Origin: Nereocystis luetkeana
Taxonomy: Eukaryota > Sar > Phaeophyceae > Laminariales > Laminariaceae
Direction of reading: 5' to 3'
DNA: 64,000 bases
Assembly (NCBI GenBank): GCA_031213475.1
Contig: JARUPZ010000003.1
Coordinates: forward strand, 10,319,963-10,383,962
The translations under genes and the position numbers were made by a program. Below are positions 1 to 64,000 of the stretch, piece by piece (within the stretch, counting starts at the first letter, position 1; every line of letters starts with the position of its first letter). The notes under the pieces are model-generated. The model searched no databases. It worked only from the letters and a program-made list of their open reading frames with translations, and was not told where the DNA came from.

Positions 1-75
1 TAGCAGCAGCGGCAGCAGTAGTAGAGTGGCAGCAGCAGCAGCAGTAGTAGTGGTAGTAGTAGTAGCAATAGTATT
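1..75. repeat. CAG/AGT trinucleotide repeat
   Basis: Interrupted runs of AGC, AGT and GTA triplets fill the window edge. No open frame of note uses them. Confidence 0.9.
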
Positions 76-109
76 AACAGTACCTGGGATGTACCAAGCA
101 TTAAAATTT

Positions 110-405
110 GATTTGTCATGACCCGGGGCATGTCCGTTTTTGTCCCCGGGTTGTTCGAGTTTTAGATGCATGGAAGGATTTAATATCCGGGTATGGGGCC
201 TTATCGTCCCCGGGTGATCCAGGCTCCATGAGTCTCAGCCAATCAGTGATCAGTCGATGGAAGTGGGGTTTCCACACCGTGCGGGGCGGTGTCGACCCGG
301 AGGGTCGTCGTTTTTGTCCTCAGTTGGTCAGAGGTGTAGATGTACGGAGGGGTTTCCGGTTCGGAGAGGGGCCCCTATCCTGCCCGGGTGTGGTGGAACC
401 TCCAT
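110..405. repeat. Degenerate ~173-bp tandem repeat, two copies
   Basis: Two units line up (about 118-240 and 291-405). Both carry a GACCCGG start, a 'gtttttgtcc' core, a 'tagatg(c/t)a(t/c)gga' middle and a CCCGGGTG end. They differ at many sites, so the duplication is old. Short open frames here have no protein-like character. Confidence 0.6.
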
Positions 406-1620
406 GGCTCTATTCAGCACCAATGTTCTAGAAAGAGCTACAGTATAGTGGCCCTTGGCATGGATTTGGCCAAACAAACAGCTACCAGAATTGCAATTCA
501 AAATTGAAAGTCAGCAGCTTGACTGACTAGATGGCTGCCAGAAGTGCCTCGGGATTGTGCCACGCACACGGCTCGGTGCGGCATGGGACCCGGTGTTCTA
601 CTGATGGTGGCGCCCAGCATCTCTACTCATGGGGCAAGGCGGGGCTCAAGCGCTCTGAATCGCGCTACCCGATTACAGACAGACAGACAGGCAGACAGAC
701 AGCCATGATATTAATAGCAGCATTAATGAAACAAGATGGGCATTTAAGCTATACGAAATTAATTCAAGAAAATACGGGAATAACCCTTTGCGCGACGGGC
801 GACGCGACGAGAGCGTCTGCCCCTACCCTGTCCACCCCCGAGGTTTAGGCATCGTGCAAAATCGTGCCAGCGACCAGTGTACCATCGACGTACTTGTGTA
901 TACACCGCGTACAATTAGGAAACTCCGGCGCACCAAGGCATCACCAAAAAATATTCTACCCATTCGCGTTCTAGGCTCCCCCACCTGCTATATAGTCAAT
1001 TCACACCAATTAGAATCGGCGAGTCCACTCATCACCGTATAATCTGACCCACAGCAGCAGTAGGGGCGATGTCTCGCACCATCCCGAACTTCTTCCATGC
1101 ATATACATCAGAGCCGTACCAAAGCAAAATGTTATTTGACAACGTAAACACCTGCCATGCATGAACCTGCGTTGCCCGTCTCACCCGCCATGCATGAAAA
1201 GACACCGAACAACATGTGACGCTTGGGTCCCCGGTGAGCGACAGCGGAGGAGGGGCGTACGTACCTATCGGTGTTGAGAAGGTGAACAGGGGCCACGACA
1301 CGCTCCAGTGCGGAGGCATGTGCTTCAACCTCCCTCGCCTCCACTCCGTCCCAATTGAACACTTGTTTCTTCATCCGCGCCGCTGAAGCGTGCATATATA
1401 TCGATGTCGCGGTTGCTTAATACCTGTATGCTTGATACACAGTACTTTTGCGTTGCCTTTCAACATCTGACGCCTACCTTCAGAACAAAGCTGGCTGTGG
1501 CTTACGATAGGGTTAACGCATGAACAAAGCCGGTTGTGGCTTGCAACATGTCTCGCCTTTTGGACAGTTCTGTAACTTGCAACACCTATCCTATACACAC
1601 AAAAAACGGATATAACAAAC
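406..1620. other. Unassigned stretch
   Basis: It holds a short GACA/GGCA tetranucleotide run at about 676-702. Several open frames below 110 codons lie on both strands; none shows splice-framed coding, domain motifs or a related copy elsewhere in the window. No RNA gene was seen. Confidence 0.5.
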
Positions 1621-1626
1621 GCCCTC

Positions 1627-2306
1627 GTGGGGTGGATTCATCCGACGTCGTTGTCTCCGCCGCCAACCTACCGGTCGAGTACCGCCCTTTTGGCGGGGAT
1701 CGTATCCGGGTGGTGCACTTCGACGACATGATGACCGGCCGTCGCCGCAGCATTCGCGTCGACGCCGTCTCCTTCGCCGAGTGGCTCTTGCAGTCCGGGA
1801 CCCTGGCCTCTCCGACGTAGTGCGCCCTGTATGTCAAGAGAAATAGACCACCGGGCTTCTCGATACGCGCTCGGGTGCCACCTTCCGCGTGGAGGCCCCG
1901 GTGGCTGTTGTTAGGGTCAATGTCGGCGTGAACTACTAGGACCTCGAGATTGCCCCGGACAAAAATGCGGTGCTTCCCGAGCTGGGGTTCTGGCAGACAG
2001 ACCTCTGCCTCAACGAGCTCCATCTTTCTGACGATGTCACCGGGGTGCTTGATGACAGCTCCCAGTCCTCCCTATACGGACAAAAATGCGGTGCTTCCCG
2101 AGCTGGGGTTCTGGCAGACAGACCTCTGCCTCAACGAGCTCCATCTTTCTGACGATGTCACCGGGGTGCTTGATGACAGCTCCCAGTCCTCCCTAGACGA
2201 CGAGGAAGTGCCGGTGACGAGCGCGTTCGGCGCTCTGCACCGCCACGTCGAGAGCTATCGCGTGGCCAATAACTACGCTCGTGGCTTTCAGAAGCTGCAC
2301 GGGTAA
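1627..2306 (+). pseudogene. Unrecognised protein-like segment, block A copy
   Basis: Translated stretches such as VVVSAANLPVEYRPFGG, DAVSFAEWLLQ, LCLNELHLSDDVTG and VPVTSAFGALHRHVESYR align, residue by residue, with translations of the inverted copy at 17890-18430 (for example LCFDELQLSDDV and PVTSGIGALHDPVESYR). Conservation at protein level across diverged DNA argues that this was once coding. I do not recognise the family. Neither copy reads as one uninterrupted protein, so I treat it as a relic of unknown origin, possibly of a large mobile or virus-like element. The frame ends near 2306. Confidence 0.5.
1957..2197 (+). repeat. 121-bp near-perfect tandem duplication
   Basis: The segment starting 'ggacaaaaatgcggtgcttc' at 1957 is repeated from 2078 with essentially no differences until the sequences part near 2193. 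The identity points to a recent local duplication. The block B copy of this segment (inverted, near 18060-17950) has a single unit. Confidence 0.95.
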
Positions 2307-2689
2307 AACAGTGACGTAGTCGTGAGGGGGCATCATCGGCTGAGTGGTCACCCTCACGCGTCCATTTGTAAGAAATGATCCATATCCAGATGGTGATGCA
2401 TCTATTCACGGTGAGGCGCGCGAATATATGATAGCACTATTGCTGCTCCAAGCTGCACGGGAACAAAACAATATGGTCGTCCGGGGGCATCGACCAGGTG
2501 GTCCTTCCCTCACGTTTGGCCATAGATATGCAGCGCTCAATATGCAGGAGGTGGAGGGTCTACTCACCATATGGCGTGCATATATATGGCGCGTTCTCCG
2601 CGGGCGATTGAAGGGGGGACATGAAAAATTCAGCAGTGAAACTAGCGGCCTCCCAAACTATGCCGGTATAGTAGTAATATAGTTGTTCT
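2307..2689. other. Unassigned spacer in block A
   Basis: No convincing coding sequence. Two short stretches repeat the theme 'aagctgcacggg' (near 2290 and 2450), followed by 'gg(g)gcatc', which suggests a small degenerate duplication. Confidence 0.4.
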
Positions 2690-2900
2690 CCGTGTTTCCC
2701 CCCCATCTAAAGCTCTCAACCCCAAATATGACGCAAACGCCTAAACCCGAACAACACCAAAAACCAAAGTACCAAACATCAAATTCGAAATCCCACATTC
2801 CGAATCCCAAATACGGTACCAAACACCAAAATATTCACTGTTTTGTTTACCGTCCACACACCAGCAACTTAGCATACCGCATTTTCCTTCCGGCAATCAA
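2690..2900. repeat. AC-rich, strand-biased spacer shared by both blocks
   Basis: Rich in 'accaaa', 'caaataccaa' and 'cccacattccgaat' words and poor in G on this strand. The same words occur in the same order at about 18545-18665. It sits just upstream of the 66-bp minisatellite in both blocks. Confidence 0.75.
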
Positions 2901-2999
2901 CACAACGCCGTAGTAACTAGGGCCCTGCTCGGTAGTCAAACGACCATCGGTGTCGTGAAGAAGGGTCGAAACAAGCATACCGTACCACGGCGTCAATTA

Positions 3000-5400
3000 T
3001 TACCAGTATGCACAAGGATCCCGGCCGCCCGAGTCGTCCCAGTTAGGCGGTCCCTCCCAGCTGCCCGGGTTGTCTCGGCTGCCCGGATCGATCCGGCCGC
3101 CCGGGCCCTCCCGGTGCACAGACCCGCGGTTTGCCGGCTCCCTGGGTTGCCCCGGCTGTTCGGTTCGTCCCGACTGCGCAGGCGTAGAAACGCGAGGTGC
3201 CGGCTGCCGGGCTTGTTTAGGCCTTCCGGGTCATTCCAGCTGCGCAAGCTTGGGCTTGCGAGTTGCAGGCTGCCCAGATTGTACGGACTGCCCAGGCTGT
3301 TCAGGCCGTGCAGGCGTAGGCTCGCGAGGTCTGGTTTGCCCAGGTGATACGGACTGCCCGGGATATTCAAGCCGCGGAGGCGTAGGCTCGAGAGTTCCCG
3401 GCTGCCCAGTTTTTCCAGATCGCCCGGGTCGCCCCGGCAGCCCGGATTTTCAAGGCTTCCCGGGGCGTCCCGGATGCACAGGTGTAGGCTCGAGAGTTAC
3501 CGGCTGCGCAGGCGTAGGCTCGAGAGTTCCCAACTGCTTGGGTTGTTCAGGCCTCCCGGGTCGTCCCAGTGGCGCAGGCGTAGACTTGCCAGATCCCGGC
3601 TGCACGGGTCGTCCAGGCCTATTGGGACGTCCCGGGCGTGCAGGCGTAGGCTCTATATTTTCGGGCTGCCCGGGTTTTCCTGGCCTCTTGGGTCGCCCCG
3701 ATTGCGCAGGCGTAGGCTCGAGAGTTCCCGACTGCCCGGGTTGCTCAGGCCTCCCGGGTCGTCCCGGTGGCGCAGGCGTAGGCTCACCAGATCCCGGCTG
3801 CACGGGTCGTCCAGGCCTTCCGGGGCGTCCCCGATTCACAGGCGTAGGTTCTAGAGTTTCCGGCTGCCCGGGTTGCCCAGGTTGCTTGGGTCGTCCCGAC
3901 TGCGCAGGCGTAGGCTCGAGAGTTCCCGACTGCTCGGGTTGTTCAGGCCTCCCGGGCCGTGCCAGTGGCGCAGGCGTAGGCTTGCCAGATCCCGGCTTCC
4001 CGGGTTGTCCAGGCCTACTGGGGCGTCCTGGGCGCACAGGCGTAGACTCGAGAGTTTCCGGCTGCTCGGGTTGTCCTGGCCTCTTGGGTCGTCCCGGCTG
4101 CGCAGGTGAAGGCTCGAAAGTTCTCGACTGCCCGGGTTGCTCAGGCCTCCCGGGTCGTCCCAGTGGCGCAGGCGTAGGCTTGCCAGATCCCAGTTGCACG
4201 GGTTGTCCAGGCCTCCCGGGGCGTCCCCGATTCACAGGCGTAGGCTCTAGATTTTCCAACTGCTCGGGTTGCCCCGGCCTCTTGGGTCGTCCCGGCCGCG
4301 CAGGCGTAGGCTCGAGAGTTCCCGACTGCTCAGGTTTTCCAGGCCACCCGGGTCGTCCCGGGGGCGCAGGCGTGGGCTTCCGAGGTCTCGGCTCCCCGGG
4401 TTGTCCAGGCCTACTGGGGTGTCCCGGGCGCACAGGCGTAGGCTCGAGAGGTTCCGGCTGCTCGGGTTGTCCTGGCCTCTTGGGTCGTCCCGGCTGCGCA
4501 GGTGTAGGCTCGAGAGCTCCTGGCTGCTTGGGTTGCCCAGACCACCCGGGTCGTCCCGGTGGCGCCGGCGTAGGCCCATGAGGTCCCGGCCACCCGGGTT
4601 GGCCAGGCCTCCCGTGGCGTCCCGGATGCGCAGGCGTAGGCTCAAGAGTTCCCATCTGCTCGTAATGTCCCGGCGTCTCGGGTCGTCCCGGCTGCGCAGG
4701 CGTAGGCTCATGAGGTCCCGGCCGCCCGGGTTGTCCAGCCCCCCCGGGGTGTCCCGGGCGCACAGGCGTAGGCTCGAGAGATCCCGGGGCCCCGGGTTTT
4801 CCAAGATTCTCGAGTCGTCCCGGCTGCGCAGGCGTAGGATCGAGAGGCCCCGGCGGCCCGGGTTGTCCAGGCCGCTCGAGTTGTCCCGGCGGCGTAGGCC
4901 TGCTAGGTCCCGCACCCCCGGGCTGTCCAGGCCTCCCGGGACGACCCGGACGCGTAGCCGTAGGTTCGAGAGTTCCTGGCTGCCCGGGTTGTTCTGGCTT
5001 CTCGGGTCGTCCCGGGTGTGCAGGCATAGGCGCGGGAGGTACCGGTTTCCCAGGTTGACCAGGCCGTCCGGGTCGTCCCGGCGGCGCAGGCGTAGGCTCG
5101 CGAGGTCCCGCATGGACGGGCTGTCCAGGTCTCCCGGGGCGACCCGGACGTATAGGCGTAGGTTCGAGAGTTCCTGGCTGCTCGGGTTGTTCCGGCTTCT
5201 CGGGTCGTCCCGGGTGCGCAGGCGTAGGCTCGGGAGGCCCCGGCTTGCCAGGTTGTCTAGGCCGCCCGGGTCGTCCCGGCGGCGCAGGCGTAGGCTCGCG
5301 AGGTCCCGCATGCCCGGGCTGTCCAGGTCTCCCGGGGCGCCCCGGCTTCTTGGGCGTCACAGGTCCGTGTTCGCGAGATCCCGGCTGCTCGGGCTTCGCA
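3000..5400. repeat. 66-bp GC-rich minisatellite, block A
   Basis: Units carry the landmark 'gcgcaggcgtaggctcgaga' followed by two GTCGTCCCGG/CTGCCCGGG-type arms. On the minus strand the period reads as 22 residues. There are about 30 or more units with alternating subtypes (higher-order repeats of two to three units). The period is a multiple of three and stop triplets are scarce, so several frames on both strands stay open at once. Confidence 0.95.
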
Positions 5401-5636
5401 GGCGTAGGTTCGTGATGTGGCGACTTCTCCGGATGCCCAGATGCTGGCTGTTTGGGATCACGAGGGGCCCGGAGATTACGGTGGTAGATCCTCGACGCGA
5501 CGTCTTCCGGGTGAACGTTGTCGGCCGCGGTTCCTTCCTGCAGTACGCTCGTGAGCCCGCCGTAGAGACCATCATCTTGATCGACAGGGTACACTCGCCC
5601 AGAGGTAAGGTTTGCCTGTCGGTCAAAGTGAGACAT
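3450..5636 (-). CDS. Pro/Gly-rich 22-residue repeat protein (collagen-like/extensin-like), uncertain
   Basis: The open frame has 728 codons. About 75 non-repetitive residues (including [15 protein letters not shown] and [11 protein letters not shown]) are followed by about 29 repeats of consensus EPTPAxPGRPxxPGQPGxP. The G-X-P triplets resemble collagen and the PTP motif resembles hydroxyproline-rich wall proteins, so a structural, perhaps extracellular, role is an inference. The non-repetitive part is conserved in block B (DGLHGGLTNVLPE), which supports this strand and frame over the others. The ATG at 5636 may not be the true start: a conserved 'accgacag' just inside the frame looks like a 3' splice site in both blocks. 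No signal peptide is evident. Confidence 0.5.
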
Positions 5637-5665
5637 ACAGTTAGGGGTGGGACTGAAATATTTTT
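5461..5665 (-). other. Conserved end segment of block A
   Basis: It aligns with about 20010-20215 of block B at both DNA and protein level (DGL.GGLT.VL.E...DN...EDV, then RDPK/EQP). The shared pyrimidine-rich stretch ending in 'accgacag' on the minus strand may be a splice acceptor. Confidence 0.6.
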
Positions 5666-5699
5666 AGACGTAAAAAAGTCACACAAAATGTGCGGGGGT

Positions 5700-6028
5700 A
5701 AAGATGAGTCTTTAATAAATTAACCAATCAGCGCTTGGCATAGAATAAGTACGTCATAAAAAACTCTTCATCATTTAATATCATATACCAGGCACCAGGG
5801 TAGTCTGTACCTGGTAGTATGGTACGAGAGGAGCCGCAGCGTGTGGCTCCAGAAGGGCGGAGCAGCACACAAAAAAAATAACACGAGGAGTGCTTGAGTA
5901 GCAGCGCAGCAGCGCACAAATGGGCGCGTGAGCGTGGGGGGGGATTACTGGTGCAGCCCCTGCCGGGCCTGGTTGTGAAGGTGGATCTGCTGATCCTGGC
6001 GCGGCTGCTGGCGTTGCTGACCCGGCTG
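5700..6028. other. Unassigned stretch
   Basis: Contains a TACCWGGTA word at 5808-5816 next to a second, imperfect one near 5787. No gene seen. Confidence 0.4.
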
Positions 6029-6053
6029 CTGCTGCTGTTTATCCTGCTGCTGC

Positions 6054-6086
<33 letters not shown>

Positions 6087-6090
6087 GGTG
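6029..6090. repeat. CTG/CAG trinucleotide tract
   Basis: A run of CTG triplets with a few interruptions. On the minus strand one frame reads poly-Gln and another poly-Ser. Confidence 0.95.
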
Positions 6091-6104
6091 CAAGATGTTC
6101 CAAT

Positions 6105-6428
6105 CTACAGCCATCTAACCCGGTCGCGGCTGACCTCCGCCCCCGCGATGCCACGGCGGATAACAGCATTCGCTCGGGACACGATCGCCGCCGCCTCGTG
6201 GACACCACGACCCGTACGCTGCAGATATGCCTCCCGGTTCGCTTGGACATTTTTTTTCTTTTTACTCTTGGCCGAGGTTCCTTCTGTTTTTTTCGAAGTA
6301 CCCATCACGAAATTGATTGTCGTGGTCCCCAAAAAGGGACTAAGGGGGCGATTTTTTGTCGAATCGTTCTCTACGGATACTGCGTCGATTCGAGCGGGGT
6401 TTGTTTTGCTGCATGCCACACATCCCAA
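6105..6428 (-). CDS. Hypothetical Lys/Arg-rich protein, possible first exon
   Basis: 107 codons. From an internal Met near 6305 it reads MGTSKKTEGTSAKSKKKK, then NREAYLQRTGRGVHEAA and VSRANAVIRRGIAG. This is a hydrophilic, basic N-terminus followed by a helix-like region and looks protein-like. It stops immediately before the CAG tract, whose Gln-reading frame (5945-6250) overlaps in another register, so splicing into a poly-Gln exon is possible but no clean splice pair is visible. No family recognised and no counterpart in block B. Confidence 0.35.
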   Translation of the reverse strand: MGCVACSKTNPARIDAVSVENDSTKNRPLSPFLGTTTINFVMGTSKKTEGTSAKSKKKKNVQANREAYLQRTGRGVHEAAAIVSRANAVIRRGIAGAEVSRDRVRWL

Positions 6429-6429
6429 T

Positions 6430-6880
6430 GTAGGGCATGCTTAAGTCCGCGCACTACTCAAAAGCACTCATAGAGTAAGAGGCGAAAAACACAGAGAGAA
6501 ACATGCTTCTCCGCACCTTTCACTCTACAAATTCATCAATTCGTACTCCTGTGCTAAAATGAGCAAAGCATCCCAAAGGTATGGGCCTGTGTGAGGTGTC
6601 TGTATGACGTCAAGATCCAATTCATCTCCAGCCCAGAGAAATATCCTATACAAAGTTCACTATGCTTGCACACTAAAACCAAGTTCTTGGGGGTATGTCG
6701 GTAGTTTTACTTTTTCAGTTTTTTTTAAAATTTTTCGGCTGGTCGTTTCGAATAGCCTGCCGTTTTTTGGTCAAAACAGGCCTCCAATCCCACCCCTAAC
6801 AGTAGGGATTGGGATTGCGGGGCGCGAGGGGGTGGATGACTGGGGTCGTGATCAAAGTTACAGCCGTTCCAAGAAAATGT
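6430..6880. other. Unassigned stretch
   Basis: AT-richer sequence with T-rich tracts near 6710-6740. No gene or shared repeat was recognised. Confidence 0.4.
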
Positions 6881-6884
6881 AGCC

Positions 6885-7200
6885 CTGGCGGACGAAGTAC
6901 GATAGGCAGGGATACTAGTGTTTTGGGGGGCGCGGGTGGGGAAGGCAGCAGCAGTGCTTTGCTGCGAACCAAACGTATAGCCCTAACGGGTGCAGTACGC
7001 GATGCAGCGGCGGCATGATTTGGGGAGGCGGTGGGTGGGGAAAACTGCGGCAAGCAGTGCTCGGGGTACACCCGTGCGAAAGCAAACATCCACCTGAGGG
7101 ACGAAGTACGACAGACATGCTCTTTTTGTGTGGGGTGATGAATGGGGAAGATTACAGCAGTGGTGAGATGTGGGCACCTTGCACCTCTGCACGAGTATCC
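6885..7200. repeat. ~100-bp G-rich tandem repeat, block A
   Basis: Units begin at about 6889, 6989 and 7095 with 'gacgaagtacgataggcag' and variants, then 'tgatttgggg(c/a)ggcggtg'. The same array lies at about 20650-20945. The minus strand stays partly open but protein-level conservation between the blocks is poor, so it is probably non-coding. Confidence 0.8.
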
Positions 7201-7780
7201 ACTTGATAGCAACAGTGGGCACACTACAATACACTTGACCCTTTCTTTGGCGACTCGAGAGAGGGGACACGTGACGATAGAAAATGACGTGCTACATCGT
7301 CGGTCACTGCTTGGTTGGAGGGTATTATTGCAAATCGGTGTCCGAAATTACGAAGCCTGCGCGCGTACGACACGGAGTGCACACGATCGTACTCGAGCTG
7401 CTTCGCGCACTCACGGCTCGTAGATGGTTGACAAGACCAACAACAAAAAAAACTGCAAGTGTTTTCGGTCGCTCTCTCTGGGTCCTTGAAGGCACCGTGG
7501 TACGAGTGTGTCCGCAGACGTGCCAACCACCTTGCGTTTGGGGAGGGGTGGGCTGGACGCGCGCAGTGACACGTCGTGTGCGCCCGTGAATGTTTGCGTG
7601 CCTCGATGTTTGTCGGCGACTTCGGCGGCAGCGCTGTGGTGCCGCGGCACATGCCAAGGTGAAGGTGCATCTATTTTTTTTTCCCGAAGTTCCTGGCTTT
7701 GAGGATATCAACACTATATTGCTAAGTAAAAAAACGGAAATCTGTAAAAAACGAAAAGTCCAGCTCGATGGAAATTCCCC
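7201..7780. other. Non-repetitive part of block A
   Basis: Aligns in patches with 20990-21420 (for example the stretches near 'cactcacggctcgtag' and 'gtgtccgcagacgtgcc'). Short open frames on the minus strand are not clearly conserved. Confidence 0.5.
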
Positions 7781-7925
7781 ATGTCCTGGTAGGTGTTGGG
7801 GGGAAAAACAAAAACGTATCGCAAGAAAAGAATGGCATTCCGACGGTTTCGGGTCAAGGAGCCCGGTCATTCAGAAAATATGTTCGCCGAAAAGTGCTGT
7901 ACTCCCGACGTAGCACGTGTCCCAC
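7780..7925 (-). repeat. Dispersed repeat C, partial copy
   Basis: Matches the repeat at 37125-37365 in reverse orientation: 'ggcattccgacg', 'ggtcaaggagcccggtcattcagaaaat' split over two lines of homology, and an end resembling 'gtagcacgtgtcc'. Confidence 0.6.
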
Positions 7926-8280
7926 GCAAGCCCGACGTCAAGCAGATTCACACACCAAACGCACACACAGGTCGACGCGGGGTATCCTATAGGGTTCGGC
8001 GACGTTGTATGTCGTCTCCCCTCTCGGGCAATATTTCAGCCATTCAAAAAGACTACGTATCACCGGGGGTGGTATGATTTCGCTGTGGGGGTGGGGTGGA
8101 GGGGGGTATACTATCGTACGTTTTTTACCGTATCATCATACTCCCATCATAGTCGAAAACAGAAAAAAGCTCTGGAAAAGAAATTCTACCACGGAGTGTG
8201 CTGTTTAGCGGCGTGGTGATAGACTGTGGTGAGGCGGCATATGTCCGGCGTGCGACCCATGGCTCTATAGTGCGGTAGGG
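7926..8280. other. Unassigned part of block A
   Basis: Matches 21430-21600 in block B ('cagattcacacaccaaacgc', 'tatcaccggggtggtatga'). No coding evidence. Confidence 0.45.
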
Positions 8281-8283
8281 AGG

Positions 8284-8377
8284 GTACTTGAACCCGTTTA
8301 GGACGGCAGTCCCGTTTTGAGGCCAAATCCCACGTACTTTCAAAACGGGACTGCAGTTCAAAAAGGGTTCAAGTACC
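8284..8377. mobile_element. MITE family B, copy 1
   Basis: A ~95-bp long inverted repeat. The arms contain 'ggactgcagtcccgtttt' and its complement around a short centre, with outer ends 'gtacttgaaccc/gggttcaagtac'. No coding capacity; a hairpin-forming miniature DNA transposon. Confidence 0.8.
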
Positions 8378-8436
8378 TTTGGGCCCGATCAGTTAAGACT
8401 GACGTGACTATACACAACTTAGGGACAGCCACATTC

Positions 8437-8531
8437 AACCCTTTGAGGACTGCAGTCCCGTTTAGGGGACAAACCACTTGGAATTAGAGCGGTTCGTCCC
8501 AAAATCGGGATTGCGGTACTAAAGGGGTTAA
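8437..8531. mobile_element. MITE family B, copy 2
   Basis: Inverted-repeat arms 'aaccctttgaggactgcag' and 'ctaaaggggtta' with internal 'gggacaaac'-type sequence. Same family as 17270-17366 and 53473-53569. Confidence 0.85.
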
Positions 8532-8627
8532 GAGTCCCGCTTGCTTTCCGATGTAATTATTTTTCATGTGTTAGATGTATCCTACGTAGTCGGCGGGATT
8601 GCCCATTCATTCAGTGCAGATTTCAGC

Positions 8628-8725
8628 TTGACTCTTTCTGGACCGCAGTCCCGTTTGGGGGATAAACTACTCAGAAATTGAACGGTTTGTCCCCAAAGTG
8701 GGACTGCAGTCCTGAAAGGGCAACG
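8628..8725. mobile_element. MITE family B, copy 3
   Basis: Arms 'ggaccgcagtcccgtttggg' and the complement near 8695-8720 around 'actcagaaattgaac'. Degenerate outer ends. Confidence 0.8.
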
Positions 8726-8869
8726 TTAACTTTTTTCAAAGTTGTTTTTGCCCCTCAAGTGAGGAACGACCCTCAGAAACAAGGATTCTACCCGTACGGA
8801 GCATGTCTCATTACCTAGAGCTGTGGGTTGACACGACTCAAGTCACCAACTATTAATATTAGTAGTTGT

Positions 8870-9125
8870 GAGTCGGACAAGAAGCTACTGTAGTCGCTTC
8901 CCGGAGGTGGGTGCAGACCATCCGACTCGCCGAGTTTCCATACTTGTCAGAAGGATTGTTGAAGGCGGTTCCGTAGCCTTTTTTGGGGGGGGAGGAGGGC
9001 CTTTCGACCGGAGAGGGCTGATTTGATTCCGCTTCGTTCGCCTGACCTTAGTCGGCAAGTCGGCCGGCCATCAGCTGGCGTCGCCAGCCGGCTTGCCGAC
9101 TAGAGTCAGATAGTTGGTTAGCGGC
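8870..9125. repeat. ~300-bp hairpin repeat, block A unit 1
   Basis: Carries 'ccatccgactcgccgagttt', 'ttgttgaaggcgg', then a 50-bp hairpin at 9051-9100 (GTCGGCAAG...CTTGCCGAC, with inner CTGGCG/CGCCAG). Related units are at 9180-9480, 22440-22710 and 22740-23000. Confidence 0.8.
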
Positions 9126-9130
9126 ACGTA

Positions 9131-9174
9131 CCTATTTTGTCCCCAAACGGGACTGCGGTCCTGTAAGGGTTAAG
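9131..9174. mobile_element. MITE family B, half copy
   Basis: Only the right arm is present ('ttgtccccaaacgggactgc' through 'aagggttaa'). It sits between the two ~300-bp repeats. Confidence 0.65.
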
Positions 9175-9179
9175 TCGGC

Positions 9180-9480
9180 AACTGCAGTAGTCGGACTACA
9201 GTAATAATTGTTTACCAGTACTTTGTAGCCGTTTTTCGGAGGTACCCACCATCTGACTTATTGGGTTTCCATGCTTATGGGAAGGACTATTGAATGCGGC
9301 TTACGGTACATTTTTGTTTTTGGGCGGGGCCCTGTCGGTCGGAGATGGCTGCGGTTTGGCTCGCCCTCGCTCGCTCACCCCGCTGGCCGACTATTTCCGA
9401 CTAAAAGTAGCAATTTGGCTAACGGGTACCGTCCGATTTGTTTATAAATCGTGAAAATTTTGGCGGCTCTCAGCTCCACT
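9180..9480. repeat. ~300-bp hairpin repeat, block A unit 2
   Basis: Matches unit 1 and block B units ('accatctgacttattgggttt', 'attgaatgcggct', 'ggctaacgggtacc'), but the hairpin arm pairing is weaker here. Confidence 0.75.
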
Positions 9481-10180
9481 CAATACGTAATAGGTGGGTC
9501 TACGCGAAGAAGCCGAGAGCATCTCTATTGATTACCTTGCCGAAGGTCAATTGAGCGGACAGATACACTGCCAGAAGTCCGAGAGCCGCCCGCATCTCTG
9601 TCGAGCTTTCGGCGGCCCTTGACTTCACGGAAGGGAAGGTATAAGGGGGCACACGTACACATTAGTGTGTGGGGGGGGGAGGGGGGGGGGGGGGACGGTA
9701 CAGGTTGCGTGTTAAGTATATAGTTCAAAGATGTTTGGGGAATCAGAGGTGATACATCCGGTAGTCGGCGCGATTCAATTGGCAAGCACACTGATACAGT
9801 ACGTGGCATCCTACTGTAGTACCTATCTGCTCCCACGGTGATAAATGGTCTCGAGTGTAAGAAGTCGCAAACATACTAATACCTGGGTGTGCGATGATAG
9901 GCGTTATTTCTCTGTGACATTTAGTTTGTTTTTAGCTATACCGCCGAGCGAAGGCCTCCTGCAAGTAATATACCGGAGTACACAGCCGACGTACGAGTGA
10001 GTATCTGGAACAATTTCATAGATATCACGAGAAATAATCAACTGTGGAACACGCACGACTGAAAGATAGTGATGATTTTTCTTTTTTTTTTTCGGAGGGG
10101 GGTGGTGCGTAGACTCTGAGAGCTACTGCTGCAAAGGCATGGAGTACCACTTTATCACCAGGCAAGATGTCAAGACTAAA
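9481..10180. other. Tail of block A
   Basis: Matches block B 23000-23660 in patches: 'ctgccagaagtccgagagccgcccgcat' homology near 9570, and the 'gaatcagaggtg' and 'acctgggtgtgcgat' regions. A poly-G run lies at about 9668-9693 and a T run at about 10078-10092. A 97-codon open frame in the block B equivalent is not kept here. Confidence 0.55.
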
Positions 10181-10680
10181 ATAACACACAGAGATTGTAC
10201 AACTTACTTCTTACGTTAGAGCACCCAGATGACACTGGGGGATGTACCGTTCATTGCATGTTGCATTTGTTTTGGAAGGAGGCGTGCCCGGGCTCTGTCT
10301 TTTGTGCGCACAAATTATTGCACACGTTGCGTCTAGTGTCTGTGAAAAAATCTTACATGTACATGCACTTGATATGGCGGAGAATATATATACGAGTATT
10401 TACGTGGTACCTGCTATGTGTTTGGCTCAATGTATGTACGAGTACGAAGTATATTTCAATGTCGTAATGTGTATGGGATGAAATTAGTTGAGTACTGGCT
10501 TGAAAGAACTTGGGAATAAAAGCGATAGATACATTACAGCAAAACTACGCTAGTATGCAACACAGTGATCAAGGTGAGCGCAACGCGTCGTCATGGGTTG
10601 CCTGGTCAAACCCGGCGAGGTGTCAGGTCTTGCTACACACATTAGCCGTCCATTCTACCCAAAACACGCAAAGTAATCAC
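10181..10680. other. Unassigned stretch
   Basis: Short overlapping open frames on the plus strand only (60-90 codons), without motifs. Nothing else seen. Confidence 0.35.
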
Positions 10681-10740
10681 ATCCATCTGGAGCCCCCTTC
10701 CTTCCTGATTCTTCAGCCTTACTCAGTTAGGTGATAAGCT
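10681..10740 (+). repeat. Dispersed repeat, shared with 12421-12475
   Basis: Both copies contain 'cccccttccttcctgattct' followed by 'tcagcctt' and 'agttaggtgataa'. Confidence 0.8.
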
Positions 10741-11323
10741 CACGGTCGCATCGAAACTACGCACTGTAACTTCAAGTGTATGGCGACACACGGTAGTGAG
10801 TAGTGAGTGCACCGTAACTGAGGCGCCTGTGATTGCTCGCTCGAACAAATACATCTGTGCACCGTGCCGTATCAAGCATGGTAGGATCCGCCAACGTATG
10901 ACACGTCATCCTAACACGGAGGCAGCGAGAAGTAGGATTTCGTCCCCACCTTCCCCAATTCTGAACGCCGAGGGATGAGTGGGATGGGGGGGGGCGAAGA
11001 CCACAAGCGAAACGTAGAGAACGTGCCGACTTTTGGCAGATGTCATGCGTGGTTCGTTAGGCGAAAGCGTAGAGTAACTACGGTGAGCTGCGTGCTGCGG
11101 TATCTGGGAAAAGGGGCCGAGTGTTGGGAGACCGTCCGACATAAAACGTCCGCGTTTTTTCGCCCCTCACGTACGACGTGGGCGATTGCTTGTCTCGGAC
11201 GAACCGCGTGGAGGCACGCCACGAAAGGCTGCATGCCGACTACCAGGTAAACGCGTTTCGGGTGCCTCCCATCGCAATCGCATGTACCCGAGCGTCTTAT
11301 CGCTGTCGGAAGGGTTTGGAAAA
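10741..11323. other. Unassigned stretch
   Basis: GC-balanced sequence with small overlapping open frames on both strands. No splice-framed exon or repeat recognised. Confidence 0.35.
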
Positions 11324-11728
11324 TAACAGACAAATCGGAAAAATGGGAACGAAACAAAAAATGAGAACGAACGTTTTTTTTTAGAAAGCAAACAAATTGT
11401 GTACAACTCCAAGAAAAAAAGTTGACAGTCCTGTGGGGCTGTACAACAGCCTTCGAATGAGCTGTCGCTCAGGCTGGAAGTCCTCGGCATCGCCGCGGTA
11501 GCCAGCATCTAGAGAAATCACAATAGAGCCAGCGTATATCGCTTTTTGCGCCCACCCGAAGGCACGAGATGGAGCATGACCGTTCTGACGAGCTCCTCTC
11601 ACAGGGCTGGCCAAGGGGTTTCGCAGGATCATTTTGGTTATCTGATACCATGGTACACCACATGGTTCTGGAGATACGGCTTGGTTTTCATTTTAGGCTT
11701 CGTTCCCATTTTTCCGATTTGTCTGTTA
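11324..11728. mobile_element. ~405-bp element with perfect 30-bp terminal inverted repeats
   Basis: The 30 bases at 11324-11353 (starting 'taacagacaaatcgg') are the exact reverse complement of 11699-11728. Similarity continues imperfectly inward for about 15 more bases. The interior has no long open frame. A non-autonomous DNA transposon is likely; no clear target-site duplication was found. Confidence 0.65.
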
Positions 11729-11849
11729 AATCGTACGCGACGTCCCCGCGGAAAAAAAAACAACGACAGCAGAAACCTTGATCATCGACTAGGTTAGAAG
11801 TCTGGAGGCAATACGGAAGAGAAGGAACCCGCAGAAAGGGTACGAGTTA

Positions 11850-12420
11850 AATGAGCAACGCCATCGAAATGATAAGAGGAGGGTCAACAAGCATGGGTGT
11901 GATTTCATGCCGCAGCAGAGAGGCCTCAATGATCCCAAACTATATACCAGGTATCAGGCACGAATTGACCTACGACGCGATCCTACAACAGCAATCTGCA
12001 AACAGAAAAGAGGGGACGCCCGCAGGGTGGATCCCCTGTGACAGTCGGGAAAGCCTCCTCAATATTGCACTTAAGAGACAGTGGTTGAATATCACTCCGT
12101 GAGCGATATCGCGGCTCTACAACAGCACGACAAACTCGAAACATGCTATTATTAATAGTAGGGGAAAAAACAGACCATCCCGCCCGCCCATCGTTGGTAG
12201 CGAGGTGTACCGTCGACACAGACCTCAGTTCTGTTAGTGTTCATTTTACCGGGGTAGCTACTCTCCGCGAAGAGGTGCCGCGTTGATTGCCATGGCAAAC
12301 TATTAACGCGGGAGTGGTGGCCCTGGGTGAGAGTCTCCGGCTGGTCGCAGCAGGAGGCCTCATTGATCCCAACTACATACCTACGAATTGACCTACGACG
12401 CGATGTTACAAGATAAATCA
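11850..12420 (+). repeat. Two related segments, 11900-11995 and 12330-12420
   Basis: Both carry 'gcagcag(a)gaggcctca', 'tgatcccaa' and 'gaattgacctacgacgcgat'. The first holds a TACCAGGTA word (11945-11953) and extra bases that the second lacks. Confidence 0.75.
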
Positions 12421-12475
12421 CATCTGGCGGCGCCCCCTTCCTTCCTGATTCTTCAGCCTTTCTTAGTTAGGTGAT
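12421..12475 (+). repeat. Dispersed repeat, second copy
   Basis: Partner of 10681-10740 (see that entry), with 'cccccttccttcctgattct' and the 'gttaggtgataa' end. Confidence 0.8.
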
Positions 12476-12557
12476 AAACAAAATGACATGCCCACACATA
12501 CATGGGATACGAAAGAGCACAGCAGCAACGAGTCACCAAAGAAGACGCCTGTTGCGA

Positions 12558-13651
12558 GTTAGGGGGTCCCTCTACTATTGGTTAGGGGGTCCCCTCTCCC
12601 CTTAGGGGATCCACACTCACCTAAGGGGATCCCCTCTTACCTTAGGGGATCCCTGCTCAACCCTAGGGGGTCCCCACTCACCTGAGGGGATCCCTACTCA
12701 CCTTAGGGGGCCCCCTCTCGCCTTAGGGGGGCCCCAATGGCCTTAGGGGGCCTAAGGCCGGTGGGGACCCCCACCATGTATGTACGTATCGTATGTGAAC
12801 CCAACGTGTACGAATATCATGTGACATAGCGTCTCTATTCAGTTTTTTCTGCTGAAATTATCGTGAGAATAGGGGGATCTCCCAACACCTTTTATTTAGG
12901 TGATATTCCAATATCGAACATAATGATGTTGGAATATCACCCAAATATGATATTGGAATATCACCCAAGTGTGATACAGGAATATCATGTTGTTAAACCA
13001 TGTTACTAAACTGTGTTAAACTCAAGGCGAGAGGGGATATCCCCTAAGCCTATAGGGTGTTAAGAAATAGACAGGTAAATACATAGCCTATCGAGTCAAT
13101 GCTTCGTAAGCTAGCTGCGGTTCATAAATTATTGCGGTTTAAACATATTTATTTCACAACGTATTATTTATGAAACATGGGATATATGTAAGACCCTGCA
13201 GCAGATTTTGTGGTCGACGGGTTGGAGCGACAAGCCGTCGATAGATGTTGCTGTAAGAGGGCATCGAGATTGGGGAATTGGAGTGTTCGCACCCACATCC
13301 ACCCTTAACTCTTATCAACCGCATCTGAACGTCTTATAGCTCACTCTTTCCTAAAGCTTCTGTTGGCCCATCGAGCGCCATTTTCTACTCAACATGCATC
13401 TCCTACTTCATCAGTGATGCCCGAGCTTGTCCAACAGCGGCTCTGCGCTAGCCTCTGAAGACCACCTTCGGTCATTCATCTGAGTGTGTATTCAATACAT
13501 TCTTAACGTTGGGGCCCCCGCAAACCAATAGGACCCCCCTCATTCTATTAAGGACTGGGACCCTTATTTCATGCCGAATACCATGCAGTTATTGTGGGGG
13601 ATCCCCTATGAGGCAAATGGGGATCCCGTAAGACAAAAGGGGACCCCTAAC
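12558..13651. mobile_element. ~1.1 kb non-autonomous DNA element with subterminal arrays
   Basis: The left end holds about ten units of roughly 20-23 bp (consensus CTTAGGGGATCCCCNCTCAC, 12558-12770). The right end (13505-13651) has several units of the complementary sense, closing in 'ggggacccctaac', the complement of the left end 'gttaggggg(t)cccc'. Inside, 12890-13000 has an inverted repeat of 'ggtgatattccaatat'. Arrays of short repeats near both ends are typical of hAT- or MULE-type elements, where transposase binds. There is no transposase frame; the family is uncertain and no clear target duplication was seen. Confidence 0.65.
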
Positions 13652-13756
13652 TATCACTAGGGAGATACCCTGATTCGTGACACTACCTATACAAGAAATG
13701 TCAACCTTTGCGTGTATTGTATACGTACCGGGTGGAGTTCGTGTTTCTGTGTTTGT

Positions 13757-13870
13757 ATTACTACGGGGGACCATCGTAAATAGGACCAAATATTGTTCGT
13801 AAAAACTGGTAACTATATAGGTTTTTGTGTGTACCGTAGGTCCTGTTTACTGTGATCCCCCTATTAATAG
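13757..13870. mobile_element. MITE family A, copy 1
   Basis: A ~110-bp element with terminal inverted repeats of the type TACGGGGGACCAT...AATAGGACC. The centre reads 'aaaaactggtaactatatagg' without the TACCWGGTA word found in other copies. Flanked by TA. Confidence 0.8.
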
Positions 13871-14754
13871 TCGTCTGTAATGTATGTGAGCCATTGGATT
13901 CTGGAATCTTTTTTATATGCGGATGGTGGAATTGGAACAAGCACCATACAATGTCAGATGACAAATGCAACAACAGTAATGTCTGATATATGTAAAACAA
14001 AAGGAAAATAATGCATGTGTGTATGTATGCATGCATGTGTCATGTATGTGTATATTAGTATCATCCCTGGCATAATATGCGAACGTGTATTTTGTACATA
14101 CATGCAACATGTGTCTTTGTACGTATGTTATGTATGTTACGTAAAAAACAAACAAAATTGGATGGGAAAAGCCCGGGTCGAGACACAGAATAGAGCATTC
14201 ATTCCGCAAGAAAGAAACGCGCAATAATACTTGTGCACGCATGCATGAGGATTCTCGTCTCCGCTGTGAATACGTATATATATATATATATATAGTCGAG
14301 AACTGCGTTGGTCCACTGCGGTAAGTCTTCGTTGCGATGTACTCCGGAGTAGTATATATCTTGTCTCGTGCTTCGTCTTCCTATCTATACGATCAGTGCT
14401 TGTTGTGTCCCCTCTAGGATGAAGAATCGGCACGGACACTGAGTGTGCCGGGAGCCGATGGCTGTATGTAGTGGCAGAAGGAGCGGTGTCACTGTGTGAA
14501 TGTTATAAGAACACATACATGTATGTATGTGTACACACCGAGCGCGTATGTATAGATTTGCATTTTTTGTTGCGATTTGTTTTTGTTTCGTTTTCATACA
14601 CAGTAGTAGAGAGAGAGAGAGCAAGACGATCGTATGAAGCTTGCGTGCGTGAGCGAGGAGAAACACACACGTAGGGTAGAGGGGTACCGTACCGGCTACA
14701 AAGCAGGCGGCGCAAATAAATGCGGTCTCGCACACACTCTCCCAACTGCTGCAG
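13871..14754. other. Unassigned stretch with microsatellites
   Basis: Contains ATG(C/T)-rich 'atgcatgtatg' runs (14010-14060, 14510-14530) and a (TA)n tract at 14275-14294. Open frames on the minus strand are low-complexity. Nothing else seen. Confidence 0.5.
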
Positions 14755-14945
14755 ATCATGCGACGCAAGTGCGGGTTCAGGCGCGCGCGCAGCTCGTAGA
14801 GTCTCTCGTTGCCCGAACGCGTCGCAACTTATACTCCAGACATTTTTTAGCACTGAGGTCGCAGGTTCTGCATGATGCGAGTGCGGGTGCGGACGTGGGA
14901 GCGGCTCGAAGAGTCTCTCGTTGTCCGAACCCATCCCAATTTTAT
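14755..14945 (+). repeat. ~118-bp tandem duplication
   Basis: Two units share 'gcgagtgcggg(t)' and 'gagtctctcgttg(c/t)ccgaac', spaced about 118 bp apart. Confidence 0.75.
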
Positions 14946-15297
14946 CAAGACGTCGTGTTTCTATACGGGTACTCTTTCTGTCGCGGATTTGTTCTGCGAG
15001 GCGCGAGCTTACACCACAGGCAGCACTTCTTTTTCCCTCTCTGCGGTCGCAGGTTCTGCTACTACTGCCCGACAAGGCGGGACGGATTGGCAACGACCGC
15101 GTTGTTTTGGTACACCAGATCCGGCAGAAATCCGTGTAAACGGCGCTGTGGCGCCGGTGCTGGCAGACACGGGGTGCCCCCAGTCTTGTGTGCGTTTGGC
15201 GGAGTTACAGAGTGCACATCGCCCAACCTTGGAGTTGATATCGGCAGCGGGGGCTGCATCTCTGCATCTACGATTCCAGGGGTGGCAAATGTTCTGA
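14872..15297 (+). other. Unrecognised open frame with a DTG-like motif
   Basis: 141 codons. The C-terminal part reads VNGAVAPVLADTGCPQSCVRLAE, which loosely resembles the DTG region of an aspartic protease. A related stretch (ADTECPQICALFSEF) occurs at about 24400-24465. It could be a small relic of a retroelement or a chance frame: upstream residues are low-complexity and lie over a tandem repeat. Confidence 0.25.
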
Positions 15298-15299
15298 CT

Positions 15300-17260
15300 G
15301 ATGGGACTTCTCAAACGAGGAACTACTATTAATACAGTAGTAGTACACAAGTGCCCCACATCGTGTATTTGTTTTTTATTCAGTTCAATATATATATATA
15401 TATACTCCGGTATATATATATGTACAGACCTATCTATACGTACCGTGTTAGAAGAGTAGGCCATGGGAATATTGTTATTCGGTTTGAGAAGTAAGTATGC
15501 TTTTCTTTCTTTTTCAAGCCTGCTTTCGGGCGAATGCTCTCACCTTACCCCCGCGCGCAGACGAGTACAAGCCCTGTTTTGCTGCGATCTCTCTCAGGCG
15601 CTTGGATATAAAGAGAACAAAAAGCAAGAAAAACGAACGGTTTGTGAGCGACGGGGGGGGGGAGGAGAGCAACCCCACGGACGGATGGATGCCTCTACTT
15701 AGCTGATCTGATCCTTCTGCCGTATTTTTCATATATATAGCGCTTTCGCCATCCGGCAATCAATGGCACGGTCCCTCACCCCGTGCGGTTCATATAATGC
15801 GCGAAACCATGTGTGATTTCTCCGCGTGATTCGTACGTCATATGTACCACCATGTGCGATGTATCGGGACCGGCGGTGGCATTCGGCCCTCAGCACATAC
15901 ATACATAATCCGAAGCAAATGCACCAAACAACTAATTGTCCCGCGGTTAAACACTGGGGGACACGTTCGAACCACAAGAACCAAGTAAACATTGATGCAC
16001 AGGTAAAATACACCGTGCGCCGGCTGATACGTGAGGAATTTCGGTTGCGATCGCGCTGAGGTATTCGTAGGAAGTATCATGTCTATACCAGTACATGCAC
16101 TCCTGTATCACAGATCGTTTTTTGCCTTCCTTGTATTTTCGATTCCTTGGGGCTGAAACGTAGAGTTTCAAAATGTCAAAACGGCTGATGGGCGTACACC
16201 ATGGCGGGCCTTCTCGTTATTTTCCAGCGGCACAAAACGTCGTCAGATTTTTCCCTGCGCTACCCCCACGCCCCAAATGCTTCCGAAAGGGGGACAGCGT
16301 TGAAGTACGGCACGTTTTGTGGGAGGGCAAACACAAATATCACTGCTGCAGCACAAAACAGTAGGGTTATTAAACGGGGTGAAGCAGTTGACAAAACGCC
16401 CAGGGGTGCTCGACAAAAAGATAGCCCCCCCCCCCCCCCCCGCCCCCGACATACACTCCTTCCAAGCGTCGAAATGAAAAGCAAACCACAGCAGTGCGTA
16501 GGGATTTTTTCTACTGTTATTGGACAAACTTCGTACGTATAAGAAGCGCGAATGATTGTTTCAGACCCATTTGTATTCACTTGGCTTTAGACTACCCCCT
16601 CCTGTCTGGGTCTCGAAAATGGGCAGTGGGGTCACGTTTTTTTTTTTTTCCCCCGTGGACCCTTGAAATACCGGTACTTTTTTCGGCTCGATGACATTCA
16701 ACGTGGATCACACTCCTGAATGTACACAGATAGCTAGAATGACGAAGGAAATCGAGGGAATGAAATATACAAGTAGTGCAGCACGTATCATGCAACTTTG
16801 CAACAGTTATGCACATACATGCGTGCGCACATGCTGTACGAGTGGGGTCCGTCTGTCTCCATTTCTCCATATGTAGTATGATACCAGGACCCCGAGGGTA
16901 GTATGGTTTCAAAGAGGGGGGGGGGGGATAATTCTAGAGGGGGGTGTAGGATACCTGGTACTTACTAAGGGGTTGGATATATACTTTTTCTGGAGACGAT
17001 ACGTACACACACGCACGTATGTAGCATGGCGGGGTTCAACATCTCGGTTGTCTATACCCGTGCCCAGAAACAAGAAGAAAACCAGAAGGGGAAACAAAAA
17101 AAGGGAAACCTACGAGGGCTCTGTCCATCACGTGTAGAGGCTAGCTCCATGTTGTATACCTAAAGCAGTACTCTTTCTGTCAGATACACTGCCTGTAAGC
17201 AAATACCAGGTACGGTAGAAAGATAAAGATATGTCGCACCCGCAGTTTTCTGATTTGTCA
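15300..17260. other. Unassigned stretch
   Basis: Holds (TA)n at about 15388-15402 and 15411-15420, a C run at 16427-16441, a T run at 16638-16650, a G run near 16916-16927 and TACCWGGTA words at 16952-16960 and 17204-17212. Many short open frames on both strands; none convincing. Confidence 0.45.
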
Positions 17261-17269
17261 ATCCACTCA

Positions 17270-17366
17270 TTAACCCTTTTAGGACTGCAGTCCCGTTTTG
17301 GGGGCAAGCTACTCAGACTTTGAGTGGATTGCCCCCAAAACGGGGCTGCGGTTCTAAAAAGGACCT
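17270..17366. mobile_element. MITE family B, well-preserved copy
   Basis: Arms 'ttaacccttttaggactgca' and 'ctgcggttctaaaaagga' with 'gttttgggggcaa' and 'ttgcccccaaaac' inside. One of the cleanest hairpins of the family. Confidence 0.9.
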
Positions 17367-17885
17367 AAAACGGCGAGTCGCCAATTATACCCATATAGGG
17401 CGACTCGCCCTCTAGACAGATGCTTTACAGGTATGTCAGGCGAGCGATCGCCGTACGCAGCCAGACGGCTTCGACACAGAAAAAAATACCAAGGCATCCT
17501 GAGGCATCGCCCCTCCCCTCGCTACACAAACCAGTCACGGTTTTCGTAAGTGCTGCTATACAGCTCTCCGTGGTTCTTCAGATCTATATGTCGGTGACCT
17601 TCGGTCAGTTGGAACGGTACGGTGAAGTCGGCAGTAACGACAAGACGCCATGCGCCCGCCCCCCCCCCCCCCGCCCCCCCCCTTCGCCCCCGTTCACATT
17701 CACTACCAATTCAGGTTGGGACAAAAAACAACAACAGTGTCATGTTCGCGCGCCTCATGGTGGATAGACGCACCACCACCTGAATATGGAGCGCTACTGA
17801 TGGTCAAACGCGTGAGGATGGCGACTCAGCAGATGGCCACCATCCCTTCCGACTACGTTTATTTGTTTCTTCGTCCTTTCAGTTT
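17367..17885. other. Unassigned stretch
   Basis: A C-rich run lies at 17656-17686. A short plus-strand open frame spans 17420-17767 without motifs. An imperfect 'ggcgagtcgcc/gggcgactcgcc' inverted pair at 17370-17410 follows the MITE. Confidence 0.4.
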
Positions 17886-17889
17886 CTCG

Positions 17890-18430
17890 AAGTCATGAGC
17901 GTACTAGGTATCGATCTCGCGGTAGCTCTCGACGGGGTCGTGTAGGGCACCGATCCCGCTGGTCACCGGCATTCCTTCACCGTCCAGGGAAACACGGGAG
18001 GCATCGTTCACAAACGGGTGACGTCGTCAGAAAGCTGGAGCTCGTCGAAGCAGAGGTCTATCTTTCAAAACCCCAGCTCGGGAAACACCATAGTTCCGTC
18101 TGGGGCTGTCTTGAGGTCCTGGTAGTCAACGCCGCCAGGTTGACCTTAACCATGGCCACCGGGGTCTCTACGCGGAAGGTGGCATCCGAGCGCGTGGCGA
18201 GAAGCCCGGCGGTCCTTCCTTTTGTCAGATACTGGACGCACCAAACTGGAGCGGCCACAGGGTCGTGGGCTGCAGGAGCAACCACTCGGCGAAGAAGACG
18301 GCGACGACGCGGAAGCTGTGGCGGCGGTCGGTCGTCATTTCGGCGATTTAGCTACGATCCCCCGCAGAACGGACTACACTCGGCCAGCAGGTTGGTGGCG
18401 GAGACGACGACTTCGGGCAAACGATGAACC
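17890..18430 (-). pseudogene. Unrecognised protein-like segment, block B copy (inverted)
   Basis: Read on the minus strand it matches 1627-2306: VVVSATNLLAE, FAEWLLLQ, DLCFDELQLSDDV and PVTSGIGALHDPVESYR. It is broken as a reading frame. Its orientation relative to the neighbouring AC-rich spacer is opposite to that in block A, so a local inversion happened in one block. Confidence 0.5.
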
Positions 18431-18544
18431 CACCCGCCCCGGCAGGGGGACGTTCTTGTCGGGTGGTTGAAGGGCGGGAAAAGCAACCCATTAGTGGCAA
18501 AACCGGCAATCTCTCAAAGTATACCGTTAAGTACATGTAGTGTA

Positions 18545-18665
18545 TACCCATTAAGCCTATTCTCTACCCATCCAAAACCAGAAATATAATACCAAACCCT
18601 GAACACATACACCTCAAATCCAAAATCCCACATTCCGAATACCAAATTCCAAAAATACCCTACCC
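18545..18665. repeat. AC-rich spacer, block B copy
   Basis: Shares 'ccaaatccaaaatcccacattccg'-type words with 2750-2820 in the same order and orientation. Confidence 0.7.
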
Positions 18666-18849
18666 CCCCAAGAAGGTATATACCCCCCATTAGTACTAAC
18701 ACCCACCAGCAATATAGCATACGTAATTTATCTTCCCGTTATTCAGCTGAACACCGTCGTAACTAGGGCCCCGTCCAGTAGTCAAACGACCATCGATGTC
18801 GTGGAATAGGGTCGAAATATATATACGGTACAGCAACATTCGTTCTCAC

Positions 18850-19870
18850 CAGTATGTGTAAGGGTCTCGACCGCCCGAGTCGTCCCCGTTATGCGGGTCC
18901 TCCCGTCTGCCCGGGTTTTCCCGGCTACCCTGATCATTCCGGCCGCCCGGGCCCTTCCGGCTGCACAGGCTTGCGAGGTGCCGGCTTCCCCGGGTTATCC
19001 CGGCCGTCCGATTCGTCTCAGGTACAAAGGCGTAGGCTCGCGAGGTTCGGGGTTCCCGGGTTGCACGGGGAAAGGCTTCCCGGGTGATTCAGGTTGCGCA
19101 GGCGTGGGTTTGTGCGGTCCCGGCTGCCCCAGTTATCCCGCCTGCCCGGGTCGTACCGGCTGCGCAGGCGTAGGCTCGAGAATTCCCGGCCACCTGGGTG
19201 GTTGAGGCTGCCCGGGTCATCCCAGCGGCGCAGGCGTAGGCTCGAGAGTTCCGAGCTGCTCAGGATTCCCAGGCTTCCCGGGGTGTCCCGGCTGCTCTGG
19301 CGTAGGCTCGAGAAGTCCCCTCGGCCTGGGTTGTCTCGACTTGTCGGGCCATTCCGGCTGCTCAGGCGTAGGCTCGAGAGTTCTCGGTCGCCCAGGTTTC
19401 CCAGGCCGCCCCGATCGTCCCAGTAGTGCAGGCGTAGGCTCGCTCTGTCCCGGCTTCCCGGTTCGACCGGGTTTCTCGGGGCGTTCCGACTTCACCGGCG
19501 TAGGCTCGAGAGTTCTCGGTTCTCATCTTCCCGGCTTTCCCCGACTTTTCGGGTCGTTCCGGGTGCGCAGGTGTAGACTCGAGAGTTCCCGACTGCCAAG
19601 GTTTCCTAGGCCGTCCGGGTCGTCCGAGCGGCGCCGGCGTAGGCTCGCTCTGCCCCGGCTTCCTGGCTTGTCCAACCGGGGCGTCCCAGCTTCACAGGTG
19701 TAGGCGAGAAATCCCATCTGACCGGGTTTTCCCGGCTTGTCGGGTCGTCCCGGTTAGGCAGGCGAAGGCTCGAGAGCTCCTGTCTTCCAAGGTTTTCCTG
19801 GCCGCCCGGGTCGTCCGAGCGGTGCAGGCGTAGGCTCGTTCTGTCCCGGCTTTCCGGGGGTCACACGCCC
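18850..19870. repeat. 66-bp GC-rich minisatellite, block B
   Basis: About 15 units with 'gcgcaggcgtaggctcgaga' landmarks. The minus strand reads EPTPAPLG, EPTPEQPGHPGKPG and similar 22-residue repeats. Units are more diverged and the frame is less continuous than in block A. Confidence 0.9.
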
Positions 19871-20200
19871 ACCCTTGTCAGACCCCGGCCGCGGGGGTAT
19901 CGCAGGCATAGACTCGGGAGGTTCCGACTGGTGGGGGCTCGCAGGCGCACAGGGTCGACAGGCCCCGAGTCCTCCGGTTGCCCCGGTGCACGGTCGGGAG
20001 GAGATCCGGCTGCTCGGGATCGCGAGGATCCCGAACGCTGCAGTGGCAGCCCCCCAACACGACGTCTTCCTGTTGAATGTTGTCGACCGTGATTTTTTCC
20101 GGCAGTACGTTGGTGAGCCCGCCGTGAAGGCCATCCTCTCTTGGTTGACCGGGTACACTAGTCCAAAGAGAAGGCCCACCTGTCGGTGAAGGTGTGACAT
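19754..20200 (-). pseudogene. Block B counterpart of the Pro/Gly-rich repeat gene
   Basis: The N-terminal part (MSHLHRQVGLLFGLVYPVNQ) matches [20 protein letters not shown] of block A. The following DGLHGGLTNVLPE and EDVVLGG match it in a different register, so this copy does not read through as one protein. It supports the coding strand of the block A gene. Confidence 0.5.
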
Positions 20201-20215
20201 CCAGTAGGGATAGGA

Positions 20216-20645
20216 TTGGGAGGGGGGTGTACTCGATAGGAGAGGCGTATATATTCGATCTCATGCATGGCCGTAGTCTTATGACCATAGACCCTCGCAT
20301 CCCTACAATGCCGGGACGGAGCATGTCGGGTTTTCACCGCCCAGGCAGACATTTCTTGCACCAAGCGCGAAGCGCCGTGAGGTGTCTGGCGAGTGGCATG
20401 AAGGGCGAGCTGCATCCTACTATGAACCGCTTGTGAGGCGCACTTGCATATGGACGACAGCTTCAATGAGTTTATTTAATTTCCGGTGTAGGCATTCCCA
20501 GAGACGGCAATGGGAGTACTATGTAACTGCTTCTTGGGTGCCTTACCTTGAACACTACGTTATACGATCAATCCCACTTGTGCGGAGTAAAGGTTATGCG
20601 GGGTGAACTGTAGCAGTGCTCGGGGTGAAAGCCGTGCACAGCGGA
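20216..20645. other. Unassigned stretch of block B
   Basis: Contains 'catagaccctcgcatccc', 'gggacggagca' and 'tttcttgcaccaagcgcgaag', which recur at 21600-21690 ('ttacttgcaccaagcacgaag'). A ~450-bp segment is therefore duplicated within block B. Confidence 0.6.
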
Positions 20646-20649
20646 CGTA

Positions 20650-20945
20650 GGTCTGGCGGACGAAGTATGATAGACAGGGATACTAATAATAGTGTTTGGG
20701 GGTGGGTGGGTGGGTGGGTGGGTGGGTGGGGAAGACTGCAGCCGTACTTTGTTGCAAAGCGAACGCAGGCCTCACTGGTGTAGTGCGATAGGCAGGTAGG
20801 TGCTGATTTGGGGGGGCGGTGGATGGGGAACACTGCAGCAATGCTCGGGGCACACCCGTTCAAAGCGAAGATCCACCTGACGGACGAAGTACAACAGGCA
20901 GCAGACACATGATTTGGGGGCGGGGGGGGGGGGTGATGAATGGGA
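20650..20945. repeat. ~100-bp G-rich tandem repeat, block B
   Basis: Units with 'gacgaagta(t/c)(g/a)a(t/c)ag' start at about 20655, 20775 and 20885. A (GGGT)n run at 20698-20730 could form G-quadruplexes. Confidence 0.8.
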
Positions 20946-22060
20946 ATATTGCAGCAACGGTGGCCTATGAATACCTTATACCTGTATGAGTACCCACTTC
21001 ACAGCATCAGTGGGTACACTACTGCAGTTGACCCTTGAGCGAGAGGAATGGGGACGGTAGAAAACAACGAACCACATCTTAGGCCTCTGCTTGATTGGAG
21101 GATGATAAAATCGGTGGCCGAAACTACGGAGCCAGCGCGTCGCAGTCGCACCAAACGGAGCGCAGCATGCTCGTACCCGTACTGCTTCGCGCTCACGGGG
21201 CTCGTAGACAGTTGATATCACCAACATCACAAACTGCGAGTGTTTCGGCCACTATCTCTGGGTCCCCCAAAAGGGACTGTGGCACGAATGAATGTGTGCG
21301 TAGAAGTGCCAACCACCTTGCTCGTGGGGAGGGTGGCTGGAAGCGCACAGAAACACGTGTTCACCTCCCAAAACTGTGACAACTGGCGGTGAATATCGGC
21401 GGCAGCAATGTGGTACCACGCAAGTCGATGGTTGAGCAGATTCACATACAAAACGCGAACGCAGGGTTTGACGTTGTGTGTCGCGTCTCCTCCCGACAAT
21501 ATTTCCGCCTTTGAACAAAACAAAAGGTATCACCCGGGGTGGTATGAATTCGGTGGGGAAGCGGGGGCGTACTCATCTGATGCACAGTCGTAGTCGTATG
21601 ACAACATATCCTCGCGTCCCCGCAATTGGCGGGATGGAGCACGCTCGGTTTTCACCGACCAGGCAGACATTACTTGCACCAAGCACGAAGCGCCGTGAGG
21701 TGTATGGCGAGGTGGATGAACGAGGGGTTGCATGTGTCCTACTAATAATCGATCGAGGGGCGGACTTTCTGGCAAATGGATTACAGCGTCATATTATTCT
21801 TTTGTAGCGTATTCCAGAGACAGCAATGGGTATATCGTGTATCTGCCTCGTGGGTGCCTTACCATGTACATACTACGACATACGATAACTCCCCTTGTAC
21901 GGAGTTAAGGTTCTTCAACTCGCAAAAATGATTCTAACTTGACCGCAAGCTATGGTGACCGCCAAAACAAAAAGAAGAGGGAGAGGGGGTATACATCGTA
22001 CGCATTTTTACGGCCTCCAACTGGCCCCTAGAAAATAAGATACCGCGGGGTACTATCTGT
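20946..22060. other. Non-coding-looking part of block B
   Basis: Homologous in patches to 7140-8110. The 21600-21910 part repeats 20280-20600, including 'cgtgaggtgt(c/a)tggcgag' and 'gtgccttacc(t/a)tg'. No convincing coding sequence. Confidence 0.5.
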
Positions 22061-22061
22061 A

Positions 22062-22094
22062 GCGGGTGGGTGGGTGGGTGGGTGGGTGGGTGGG
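22062..22094. repeat. (GGGT)n tract
   Basis: Seven or so GGGT units. It is internal and not telomeric in context. Confidence 0.9.
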
Positions 22095-22439
22095 GTGATG
22101 GACTGCGCAGACGCGATCTTGATACACCTGGCGAGCCACGCCTCTACAGTGTGATGGTGAGTACCTTAAGTACCTTCGGACCCAACCCAAAACATTTCTA
22201 ACCGACGTAGCTATCAACTAAATCTAGGAACGACCCCAACACATATTATATTTGGAATCCTATTTGTGTTTCACAATTATTAATAGTATATTTTCACGTG
22301 TGTGTATCCTATTAATAGTCAACGAGACTGTCCATCTAGTACAGGGTACACTTTGGTGTCAAAGTATACGTTTTTTAGGCATAGATCACCCCTCGAGCGA
22401 GGAGATTCAGAAACGACATATTCATCTGCACAGACTACG

Positions 22440-23000
22440 CCTCAGTACTACAGTAGCGAGAGCTGTGAGTCCGACTTACTGAGTTTCCATGCCTGTATCA
22501 TACCTACCTGGTACGAGGTAGGAAAGAGTATTGAACGCGGCTAATATTGTTTTGGGTTGGGGCGGGCCCTTCTCTGCCGGGCAAGTCGGCTGACCATCAT
22601 CAGCTGCCTTCACCCGTCAATTTTGCCGACTAAGTTCAGTTAGTCGCCTGACGGCGCCCGTCGGTTAGTTATTAGTTGTGAAATTTTGCCGACGAACCGG
22701 TCTACGGTACGACCTAAGTAACCAACCTTAGTGATTGATTGGACTGTGAGTAAGTCGTTTTCCAGGCGTGCCGACCATCCGACCCATAGAGTTCCCATGC
22801 TTGCTTGTCAGAAGTATTGTTGAATGCCGCTCACATTTGTTATTGGTTCGGCGGGATCCTCTCGGTCGGGGAGGGCTGATTTTGGTCGCCTGGCTTAAGT
22901 TGGCAAGTCGGCCGGCCATCAGCTAGCTTCGCCAGCCGGCTTGTCGACTGTAATCGGTCTGTTGACTAACGGTACCTTCCGATTTGTTTGAGGTCGTGAA
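22440..23000. repeat. Two ~300-bp hairpin repeats, block B
   Basis: Units at about 22440-22710 and 22740-23000 match the block A units. The second has the hairpin 'ggcaagtcggccggcc...gccggcttgtcgac' at about 22899-22948. A TACCTGGTA word (22505-22513) lies in the first unit inside 'catgcctg...gtaggaaagagtattga', where unit 2 and block A have none. Confidence 0.75.
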
Positions 23001-23360
23001 ATGTTACAGACTCACAGCTCTACTCATTACATAGGTGGTTCTTCGCGGAGAAGCCGTGAGAAGCACTCTAGCTCACCTGGCCGAAGGTCGCTCGAGTGGA
23101 CAGGCCTGCCAGAAGCCCGACAGCCGCCCGCATCTATCTGCACGGCAAGGAAGACAGCAAAAAAAACGAGACACACATACTTATTGGTGGGAGAAACAGG
23201 GGAAAGGAAAAAATACAATCGCGTGTTGAACACATATCATAAAGACGTTCGAGGGATCAGAGGTGGACCATATGGCAATCGGCGCGAATCAGCGGCAAAA
23301 AAACTGACACAATACGTCGCAGTCTACTGTATCTGCTCCCGCAGCGACAATTCGTCTTGA

Positions 23361-23654
23361 GTGCAAGGAGTCGCAAATACCTGGGTGTGCAATAAGAACT
23401 TTTGCTCTGTGTCCATGGTGATTTCACTGGGTTTTTTTGCCACGGCTGAGCTAAGACCCATGCAGGCTATACTACACACAAAGCTGACGAGTGATAGAAC
23501 TGGGGACAATGCCATAAAATTCACGAGGATTCTAGAACACGTGAGGCCGGCGCATACTGGTGAGATGATTACCGGAAGGAAAAAAAATGCGTTCACAGAC
23601 CCTGACCTGCTGAAAGAAAGGGAAGATATATCACCAGACAAAATGTCAATATAA
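23361..23654 (+). CDS. Hypothetical open frame, low confidence
   Basis: 97 codons, reading AELRPMQAILHTKLTSDRTG, KFTRILEHVRPAHTGEMITG and DPDLLKEREDISPDKMSI. The composition is protein-like but the equivalent stretch of block A does not keep the frame and no family is recognised. Confidence 0.2.
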   Translation: MQGVANTWVCNKNFCSVSMVISLGFFATAELRPMQAILHTKLTSDRTGDNAIKFTRILEHVRPAHTGEMITGRKKNAFTDPDLLKEREDISPDKMSI

Positions 23655-23891
23655 TAAAACCAATCAGACCGACAATACTATGTTTTGCTCTCGTAGAAAA
23701 CCCACCTGACACTAGAGAATATACTGGAAATTAGTGGGAGCGGTTTTGCAACGGTAGCGGGGGGGTCACGTTTAGGTCCCTTGATGCCAGCAACTAAACT
23801 CAGAGCCACTCGGCCGAGCGAGAAATTCCTTTTTTTTGTTCCTAGAGTAGTCGTACTTTTTTTTTTTTTCAACATCACTTTTACTTTCCAG

Positions 23892-23973
23892 CCTTACTTA
23901 CTCGTGGGAGGTTTTACCCTCAACGAGCTTCTGGACAAGCCGTGGTCACAGGTGTCCACCCTTCTCCCCCCCG
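23892..23973 (+). CDS. Internal exon of an unrecognised host gene (exon a)
   Basis: Pyrimidine-rich acceptor 'tttactttccag' at 23880-23891 and donor GTACGTG at 23974. The exon is 82 bp and reads PYLLVGGFTLNELLDKPW then SQVSTLLPP plus one base. The phase fits the next exon exactly. Upstream exons were not identified. I do not recognise the protein. Confidence 0.65.
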
Positions 23974-24095
23974 GTACGTGCCTTTATTTTTTGTCGCGCC
24001 TAGGGTTCAGCATTCCCACTGCTCGTCGATTTTCATCGAATGTAGCTAACTCACGCTCTCGCGCTTCCCGCTAATCGTTTATTTGTTTTTGCAAG

Positions 24096-24194
24096 GAAAA
24101 GTCCCGTCGAGCATGCACTCGGTGATACTTGAACCCACGAAATTGATCTTGATAGGCACGCGGATCACCTACCAAGCCACCGGGGACGCCGGCT
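24096..24194 (+). CDS. Internal exon of the same gene (exon b)
   Basis: Acceptor 'tttgtttttgcaag' and donor GTAAGTG. The 99-bp exon completes the Gly codon split with exon a and reads KVPSSMHSVILEPTKLILIG then TRITYQATGDAG. Alternating hydrophobic residues suggest beta strands. The intron before it is 122 bp. Confidence 0.65.
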
Positions 24195-24253
24195 GTAAGT
24201 GTTTTTTTTCGTTTTTTATTTGTTTCTTCGTGATAACACACCGCCGCCACAAG

Positions 24254-24357
24254 GGGCGGTTTCTTACGCCGGCGTTCCAAAAAACACCTTCGAGGCCAAT
24301 TTTGAGAGAGGGACGGAGCCACTCACTCGCCCGAGTGGCCTAAACGCGTCTGGCGCA
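24254..24357 (+). CDS. Third exon of the same gene (exon c), end uncertain
   Basis: Follows a 59-bp T-rich intron with acceptor 'cgccacaag'. The phase continues: WAVSYAGVPKNTFEANFERG then TEPLTRPSGLNASGA. The exon may end at GTCAGT (24358), giving a 53-bp C-rich intron to 24410, or read on to a stop at 24465. The 3' end of the gene is therefore open. Confidence 0.5.
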
Positions 24358-24410
24358 GTCAGTGAAAATAATCGCATCGTACCCCCCCCCCCCCCCGCCC
24401 TTACCGCAGA

Positions 24411-25400
24411 CACGGAATGCCCCCAGATTTGTGCCCTTTTTTCGGAATTCCATACAGCAGCATAGTACATCTCGGCCGCCTTCAGTAAAACCGGGAGCCA
24501 ACCAAATCGACCAGGCAAATAAATACTACTGTAGTATTGTACAGAGAGGAGTGGTTCCATACAGGGGTCCAAATATCCCGTTTTGTATGAGGCGCACCTT
24601 GAATCAATGTCTATCGACGCAATCTCAAACGCCGCGGCAGCGTCGAGGTTTTGAGGGAGAGACTACTGGCCATACCGCTCAATCTGCGGAAACCTGCCAA
24701 TAATAGTACGTAGTTGTAGCGTTTACTGCATTTATTTGTGATCGGGATTGCCACCGCGCCGAGGATGAATCAGCGCGGAGGGCATTTTTGCCCGGGCGAA
24801 GAACCCCTGCTTCGAGGCGGGAGGCTTCAATTGATCAAGTATACTAACTAACTACTGATATAAACTACTGATATATGACGGCATATTCATATTTACACCG
24901 GCAGTCCACTGGAAGTATAAGCTGCAACAATATCATCCCGACAGGTTCGTCGTGTCGTCTTATTTTGACTCGATTCACTCGATTGATTAGATCAACCTCC
25001 CCACGATGCACGTACACGAAGCGAGAAGCTCTCGATCAGGCTACGGCTGTGCCCAGATACTACCAACAGTATTTACAGCAGAAGCAGTTTGTTTTTTCTG
25101 AATGCCTTGTTTGTTAGCGCGTGGGCGTTGAGATCCATACGTATCTATAGTGATGTTGTTATGATACTGCTTTGTGTCAGGTTGAAAGCCCAGTAATTAC
25201 CTGGGTTCAGGCACTGGGATCGTATTTGTAGTACTCGGAAGGCGTTTCTTAGGTGGAAAACCAGGGGTTCTCCAGAGAGGCACGAGCTTGGTCTCAGTCT
25301 CCAGCGTGCATGGAACGAATAAAGCTGCCCTTCTCCTATCTCATCCCGCGTGAGTACCAACGAGTACCGACTGAGTAAGCAGACCTGTCCCGTGATACAA
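24411..25400. other. Possible 3' part of the 23.9 kb gene, otherwise unassigned
   Basis: An open frame runs from about 24411 to 24703 (including CSIVQRGVVPYRGPN) and could be the last exon. Beyond it no gene was seen. Confidence 0.3.
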
Positions 25401-25404
25401 AGTG

Positions 25405-25760
25405 TCTCGCATGCTTGATCTTAACAAGTGGCGTCGACGGCAGGACATGGGTCGTTGGTCATGAGTTCGAATCTCACGTCCACCATGAAATTGTTTTTTA
25501 TGGAAAAGTGAGTTTCCTCATGTCAAATCCGAAAAATACTTTTGGATCTCCAGAAATGGAACCGCGTGTTGGTGTCACGCGTCGACCCGTATATCCGGCC
25601 CGTTCCAGGTGGGGAGAGTGTTATGAGGCTTATGAACTTGGGTAGGCGAGTGGTTAACCATTTACCTTCAGCCCAACGGACTACGACCTTCACAAATGGC
25701 GCAACGTGCAGTAGGGTGGGTAAACCGTATAAAATACGGGGTTGATTTTTTATTATTTAT
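25405..25760 (+). repeat. Possible tRNA-derived retroposon remnants
   Basis: 'gagttcgaatctcacgtcca' (about 25462-25481) looks like a tRNA T-arm and B box preceded by a D-arm-like 'tggcgtcgacggca', but the spacing is about 8 nt too short for a tRNA. 'ggcgagtggttaacca' near 25646 resembles a Leu/Ser A box. Together they suggest SINE-like fragments, not a functional tRNA. Confidence 0.3.
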
Positions 25761-25769
25761 TATTTCGGG

Positions 25770-25885
25770 TGCTTTTGGCTTTTGGCTTCATTAATCATGA
25801 TTATTTGATTAGAATCATCTGGTCGTGTTTAAATGGGGAAAATAAAAGTTGATTGCTTATTCGTGATTATTTGATTACTTGTAGA
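25770..25885. repeat. AT-rich palindromic repeat (AATCATGATT), copy 1
   Basis: 'ttaatcatgattatttgatt' is followed by 'gtgattatttgattac'. The same words fill 35460-35590. Confidence 0.7.
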
Positions 25886-25889
25886 AAAA

Positions 25890-26980
25890 TGGAAGGCGTT
25901 ATCATGCCGGGATAGCATTATAGGCGGCTGCGACCCGGCCCCCAAGAGCACAACAGCACACGCAGTACGCAGTTAGTTACTGGAGCAGCTAAGCCATGGC
26001 AGTCATGCCTTCTGCAATTAATTGGGCTTCGTCAGTAACTAAGTTGCGGTCATGAGAAACGCCGGCACGCGCATAGCAGCGGCGCCGAGGCCCGCAGCAG
26101 TCACCGAGAGCCACTTGTTGTTGGTTGTAGGAACTACCTCTCGGTTGTTTTTTGCGCTTGGGATCAAAACGTTCAGCACTGCTTCTGCGCATCCGTTATC
26201 CACTAAACCCCATCTCCACGGTGTGTGTACCCAATACCGGTGTACTGGCCCAAGCTACGTAGCTTTCTCAAACAGATTTAGAAGGTGTGTTACACACACT
26301 TTTCCACACAATAACTCCGGTATATCCGCTGGGGTAGTTATGTCGGTAGTCAGTGAGCTAATCTCGGCCCAAGCCGCATAAAATGATCCAAACCAAGGGC
26401 GCCCAAACCAACATCCATTTTTACACTACTCCCCCACTCCTCCCCTCCAAAAAACATAAAAAATGGGGCGGAACCCCCCCCCCTCCTCATTTTCATCAAG
26501 GACGCCTCTAAACAAAAACCATGACCCGCACCGCTCGCCGTCTCGAAAAAAACAAAATGGGGCGGAAAAGAAAAAGCCGTACGTATCGCCTTACAACTTG
26601 CAACCCACAAGCTCAAACCATCAAGACATGTTTAGCGTATAACTACTACCTGGCAGAATGTAGTGACTCCGCCCCCCCCTCCGTCTCGAAAGGGGTGCGT
26701 GGTCATTGGCCAAGATATGAATAATGCAAGCAACATAATATGAGTACGCCCTCCGTCCCCCCCCCCTCGAAAAGCAGCAGCAACTCGAAATTGCTACAAA
26801 ATACAAGACATTAACACCTCGATTGCTGATCCTGGAGAAGAAAGAAGAAGTGATTCCTACGGTCGAGTGCTCAAAATCGTCCGACACTATTATCCAGTTC
26901 AGAGTGCTTGGCCACACTCCCCGCCTCAACACATACATGGTTGAAATGACCACCAAAGGGGAGTTCCTGCAGAAACGCCG
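25890..26980. other. Unassigned stretch
   Basis: C-rich runs at about 26476-26484 and 26671-26680 and 26758-26767. Small open frames only, without motifs. Confidence 0.35.
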
Positions 26981-26984
26981 GTCA

Positions 26985-27446
26985 CTAGGCACCGCCAATC
27001 GCTTGTTGTTCAAAGGCCACACTGAACTCCAGACACACCACCGAATCAGGCCACGTCACGTCCTGCACTCTTTGGTTGAACCTGTCGCCCGAACACCATG
27101 TGTGTGTCCTCAACGTCGCCAACGGAACGCATATACCAACGTAAAACCGCGGTTGACAAGCTGCCCTACTCAACGCTCCGCACACAAATCCGCGGCAGCC
27201 GCATCTCATGAGTCGGGCCGTCATGTTCGGGGTTAGTTTCGCCAACAAACACCATCGCTCGGCGGTAGTAGTAGGTGGGGGGTGTAGTAGAGAACGACCA
27301 ATTTCTCGCGCGGCAACCTTTGCAAAACTGCACACCAGCTGCAGCAACGTTTCTTGTAGCTGCTTGGTGAATGTGTACCACTGCTTTATATCTATACTGC
27401 CCACTGAGGCTTGCAGCAGTGCCACGGCGGCGCTATACAAGCACAT
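26985..27446 (-). CDS. Hypothetical open frame, low confidence
   Basis: 153 codons on the minus strand, starting MCLYSAAVALLQASVGSIDI and containing QWYTFTKQLQETLLQLVCSF and Cys-rich CGCRGFVCGALSRAAC. It overlaps a plus-strand open frame (26823-27236). No domain was recognised and no splice context found. Confidence 0.25.
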   Translation of the reverse strand: MCLYSAAVALLQASVGSIDIKQWYTFTKQLQETLLQLVCSFAKVAAREIGRSLLHPPPTTTAERWCLLAKLTPNMTARLMRCGCRGFVCGALSRAACQPRFYVGICVPLATLRTHTWCSGDRFNQRVQDVTWPDSVVCLEFSVAFEQQAIGGA

Positions 27447-27469
27447 CCTGGACAGTAGGTGTCAGGTCA

Positions 27470-28660
27470 ATTGACAATCGATAGGTTCCTATTCCAATAC
27501 GTAGGAGGGCTATTGATGTTTGCGGTAGGTATCGATTGACACTTTTTGAAGCCTACTGTGTACATGTAGTGTGGCCGACAACGTGTATCGAGTGGCATCT
27601 TCACTGATCTACTGTCCGGCCAATAGCCTGTTGTACTTATTATCCATCTTAAGACAGTGGTCAAATAAATCGATATCAATCGAGAAAACTACACACTTAT
27701 CCTAAGAACAATAAGCTACTGCACAAAACTCTCTGAGCACATTGATCAAACACATAGGTATCGATCGCCACGTCTCTGTACATCCTGGTAAAAAAATGGT
27801 TTTCGAAACATACCTCTGCTTTACCCTCCCACTGCAGGGGACAGTTATCGATGTGCAATACCCCAACCTATCGGCAGTTTAATGGGGCATATCCAATAGG
27901 CCATACTGCGCAAGGTGCCGGGAATTGCGGCGTAGTATCTTCCATGGGTTCGTGGCTAAAATACACCTTCAGTTCGCATATAGCGGCTGCCCCGTAGCTT
28001 GGCGCAGCATCCCCATATATCCGGCGCTGTTTGTCGTTGCTGTACCGGAAGAGCTTTTAGGTGGATGGTCTTCGCAACAAGGTGGTGTGAGGCTCTAGCC
28101 TGTATGTAGTCTTCTAGACCGACATGTTTGTGTGCCGTGTAGTTTCTTCTGATATCCTGGATAATACCGTATTGAATATAGGCTGTCGGACCAACAACAG
28201 ACGTCGGAGATGATGTGTATCGATACCTGTTGCGAGCCACAATGGGAATGGCTCCGGTATATCGATATGTATTGAAAGCAACAATAGGACAGGGAGAACG
28301 GCCACAATAGCCTATTGTGCGTCCGATAGGGTCGTGAAGCTGCTGAGTGATACCTGGTAGTTATCTTGGACACCAATATTGTTTTTGAGTAAACATCAAT
28401 AGGCTATCGTATGGGCAATACCTTTGCATCGCCATCTATCGATACGTTTTGATAAAAAAGCGATAGGTTTGCAGTGATATCGATCGATGCCTATTGGTCC
28501 ATTCAGTAGCCTTGCAATATTGTCGACCAATGCCTACGAGTATATCGATCAATTAAATAGGTCTGCAAGGGTGTTCATCATCAATCAGTAAAAATGCGTG
28601 TTGTAATAACTCTTCGAGTAGGTTTGCAAGCGTATTGATAGATACCTATACTGACGAAAT
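27470..28660. repeat. TATCGATA/CCTATTG-rich degenerate repeat tract
   Basis: Words such as 'tatcgata', 'aataggtttgca', 'ctatcgat' and 'cctattgg' occur every few tens of bases, on both strands. The same theme resumes at 35140-35190 beyond the retrotransposon, so the retrotransposon inserted into this tract. Confidence 0.6.
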
Positions 28661-28667
28661 AAATAGG

Positions 28668-28847
28668 TTTTGTACTTTGCTTTCGAAGTTGTATTATATT
28701 ATTGCGCAACCCCCCGCCCGGAGAAGGGGGGTTGGAGAAGGGGTGATCCCCCGGGGCTGCCCCAACGGCAACCCCACGCTAACATCCGTATACTCGAGTC
28801 AACTCCCAACCCAACTGGCGGCATAGAACTCTCGACGCCAGCTTCCA
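28668..28847 (-). repeat. Split direct repeat B2 (outer end)
   Basis: About 180 bp, near-identical to B1. The outer boundary lies in TATCGATA-rich host sequence. Confidence 0.85.
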
Positions 28848-29347
28848 CGCCAGTCAGACAAACGGTTCCTGACACATAACTCGAGCAAACCTACCAGGTA
28901 CATGGTGACCTCACGACCACGTGCAAATAAATTTACACACAACTCGTACCAAGCATACACAAATAACACAAATACATTTAACTCACAATGTACTTCAGTG
29001 TTAATATACGGATAACCCCATTCTCCTAAACTTTCAGATTGCGCGCAAATCCGAGCCAATGCACCACCACGTTTTTTTTGTTTTGTTTTTTCACTCTCAT
29101 ATTATGATATGAAAAAAAAAAAACACCATAATATTATGATAAAAAGAAACCCCACTTGCATCGAACAAACAAACGCCAAACAATGCGACTAGCCCCCGCC
29201 GCCACTTGTGCAATCTACGACACCCGGTCGCACCACCAGCGAACATAACGGGTACGTCTAACAAACAGCAACAAACACACACACGTTACTGCGACCATTT
29301 AACTCCCCCCCACTGACTCCCTCAAAAGCACGGGCGGGTGGGTGGGA
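28848..29347. other. 500-bp segment between A2 and B2
   Basis: A canonical A1-B1-A2-B2 layout would leave A2 and B2 adjacent, so this piece is unexpected. It has a TACCAGGTA word (28892-28900) and an inverted pair of 'atattatgat' around an A run near 29100-29140. No open frame of note. Confidence 0.5.
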
Positions 29348-29553
29348 ACTCAAACTAGTCTGTATCACACCAGTAGCGTTGTCTCTGCTTCACTGCGCTG
29401 TTGCGTGTAGGCTGCGGCTACGTACCAGACAAGGTGTATGTACCAAGGGCTACGATTCACGCTACCGTGAAACATCGCATTCATCTGATTGGCTAAACTT
29501 CTTACGTACGTACAAAACTCACATTCTCTCATTCTTCCGAGAATACTCTGCTT
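29348..29553 (-). repeat. Split direct repeat A2
   Basis: Matches A1 and abuts repeat B1, sharing the junction 'ctctgctttgta'. Confidence 0.9.
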
Positions 29554-29730
29554 TGTATTTTGCTTTCGAAGTTGTATTATATTAATGCGCAACCCCCCGC
29601 CCGGAGAAGGGGGGTTGGAGAAGGGGTGATCCCCCGGGGCTGCCCCAACGGCAACCCCACGCTAACATCCGTATACTCGAGTCAACTCCCAACCCAACTG
29701 GCGGCATAGAACTCTCGACGCCAGCTTCCA
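29552..29730 (-). repeat. Split direct repeat B1
   Basis: About 179 bp, nearly identical to B2, with an internal hairpin 'cccccgcccggagaagggggg'-like core. Confidence 0.9.
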
Positions 29731-29839
29731 TCGACCCAAATGGGAGTCGACCCTATTTACGGATGTACTCTCACGGCCCCTTTCCCCCTGACTTGCAATA
29801 TCATAGGGAACGCATGTAATACCACACTTCTTCATAGTT

Positions 29840-31003
29840 TCACTTCTGCCTAGTCAAATCTAAGAGTGAGTTAACCCGCCCCCACTCTGTGCCCTGGCCC
29901 GGCTGAATCCCACCGCTAATTCCTTCCTGGGCCATCACGTCGGCTACCCAACTGGCATCCTTTCCATGACTGCGAACATACGTCTTGTACGCATCGGACG
30001 CCCATCGGCCCTCACGCTGCAACACCTCTGGTGTTGCCCCCCCCGCCGACAAGTGAGTTGCGCCTCCAATCCTCAGAGAGTGCAAAGCGTACTCCTCCGC
30101 ACGCACGCCCGCCAACGCAACCACTTTTCGCAGAGCTGCCGTCGCTTGCTGCTGTGTCCACATGGACCATCTGCCATTACCAACACCAAAGACGGCAAGT
30201 GGGGCCGACGAGGGAAGAAACAAATAGGAAGACATCAATTCGATCATGAGATCGACAGCACCGCCACCGTCGCCCACGCGCAACGCCGGACCACAACGTA
30301 CGCGCGTCAAAACCGCCCCTTTCCGCAGTTGGTCCCCTTTCGACCCACGAAACCTAACCTCAACGCGGTCTGCAGAAGACCACTGCGACGCGGTAAGCTG
30401 AATATTCTCGCGAAAAAACGCTACATCGGCCCGTCGCAAGCAATAAGTTTCATGCACACGCGACCGAGTTTCCGCAAACATTTCTGACGCGCGAGTCAAA
30501 AAGCAAAAGGAAGCGCAGAGGGCAAGCCACAAGACACGACCCCCCGTCTGCCATGTGGAGATCAATTTTTCGCCCGCGATCAACATTTCCCACGAAACAG
30601 GCCGACGAACGGTTGCTTGGTTACCAGCGTCGGCATGCGAACGAGCGGCTCCTTTGAGGGCATTACCCAAAACAGGATGGGTAGTGTCCAGTTCGAACCC
30701 TCGTGAAATTCGATGGAAAAACTTGATCGCTGACAAATGGCTCTCGATAGTTGCCGACCGCAATTTCTTAGTGGCAAAAGCGTACGCTACGTACTCGAAC
30801 AAATGCCACACGTTAGTCATGCTGTCCCCGCCACGCTCTAGGAATACAGGCATGTCACAGCGTACCCGAAAGTCTACCCATGCGCCAAAATGCCCCTGAT
30901 AAGTGCGTTCAGACGAGGTCGCAATGGTGTTTCGCATGAGTTCGAGGCCAACACCGAAGTACAGAGAGATGTGCCCGCACCCCCCAGGTCCTGCTCCTGC
31001 CAC
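29840..31003 (-). CDS. Tyrosine recombinase of the retrotransposon
   Basis: 387 codons. It joins the cDNA circle to the host genome by site-specific recombination. Visible family motifs are an N-terminal Arg region (FLTRASEMF), the HxLR box (ALHSLRIGGATHLSAGG) and a C-terminal GRWASDAYKTYVR holding the presumed nucleophilic Tyr. The frame overlaps the end of the RT/RNase H frame, as is common in this group. Confidence 0.85.
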   Translation of the reverse strand: MAGAGPGGCGHISLYFGVGLELMRNTIATSSERTYQGHFGAWVDFRVRCDMPVFLERGGDSMTNVWHLFEYVAYAFATKKLRSATIESHLSAIKFFHRISRGFELDTTHPVLGNALKGAARSHADAGNQATVRRPVSWEMLIAGEKLISTWQTGGRVLWLALCASFCFLTRASEMFAETRSRVHETYCLRRADVAFFRENIQLTASQWSSADRVEVRFRGSKGDQLRKGAVLTRVRCGPALRVGDGGGAVDLMIELMSSYLFLPSSAPLAVFGVGNGRWSMWTQQQATAALRKVVALAGVRAEEYALHSLRIGGATHLSAGGATPEVLQREGRWASDAYKTYVRSHGKDASWVADVMAQEGISGGIQPGQGTEWGRVNSLLDLTRQK

Positions 31004-33312
31004 GGAATGTCGGGTCGAACAGCGCGCAAATTAACGAGGACGGAGGCGCCATCCCACCGTGAGATACCATCAGCGGCCACGTTAAAAATTCCACGTACGT
31101 GTTTTGCGTCAAAGTGCCAACCAGAGGACAACTCGAGCACCCCGAGGAGACGCATTAATGCGCCAGATCTCGGCTCCTTTCCCCCTCGACAACGCCGCAC
31201 CCACTCGACGGCTGCTTCGTTGTCGCCACGTAACAACACACAGTCCCCCATGGCGAACGGACGTTCATCACACGCAGATACGAGAACCCATGCAGAAACT
31301 ACCATGCCCAGCAATTCTAGAACGTTAATTGATATATCGTTCTCATCTGCAACGGACTTACTCGATCCACAAAATCGAGACCGCTCTCCTGCGTCAAGCT
31401 CGTATCGCCAATACACCCCAGTTTCCAAGCAAAAACCCCCGACAGCGGTTTTAGATGCGTCCGAAAAAAGAGTACGTCTAGGGGGGCGCTCAAGCAAATT
31501 ATACATCGGAGCCGACAAGGTTCCTCCGCGCGCGTCCCACCCTTCCTCAACGAACCACCGCCAGAACTCGAGGTCACCATGGAACTCGGGTCCCAGGGCA
31601 AGACGCCGCCCGGGGTTTGCCATACGGCAATCAAAATTAGCTCCGGCGGCAATGCGCGGCATACCAACTGAAGCTAACAAGCGGTTAACGAAAAAACGCC
31701 CCGGACGTACGGCAAAGGAAACATGCATGAGGAAGCCAACGAGCTGCGACACCTGCTTCGCAGAAGCAGATGCACGAGACGAGGGCCACTCCTTGAGGAT
31801 ATTGTGCAGCTTGAGGCGCTTATGGGGCGGCAACGTGACCGTAAGCGCCTCAGTATCAATGATCCATCCCAAAACGTCCAGTTGCGTGTCCCAATTAGTA
31901 ATTTTCCTGGCTGACAGGAGGGGCGGATCGGAAACACCACGTTCGCCCAACAGGCGAAAGTGGTCCGACGCCAGTGACTGTACAGCACGCAAGCAACGGC
32001 GGCCGTCCGGCCACCATTGCAACTCGACGAGAATGCCATCGTCCACGTAGTACCTCACAAAAAAATTGCTCCCGGTGTTGCCCCCTGAACCAGGAACGGG
32101 CCCACACTCACGCGGGATAGCAACGACCCGAACTCCCCGCGGCGGGGAGAGTTCAACGTGCGCAACGGCGGCAGCCCCTTGTTGGGAAACGTCTGCGCCT
32201 TGAAAGGTAGAGTGGGTATGAGCATGCTCGAGCGCAGATGCCATTAACCCCCAAAACCCAGGACTATTGCGCCAACCAAACTGCAAGCGCAAATCCACGA
32301 CAACGTGATCACCGAAAACGTATCCAAAATTCGGCGCGCCTGCCGGATCAACCAAAACCTGCCGAAAGGCGTCTTTGACATCCACACGGCACAACAGGAT
32401 TCGAGCGCGACTACCATGCGTCTGTCGCAAAAACAGCACCCATAACAGCACATCACGAAGCACATGGCCGAGCTCGCACGATGGTGCGGAGTCAAAGTCA
32501 GTGTCACCATTAACGCTGGTCCGACCGCCCTCGCGCGCAAACGTAAGATCGTGAATCATCCTTAATTTGGGTTCGAGAACGACACTCAGCGGTGAAAGGC
32601 GAAGACCCTGAATCTCGTCTGCATATCGCAAATCAAACACCACCGCTCGGCCGTGCACCACGTCTGCGCATATCTTATTGTGGATATCCCCCGCATGCGT
32701 GGCGACGACCGGGTGATTACCATACTCGAGTTCTGTGGTCAAATCCCCCCCCCGTGCGACGCCGACAGGCGCGCCCGGCGCCAGCACACGAAGCAACAAA
32801 GAAATACGAGGGAGTTTCTTGATCTCACCAAACCAGTGCTGTACGACAGCAACGTTAATATGCGGAGAGAAAATTGAGGAGCCGATGGTGGACAGAAAAA
32901 GGTGAACACTGCCTCGACACTGCCGCAAGAGTGAGGAGCTGAGTGACGCGACCTGATCGAGGCTCGCTGAGCCTCGCGCAGACACCGCTTGCACCACTAC
33001 CTCCCGAGCGGCAAGCCACGCTTCTACCTCATCTACTCGCAACGCATCCAGACGCACGTCGCCGACCGCACCTTGCACGTACGCCATGTCAACTGGCGAA
33101 TAACTCGCACGCACGCCCACACCCGTACCTTTATCTGAGAAGGGAACCGAACCCGGAGTCACAGCGACGCGATCACGCCCGACGCCGCCATCGCCAGCCA
33201 GAGCTCCTAACGCACGCCCACGCAACCCCCCCGCTTCTTCGCGGGTGGCCGGCCGAGTGCCCGTTCCACCACTGGCGACGTGCGCCGTCGCCGCTCCGCC
33301 ACCGGCCCGCAC
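30874..33312 (-). CDS. Reverse transcriptase/RNase H of the retrotransposon
   Basis: 812 codons. RT motifs include LLCRVDVKDAFRQVLVD and the catalytic FVRYYVDDG. Further on, the RNase H domain shows LFSDASKTAVGG, INVLELLGMV and LRGDNEAAVEW. The polymerase copies element RNA into DNA. No integrase or protease domain is present, as expected for the tyrosine-recombinase group. Confidence 0.9.
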   Translation of the reverse strand: MRAGGGAATAHVASGGTGTRPATREEAGGLRGRALGALAGDGGVGRDRVAVTPGSVPFSDKGTGVGVRASYSPVDMAYVQGAVGDVRLDALRVDEVEAWLAAREVVVQAVSARGSASLDQVASLSSSLLRQCRGSVHLFLSTIGSSIFSPHINVAVVQHWFGEIKKLPRISLLLRVLAPGAPVGVARGGDLTTELEYGNHPVVATHAGDIHNKICADVVHGRAVVFDLRYADEIQGLRLSPLSVVLEPKLRMIHDLTFAREGGRTSVNGDTDFDSAPSCELGHVLRDVLLWVLFLRQTHGSRARILLCRVDVKDAFRQVLVDPAGAPNFGYVFGDHVVVDLRLQFGWRNSPGFWGLMASALEHAHTHSTFQGADVSQQGAAAVAHVELSPPRGVRVVAIPRECGPVPGSGGNTGSNFFVRYYVDDGILVELQWWPDGRRCLRAVQSLASDHFRLLGERGVSDPPLLSARKITNWDTQLDVLGWIIDTEALTVTLPPHKRLKLHNILKEWPSSRASASAKQVSQLVGFLMHVSFAVRPGRFFVNRLLASVGMPRIAAGANFDCRMANPGRRLALGPEFHGDLEFWRWFVEEGWDARGGTLSAPMYNLLERPPRRTLFSDASKTAVGGFCLETGVYWRYELDAGERSRFCGSSKSVADENDISINVLELLGMVVSAWVLVSACDERPFAMGDCVLLRGDNEAAVEWVRRCRGGKEPRSGALMRLLGVLELSSGWHFDAKHVRGIFNVAADGISRWDGASVLVNLRAVRPDIPWQEQDLGGAGTSLCTSVLASNSCETPLRPRLNALIRGILAHG

Positions 33313-33363
33313 CGCCGCCGCCCCCCCAGGTGTTGGCCCAACCGACGGGAAGGGCCCGTGTCT

Positions 33364-34865
33364 TCATCCCGAACCCGAGCCACCACCACCCCCGGCCCCC
33401 CCGCGACCACCATCTGGGCGGAGCACCAGAGCCCGCGTCCCGCTGGCTTGCGCCGCCGCTCCACCTCGCGTTCCCCCAGTTGGAGCCGCCGATCCGCCGC
33501 CGAGAAGAGCTGCAGGAGAGGAAGAGTTGGCCGGGGTATTCGCATGCACGAATTTGCAGTCTGAATACCGGCATAGGCCCGTGGAAGCAAACATCCTGCA
33601 CAGCGCGGCGCTCTTCTTTCTGGGCGGACCCGTCTTGGCAGGGGCGAGGCTCTGGCCCCGCTTGGGTGCCCCATCCCTGCTGTCGCGTGGAACTTGGAGA
33701 CCTTCCACGAGCTTCAGGACGTCGCCACCGGACGAGCAAAAGTTGCGTGTCCGGCCAAACGCTGGGACGGGCGGCGCGTCAAACACGGCGTTGAACTGAG
33801 GGGGAACAGTCAACGGACGAACTTGCTGGGCGAACCTCATGAGGTCGTTCACCCATAGGCACAGGTCGTCGTTTACCATGTCGCTCATAACAGCCCGCGC
33901 CGCGGAGCCGGAAAGCAAAAGGATGTTGCTTAGAGTATGCCGGCGAAGACCGGCCGTCGCGGATGTGAACGAGACGTCGACGGGTGCCAGCCGGTCCAGG
34001 CACGCGCGGTCGTCGGCGACGTCAGCCGAGAGTCCAACTGCAAGAACCGCCATAAGAGCCTGTCGCAAGAGGTCCAGGCGGTCAGCGACAAACACCAGGT
34101 GGTCGACAGGGCGGTCACGTCAAAGTTGCTGACAGCGCGAAGCTGAGCCGCCACCCCCGCCGTAACGTCGACGCTCTCACCCACAAATGACTGAATATCT
34201 GCGGCCGACTCGCCGAGGTTCGGAGGCAAGCGTCCCCGAAGCAGCCAGTGTTTGCGTGACGACATTTTCTTCCACAGGGCCGTGTCGTCAGTCAGCTGTG
34301 ATTTCTGGACGTGCCGCTCCCTCTCATCCCCGCCGTCTCGCACGGAAGGCTCACGGTCGGCAAAGTTGTCCACAAACTGCTGAATCAGGACCTCGACGTC
34401 GGCGGTCTTGGATGCGCCGCCGGCGACGGCGTCCCGAAGGCTCGCAACAGACAGGAGCACGTTGTCCAGAGATGACTTGACGCCGAGGATCTCCGTATCC
34501 ATGCGGGAAAACTCGGAGGACACCTGGTTTTGCCAATGCCGCACGTCAGCTGTCGATACCACACCCCCCGAGGCTGCCGGCATAGATGGAGGATAAGCCG
34601 TAGCAGCAGGAGTAGCAGCCGCAGCAGCAGTAGTAGCAGCAGCATCGTTGGCCTGGCGAGAGGTCACAGCAGCGTCGGTGGCCTGGCGAGCCTCGGCTTC
34701 GGCTCGTCCAGCACGGCGTGCGTCGACCTCCGCTTGCACAGCAGCTACAGCAGCATGAGCATTCGCCTCGGCTTGTGTTTGCGCAGCAAACAACGCAACC
34801 TGCACACCTCGCGCCGCAGTAGCCGCGCTGGCACCGGCCTCCGGCGACTTGCTCTCGTCGGACAT
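33364..34865 (-). CDS. Gag-like region of the retrotransposon
   Basis: The N-terminal part is Ala/Glu-rich and likely coiled-coil (AEANAHAAVAAVQAEVDARR). The C-terminal part has a CCCH-type zinc finger (CRMFASTGLCRYSDCKFVH) and a low-complexity Gly/Arg tail, consistent with nucleic-acid binding. It lies directly after repeat A1. Confidence 0.7.
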
Positions 34866-34915
34866 CCCGAACTCAAAGTAGTCTGTATCACACCTTGAAC
34901 CTGTAGCGTTGCCTA

Positions 34916-35128
34916 ACTCAAACTAGTCTGTATCACACCTTGAACCTGTAGCGTTGCCTCTGCTTCACTGCGCTGTTGCGTGTAGGCTGCGGCTACGTAC
35001 CAGACAAGGTGTATGTACCAAGGGCTACGATTCACGCTACCGTGAAACATCGCATTCATCTGATTGGCTAAACTTCTTACGTACGTACAAAACTCACATT
35101 CTCTCATTCTTCCGAGAATACTCTGCTT
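34916..35128 (-). repeat. Split direct repeat A1
   Basis: 213 bp, nearly identical to 29348-29553 apart from a ~12-bp indel near the start. A partial duplicate of its inner edge lies at 34870-34914. Confidence 0.9.
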
Positions 35129-35191
35129 CCTATTGCAGGGGGCAATAATAATAGGTATCGATATGCAATAATAGCCCAACCTATTATTAGG

Positions 35192-35330
35192 CTTGCCATC
35201 CGACAATAATATGCAGCACGAGCTTCAACATTTTGACCATTCAAAACATTCCTGAAAGAAAAAATCCCCGGACACAAAGGTTACCTATCCACGAGGTCTA
35301 TCTATCTTCTATGTCTACTTCCTTTTATTG
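35192..35330 (+). repeat. Repeat D solo copy
   Basis: Starts 'cttgccatccgacaat' and contains 'aacattcctgaaagaa', matching the termini of the element at 42464-43470. Confidence 0.75.
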
Positions 35331-35341
35331 ACAGACCAATA

Positions 35342-35344
<3 letters not shown>

Positions 35345-35374
<30 letters not shown>
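35345..35374. repeat. (TA)n microsatellite
   Basis: Fifteen TA units. Confidence 0.95.
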
Positions 35375-35380
<6 letters not shown>

Positions 35381-35454
35381 CAATATTGGCTATTGTCCAG
35401 CAATTACAAAGCAAAATCGTTTTTTTAACGAAAAATAGTCAACAAGAATCACCA

Positions 35455-35595
35455 ATTTTCAGTTGATTGATTAATCATGATTATTTTTTTAGATATTCAA
35501 ATAATCACGGAAATATAATCATGATTATGATCGATCATCATAATAATCACGGTTTAAAAACGTGATTAGTCATGACTGCTTTAGTTGATTACCAA
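35455..35595. repeat. AT-rich palindromic repeat (AATCATGATT), copy 2
   Basis: 'ttaatcatgattattt', 'ataatcatgattatgatcga' and 'aaacgtgattagtcatgac' match the words of 25770-25885. Confidence 0.7.
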
Positions 35596-35765
35596 CCCCA
35601 ATGTGCAGTCAATGCGCACTGATACGGATATTTTAGTTTGGATATTCGGGTAAGCGTAATATATACCAGGTACCTGGTACCTGGTATGCGGATAGATTTC
35701 GAGTCCGTCATACTCGTACTACTAACTTGTAGTACGGTATAATATTTATCCAATGTATCACCACA

Positions 35766-36170
35766 AGCAATGTTGCTATAATAGGACGTACTGTCAGCCA
35801 GTACAACAGCCAAGTAGATAGATGCGCCTACCACAAGTAATGTTGCTATAGGACGTACTGTCAGCCAGTACAACATACAATCAGATGCGATTACCTTATG
35901 GAATGTTTCTATAGGGTGTATTGTCAGCCAATACAACAGCGAAGTAGATTAGCTTACGGACCATCAATGGGTAATAATGAGAAGGAAGGAGCAAATACAG
36001 CAAATAAATAGAGTAGACAAGCTGAAAGTTGGCACGGATGGGTATCAAGAATGTTGCTATAGGACGGACCGTCGGCCAGTACAACAGCTGGTACTATACC
36101 CAAGTAGATTAGCTTACCACCACTAGGAATGTTGCTATAGGACGGACTGTCAACTCATACAATAGCCCTT
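35766..36170 (+). repeat. ~66-77-bp tandem repeat, five copies
   Basis: Copies of 'aatgttgctataggacg(t/g)ac' start at about 35766, 35832, 35898, 36049 and 36126, followed by 'tgtcagccagtacaacagc'. Individual copies carry small extra insertions, such as 'ggtactatacc' in the fourth. Confidence 0.85.
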
Positions 36171-37120
36171 AGAACAGCTTATCTGCTCTTAGCATGGGCA
36201 TTGTACGGGATGATCAGGCGAAGGTCAGCCCTACCTCTATCACTCCACTCCTCTCCACTCACTCCTCTCCTCTCTATTTATCTTCTCTTGATCTCTGAGA
36301 TCAGCATTATTTTATGAGCCTATATTTATAATCGCCAATAATTTCAGACCATCTCTTTGCTTCTTCTATCACAAGTGATTAAAGTGATCTTCACAGACAC
36401 TTCGGTGCCGCCTTTGCCATATATCTTCACTGATACAGCATCGATCGACACAACATACATGCATCACTCTTTCAGGTTATATTGTGATGAAACTCTCGAT
36501 GCCCAGTTCCTTCGATGTTCCGCAATGACAACCACCATCTATCTATCTCTCGCACTGATCGCCCGCACCTTATCTCCGCCCACCGGAGGAGAGCGGTGTC
36601 CTTAGTTAGGCGTATGTATGTATACACTTTTTGTCTTGTTTCGACCTTCTTCAGCAACAAACAACTTCGATACAACAACCAGGAAAAAGGGCTTGCACAA
36701 TAATACTGTTATGAGCGATGTGGGGATGGCGGGTAACCACTCCACGGACGCCTTCTTCTGCTGCTTGCTGTATGTAACTGTGATCTGATCCTTCCACGCT
36801 CTTTCTTATCCATGCCTGGTGTGTATAATATAGCACACTTATTTATGCCATCCGACGCGTCCGACGGTAGGCGTAGCGCCTACTTTTTCTTGCTGAGGAG
36901 TTATACACTACTAATAGTAATAGTTAATCACAACCAAGTCGCCCATAAACAAACTGATTTTCGAGAATATCTAAAAGTAAGTAAGTGCGGCCCGATGGAC
37001 ATAAAGAAAGGCCTGACGTCCACACACAAATAAATATCATGAATAATATTGCCAGAATCTTGCGGCATTTCAACGATATTGAGCCCGCGGGGAAGACCCG
37101 TTCTACTACGATAGAGATAT
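36171..37120. other. Unassigned stretch
   Basis: CT-rich tract at 36235-36290. A reduced copy of the repeat C lead-in ('gacgcgtccgacggtaggcg') lies near 36856. Small open frames only. Confidence 0.4.
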
Positions 37121-37124
37121 AGCA

Positions 37125-37365
37125 CATTTATTTCTGCTATTATTTTTTTTCCCGAAAGACGGGATTCCTCGACCCCCACAAATCGTCGGAATGTCAATCT
37201 TGATTTCGAAAAAAACGTTTCGTAGGCTTGGGCCATGGGATTATTCGCCGCGATTCATTTTGATTTTTGCTGAAGCCAGTTTTCGGGTGAGGTATGTGGA
37301 GCTCCTTAAGGGAGGAGCCTCAGAATTTTTAGGGGGAACCTCTATCATAGGACGCCTCTGAATCA
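37125..37365 (+). repeat. Dispersed repeat C, copy 1
   Basis: 'tagcacatttatttctgct', then 'cgaaagacgggattcctcga', 'aatcgtcggaatg', 'ccagttttcgggtgaggtat' and 'ggagctccttaagggaggag'. The strong core is shared by four other copies. Confidence 0.85.
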
Positions 37366-37439
37366 GACGTTTTCTTTTTAAAGAAAAAGTGCCACACCCC
37401 TATCGTAGCACCGACTCCGTGTGGCTTTTATGCGCCACA

Positions 37440-37700
37440 GGTACTGCTACGGACGCGTTCTACGGTAGAGGTAGCACATTTCTGCTAAAATGATTTCTGA
37501 ATGATGGGTTTTCTTAAAACCTAATATCGTCGGAATGAAAATCTTGTTTCGAAAAATGACGTTTTTGTGTGCTTGGACCATGAGACTACTCATCGGGATG
37601 CATTTTGAGTTTCCCTGAAGTCAGTTTTCGGGTGAGGTATGGAGCTCCCTGAGTGAGGAGCCCCAGGAAAAATAGGGTGAACCTCTATCGCAGAACCCCT
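37440..37700 (+). repeat. Dispersed repeat C, copy 2
   Basis: Same order of words as copy 1 ('atcgtcggaatgaaaatctt', 'gtcagttttcgggtgaggta', 'ggagctccctgagtgaggag'), more diverged. Confidence 0.85.
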
Positions 37701-38400
37701 CTACGGTCGGAAATGCATGAGGCGAGTAAGTTATCCTCGTGATACATCGTGTACTAATGTTGTAGGCAACAGATGTGATGCAACGGGAGAGCGGTGGTGG
37801 TGGTGTGTGGCCCTCAGCACATACAGCACACGAAAAAAAAGGGCCTATAAAGATTAACAACGTTGTGCCCATGTGACACTTGTTGTATCAAACTATACGG
37901 ACCAGGTACTTTTCGATCAAACAATCTACCAGGTTTCGTTTCCCTGATCGTTGAGACCCTCGCGCTTTTGTGGGCTGTAGGCTAAGTCCGATTTCAGGTT
38001 TCTTGTGAGAAGGCCGGTGGGTAGTCTATTACGGGGGACCGTGGTAAACTGTTGAGCAGAGTAAATCGTTGCCCTGCTGTTCCCTAGGTGTTGCCATTCA
38101 CCTGGTAGTATTTTCGTAGTTTTGTGTTGATGTTTTGATTAAACCTACATAACACAGCAGCGCGGGGAGTAGACTCGTCAAACAAAGACACAACGGTCGC
38201 CACTACTAGTACTTCAGTATACATACTCGAAATCTATTCCGTAAAGCAGCCTAACACAGGGAAAGAAACATCACGAGCCGATCGAAAGGTGCTGTGGCAC
38301 AGTATAGGAAGGGTCAAAGCACATGACCCTGCCGCAGGCGTGAAAAGGCGCTGCATCTAATCTACGCGGGGCCGTTTACTCTAACCCGCCCGGGCAGCCC
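37701..38400. other. Unassigned stretch
   Basis: Contains a half copy of MITE family A at about 38026-38050 ('ctattacgggggacc') without its partner arm. Otherwise nothing recognised. Confidence 0.45.
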
Positions 38401-38406
38401 GGCCCC

Positions 38407-38468
38407 AAACGCAACGCAACGCAACGCAACGCAACGCAACGCAACGCAACGCAACCCAACCCAACCGA
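38407..38468. repeat. (AACGC)n pentanucleotide repeat
   Basis: About ten AACGC units grading into AACCC and AACCG. Confidence 0.95.
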
Positions 38469-38893
38469 ACCAAAGATGCCGTGACACGTTTGCTACACCA
38501 AACCCGATGCCGACGCAGAGAGGCAGATTGGGGTAACCGAATCCGATTCGAAACGCGCTGCATCTAAACTACGCGGGGTCTCTTCCCCTAACCCCCCCGG
38601 ACACAAGGACCCCTATTATAGCGGTCGGAGTTGCAGCCGCGTTTACGAGAGACCCTGCGCCCTGGCCGAACCACCGTCTTTCGCACCAGCCGGTGACGTC
38701 GACGGCTTTGCGCTCGCGACCGAAGCCGAAACCGTGCTCGCGGCCAAAACCGTTCTCGCGGATAAACCTGCGCTTGCGGATAAACCTGCGCTTGCGGGCA
38801 ACCCCACCGTGCTGTCTGTGCTGCTTGGCGAATCAACGCTCGTGCTAGCGGGAGACCCCACCGTGCTGTATGCCCTGTTTAACAAACCAACGC

Positions 38894-39160
38894 TCACACT
38901 TGCGCTCCGATACGTGGATGACGTGCGCGATCTGGGTTCTGCTGTAAGATCAGAACAGCGGAGCGGACGATGCCCGCCCTCTGCTCATAGAAGCAATATT
39001 CGAAGAAGCAGAAGTCTGTCTCACCCTGACCCGACATGTCAAAGACAGCTGAGCGGTCGCAATTGTAGCACTCGAACGAGGTGGTGTCCGTGATGGTAAG
39101 ATGCCGGCAAGCCTCCCCATTACCGTGGAAGTACTTCCGCCAACCACGCCCAAAGGGTGG
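38894..39160 (-). CDS. Possible Cys-rich terminal exon, low confidence
   Basis: A minus-strand frame without its own ATG reads GWRKYFHGNGEACRHLTITD, then SFECYNCDRSAVFDMSGQG and TDFCFFEYCFYEQRAG, ending in a stop. Six Cys in about 45 residues and aromatic-rich spacing look protein-like. The opposite strand is also open (38734-39093), with an 18-bp tandem duplication reading ADKPAL twice. No splice acceptor could be fixed. Confidence 0.25.
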   Translation of the reverse strand, partial: PPFGRGWRKYFHGNGEACRHLTITDTTSFECYNCDRSAVFDMSGQGETDFCFFEYCFYEQRAGIVRSAVLILQQNPDRARHPRIGAQV

Positions 39161-39329
39161 TCACACGCCAAGACATGAGCTGCCTTGACGATGGGAGAAC
39201 AGGGTACACATTCGCGACGACTCCTGCAAGACCCGCAATAGCGACGATGAACAGCCAGGAGACGGGGAGTCAAGCGGAAACCATCAGAAGAGTACGAGGG
39301 CTTACGAATAGAACTTCATACGAATACCA

Positions 39330-40060
39330 CTAGTAAAGCAGGAAGCATCGGAACGTGGCGTAGCAGCGGTCGTACCATTAGTATAGCAAGAAGCATCGGA
39401 ACGTCGGTGGATTAGTGGTCGGATTGGGGGTGGGGGTGGTTTGGGTGGATAGGTTACTTGGGTGTTCGCCACATACATAGCATTGCAGCATGAGCTTGTG
39501 GTCAGCGAACACAACCCGAAGCATGAGTAAACATCGGAACGTCGGTAGTGTGGCTATACACGTATGCCGGCCCCGATGGCGTGGCAGCTGTCGTACCACT
39601 AGCACAGCAGTAAGCATCGGAACGTCGGTAGGTAAGTGGGCGGATTCGTTCAAGATCAAACGTGTTGGGAGTATGGGTGGGTCTAGTGGATAGGTGGGTT
39701 GTTTTTTCGCTACATAGCGTTGCAGCAAGGGCCGGGGGTCAACAAACATAGCCCGAAGCATGAGTAAGCATCGGAAAGTCGGTGGTGTGTACGTGTACCG
39801 GCCTCGCCGGCGTGGCAGCTGTTGGTTGTCGTACCACTAGTACAGCCGTATGCATCGAAACGTCGGTGGGTTAGTGGGCGGATTAGTTCAAACTAAAACG
39901 GCTATGACCCCCCCGTCTGCTTTTATCATACAGCAAGATATCAAAAATGCGAAACTTTGGGTGGTTTGGGTGGAGAGGTAGATTGGATTTTCGCCACATA
40001 GCGTTGCAGCATGGGCGGGTGGTCAACAAACACAACGTAAAGTACGGGTATAACGGTTCT
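39330..40060 (+). repeat. ~220-240-bp tandem repeat, three to four copies
   Basis: The anchor 'agcatcggaacgtcggt' with a preceding 'gtcgtaccactagtacagc' recurs at about 39379, 39599 and 39837, with a truncated copy at 39330. Each continues into 'gcgttgcagca(a/t)gggc(c/g)ggg'-type sequence. Confidence 0.85.
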
Positions 40061-40199
40061 ACGGGGCGTTTGACGCACCTTCTCGCAGCAGCAGCAGCGC
40101 TCAACGCCCACGGCACCAATGCCAGTCCCGGCGGACTCTGTGCACGCACACACAAACGAAACCTTCTCGTGCTTGCTCGTGTGGTTGTAATTCGTAAAG

Positions 40200-40810
40200 T
40201 ATCAAACGTTTTTTTTTTTTTTAGTTCTACTTAATAACAAAACTCAACTCTACGAGTACTCGTAGGCAGACTGCGCCTGTCCACGGTAACGGTCGGGCCG
40301 TGCCCCTCAGACATGGTGCAGGTGGCGTTGCCAAGCCCACCCTCCTACTGATCTGGGGACGGAAAAGCAAGAGAAGATCTGCCGTGGGTGTCCTACAGCA
40401 GTATTGATGTATTAATAGTATAGTGGTGGCACTTGTCATAACGTTTTAATATTTTTTTAGTTACTACCTAACGAAACCCGACTCTACGAGTAGTACTCGT
40501 AGGCAGAATGTGGCTGTCCGCAGCAAAGCAGCGTTCGGGCGGCGTGTACCTAAGACATGCTGCACGTGTGGTATTTTGTCAGGCCCGCCCTTCTACTGAT
40601 CGGGGGACGGAGAAGCGGGAGAAGCTCTGCTGGAAAGGTCGTACAGCAGTAGTTGTGGTAGCACTAAGTCTTACTACGAGAACCTCTGTGGGACATTCAG
40701 CGCAACACTGCCGTATTCCCCACGCAACAATGAATGGTAGACCTACGTTATTCGGGGAACGGTAATAGAGGGCGTTTGACACACCTTCTAGCAGCAGCAG
40801 CCTCCTTCCG
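40200..40810 (+). repeat. ~240-bp tandem duplication continuing the array
   Basis: Copies at about 40210-40430 and 40450-40660 share 'ctacgagtactcgtaggcag', 'ctactgatc(t/g)ggggacgga' and 'gtcctacagcagta'. 'gggcgtttgac(g/a)caccttct' plus AGC triplets occurs at 40059 and again at 40768, suggesting a larger ~709-bp unit. Confidence 0.8.
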
Positions 40811-41449
40811 ACCCTTGCTGCGCGCGGCGTGCTTCCGAGACCGTGCGTCCGTAACTCTTGGTGCGCGGGCTTCCATGCTTGCGAGTCTTTCCGATCGAGC
40901 AGCAATTGCTCTGGGACCTTGCACGGCGTCAAGAACTTCCGAATTGCTGCTGTTGTTATCACAGGTTTGATAAGTACTACGATTTACTGTGGGCCGGGAA
41001 GCGACCCTGCCATAAAATGCCACAGAATATATCGCAAACCAGACGCGACCTTGCACGGCCGTTCGCGGGCGGCGAGCAACGGCCTCATTAACGCCGTCGA
41101 TCAATCGCGCTGAGCGGGCCATGCTTCTACCAGATGATCTCACTTGCGTTACGGTCGATGCGCTGTAGTAGCCAATTTGCGAAATATTTCGCTGCTCGTA
41201 TCGACTCCGGCACGAGCGATTGTCTAACAGCGATTTTCCTGCGGGTGGGGCTGGGTCGCGTAGCTCAAGGCGCAGGGCTCCGGTGAATCCGAAAGTTGGC
41301 CCAGACTGCTTGCATGTGTATCCGCTGTCGATTCGCGTGGTATACACGTCAATATCGGGGGCGGTTTGGGACCAGATTTTTGCGATGACATGCGTTTCCT
41401 TTTGAGGGGGGACAGACAGACAAGTTTCGATTTTCCGCTATAGAACTCC
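40811..41449. other. Unassigned stretch
   Basis: A 199-codon minus-strand open frame (40748-41347) overlaps the repeat array and is rich in Arg/Ser/Ala without motifs. Probably not a gene. Confidence 0.35.
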
Positions 41450-41561
41450 TATTACGGGGGGGATCATAGTAGTTAGGACAAAATGTTGTTAGTAAAAAAA
41501 GATAAATATGTAGGTTTTTGTGTCCAACTTAGGTCCTACTTACTATGTTCCCACGTAATAT
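41450..41561. mobile_element. MITE family A, copy
   Basis: 'tattacgggggggatcatag' on the left and 'ctatgttcccacgtaata' on the right. The centre 'gataaatatgtaggttttt' lacks the TACCWGGTA word. Confidence 0.75.
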
Positions 41562-41675
41562 AGGTGAACCTAGGGAATATGACCAAATGTTGTTACAACA
41601 GTATTAATAGTAAAAATAGCGAAACGTATAAGTGTTTGTGTGTCGTAGGTCCTATTTGAAATGGAACCCAGTATC
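41562..41675. mobile_element. MITE family A, degenerate copy
   Basis: The internal order 'gaccaaatgttgtt...gtaaaaat...gtcgtaggtcctattt' matches the family, with an extra 'cagtattaata' inside. The right end is decayed. Confidence 0.5.
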
Positions 41676-41959
41676 ATTATTAGTATCGGTATCGGACAGA
41701 AATATGCACCTGGTAGGACTCCCTGTCGGAGCTGTGGTCGGGGGGGGGGGGGGGGGGAGGACAACAATACGACCTACCAGGTAAAATAAAGCAGAGGTGA
41801 TACTGTAGTCTAGTCCACAGGGGTCGGACATATGGAATATATATTCCGCATGAAATTGTTGTATTTTTAGGAGACGGTGCTCGTGGTTGTTGTTCTCACA
41901 TTAACTCACAATACAATGCAGTCCGTGGTCGCAGGACAGGCTCCAAAACCTCTGGAGTG

Positions 41960-42330
41960 GAAGAAATACCTCAAGTAAAACAGAGGCAAAAACAAAAAAC
42001 AAGCATACGCACTCCACCACTGCGGACACCAGGGAAGCAAAAGGAGACTATTAATAGCAGACAAAAACCTAAAAAAGAAGATGAAGCGAAGCAAAAAAAC
42101 AAAACAAAACAAAAACAGAAGCAGATAGCAAAACGCAAAAAAAAAGCAAAACGGACCCTACTAACAAAGACACAAAGAGGTACAAACGGGAATGAAAGAA
42201 AAACGAGAAAACAAGTATGAAGCAATGAAGGGTAGATGATATTCGACACATCGATCGCACAACTCAAAAAAACATAAATAAAAAACCCCGGAAATACGAA
42301 CAAACCAATCGAGGAAAATCGAAAGAAGAA
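41960..42330. repeat. A-rich, T-poor tract (AAAAC/AAAG words)
   Basis: Long runs of 'aaaacaaaac', 'aaaaagcaaaac' and 'gaaagaaaaacgag'. On the minus strand it is pyrimidine-rich. The apparent Phe/Cys/Leu-rich minus-strand frames are a composition effect. Confidence 0.7.
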
Positions 42331-42463
42331 GGGAATCCGAACTATGTGTACGTGGTCTAACTCCGGTACAATGACCAATTTTTGGCTTATTAACTTGATA
42401 TTCTATATACAACTCGTACCTGATGGTATAACGTACCTGGTATACCTTTTCATTACTATTTCC

Positions 42464-43470
42464 CTTGCCATCCGACAATGTGCAGCATGATTTTCAACAT
42501 TGATCACTCATAACTTTCCCGAAAGAAGAAAACCTCGGAAACAAAAGGAAACCCATGCCCCAAGTCTACCTCCCTTCTGCTGGTGCCAACTTTCGGCTTG
42601 TCTACTCCATTTTTTGCTGTCCTTGCTCCTTCCTTCTCCTTACGTTCTATTTTTTTTGTGTTTCCCTTGCTTGGTTTCTTCTTCTTTTTGGGCAAATGCC
42701 TATTAATAATAGGAGGAGTGATCAACGTTGAAGCTGCTCGTGCTCCTCGTTCGTTTGGCCCTCGATAGTGAAATAATACCAGACACCCAAGGGCACACAA
42801 AAAACAAAAAGTTCCGATTCCCCGCTACACCTTTCTCGAGACCCACAGGGTAATACGTATACAATAAAACCCCCCATCAGCATAACACTGTGAGCGAGTA
42901 CAACTCCACGGGTGCCTACTGCAACGTGATTCTTTAGTTGTATATTACGAGTTCGCTGGTATGAACCACCAGGTAGGTATACTGCCACGGAGGCATCTAT
43001 CTCAGATTCATCGTATCACACGCGAAAAAAACAATCCGACATCCCACCAATTATTCCGTACGTGTACCGGTGTATGTATACACTTTTTTCAAGACCCTGA
43101 CGGGGAGAGTACACCAAACAAACAAAAAACAAAACAGAAAACGCAAAAACAAACCGAAAAAGGCAGTCTCCTATTTTTGTCGTGGATAAATTTCCCCACC
43201 CCAGCACTGGTTTGATTTTTTCATCATTCTGATCCTGTTTGCTGTGCGCCCCTGAGAGTGTCTCGCATCATCTCTTGGTGAGATTGGCGAGACCGAGTGG
43301 AGGGTGTGTTTTTTTTCGCAGCGTGGTTAGGGAGTGTACCAGGTACCCACCAATGAATGACAGCCGGTTCTTCTTTTATTTATTTGAGGATGTTGTGGTT
43401 TTCTTCTTCTTTCGGGAAAGTTAGGAGTGATCAATGTTGAAAATCATGATTCACTTAGTCGGATGGCAAG
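42464..43470. mobile_element. Repeat D element with ~65-80-bp terminal inverted repeats
   Basis: The left end 'cttgccatccgac...ttcaacattgatcactc...tttcccgaaagaa' is mirrored at the right end 'ttctttcgggaaag...gtgatcaatgttgaaaat...gtcggatggcaag'. The interior has no transposase frame. An inner inverted half copy near 42715-42750 suggests nesting. Non-autonomous DNA transposon of unknown superfamily. Confidence 0.7.
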
Positions 43471-44330
43471 AGAAATACTAATAGTAATATTGTGGCCTTT
43501 TTCTGATGATGATAATAAAAAATACTTTTTGTTCTTTATTTTGTGAGTGTTGGTGTGTTTCATTCACGATCAAAATGCAATCAGTAAAAGGGACCAGGGT
43601 ACCTGGTATAATACGTACCTGGCAGTCATTTGTGGCAGCTATTGTAGCTGTCGATCACACCAATGAACACCCAAATCAGAATTGGTATTAAATAGTATCG
43701 CAAGACATCGAAGGTCTGAGATATTCAGTGTTCATGGGCGAAGCGCCTCGCCTCCGAACACCAACTTTCTAGTATTGTTATTATGCTTACCATCCGACAA
43801 CGTGCAGCATGAGCTTCAGCATTGATCACTCAAAACATTCCTGAAAGAAGACATCTCCGGGAACAAAGAAAACCTATTCACAAAGTGTATCTACGTTTTG
43901 TGTCTGCTTCCCTCTATGATGTATCTGCAATACTCTATGTGTTGTCTTTGCTCCCTCCTACATCTCAACATGTACTCGTCACTTTCTATTCTTAAAAATC
44001 CTGAGCCGCATCCAATTCTCTGTTTTACGAGCCTGTCTAGGCTGATTTTGACTTCGCTTAGGTGAATCGATGCATTATCATCAATTTGTATCCTAGGTTA
44101 GATTTTGGCTGTGAGGGGAATGCGGCTCCTAAAAAAAAACAGAGGGCGACCATCATTATCATGGGAAAGGCAATTCTCAAATAATAGGAAAACCGGTTGT
44201 TCGTTGATGTCATGGGCCGGGCCGGAATAGTTCGTGGATGGTTGCTCGTGATGGTGGCACGGCTTCAAGGGATCATGCAGACACGAAATAGAGTATCCAT
44301 ACAATAATATAGATAAGTGAATTACACGGC
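43471..44330. other. Unassigned stretch with a solo repeat D copy
   Basis: The solo copy starts at 43796 ('cttaccatccgacaacgtgc') and runs to about 43930. A TACCTGGTA word lies at 43600-43608. No gene seen. Confidence 0.6.
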
Positions 44331-46900
44331 ACTAGCCTACGAAATAAGAACCCCCCCCGGGAGAAACTCCTGATTCGCCCAGGCTCCGCGCGGTATCGAC
44401 ACCGCCGGCAACCCCTTATATCACCCTGGGGAAGCAGGGAAACAAGATCACGACCCGCCTGTGGCGCGTTATCTGCGTGGGCCGCCCGGCGTCGATGCAA
44501 AAGGTGGCCATGCAGGGGGTACATGGGGGATACCGTGGGCATCTCGGCTGGCGTCCACACTATGCTAAAGTCGTTGGACGGCATCGATTTGCTGGCCTTT
44601 GCACCGTCGCGGGGGGGGCGGGGTTAAAATTTTCCGTTGGCGCAGCATTTGAGCATCCCAGGGCACGCGCTCGTGACGATCGCGGCTCGCGGGCTCCCGC
44701 AGGACGCCGTGGACATCCACGCGGCACGCGCTCGCGTCGACGCCCTTCGCCAAGCTTTCAATGCAGGGGCTGCGATTCTGCACGACCACATCATGGAGCG
44801 TTTCGGGACGCCGATCGCCCGTTGCACCGAGCTGGGCTGGCGAGCTTGGTCAAGAAGGACTCAGAAAAGTTCAAACCGGATCTACGGACCGTATCCGACT
44901 TCTGCGGCCACCGCCGGGCCTACCACCCGCCGGTGGGCATTTTTGTACTCCTCCCGTGTCCCGAAATGGCCCCCCGCCTCTCCGCGTAGGTCGACCTGAG
45001 CGATATACTCAACGCCGAAGTCCAGCAACCCCGCCTAGCCCCCCCCACGACGACCGACGTCCGGGACGGCGGGCGCCGGCAGTGGGCGAACAACGGTAAC
45101 AGGCCGTTTCGGCGATACCTGCTGCTAACGCATGTTACTCGTCCTCGCACGGCGGGCACCAGCACTAAGCACCCGTTGGCAACCGCAGGCCTCTCCGCGA
45201 CGACTGGGCTTCTCCCCGCCCCCGTTCGGGTGCCGCGCCTGCGCCTGTAAGACATATACACGCCCCACAACCACTCGACTCCCTACGCCAGCGCTCCCGC
45301 GAATAGCCTCCCGGTCACGGCCTGATATCAGCGTGCGAGTTCCGCGTTGCTGCTCCCGTCTCCTCCTCCCGAACCCAACACATGAGAGCGTCGGTGTCAA
45401 GCGGGAAATTCGGCGATGTAACCGGCGCCCACTCTTCCTCGGCGCTTCGACGCTGTTACACCGTCACCAGCCTGACGCCCGTAGACGCCGGCATCAGACC
45501 GGCATTCTGGCAGACGAGTACGTCTCCGTATTTCCGCGCCCCCTTCGACGGTGCTAACCATGGACGTTGAAGAAAAGAGCGGCACTTTCCTGGCCCTTGT
45601 ATGTTCCTCAGATAGTAGAATCCGACCCCAGCAAACGCTGTGTACTCTCCCCACCTCGCTCCCTCGAGACTTGCAGATCCACCACCCAACGCCTCATGAA
45701 GCCGCCATCCCCACCCTTTCTACCACCTTTTGGCGACGGGGACGGTCGGCGGGCCCCTGGTAAAGTCGCGCTAAGAACAACTGACGCAAGTTTGTGGCCA
45801 CTTCGGCGAAGAGCTCGCCCCCTGCGTCGCTTGTGACCGATAGCGGCACGCCAGAACTTGATGGTGGCTCCAGCGGTTTAGGCCGCCACACCCATGAACC
45901 CTTGGACTTCAACGCAAATTCGAAGACGAACCTGCTGGCTCGACCCACCACAAACCACCACTAGTAGATACCCGCTCCCCGAGCCGGCCGTCTATCTCAG
46001 ACACCTCTCACGACCGCTCCGGCCGCGCAGATATCATGCCTACTCTGTTGAGTCTTTCTTCGAATATTCTATATTCACTTAGTTATCGGTCGGCCGGACC
46101 GGCCGCGACGTGTTGTGAAACGCCCCCGCTACTCGATCTATCGCGGGGAGAAGCTGCCCCGGAGCCGCTACCCATGGTTCACGCCCCCCCCCCTCGTCGT
46201 TGCGACGGCGCTTGCGAGCGGTGCGCCGGTGGCTACCACGACTATTGTATCAGCTGCCATCGCGATAAAGCTGCCTGTATGGTTGGTGCGGGCACAGCTA
46301 CGGCTGCGGCAACGGTGTCACTTGGTCCCTGTGACCCCGGCGGCTGCGCCTGGTGCCGTCGAGCCACGGCAACGGTCACGATGGCATGGTGCGGCCGCCC
46401 CGAAGCAACTACCGCAGTTCAATCGAAAAGGATGGTCCATCGAGCCGCATCATCGAGGCTATGGACTTTGCGCCCCTGAGCCCTACCCAAGGAAATGCTC
46501 CCGTTACTCTTCCGATGATAATACGGTGGTCCACCGAGCCACACCGGCAAGACTATAGCCGTTGCGACCATGAACGCTACCATTGAATTCGGTTCCCCCT
46601 TCGATAGAGCGCTATTATACCATCCTCCTTCAAACGGATGCCTTGACTACACCTCCCTCCGAGAAGCAGAGCACTACTCAACAAGGCGCTCTTCTGGGAC
46701 AGGCTTCGCAGCGAAGGTAGCGGTAGCGGCAGCGGTCGCAATCAGACTGTTTTCCATTCTGACGACCGCGTCGGCGATGGCGAGCGCCGCAGCCTCGCTC
46801 GAGGCTGTCGGAATGGTATCAACGGTAGCGGTCATAGCGGGGCCCCTTACACCCAGCGAGGTTGCCGCACACCCCTCCTGTTCCCCCTCGACGACGCGCC
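44330..46900 (+). pseudogene. GC-rich, coding-like block, unassigned
   Basis: Plus-strand translations look protein-like in pieces that change frame: LVTIAARGLPQDAVDIHAAR, AFNAGAAILHDHIMERFGTP, DSEKFKPDLRTVSDFCGHRR, and a Cys-rich CDGACERCAGGYHDYCISCH near 46180-46260. No single long frame spans it and no splice pairs explain the changes. It could be a decayed gene or a relic of a mobile element. I do not recognise the family. The region is clearly more GC-rich than its flanks. Confidence 0.35.
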
Positions 46901-47482
46901 TAAACCCCCAAGCGCAGTTGCGGGACACACTGTCTCCGACGGCGCCGCACAACCCTATATATATCGGCACATACGCACAAAATCACGCAAGCAAACAACA
47001 CCCCATCTACAAACACACAACACGCATGCACGGCGTCGTACGCCTACCTCTAACGGCGCCGCACAAAACCCATACCCCTCCAGACATACGAGTACACATA
47101 GTATGACCACACGACAACCACCACGACACAAAAACGCACACACGGTGCCACAGCCCTCCACACCGTGGTCGCCGTTCCACCATGCGACGGAGAGAGCCCC
47201 GTGCGCACCTGTAACATACGCCAGCCAGCACGATGGGGCAAAGTCACCATGGACACGCGGTCATGGGGCCGCGTAGCTGTCAGCCTCCTCCTCCTCTTTC
47301 CCACCAGCGAAAGGCCCATATTCCGCCAGTAGTGCGGAACAAGCGCTCCCTCGAAAGACCCCAAACCAAATATATATGTCTTTCTTCCACCTACTACAGC
47401 AGTTGTAGGCACAAACGTGCATGTGCAAGCGCACAACTTCCACAAAAACCATATCACTCTGTTCGGGATTACAAGGTACTTT

Positions 47483-47522
<40 letters not shown>

Positions 47523-48470
47523 ATATATATATATTGGCCGTCGAAATTGACTTATATTCTCGATCAGACTGGTATAGACACGTACACGACATCACACAAC
47601 CATATGTATAGACCTATTAGTATTACCACTCTGTTCCGTAATGTAAGGGATGGTTTTACACTATTTGTTGAACCAAAAGATGCTTGCATCTCGGGACATA
47701 GTGGTATCCATTTTCCCCTAACGTACTTGTTCCATTCCGAACGCAGCAATATAATCGAATAGCCTTCACAGCTGCGATACCGCACCAGTACAGTGGCTAG
47801 CGTCTCTTCTATCACTACGCCCCAATAAATATTTAATTCTCCCTTTTTGAAGGGCTCCTGCGTATACCCCCCCCCGCTCGGCAAGAAACCCTCGTTTACC
47901 CTGTCCTCCCGGTCAGAGCCCCACCCCCACGCCTTTGGCAGCAGTGCGCCAGCTCTTTCCCGCCTTCCCCCATTGATAGCAGCCTGGCTGTCTGTCAGTG
48001 CGAGCTGGTACCGGTGCGCTCGGCGTGAAACCGCGACCTGGGTGGTCACGGAGACCCATTAACATAAACTTACAAGCAGTACTCGCGATGTATTTTAATC
48101 AACGGAATCTGAGAGGGAGATTAGCGTGTGTTCCTTATTATTGCTTTCTGCCATTAAGGGTTTGGTATACAGTAGTCGCAAACCCTGCCAATAATCGTAG
48201 CCACAAGGAGTGGAAAGGGGGGGGAGCCAAATCTCCGATGCCAACGCTATGTGACGGCCATGGTATTTTTTGTTTCGGGGCTGCCCACGTGGCTGCCGTG
48301 GGAGCGCCATGGCGCATGGCAAACCGCTATGAAGCTGCCATGACACCGCGAGCGCGATGGCCAAGTCCTATGGGCATGCTCTAGGCACGACCTACGACTA
48401 TACCATGGGCATGCCGTTGCGTGTCATGTAGTCAGATGGAAAGCGTGGCGTTTCCTTCTTGGAGTTCCAC
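46901..48470. other. Unassigned stretch
   Basis: 'acacac'-type CA-rich sequence at 46960-47130, a (TA)n tract at 47485-47534, and small open frames. Near 48280-48410, 'gccatggcg', 'gctgccatg' and 'gggcatgc' words give a loose degenerate repeat that leads into the next array. Confidence 0.45.
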
Positions 48471-49737
48471 TACAGTTACTAGTACCAGGTATGTGATATG
48501 AGGGTAAACGGTGCGACGAAAACCCATCACGTGTCACGTGAGGCTCCGTAGTAAGGAGACCCGAAAATGCCCTGAAAGAAGCCATGAGGTTCCAACAGGT
48601 TTCGTGTGAAAAAGTGCCTTGGGAGTGATGCGAAACTCCTTGGGGTTCATGAAGGGTCGTCGCAAATCACGAGGCCAACAAAGAGCTCTCACGACAGTGC
48701 CCGTGAGGTTTCATGAGCTAACCGCCGTGAGGTGCCACGATGCTTCATCAGGGGTCATAGGGGGTCATGGACCCGACGAGAACTAGGGCACCGTGAAGTA
48801 CCGTGGGGGTTTCGGTGTCATGCGGCTTCATCGAGTAGGGCCGGTGGGGTGTAAAAAGGGGGCGAAAAGGTTTTGATGAAGGGTCACGAGGTTGTCGCGG
48901 GATGCGCTTATGTTTCGCGGCAGCAGCGCTGCTGCCAAGTTTCATGAAGTGAAGTGAGGACTCGTGAAACGACACTCGAGATGCCAGTGAGGATTTCTTG
49001 AAGTGTTATGGGGGGGGGGGGGGGGGGGAATGCCGCCATGAGGTTTCATGAAGTACACAGCTGCAGTACGGTCGCGAAGGGGGATACAAGAAGAGGTGCC
49101 AGTAGGGTTCATGAACTGCCGCGATGTGGCATGAGGGGCTACCGGGGTGCTCGACCCAAAGGGAAAACAACATACAGCCCTTCCCAGTGTTTAAAAAAAA
49201 CTAACACGCCAGTCCGAGAGGCGAGATTAGTTTCTGTGGACGAAATTACGAAAAGCCAGTTTTTTTTTCATATTTGTATTTTACTCAGTTTTAGTATCCC
49301 CCCCATATATATATATATATATATGGGGGCTCGAAAATGAGAAGTGGGGTGTCGGGATTTTGTTTTTCCCCCGCAGACCCCTGGACACCATGAGGTTTCG
49401 CGATGCCGTCATGATAGTTCGTGAACGGGCATGAGGTGCCATGCAGAGGATTCAAGAAGAGATAAAAATGCTATGGAGTGAAGTACCGTGAGGTTTCACG
49501 AAGAAGGAGCCATAGGTTATTATGACCTGATGTATACGGGGGGGGGGGGGGGGGGGCTGAGGCGCCATGGTGTGTCGTGAAGAGGCCGTGCTATTCCATG
49601 AAGAAGGGGCATGATGAGGTTTCACGGAGGGTCAGGGGAGTGCTGTGAGATGCATGAAGCGCCGGGCCATGGAGCGGTCTGCGCGGGGTGACGTAAGAAG
49701 CCCTGGGGTCTTCATGGACGGCCACAGTACATACTGG
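48470..49737 (+). repeat. Degenerate array built on ATGAGGTTTCATGAAG
   Basis: Variants of 'cgtgaggtttcatgaa', 'gccatgaggtt' and 'ccgtgaggtgcca' recur every 30-60 bases, with G runs at 49012-49028 and 49538-49556 and a (TA)n at 49305-49324. The array resumes at 51150-51300. Confidence 0.75.
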
Positions 49738-49740
49738 TAG

Positions 49741-51134
49741 TATTACGGGGGACCATGGTCAATAGGACCAATTATTGTCAGTAGAAATGGTTAGATATAT
49801 ATGTGTGTGTGTTCTTCCACATTAAACCGTTCTTTCTACCCGTCGACATCCAGCACAACTAGTGTCCGTGCCGATTCTTCAATCCTAGAAGAGATACAAG
49901 TTATGTGGTCACAAAGCTACGCCACAGACATACTACGTTGCCACATACTACGTTGCCACGTATGCAGTAAGCATAGCAGTGGGCAATGAAATGGCATGTC
50001 GTCATACTAGATACGACAGGCACGACTTACGCATTCTATGAAATAGACAAACGAAAGGAAACGATCAAAGAGGAAACAATAACAAAGAAGACAAATCAAG
50101 AGAGAAAAACAAAAAAATAAAGGAAAAAAAGAAGAAATAGAAGAAGCAAACTGTCGTGCCCCCCCTCGCAGGCGAGGTGGCAGACACTTGAAAAAGAACG
50201 AGCTATTATAGGAAAAAAGAAAAAAGGAAAAAGAAAAAAACACCACTACTTGTAAACAGAGCAAGACAAGAACCAAGGGAAAAATGACGAGGAGACATAA
50301 CAGGCAGACCAAAGCCCAAAGCCCCTTGGCATCAGACAATACGAAACAAGCAGAGCAGGTTCGTCATCAACCCACGCCACACGACTCCTTCCATACGGCT
50401 TGTCAATCGAAAAAAGGAAGAGAAAGAAATAAAATGAAAATCACGAAGAATAAGAAAGAAAAAAACAAAACAAAAAGATAAGACAAAGGAAGACCACGTT
50501 CGAACCAGCTGCACCCGTTGGTGGCACTAGTAGTATAGTCATGTTCTACTTCCTAGTCGGCCTGGTGCCTTGCTACCCTGTCTGCCATCTCCTTCCTAAC
50601 TTTCGTCCACCGTAGTTTCCCTTCTACTCCTCCTGTTCCCCCCCCTCTCCGAATTCCCTTGGTCGGGTTTTCTGCCACTTATTATCCTGTTGTCCCCCCC
50701 CCCCCTCACTCCCTTGAACACCGTCAACGGCGGATGCGCGGCGCCGCCTGCTCATCTCAGCCTCAGCCTCGTGCCACCTCACCATGAACCGTTCGGCTGC
50801 TTCAAGGTTCCCCCCGGTACCACTTTCCCGCCTTTTTGGCTGCAGTGGGCCACAACTTTGTCTCAACTCCAAACACCAAGGTGGCAACTTCCGTTGACCC
50901 TTCGGTGGCTCGGAATTCTCTAAGGTCTTCGACTATGCATCTATGCCAAGTCTTAACCTGCCCGCCTGGTCTCGGGGTTTTCCCCACCAGCTATCGTCCC
51001 GAATAAATACCCGACTGGGTAAACGCTCCTTTCTTTGCCGTGCCGCGCCCCCCACAAAGAAGAGCCGCCGTTTACGAATGGTTTATAGGTGTCATGTATA
51101 CCACAGGTCCTATTGATTATGGTCCCCCGTAATA
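49741..51134. mobile_element. MITE family A termini separated by ~1.27 kb
   Basis: The left arm (49741-49805, 'tattacgggggaccatgg') and right arm (51075-51134, 'tgattatggtcccccgtaat') pair as family A ends. Between them lie A-rich tracts (50040-50270, 50400-50480), a 'ctacgttgccac' duplication near 49935-49960, and no transposase frame. Either another sequence inserted into a MITE or this is a longer relative from which the MITEs were derived. Confidence 0.6.
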
Positions 51135-51149
51135 CTGCTGTATTACAAC

Positions 51150-51300
51150 TGGGTTACGAAAGTAAGTGCCGTGCGGTGCCACACGGCAATGCCATCGGGT
51201 GCCGCAAAAGTGCGATGTGAGTTTCAGGAAGAGCGCCGGGGGGTGGCCGTCGAGGCAGTGTCATGAGGTTTCATGGAGGGAAATGGCGTGCCGTGGGGGT
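51150..51300 (+). repeat. Continuation of the ATGAGGTTTCATGAAG array
   Basis: 'gtgccgtgcggtgccac' and 'gtcatgaggtttcatggagg' match the array ending at 49737, showing that 49741-51134 interrupts it. Confidence 0.7.
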
Positions 51301-51384
51301 GCTGCTGTCAGTCGTTGTGGCTGTCCAGTGCTTGGGCGTTGCTCTCTTTCTACTGTCCAGTTTCTGCGGGTTGCCGCCGTGGTG

Positions 51385-51615
51385 GTTACATACTTACCGA
51401 TAGCACATTATTTCCGCTATTTTTTTTCTGAAAGACGGGATTCCTCGACCCCACAAATCGTCGGAATGCCAATCGTGATGTCGAAAACAACGTTTTGTAG
51501 ACTCTGGCCATGGAACTATTCGCCGCGATGCGATTTGATTCTTGCAGAAGTCAGTTTTCGGGTGAGATATGGAGCTCCTTAAGGGAGGAGCTCTCTCGTA
51601 GACGCGTTCTACCGC
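51385..51615 (+). repeat. Dispersed repeat C, copy 3
   Basis: Very similar to 37125-37365: 'gaaagacgggattcctcgac', 'aatcgtcggaatgccaat', 'gtcagttttcgggtgaga' and 'ggagctccttaagggaggag'. Confidence 0.9.
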
Positions 51616-51899
51616 TCCACTCATTGCTGTTTCTTGCTCCATGTGGAAAAAGTTATGGTGTTGTTGGTCCCGCAGCTGCTGGGTATTCTTGCTGCGACTC
51701 GAATTGCTGCGGAGGGTAAGTTTTGAGAAGCGTTGATCGTGGTGGAAGCAGGTTGAAAAACGTTCGTTCGATTGCAATTCTGGATACAGCGGGACAGACA
51801 GAGATGGACCGGCACATCAGGAGCTTCGCTTGTAGAACACCCTAACTAGGTAAACGGCTCCTCCCATATGCACAGGCGCAAAAACTTGGTGCAGGACTT

Positions 51900-52265
51900 G
51901 TGACGCCAACTTCAACTATGCACGTCGGCTCAGCCCAACCCGACCCCAGACCTAACGCTAACCTCGACCCTTTTGAGGAGGTCGAGGTCGGCAGGGGCAG
52001 TCACGCGACTCCGCCGCGTGTTTTGGTGGCGTTTTTCCAACAACAAAAAAAGATCCAGGCGGCCGAAAGACCCGCCTTGTCCAATAAGACTCGCACCCTG
52101 CACAAAGTTTTGCGCCGACCCGTCCTGCACAATGGGGCGAGTCGAGGTAATCCTATCGTAGGAAACTCTCATAAATACGTACCAGGTACCTGGTATACGA
52201 TTATGAACACGCATGCATGCACTACTGCTGCTATAAAGTGTGCTCCTTCGACTGTGGGAACGTAA
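51900..52265 (+). CDS. Hypothetical open frame, low confidence
   Basis: Reads DPFEEVEVGRGSHATPPRVL, AFFQQQKKIQAAERPALSNK and TRTLHKVLRRPVLHNG before entering a TACCWGGTA-bearing stretch. Composition is protein-like, but the reverse strand is also open and no splice sites or family are evident. Confidence 0.25.
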   Translation: MTPTSTMHVGSAQPDPRPNANLDPFEEVEVGRGSHATPPRVLVAFFQQQKKIQAAERPALSNKTRTLHKVLRRPVLHNGASRGNPIVGNSHKYVPGTWYTIMNTHACTTAAIKCAPSTVGT

Positions 52266-52283
52266 ACTTCTTGTTAAGCCTTC

Positions 52284-52325
52284 CGCGTCAGTCTGTCTGT
52301 CTGTCTGCCTGCCTGCCTGCCTGTC
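52284..52325. repeat. CTGT/CTGC tetranucleotide repeat
   Basis: About ten 4-bp units. Confidence 0.9.
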
Positions 52326-52329
52326 TCTT

Positions 52330-53472
52330 TCCTGCACATATATATACGAAGTAGGACGAGTCTCGGCAAGCCTACTACTACTGCAGGGAACTCCAAGGAA
52401 TACGTATGTATGAACGTGAACATATACAGGTACTACTGCTGTGAACTGTGGTCCTTCGCCCGTACAAAATCTTCTTGGCTGACCTTTCTGCCTGCGAGCC
52501 TGTCTGGCTCCCCTGTCTCTCTTGTGACATTTATTTTTTGATCGCTATACCCTCCTCTCCTCTGCGTCCGGTTTTCATCAATCTCCAGATGGCGGTGGCC
52601 GAAAGACTGAGACCTTAAACCTTCCCGGGGGGCGAAGAACCAGCCTCAGAGCGAGAGGCGCAATCGGAAATATCGGAACCGGAACGCCCCCCCTTCCCCC
52701 CCCTCCCCCCAGACCTCTGAACCTCCCCCAACTATTCCCCAGCTGCTGTGGCATCTATCTCCACCCCCCTCGCGGTCATCAGTGCAACATTTTCGAGGGC
52801 GTGGTGATTGATGTCATTGGACGGCATATAAATAAATACTTCGAAGTAGAACGAGAACTGCTATTAACATTAACGTGGAATATATCAGGTACGTATCTAC
52901 GGCTTCATATAAAATGGCACTTAGACGTATTTACTGTAATATGAATAGGAGACCCCTCTTTTCGGGCGGCAGTGCCTCTGTTGAGCCTTATTGTACTGAT
53001 TTCAGTGTTAGGGGTAGATCAGTCAAGGGGGGTTCAACCCGCGGTTTCCTAGCATCTTTGAAAACAGCACATTGTAACGTCAACAGTCAAGCAACTGTGG
53101 TGCCTGGGACGAGCTGGAGGCTAGTTTTGGTCACTCATGCCGCGAACCAGCTTGGTTTCCATCCACCCCCCTCCCCCCCGATGTATATATACATATTATA
53201 TACCAGGGTATATATATATATACCTTTCACGCCGGCGCCTGCTGTTTTCTTCCTCTATACCAACCCCTCTGCCACGGCTTCATTCGCATCTCCTGGTACT
53301 GTGAGTTAGTTTGCGTTCCTGTTTTTTTTTGGCAAGTTTTACCCCCCAACCAGTCTCCCTCCCTTTTAGCCCCCCATCCGCCTCCCCCTCCAGCTGCGCC
53401 TGTTTGTCTAACCCGGCCACAGGCAGGTGTCACCTTGCGGCAGAGTATATAGAGAGATCCAACAACCAGCTC
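52330..53472. other. Unassigned stretch
   Basis: Contains a partial repeat of 52160-52260 near 52400-52460 ('ctactgctgtgaactgtgg(t)cct'), C-rich runs near 52685-52710, and a 144-codon plus-strand frame (52875-53309) lacking motifs. Confidence 0.35.
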
Positions 53473-53569
53473 TTAACCCCTTTAGCACCGCACTCCCATC
53501 TGTGGGGACAAACACTCTAATTATAAGTAGTGTGCCCCCAAAACGGGACTGGGGTCCTAAGAGGGTTAA
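53473..53569. mobile_element. MITE family B, copy
   Basis: Nearly identical to 63693-63792: 'cctttagcaccgcactccca' on the left and 'aaacgggactggggtccta' on the right. The two copies form a recent subfamily. Confidence 0.9.
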
Positions 53570-54061
53570 CTCACCAACTTCAAAAAGTTGGTAGACCCGA
53601 GACTTGATTCGGAAAGTTAAGGCTGGACGTTGCGAAACAAAAGACAAAGCTACAAGCAGTGTGCACGCCATTATATCTCAGGCGCCGGTACACGGTACGT
53701 ACGTACGGGTTTGGAACGTTGCAGCGTGAAGAGAGTATACGGTACGTAACGTATGATACGGGTTTGCAACGCTGTATATAGCGTGAAAAGAGAGATAATA
53801 CATGGAGACGTCGAAGCTATTGCAAGCTCTATACAGCGGCAGCAGCAGTAGCAGTGAGTAGCACCCGCAGCCCATATACTGGTAAGTGGTGTTTGCCTGT
53901 TATTAGGGTTTCTTCAGCCTATTTACTGTCTCTCTCCAAATACACTGGCGCGTGGTCTTATCGTATACAGTATAGCGCTTTTATGTGCTAACCCCCGGCC
54001 AGGGTCGCTGATATTGCCCAGAAAATCAACGCGAACCTGCCACTTGATATCCTACGGGCGA

Positions 54062-54290
54062 GCTTCCAAAACCAGTATACTGGTACCACAAAACTGGTAC
54101 CATCCACAAACCAGTATACTGAAACCACAAAACTGGTACCATCCAAAGATCCGCATATTGTTGACGCTGCCAAACCAGTACACTGGTACGTACCATGAAA
54201 AAAATCAGCATGTTGTTACCGTTCACAGACCACTATACTGGTACCATCCAAAAACCAGTATGTTGGTACCGTCCACACAGAAGCATATTT
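54062..54290 (+). repeat. ~50-bp tandem repeat with CCAGTATACTGG palindromes
   Basis: 'aaccagtatactggtacca' alternates with 'aaaactggtaccatcca'. CCAGTATACTGG is a perfect 12-bp palindrome and TGGTACCA a perfect 8-bp one; later units are diverged. Confidence 0.85.
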
Positions 54291-57200
54291 TTATACTGGC
54301 ACATACCACCATCATGATATCTCTACCACTTACGACATGCACGGCAACGCCCATGGCGCCATGCGATGACTTGTCCACGCCAGTATTTCTGACCGAGTAG
54401 GGAGGGAACAAGTGCTAACCACACGGCGACTTACCAGCCCGCTTCTGCAGTACCAGCAACAACAGACAAAGAAAAAACGACCGCATTTACCGTGTGACCA
54501 CAACAACCAAAAAAAAAACGCACACACACACGTGACGAAAGATGCCCGCTGTGATAAATAGACATCACGAGATATCCAGATGCCTGCGGCAAATACCACG
54601 AGATACCCCAGCACAACGGTCAACCGTGTTTCTACTCTCATGTACCAGGTATTAATAGCGAAGACGGGACGAAAAGAGAGGAGCAGAGTACGGAAGAGAG
54701 GGGGAAAATATAGAGCCTCATCGCTGCATACCGCTTGTTGTTGTTGCCAGTCCCCTTCTCCCTGGCTGAGGAGGAGCCTCCCCGTTTCAAGGACAAAAAC
54801 TTCCTCGAAAGAAAATGCGAAAACGCCTCCCTCTCCCTCTCCCTCTCCCACTCCACACGATCGATTGTTCTTTCGACCTACCTACTGGTACCTACCTACC
54901 GATCGACCAACCGACCGACCGACCGACCGACCGACCGACCGACGGATTGCTCGTCCGACCCACCGTCTGCTCGGCCGACCGACCGACCGGCGGGCTGTTC
55001 GTCCGACCGAACGACCGAATGTTTGTCCGATTGTTCCAACCTTATTATGCTATAGACCCATCTCTCTCACACACAGAGGCATGCATACGCACGCGCATAC
55101 CGACAGGCAAGCAGACAAAACAGACAGACAGTTACTGTGGGACATGATCAACGCGCGGACCAGGCGGGCGGTCCCTCTTCCCACCCTCGCCTCCGTCCCT
55201 AGTTCGCGCAGAACAAAGCTAGAAGCAAAATAAACAAACAAACAGACAGATAGACAAACAAAAACAAACAAACAGACAGACAAAACAGATGGCAAGCTTC
55301 TCCCCCGCGACCAGCCATCTGCTGCTGTAGTACGAGAGACGAGCCTTTCTTTTTTTTGTATTTCCTTTCCTCCTTCGAAAAAAAAACCCGAAACACCCGA
55401 GGCAATCAATCTCATGTTCATGTTTCATGCTTCTGTACGGCTATTTATGTGTCCCAACTAAATATGTACCCACCCATGTTTCACCGAGGCCCTGCGGCCG
55501 TACGGTAATAGATCCCGTGATAAGTTGTACTGCTGTGGTTGGTATGGATGTACGGGGGGGATCCGTTTTTTTTTATCGCCACAAAGAAAATGTATGCGGC
55601 GTGACGAGACGCGTCTTTTTGCGCCGAAAGAAGCGAGAGCAAGCGGAGCAAGCAAGCAAACTAGGGTAAAGAAAGCAAACCGAGAAGGCCAGCAAAAGCA
55701 AGCAGGCGAAACGAGCAAAAAGCAAAGCATAAGCAATAGCAAAGCAAAAGCCAGCAAAAGCAAAGCAAAAGCAAAGCAAAAGCAAAGCAAAAGCAATGCA
55801 AAAGCAAAACATTATGTCCGCCTGCATTGCATTGAGCTATCGATAGTCTACATCGGTTGCATCCCTGTGTGGTTCTCGCGTGCACGCATCGGCAGATGTG
55901 TCATACAGGCTGAGAAAAAAAGGGTACATAGCGTCAGCGGGCACGAAAAAAACGTATTTGCTTGCCCCATGCGCCTACCAGAAAAAAAAGCACGACATAA
56001 GTCAAGAAAAAAAAATCGAAAACTAAGTAAAAGCTAAAAATCAAACCTAAACCAGAAACATAGCAGTAAGAAAACGATCGAAAATAACTTCCACGAAAAG
56101 CAAAGAAAACAAAAACCACATCAACAACAACAATACGAAGAACGGAGCAAAATGAGCAAAATGAGCGAGAACACTTCGGCTAGCTACGTTACGAGCAGCG
56201 TGGTGGCATTGCTTCGCGTCCCGACGGAAGAGCCTTTTGAGTCCCACCACCTTCCTGCCAACCGACCAACGGACTAGTCGATCGACCAGCCGACCAACCA
56301 ATCCACCCAACCAGTAAGTACACCGACCATCCGACGACCCGGCCGGCCGACCACCCAAAACAACCAGCCAACCAATCAGCCAGCTAGCGACCACCGAACC
56401 AACTGGGCAACCAATCAACCAATCGAGCACCGACTCAAGCCAATCAATCGACCCACCTACAGACCAACCAACCCGACGAACCAACCAACCAGTCAACGAA
56501 CCAGCCAGCCAGCCAGCCAGCCTATCAACCAACCAACCAACCAACCAACCAACCAACCGTACGGGCGCTGTCGTAGCGGCATCATGCGTCGCCGTGCGAG
56601 CACCCGTCACTGCTTATTACCACCGATGGCAGCAGGTATTGCTCAGACAAACTTTTCCGTCTGCTGCCTGTACAGCTTCGAGTACAAGCCTCCTTTCCTG
56701 GAAACACCATCGTTGCGGCATTGCGTATTAGGGGAGGGGAGGGAGGGGAGGGGGGGGGGGGAGATAAACGAAAAGCAAATGACAATTGAATACATGGATA
56801 CAAAAATAGAAAAGCAAACAACAAAGTAAAAAAATAAATACGTACGAGCATGTACATAAGAAACCAAACAAAGAACGTAAATAAGAAAAGAAGGGCGAAA
56901 ATAACGGGAAAAAAAAAACTCAACAACGGATAAAAGAATCAACAAATAATCAAACCGAACAAATAAACCAACTGACAAGTGATGAGAAAGACTAATCAGT
57001 TCGGCAAAGAATACCCGCGTATCAGGTTTCCATTGGCCGACGGAGAAATCATCCACTCTTCTCTTCTGGCGTACTGCTGCCGTTCTGAGTGACAGCACAA
57101 AAAAGAGGCCGGCACACCAGTTCCCAGTCGTCCGTTCCTCTGGCGCGTAGCCGCACGAGTAAAGCAGAGACGTACACGCGCATGGGCGCGACGCTGCTCG

Positions 57201-58990
57201 CTGCTGCCGACAGGCCTGGAGGCTTAAGAGGCTTACTACCAACACTGCAGAACCATTGTGGCCTTCTTTTTCCCCGCGATGACCCCGGCAGCGGGGAGCG
57301 GGTCACCCGCGACCCCGCAGCTTTCCCTCTCGACAGCCGCGACGCACACGCCGTACTCGGAGGGAGGGCTGGCCGTGTGGTCGGTCGAGGGCACCGGATG
57401 GTCGACGGTTCGCCGCCGTCTTAGTGATAAGTTATCGTGCCCAGGCTGTGAGAGAGGGGTGAATGTCATCGACCGCAAAACCAACCTAAGAGTCCGGACT
57501 CCTAGGACCCTCGTGCGTGCGAGGACCCCGGCGTTTCGAGCGCAAGCAGTTACGTAGCCGTTCAGGAATGGCACGTGTTCCCGTTTTCGTTTTCGTCTCG
57601 GTTCATCTCCCCATTGCATTGATCGCTGTTACTCGTATGCATGCATGCACCCTCGAAACACTCGAGCTCTGCGCGTGCTTCCAAAGTCCACAGCATACTT
57701 TGTGGCAGCACGTATTGATAGATGCGCATACACTCCGAGCACGTTGTGTTGTACCATAGCGTGGCATCCGGCGCACCGCCGCCGAGAAATCGACCCCAAG
57801 GAGAGTTTGATGAGCCCGAGGGGAAGAGGGCCGAGGACCGACTACCGCTGCAGCTGCTGCTGTGGTAGCGTGCTCGTCTGGCAGGTGCTCAGCGTGCCCA
57901 CCTACTGTAGCTGGCGGCACAGACGCCCGAGCGAAGGCGAGAGGCCGCTGGGAACAGCAATCGTTGCGCGCGACGTCGTTGTGGGGTGTGCACGACGAGG
58001 ACAGAGCCGTCCCACAGTGGGGGTGCACCAGGAGTTCCTGAACCCCTCACAGAAGGAGCTCAATATCTCACTCGATACAATACTTTGAAGAAATTTGTTC
58101 GTGCCACCCGACCGGCACTTGTATGCGCTAGTCCTCAAACGAACATAGGAGTAAACCTTTGATCCCAACAGGTAGTTCCTCACTTAAGGAACTCAATTGG
58201 TCAGAAGCCTTAGGCCCAGAAACTGCAACCCCTACCGTGGGATCACTCGACATCTACAGCAGACTCGGTCATCAACAAGAATATCTGTTCGTCGTCTACA
58301 CAAGACACCGACCGTGTTGCTCGCGTCAAGGCGATCTGCCGGCCTTTCGTATATCCTAGTTTCGCCATACAGAGAAGGGTGGAACCGCAGCCTACTGGCA
58401 TACAGAGAGCGTCTCGTGTGACATAAATGAGACGGAGGAGGTGGTGTTCGGGTTCTCCCGTGGAAAAAGAAGCGCCAATGTTAGGCATCCTGAGGTGCCA
58501 GAAAAATATGAAACTTGAGCCCGGACGCCAAACTGGAGTTTCCTTCTGTTGCAGCTACAAGTGAGCACAGCGGGGACGCCCTCTGTAGATACAACATCGC
58601 TCGGAAACAAACGTGCGTATACCATTTATTTTGTGGATGCGAGCTTCCTGGCTGAGCGTCGTCACGTAGGATGATGTGGTCAATCGAATCACGGAAGAGA
58701 GATCAGATACTCAACAGGCGAAACAAATGGACAAACACGACAGGAGACGAAAAAAAAAGAGAAACGAAACTAACAAAAAGAAAATAACATAAGAAAAGAA
58801 GCGACACACTTCAGTCACTTGCTTGACCCTTGATTTTGGGATTAATTTTTTGTTTCTGTATACGGCACATAGGAAACGAGCAACCCAGACGTGAAAATAA
58901 AAAGATAACGCGAACAGACAGACACGGGAAAAGAGAGGAGAAATTAACGAAAAAACAAGAACGAAAACTAGCAAAAACCGTAAACAAACA
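54291..58990. other. Gene-poor stretch dominated by simple repeats
   Basis: (CCGA)n at 54895-55030, CAAA/CAGA runs at 55220-55290, (AAAGC)n at 55640-55810, A-rich tract at 55910-56160, (CCAA)n at 56255-56565, A-rich at 56770-57000 and 58730-58990. Small open frames near 57250-57560 and 58160-58510 read protein-like for 30-60 residues (for example SVSCDINETEEVVFGFSRGK near 58410) without consistent exon structure. Further exons of the ABC gene are expected here but were not identified. Confidence 0.45.
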
Positions 58991-59012
58991 AACAAACACC
59001 AAAGTAACTCAC

Positions 59013-59167
59013 ATGGCCAAGAGCTCCTGGTGGCTCCCGAGCTCGAGCACGCCTCCGCTGGATATGACCGCGATGCGATCGGCTTTGCGCACCGTGGTCA
59101 GGCGGTGCGCAACTACAAGCGTCGTGCGCCGCTTCTGCGACTGCAAGTTGTCAAGAGCGGCCTGGAC
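59013..59167 (-). CDS. ABC transporter exon with H-loop
   Basis: 155 bp, acceptor CTCAG, donor GTGAGT. It reads [34 protein letters not shown] and [17 protein letters not shown]. The switch His in VAHRL is intact. The exon ends in phase 2, so the gene continues downstream. Confidence 0.92.
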
Positions 59168-62100
59168 CTGAGGTACGCCGCGAGAGAGTTAAGGGGTTTG
59201 CGAGGGAGGGGGGGGGGGGGGGGGGGGGTCGCCCCGCTATTGGCATGTTCCACTCGATCACCAGGGAGGTTGGAGGAAGAAGGGCGGTTGAAACGGGCGA
59301 GCCAACCGAGAGGAGCATGACGGAAATCGATCGGGCCGCCCCTGTATACGGCACACAGGAAACGACCACAACAGCCCGACGGCAACAGCAGCGTCAACAC
59401 TACCGACAAAATCACTCCACCATTAGCACCAACAACGACCACCAACACCATCACGGCCACCACGAATATCATCGCCAACACCAAACACCAGCACCGAGGC
59501 CAGCTACGAAAAAAGATCAATAACCAACCGCTACGACGATAACAACGACGAGTCACCGCCGCCATGCAACCTGGCGGAAACACCCCGGGGCGACATAACC
59601 GCGTTTGAACCTCACCTGTCGCTCGCTCTCGTTATCCAAGGCCGAAGTGGCTTCGTCCAGTAGCAGGATCGAGGGGTCGTTGATGATTGCGCGGGCGATG
59701 GCGATTCTCTTTGGGAGGCGGGAGGGGGGGGGGGCAGGCCGGGGGGGTAGCGAGAAGCAAAAATACACGGGGAGGAGCGATCGTCATAATTTCTAGCAAT
59801 GCGGTCGCGGGCACGGACAAATGTGAGCGGGCTAAACACTACATATAGGTCATACGACTACGGCCATGCATGACGTGAGTGCCCCCCTCCCCCCCCCCCC
59901 CCCCCCCCCCCCCCCAGCTCGCGCGCGCGCGCGGTCAGCGCATGCGGCACTTACATCGATAGCACTGTGCCGCCCATCCCCACACAACAAGTTCTGCTGC
60001 TGCTGCTGCCGGCATGCTTCTGCTGCTTCGAATCAAATGGTGGACGATTTTGTTTTTTAATGCCGCCGCTGGTGCGGTTTGCCGCTACTAATGTTGTGAG
60101 TGTGTCACGTTTGTCCAAGCCCTTCGTGCCACAATAGAGATGGAAAAAAAAAAAAAAAAAAAAATGCCTCAAATCTCTCAGCCTTGCAAGACCAGAAACA
60201 TCCCCCAAAACCTCTCAAACCCCTCTTATTCAAGCTCTCAGGCGAACCACGCTCTTGAAAACGTTTCTTAATTCGCCGCGTGCGTGTTGTGTATGCGCGC
60301 GCTCTCTAAAAGGCTCAAGACGACTCCCAGAAACCCCCCCCCAAAAAAAAAAAAAAAAACTCCCAACAGCACTCCTGAAGGTATCAAAAACTCTCAACAG
60401 CAAGTAAATAACGCAGGAGGCATTTGCGTATACATATCCTGGGTTCATCAATGCACTCGACGATCAAAATACCGGTAGCTCTCAAATTTCCGAAAAAAAG
60501 GCTCGAAACTCCTAACCCCATGTCCCTGAATATAATGATCACTTGGATTAACAACTGATACAAAAACGTGCCCATATTTAGGTACACAGTGGCACACGAG
60601 ACATACCCCGTTGAATTTCTCTCCACGCTTCGGGAGCCAAACTATTACGGGGGACCATAGTTAATAGGACCTATGATATACATAAAACCTACCTGGTATA
60701 TATTTAACCATTTTTACTAACAATATTTGGTCCTATTAACTATGGTCCCCCGTAATAGGACCTCGGCGCTACCTGTAAAATATGTTTTTTCAGCACCCTT
60801 GGAGTACAACAATTTTAGGGCTGCAACAGTTCCCCTCTCGGCGACAAACTACTTTTCATAACTCCAAGCGGTTTGTTTGTCCCCAACACGGGAAGACAGT
60901 TCCAAAAAAGGGTCGACAAGCGAAAAAAAAAAAAAAAAGAGAGAGAGAGAACAAAACACATCCAACGTCCTCCTCTGCATTGCGCGCTCGGCGTTCAAAC
61001 ACCTGGTTCAGCAGCACACTCGGGTATGCGTTTTTACTGCTTTCTACAGGCAGCTGGAGGTCGTGCATACAGGCGCACGGAGCAAGTCAGTGGGTACACA
61101 CGAGTATTTATGCGCAGATTGCAGAGAGGTGACATCGTCGACTTAACCCTCGACCTCGCCGCTACACGTGTTGTTTTTTTTGTGTGTGGTTTTTCTTCTC
61201 AAAAAAATATTTGAAATTCGCGCGGTCGGTTCTAATGAATTACTTCTCGCAAGTCGACGAAACCGGCGTAACTATCAAGCTGTACGAAGCAAGTGAACTT
61301 TAAGACGTGTACGCTGAACAGCCCACGTGCCAAAGGGCCGCCTACGCCATCCCCCTATATATACTCGTACACACGTGGACACTCAAACAGTCTCTCGTGG
61401 ATGGATGAGTGAGTGAGTGAGGTGGGCGAGTGAGTGAGTGAGTGAGTGAGTGAGTGAGAGAGAGAGTGAAGAACAAACAGGGTGAGATGAAAAACACTCT
61501 GTCGCTTGGTTTTCTTCACTACGTGGAAAGGTGAGGAGAGGCGTGAGAGGGCGTTCTACGGCAGAAGTTCATTCACCCTCATTCAAGGAAGCTCCTCACC
61601 TGACCCGAAAAACTGACCTCAGCAAAGATCGAATTGCCACTGCCCCAACTACACAACTACCAGGGTACGTCTTTTTTCGAAACGAGATTGGAGTTGGGCC
61701 GATTTTCGGTCAAGAAGCCCCGTCATTCAGAAAACACGTTAGGCGGAAATGTGCTACCTCTATCGTAGAACGCGTCGGGAAGGGTATATAGAGAAAAAAA
61801 CAAAAAACAAAAATGACCGCTGACCTGCTTCTGACCCCCGGAGAGGAGGGCGCTCTTTTCTCCGACATCGGTCTCGTAACCGTCCCTGCACCAAAAACAA
61901 CAACAACAAACAACAACAAAACGGGAAAATGGAGACGGATAATGACGCTGAAAATTATATTGTAAAAAACAAACTGGAAATAATGATACTGAGAACGATG
62001 ACAGTGTCGAAAAATATCAAGGACAACAAAGAAAAAGGGAATGCTCTTGACTCTGATGACAGACAAAACAGCGAAAAGATGCACGTAACGATGATGATAG

Positions 62101-63166
62101 TGAAATTGAGCGTAAGCTAGAGGAGGAGGAGGAGGAGGAGGAGGACGGGGGCAGGAGGAGGAGGAGGAATAGGAGGAGGAGGAGGAGGAAGAGGAGGAAG
62201 AGGAGGAGGGGGGGGGGGGGGGAGCACTATTACGGGGGGCCATAGTTAACAGGACCAAATATGTAAGGTAAAAATGGTTAAACATATAGTTTTTTATGTG
62301 TACCATAGGTTCTGTTAACCATGGTCCCCCCCGTAACAATAGGAGGAGAAACAACGAACACTAATGATTGGTAATGATAACGATCATGGGAACGATCATG
62401 ACCATGGTTGAGAGCGAGGCAGAAATGGACGTGAGCACGAGAAATGACAGCGAGAAAACCTCCCGCATCCACAGCACTTTAGATTGTGTTGCTTTCACTG
62501 CCCTCTCTGATCACGAGCACCCGCGTTTACGGGGATAAAAAACGCTTCGAACTACCGGAGGACAACACACACAGTCAGTGCTAATCCTCCGGCAAAAATG
62601 AGAACGTGAACCACAGCAGTTGGGCAGTGAAACAAAACTCGATCCCCCCACCGCGATCACTCTACCGCAAAACGAGCCCCTTGGGTGGGATGGGATCAGC
62701 CAGACGCTTGATCCTCTTGGGGCAAAACTGCCGTCGCGTTTTGGGGACGAGCCAGTCGAATTAGAATTAACCTTAAGACAAGACTGCAGTCCTACTCGTC
62801 TATAAAAATGGTCGGGCCAAAAGTTGCGGTTGCTAACCTACCACCGACTACTTTTGTGACAACTACCGGACGACTCGCACGAAATTCTTGGGAGATTTTT
62901 TCTCCCCTGCCAACGACTGCATGTGTCCATGTATACCTCGTGCTTACTTCGCGGATACGAATAAAACCAGAGCGCCTTCCAAGAACAAACAAACAAATAA
63001 ACAAACAAAAAGTTGTAAATGGATTGTGTTTGGCTTACGGAAAAAGAAGTGATGAAGTCGTGCGCAAAGGCAGACTTGGCCGCCTTTTCTATTTCCGATG
63101 TCGTGGCCCCCCGGCTTTTCCTCTCTCGATGTTCTCGCGGATCGTTCCCGTGAAAAGCACCGGTTC
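59013..63166 (-). CDS. ABCB-type ABC transporter gene, partial (four exons)
   Basis: Exons at 63039-63166, 61825-61885, 59616-59708 and 59013-59167 join in phase (with the caveat below) into one nucleotide-binding domain from the Q-loop to the H-loop. The family couples ATP hydrolysis to export of substrates across a membrane. Motif wording ([31 protein letters not shown]) fits the MDR/TAP-like B subfamily. Introns are GT-AG. The Walker A exon and transmembrane exons lie upstream, beyond the N gap and window edge; more exons may lie below 59013. Two homopolymer length differences in the first exon shift frame and cancel out over the exon. They may be assembly errors or signs of decay. Confidence 0.9.
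59168..59615 (-). other. ABC transporter intron (between Walker B and H-loop exons)
   Basis: 448 bp, with a G run near 59208-59227 and an ACC/CAC-rich tract at 59380-59500. The latter produces a Val-rich apparent membrane frame on the minus strand that is not coding. Confidence 0.8.
59616..59708 (-). CDS. ABC transporter exon with Walker B and D-loop
   Basis: 93 bp, acceptor CAAAG, donor GTGAGG. It reads [13 protein letters not shown], then [12 protein letters not shown] (Walker B, catalytic Glu, D-loop) and NESERQ. All key residues are present. Confidence 0.92.
60645..60757. mobile_element. MITE family A, copy with TACCTGGTA
   Basis: 113 bp. Terminal inverted repeats of about 29 bp begin TATTACGGGGGACCATAGTT and are perfect or nearly so. 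TACCTGGTA sits at 60690-60698. Flanking TA fits a Tc1/mariner-like target. Nearly identical to 63809-63925. Confidence 0.92.
60813..60915. mobile_element. MITE family B, diverged copy
   Basis: 'agggctgcaacagttcccct' and 'ggaagacagttccaaaaaag' pair as arms, with 'gcgacaaact' and 'gtttgtccccaac' inside. Confidence 0.65.
61405..61465. repeat. (GAGT)n repeat
   Basis: About 13 units with one interruption. Confidence 0.95.
61560..61775 (-). repeat. Dispersed repeat C, reverse copy
   Basis: 'aaggaagctcctcacctgac', 'gaaaaactgacctcagcaaa' and 'acctctatcgtagaacgcgt' are the complement of the repeat C core and lead-in. Confidence 0.75.
61825..61885 (-). CDS. ABC transporter exon with signature motif
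   Basis: 61 bp, acceptor TGCAG, donor GTCAGC. It reads [20 protein letters not shown] and contains the LSGGQ signature that contacts ATP across the NBD dimer. Confidence 0.9.
61886..63038 (-). other. ABC transporter intron (between Q-loop and signature exons)
   Basis: About 1.15 kb, with a (GGA)n tract at 62119-62222, a MITE A (62228-62340) and a decayed MITE B-like arm near 62700-62795. The 5' end is rich in TTTG on the minus strand. Confidence 0.7.
62228..62340. mobile_element. MITE family A, copy without TACCWGGTA
   Basis: Arms 'tattacggggggccatagtt' and 'accatggtccccccc'. The centre 'ggttaaacatatagtttttt' matches the other copies minus the inserted word. Confidence 0.88.
63039..63166 (-). 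CDS. ABC transporter exon with Q-loop
   Basis: Acceptor after a C run (AG at 63167-63168), donor GTAAGC. It begins [19 protein letters not shown]. After the G run near 63110 the homologous reading continues in another frame as [18 protein letters not shown]. The exon length (128 bp) nevertheless leaves the phase required by the next exon, because the G-run and T-run differences add up to a multiple of three. Confidence 0.85.
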
Positions 63167-63564
63167 CTGGGGGGGGGGGGGAAACGAAAACGAAAACGAA
63201 ACGAAAATGAAAACGAAAAAACGAAAAACGAAAAAACGAAGAGTGAAAAAAGAAAAACGATCGTTGACAAAACTAGAAAATATATGTATATGTTTAATAT
63301 ATACCTGGTATAATACATGTAAAATGGAAAACGGAAAATAAAAAACGAAAAAACGAAAGACGAAGAAACGGAACATCAAAACAACAAGGAATTTGGGGCA
63401 AAAGAAAAACAAACACGATAGAACGAAAAAAACGAAAACAGCACAAAGAACTGGAACACATTTCGTGATAGAACTACTGCTGTAACTACCCGACATGAAA
63501 AAAAGTACTGCTGCTATACGTACAGCATGGCTATGACATTATCCCCCACACATTTGACGTATTC

Positions 63565-63664
63565 NNNNNNNNNNNNNNNNNNNNNNNNNNNNNNNNNNNN
63601 NNNNNNNNNNNNNNNNNNNNNNNNNNNNNNNNNNNNNNNNNNNNNNNNNNNNNNNNNNNNNNNN
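63565..63664. other. Assembly gap (100 N)
   Basis: Exactly 100 N, the usual placeholder for a gap of unknown size. Upstream ABC exons may be hidden here. Confidence 0.98.
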
Positions 63665-63692
63665 TAACAATAGCGAAATATGTAGGCACTCT

Positions 63693-63792
63693 TTAAACCC
63701 CTTTAGCACCGCACTCCCATCTGTGGGGACAAAACACTCTAATTATAAGTAGTTTGTTCCCAAAACGGGACTGGGGTCCTAAAGAGGGTTAA
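63693..63792. mobile_element. MITE family B, copy
   Basis: Near-identical to 53473-53569 over its whole length, so both moved recently. Confidence 0.92.
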
Positions 63793-63808
63793 TATGCCCC
63801 CCCCGTAG

Positions 63809-63925
63809 TATTACGGGGGACCGTAGTTAATAGGACCTATGGTATACATAAAAAACCTACCAGGTATATATTTAACCATTTTTACGAACAATACTTGGTC
63901 CTATCAACTATGGTCCCCCGTAATA
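63809..63925. mobile_element. MITE family A, copy with TACCAGGTA
   Basis: Near-identical to 60645-60757, but the word at 63858-63866 is TACCAGGTA where the other has TACCTGGTA. Flanked by TA. Confidence 0.92.
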
Positions 63926-64000
63926 GTACGACAAACCGCACGTCAGGAGTCCCATTTTGGGGTACAAAGCCAGTAAAGTTCTAAATCATTTGTCACCCTC

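Follow-up and report, generated by a model that had tools for sequence, protein, structure and literature searches.

Separate insertions of a short palindromic word at TA in the brown alga Nereocystis luetkeana, probably excision footprints of a DNA transposon

Introduction

Transposons of the Mariner-Tc1 and pogo-type (DDE_1) groups insert at TA, and excision assays usually reveal footprints in small numbers. HIP1 of cyanobacteria is a highly iterated short palindrome that reaches an extreme genome density; to our knowledge, it is not known as a TA insertion with target duplication. A 3-nt overhang is reported for Tc1/mariner elements (PMC7827188), 17 Mariner-Tc1 families are reported from Ectocarpus (PMC12477816), and PHISTA and ESTA of rust fungi are described as DNA transposons that duplicate a TA target (PMC12730594). 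Here we analyzed a stretch of 64,000 nucleotides from Nereocystis luetkeana (the window) in which the word TACCWGGTA recurs, and we compared it with other loci and with the whole genome.

Abundance and distribution of the word

The window contains 22 exact copies of TACCWGGTA, against a mean of 0.34 and a maximum of 2 in 100 dinucleotide shuffles, none of which reached 22. These copies occupy 19 loci; three of them overlap at 35664/35671/35678 and two at 52180/52187. All 18 loci named in the original prediction are real, while one at 11241 had been overlooked. Because TACCAGGTA is the reverse complement of TACCTGGTA, W denotes only the strand. The copies are listed below as scars, after the reading argued for in this study, together with related features.

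5808..5816, minus strand, scar TACCTGGTA, exact match
11241..11249, plus strand, scar TACCAGGTA, exact match, previously overlooked
11945..11953, plus strand, scar TACCAGGTA, exact match
16952..16960, minus strand, scar TACCTGGTA, exact match
17204..17212, plus strand, scar TACCAGGTA, exact match
20373..20597, minus strand, repeat copy with empty site CAGTTACATAGTACTCCC; its homologue L004:7563 has CAGTTACATACCAGGTAGTACTCCC
22505..22513, minus strand, scar TACCTGGTA, exact match
28351..28359, minus strand, scar TACCTGGTA, exact match
28892..28900, plus strand, scar TACCAGGTA, exact match
35664..35686, no strand assigned, triple scar with common TAs (TACCAGG TACCTGG TACCTGG TA), exact matches
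41775..41783, plus strand, scar TACCAGGTA, exact match
42434..42442, minus strand, scar TACCTGGTA, exact match
43337..43345, plus strand, scar TACCAGGTA, exact match
43600..43608, minus strand, scar TACCTGGTA, exact match
48483..48491, plus strand, scar TACCAGGTA, exact match
52180..52195, no strand assigned, double scar with one common TA, exact matches
53201..53210, plus strand, length variant TACCAGGGTA
54643..54651, plus strand, scar TACCAGGTA, exact match
60641..60762, plus strand, MITE copy (TIR TATTACGGGGGACC) with its central TA scarred, used as query for other copies
60690..60698, minus strand, scar TACCTGGTA at the central TA of the MITE copy 60641..60762
61658..61667, plus strand, length variant TACCAGGGTA
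63302..63310, minus strand, scar TACCTGGTA, exact match
63807..63930, plus strand, second MITE copy, same TA scarred, word on the opposite strand
63858..63866, plus strand, scar TACCAGGTA at the central TA of the MITE copy 63807..63930

TACCWGGTA was the most frequent TA-N5-TA word of the window (22 of 220), the runners-up occurring 4 times each, and TACCSGGTA was absent from the window. Rfam at gathering thresholds gave no match in the window, and Pfam returned only weak Phage_integrase and Pao peptidase matches among its ORFs.

Across the genome (465,085,209 bases), 182,395 copies were counted compared with 1,744 of the reversed word, a density of about one per 2,550 bases and roughly 100 times that of the reversed control. 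The over-representation claimed in the original prediction thus holds genome-wide, at a frequency far from expectation, and in this respect the window does not stand out from its genome. The shuffles and the reversed-word control together rule out chance as the origin of the word. The titles and opening parts of abstracts that we consulted mentioned neither a word of this kind nor such a count, and papers containing TACCAGGTA concerned unrelated topics, judging from their titles.

For closer comparison we used a 264-kb sample consisting of the window and 20 other 10-kb loci (2,600 bases N), which held 81 copies (59 in the 20 loci and 22 in the window); TACCCGGTA was found in it 5 times against 2.5 expected. 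When copies no more than 30 bp apart were merged, and the 20 loci and 6 window bins were counted, clusters per 10 kb had a mean of 2.65 and a variance of 2.76, a Poisson-like distribution. Two window copies lie in a single MITE family, as they might if all copies belonged to one larger repeat family, an objection that the original prediction had raised against itself, or were an assembly artefact. However, the flanks show no relationship across the 264-kb sample save in recognised repeat pairs, which refutes this explanation for the sample and leaves it with practically no probability overall.

Insertion at TA with target duplication

Comparison of repeat copies establishes that TACCWGGTA is a 7-bp insertion (CCWGG plus a duplicated TA), since copies lacking the word show a plain TA at the same place. 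The repeat at L004:7563 is scarred and its counterparts at 20.5 kb of the window and in L014, L151 and L158 are empty (L152, L159 and L160 being identical duplicates of these empty-site counterparts); similarly, L014:6518 is scarred, with empty counterparts in L171 (exact) and L011. A survey of gaps between repeat copies recovered 8 distinct 7-bp insertions, of which 3 were TACCWGGTA and 2 were CC..GG relatives, as well as two TA insertions of 6 and 8 bp, TACCAGTA and TACCATGGTA. Three of those five insertions lie at the MITE site described below, and the survey is biased to a degree because a scarred MITE had served to retrieve 30 of its 51 sequences.

A protein-binding or CCWGG methylation site under selection might also be palindromic save for its centre and very abundant, as the word is. 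However, a motif placed by function would not be expected to be inserted with TA duplication, to be missing from sister repeat copies, to show Poisson-like spacing and to have length variants with the same flanks, and we regard selection on such a site as a most improbable explanation.

Target preference, length variants and tandem scars

Independent scars share a palindromic target preference in their flanks, and the length variants CCAG, CCAGGG and CCATGG have flanks of the same type (z = 4.6, 4.45 and 3.2, respectively). These variants exceed expectation (CCAG, 27 vs 8.2; CCAGGG, 9 vs 0.7; CCATGG, 3 vs 0.2), as does CCAAGG (2 vs 0.5), while CCCAGG is near it (1 vs 0.7). Junction heterogeneity of one to two nucleotides is therefore present among the scars. 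Because the GG side of the A strand carries most of the variation, the element end probably continues CCAGGG(G), an argument from polarity that is weakened by an excess of CAGG (18 vs 10.6). Two further points count against the excision reading: with copies oriented by their central base, position -2 was unequal between the two sides, and the flank model also gave high scores to simple AT repeats and to TAGGACCTA, a MITE word. Another scar word, TACGAAGTA, shares the target preference, and one empty site was found for it. TACAGTA and TACGAGTA were rejected as further scars; their counts were raised, but their flanks did not fit the target.

The double word TACCWGGTACCWGGTA occurs 15,917 times genome-wide compared with 2 for its reversed form. 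It was found in 9 stretches of viral contigs and in at least 118 stretches of prokaryote contigs, which we estimate to be about chance level for collections of these sizes. Equal orientation prevailed among tandem scars (40 of the 59 listed; p = 0.009; p = 0.006 under 2:1:1), a bias that is not predicted by mismatch repair with random outcome, and such an origin of the tandems is not supported. Common and often equally oriented tandems could suggest that the 5-bp word spreads by itself, as a micro-palindrome copied through break repair or slippage. Tandems are already expected, however, as the fit of TACCAGG to the target half-site is about 4.5 times the average: a scar resembles half a target, so fresh insertions would tend to land next to old ones. 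In addition, the copies lie at unrelated sites with Poisson-like spacing and a target preference around the TA, and we know of no way in which a short word such as CCWGG could copy itself. Self-spreading therefore seems very unlikely, and both alternatives offered in the original prediction, a self-spreading micro-palindrome and a bound or methylated site, fit the data less well than an excision scar.

Repeated events at one MITE site

One TA of the MITE family serves as a natural assay in which a single sequence yields 742 outcomes. Among exact-anchor copies, 742 are scarred and 5,589 are empty, an occupancy of 11.7% (742/(742+5,589)). At 30 loci carrying this site, which include the window's own copy and four identical duplicates, we found CCAGG 13 times, CCTGG 6, CCGG 5, CCAGGGG and CCCTGG once each, and an empty site 4 times. 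The first 100 of the 742 copies comprised 45 CCAGG, 29 CCTGG, 6 CCGG, 8 doubles and 12 others; CCAG never appears among the 742 because the search pattern demands CC and GG.

Near-identical MITE copies carry different scars at the same TA, which arose there in separate events. A target matrix built without this site, based on 140 half-site flanks of other scars and the scar density of the sample, predicts an occupancy of 11.7%, identical to that observed, although this exactness is luck. With the genome-wide scar density, which is about 28% higher, the prediction would rise to ~15%. The differing footprints and an occupancy that fits separate events led us to reject a single scarred MITE ancestor as their source.

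Search for the parent element

Against 81 scars in the 264-kb sample, no full-length element with CCAGG-type ends was read, and TA-flanked inverted repeats starting with CCAGG were scars only. At the MITE site, the 40 of 123 left-anchored matches that were read comprised 35 scarred MITEs and 5 leading into other sequence, with no recognisable element. Both results would also be expected if no element had ever been present and a transposase or TA-specific nuclease had made abortive breaks, through aborted transposition or the joining of a released element end, with repair adding CCWGG from a short template. However, an ordered core, with variants of plus or minus one base, stands between two copies of the TA, and one copy (L189) carries CCAGG-A-CTGG, which reads as both ends kept; excision leaves such products, and abortive breakage appears unlikely.

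In the genome, none of the 30 candidates scored for DDE_3 matched at E<=0.001, whereas DDE_1 gave 28 matches. A candidate end, TACCAGGGGAGCGGGGA, has 87 exact copies compared with 0 reversed, and flanks were read for two. The target pattern W...D.R is present at 84 of the 87 candidate ends, the share being 62% for scar half-sites and 28% for TACC; the DDE_1 match nearest to any of them is 46,757 bases away, and the viral contigs contain no copy of TACCAGGGGAGCGGGGA. We regard TACCAGGGGAGCGGGGA as a candidate for the end of the scar-making transposon. A second pair, beginning TACCAGGGGGGA, among 16 readable matches, was rejected as an element end; its flanks were similar, and the matching repeat extends to the left of the TA.

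Proposed mechanism and significance

We consider it highly probable that copies of TACCWGGTA are separate excision footprints, 5 nt long, of a TA-inserting cut-and-paste DNA transposon. The empty sites, palindromic flanks, variants and differing scars at the MITE site all agree with the scar proposed in the original prediction; as the sequence read contained no complete element bearing such ends, we infer the transposon itself, its former presence at the sites and its superfamily. The transposon would enter a TA, duplicating it, inside a loosely defined palindrome (A or T at -7, A at -6, no C at -3 and a purine, A or G, at -1, with the mirror image opposite). On its departure, end joining would seal the break and keep about five terminal bases, CCAGG, between the TAs, with W marking the strand on which these were retained; trimming or extra bases may yield the minor forms CCAG, CCAGGG, CCAGGGG, CCATGG and CCGG.

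Cut-and-paste transposition does not necessarily increase copy number, and a long-active, low-copy element can thus leave far more scars than copies. More tentatively, a transposon group with an unusual 5-nt footprint and, in view of the second scar word TACGAAGTA, more than one end type may almost always exit. Its scars would outnumber residents by a factor of hundreds or more, and insertion would be a passing state only. This may reflect either hyperactive low-copy hopping or near-obligate excision, as in the internal eliminated sequences of ciliates. If so, the genome would record about 180,000 transposition events in a form that can be counted and dated, and if scars outnumber elements by hundreds to one, counts of resident copies badly underestimate past transposon activity. 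With one footprint per 2.5 kb, target choice, repair outcome and age become measurable by counting, and the genome seems to preserve an extensive history of transposition by an element now rare or gone.

Comparison with known systems

The scars resemble Tc1/mariner footprints (Sleeping Beauty, ZB and Stowaway MITEs) in the TA target duplication, the few terminal bases left behind and the small palindrome. In contrast to a Tc1/mariner footprint reported as 2-4 bp (PMC7913693), the main footprint here is 5 nt, which counts against membership of that superfamily, and this single genome has about 180,000 of the scars with no matching element read. The brown-algal Mariner-Tc1 and pogo-type (DDE_1) elements have a possible counterpart here in the DDE_1 domains of this genome. 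PHISTA and ESTA have in common with these scars the duplication of a TA target. In being a short palindrome at extreme density, TACCWGGTA is like HIP1.

Abundance of the word

TACCWGGTA is very probably a footprint left when a DNA transposon that inserts at TA was excised, the parent being putative, with a core longer than usual and an exceptional density. The window contains 22 copies at 19 loci (expected, 0.34); the original prediction had listed 18 loci, overlooking that at 11241. Because the two forms are mutual reverse complements, they represent a single word read on either strand. A genome-wide count in the 465-Mb eukaryotic assembly (G000), where the window occupies C3:10319963-10383962, bore out the over-representation, with 182,395 copies against 1,744 of the reversed word (the same letters backwards). 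A 264-kb sample, comprising 20 ten-kb stretches and the window, held 81 copies, and counts per 10 kb were Poisson-like.

Empty sites and target preference

Sister repeat copies with a plain TA were found for two scarred sequences: CAGTTACATACCAGGTAGTACTCCC has the empty form CAGTTACATAGTACTCCC at seven loci (four distinct), and GTATCACGTACCAGGTAGTGTTTAT is matched by GTATCACGTAGTGTTTAT in locus L171. The remaining sister copies aligned less cleanly or also carried the scar. When gaps between repeat copies were surveyed, TACCWGGTA accounted for 3 of 8 distinct 7-bp insertions and CC..GG relatives for 2, although three of these five lay at one site, that of the MITE described below, and some of the surveyed sequence came from a search with a scarred query. 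The empty sites and the survey show that the word is CCWGG inserted into TA, with duplication of the TA.

Against a background of TA sites, the flanks of 68 non-tandem copies showed a mirror-symmetric preference (A/T at -7, A at -6 and A/G at -1, with C scarce at -3), which persisted with more sequence (228 half-sites). When copies were oriented by their central base, the two sides were much alike except at position -2.

Length and substitution variants

TA-X-TA words were ranked using a flank model derived from TACCWGGTA flanks. High scorers included the main word, a form with one substitution, TACCTGATA (10 sites), the MITE word TAGGACCTA, simple AT repeats, and the indel forms CCAG (27 sites versus 8.2 expected), CCAGGG (9 versus 0.7) and CCATGG (3 versus 0.2). 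Interior substitutions numbered 41, with 22 expected. Since indel forms are about as frequent as substituted ones, heterogeneity arising at formation fits better than later decay. On the A strand, variation fell mostly on the GG side; on the CC side, CCCAGG occurred once (0.7 expected) and CAGG 18 times (10.6 expected). This concentration suggests that the parent end would continue as CCAGGG(G). At the MITE site, in the same polarity, CCAGGG outnumbered CCTGGG by 86 to 4 among 100 matches listed of 123.

The MITE site

A family of small elements with terminal inverted repeats served as a natural assay:

Window 60641-60762: MITE copy with the scar at its central TA

A first look at the genome gave 1,671 candidates; 40 were scored, and 30 were retrieved. 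These 30 match a scarred query best, a selection that favours scarred copies, and include the window's own copy and four identical duplicates. Their central TA held CCAGG (13), CCTGG (6), CCGG (5), CCAGGGG (1) or CCCTGG (1), or was empty (4). Exact-anchor copies genome-wide comprised 742 scarred and 5,589 empty sites; the first 100 of the 742 carried CCAGG (45), CCTGG (29), CCGG (6), rarer forms (12) and, in 8 cases, double scars. A target matrix derived from other scars puts the rate at this site at 20 times the average and the expected occupancy at 11.7%; 742 of 6,331 (11.7%) was observed. So exact a match is luck, since scars are about 28% denser across the genome than in the sample. The agreement points to separate events at a preferred site rather than copies of one scarred ancestor.

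Double scars numbered 15,917 genome-wide. At about 4.5 times the average, TACCAGG itself makes a good half of the target, so tandem scars are expected. Orientations of 59 doubles on the + strand, tallied by eye among the matches listed and then tested statistically, were AA 23, TT 17, AT 14 and TA 5. This distribution is not random, and insertion polarity or slippage could explain it.

Search for the parent element

The originally proposed TA-transposon scar is thus upheld as a footprint, very probably, by the empty sites, target preference and variants, but no element was recognisable at the MITE site in 60 places read from two junction patterns. Of these, 55 were scarred MITE copies and five depart from the MITE past the anchor:

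L178, L185, L186, L196, L220: loci leaving the MITE past the anchor

A genome-wide pattern placed TACCAGGG in target-like context at 2,868 places; 16 were read, and two of these have CCAGGGGAGCGGGGARCGAAMTATT in common, with unlike flanks. The candidate end, the 17-mer TACCAGGGGAGCGGGGA, occurs 87 times in the genome, and its reversed form gave no match. Some same-strand copies lie about 15.4 kb apart in G000 C5:12571557-12642282 and C21:2186271-2201652, with one C5 interval of 24.3 kb. The flank pattern W...D.R fits 84 of the 87 copies versus 62% of scar half-sites; the left flank may therefore be part of a repeat, and TACCAGGGGAGCGGGGA accordingly stays a candidate end. Profile searches of the genome for transposase domains gave no match to DDE_3 at E<=0.001 among 30 scored candidates and 28 to DDE_1, none of the latter within 46 kb of TACCAGGGGAGCGGGGA copies.

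Related words and other features

A second TA scar word, TACGAAGTA/TACTTCGTA, may have been left by related transposons with CTTCG ends. TACGAAGTA occurred 11 times versus 2.6 expected (345 kb), had one empty site in the gap survey (L006), and shared the main scar's flank preference in 13 of 21 half-sites. In a MITE copy (L231), TACTTCGAAGTA adjoins a CCAGGG scar. TACGAGTA/TACTCGTA reached about five times expectation (264-345 kb sample), without the scar target preference.

Further features were as follows:

Window 3104-5443 and 19030-19838: 66-bp repeat units (22 codons) in long arrays
Window 3070-5723, both strands: ORFs of several hundred codons
Window 29840-34865: ORFs weakly matching tyrosine recombinases and Pao-type peptidases
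Window 49741-51134: 1.39-kb stretch between terminal repeats of the MITE family
L005:1-2730, minus strand: NADAR domain and reverse transcriptase in one ORF

The recombinase-matching region is possibly a DIRS/Ngaro-like retroelement and contains no TACCWGGTA. The 1.39-kb stretch is perhaps a longer MITE relative, or a MITE carrying an insert. A brown alga is the probable host, given that the L005 ORF combines NADAR and reverse transcriptase in the arrangement reported from Gypsy elements of Ectocarpus, itself a brown alga (PMC12477816).
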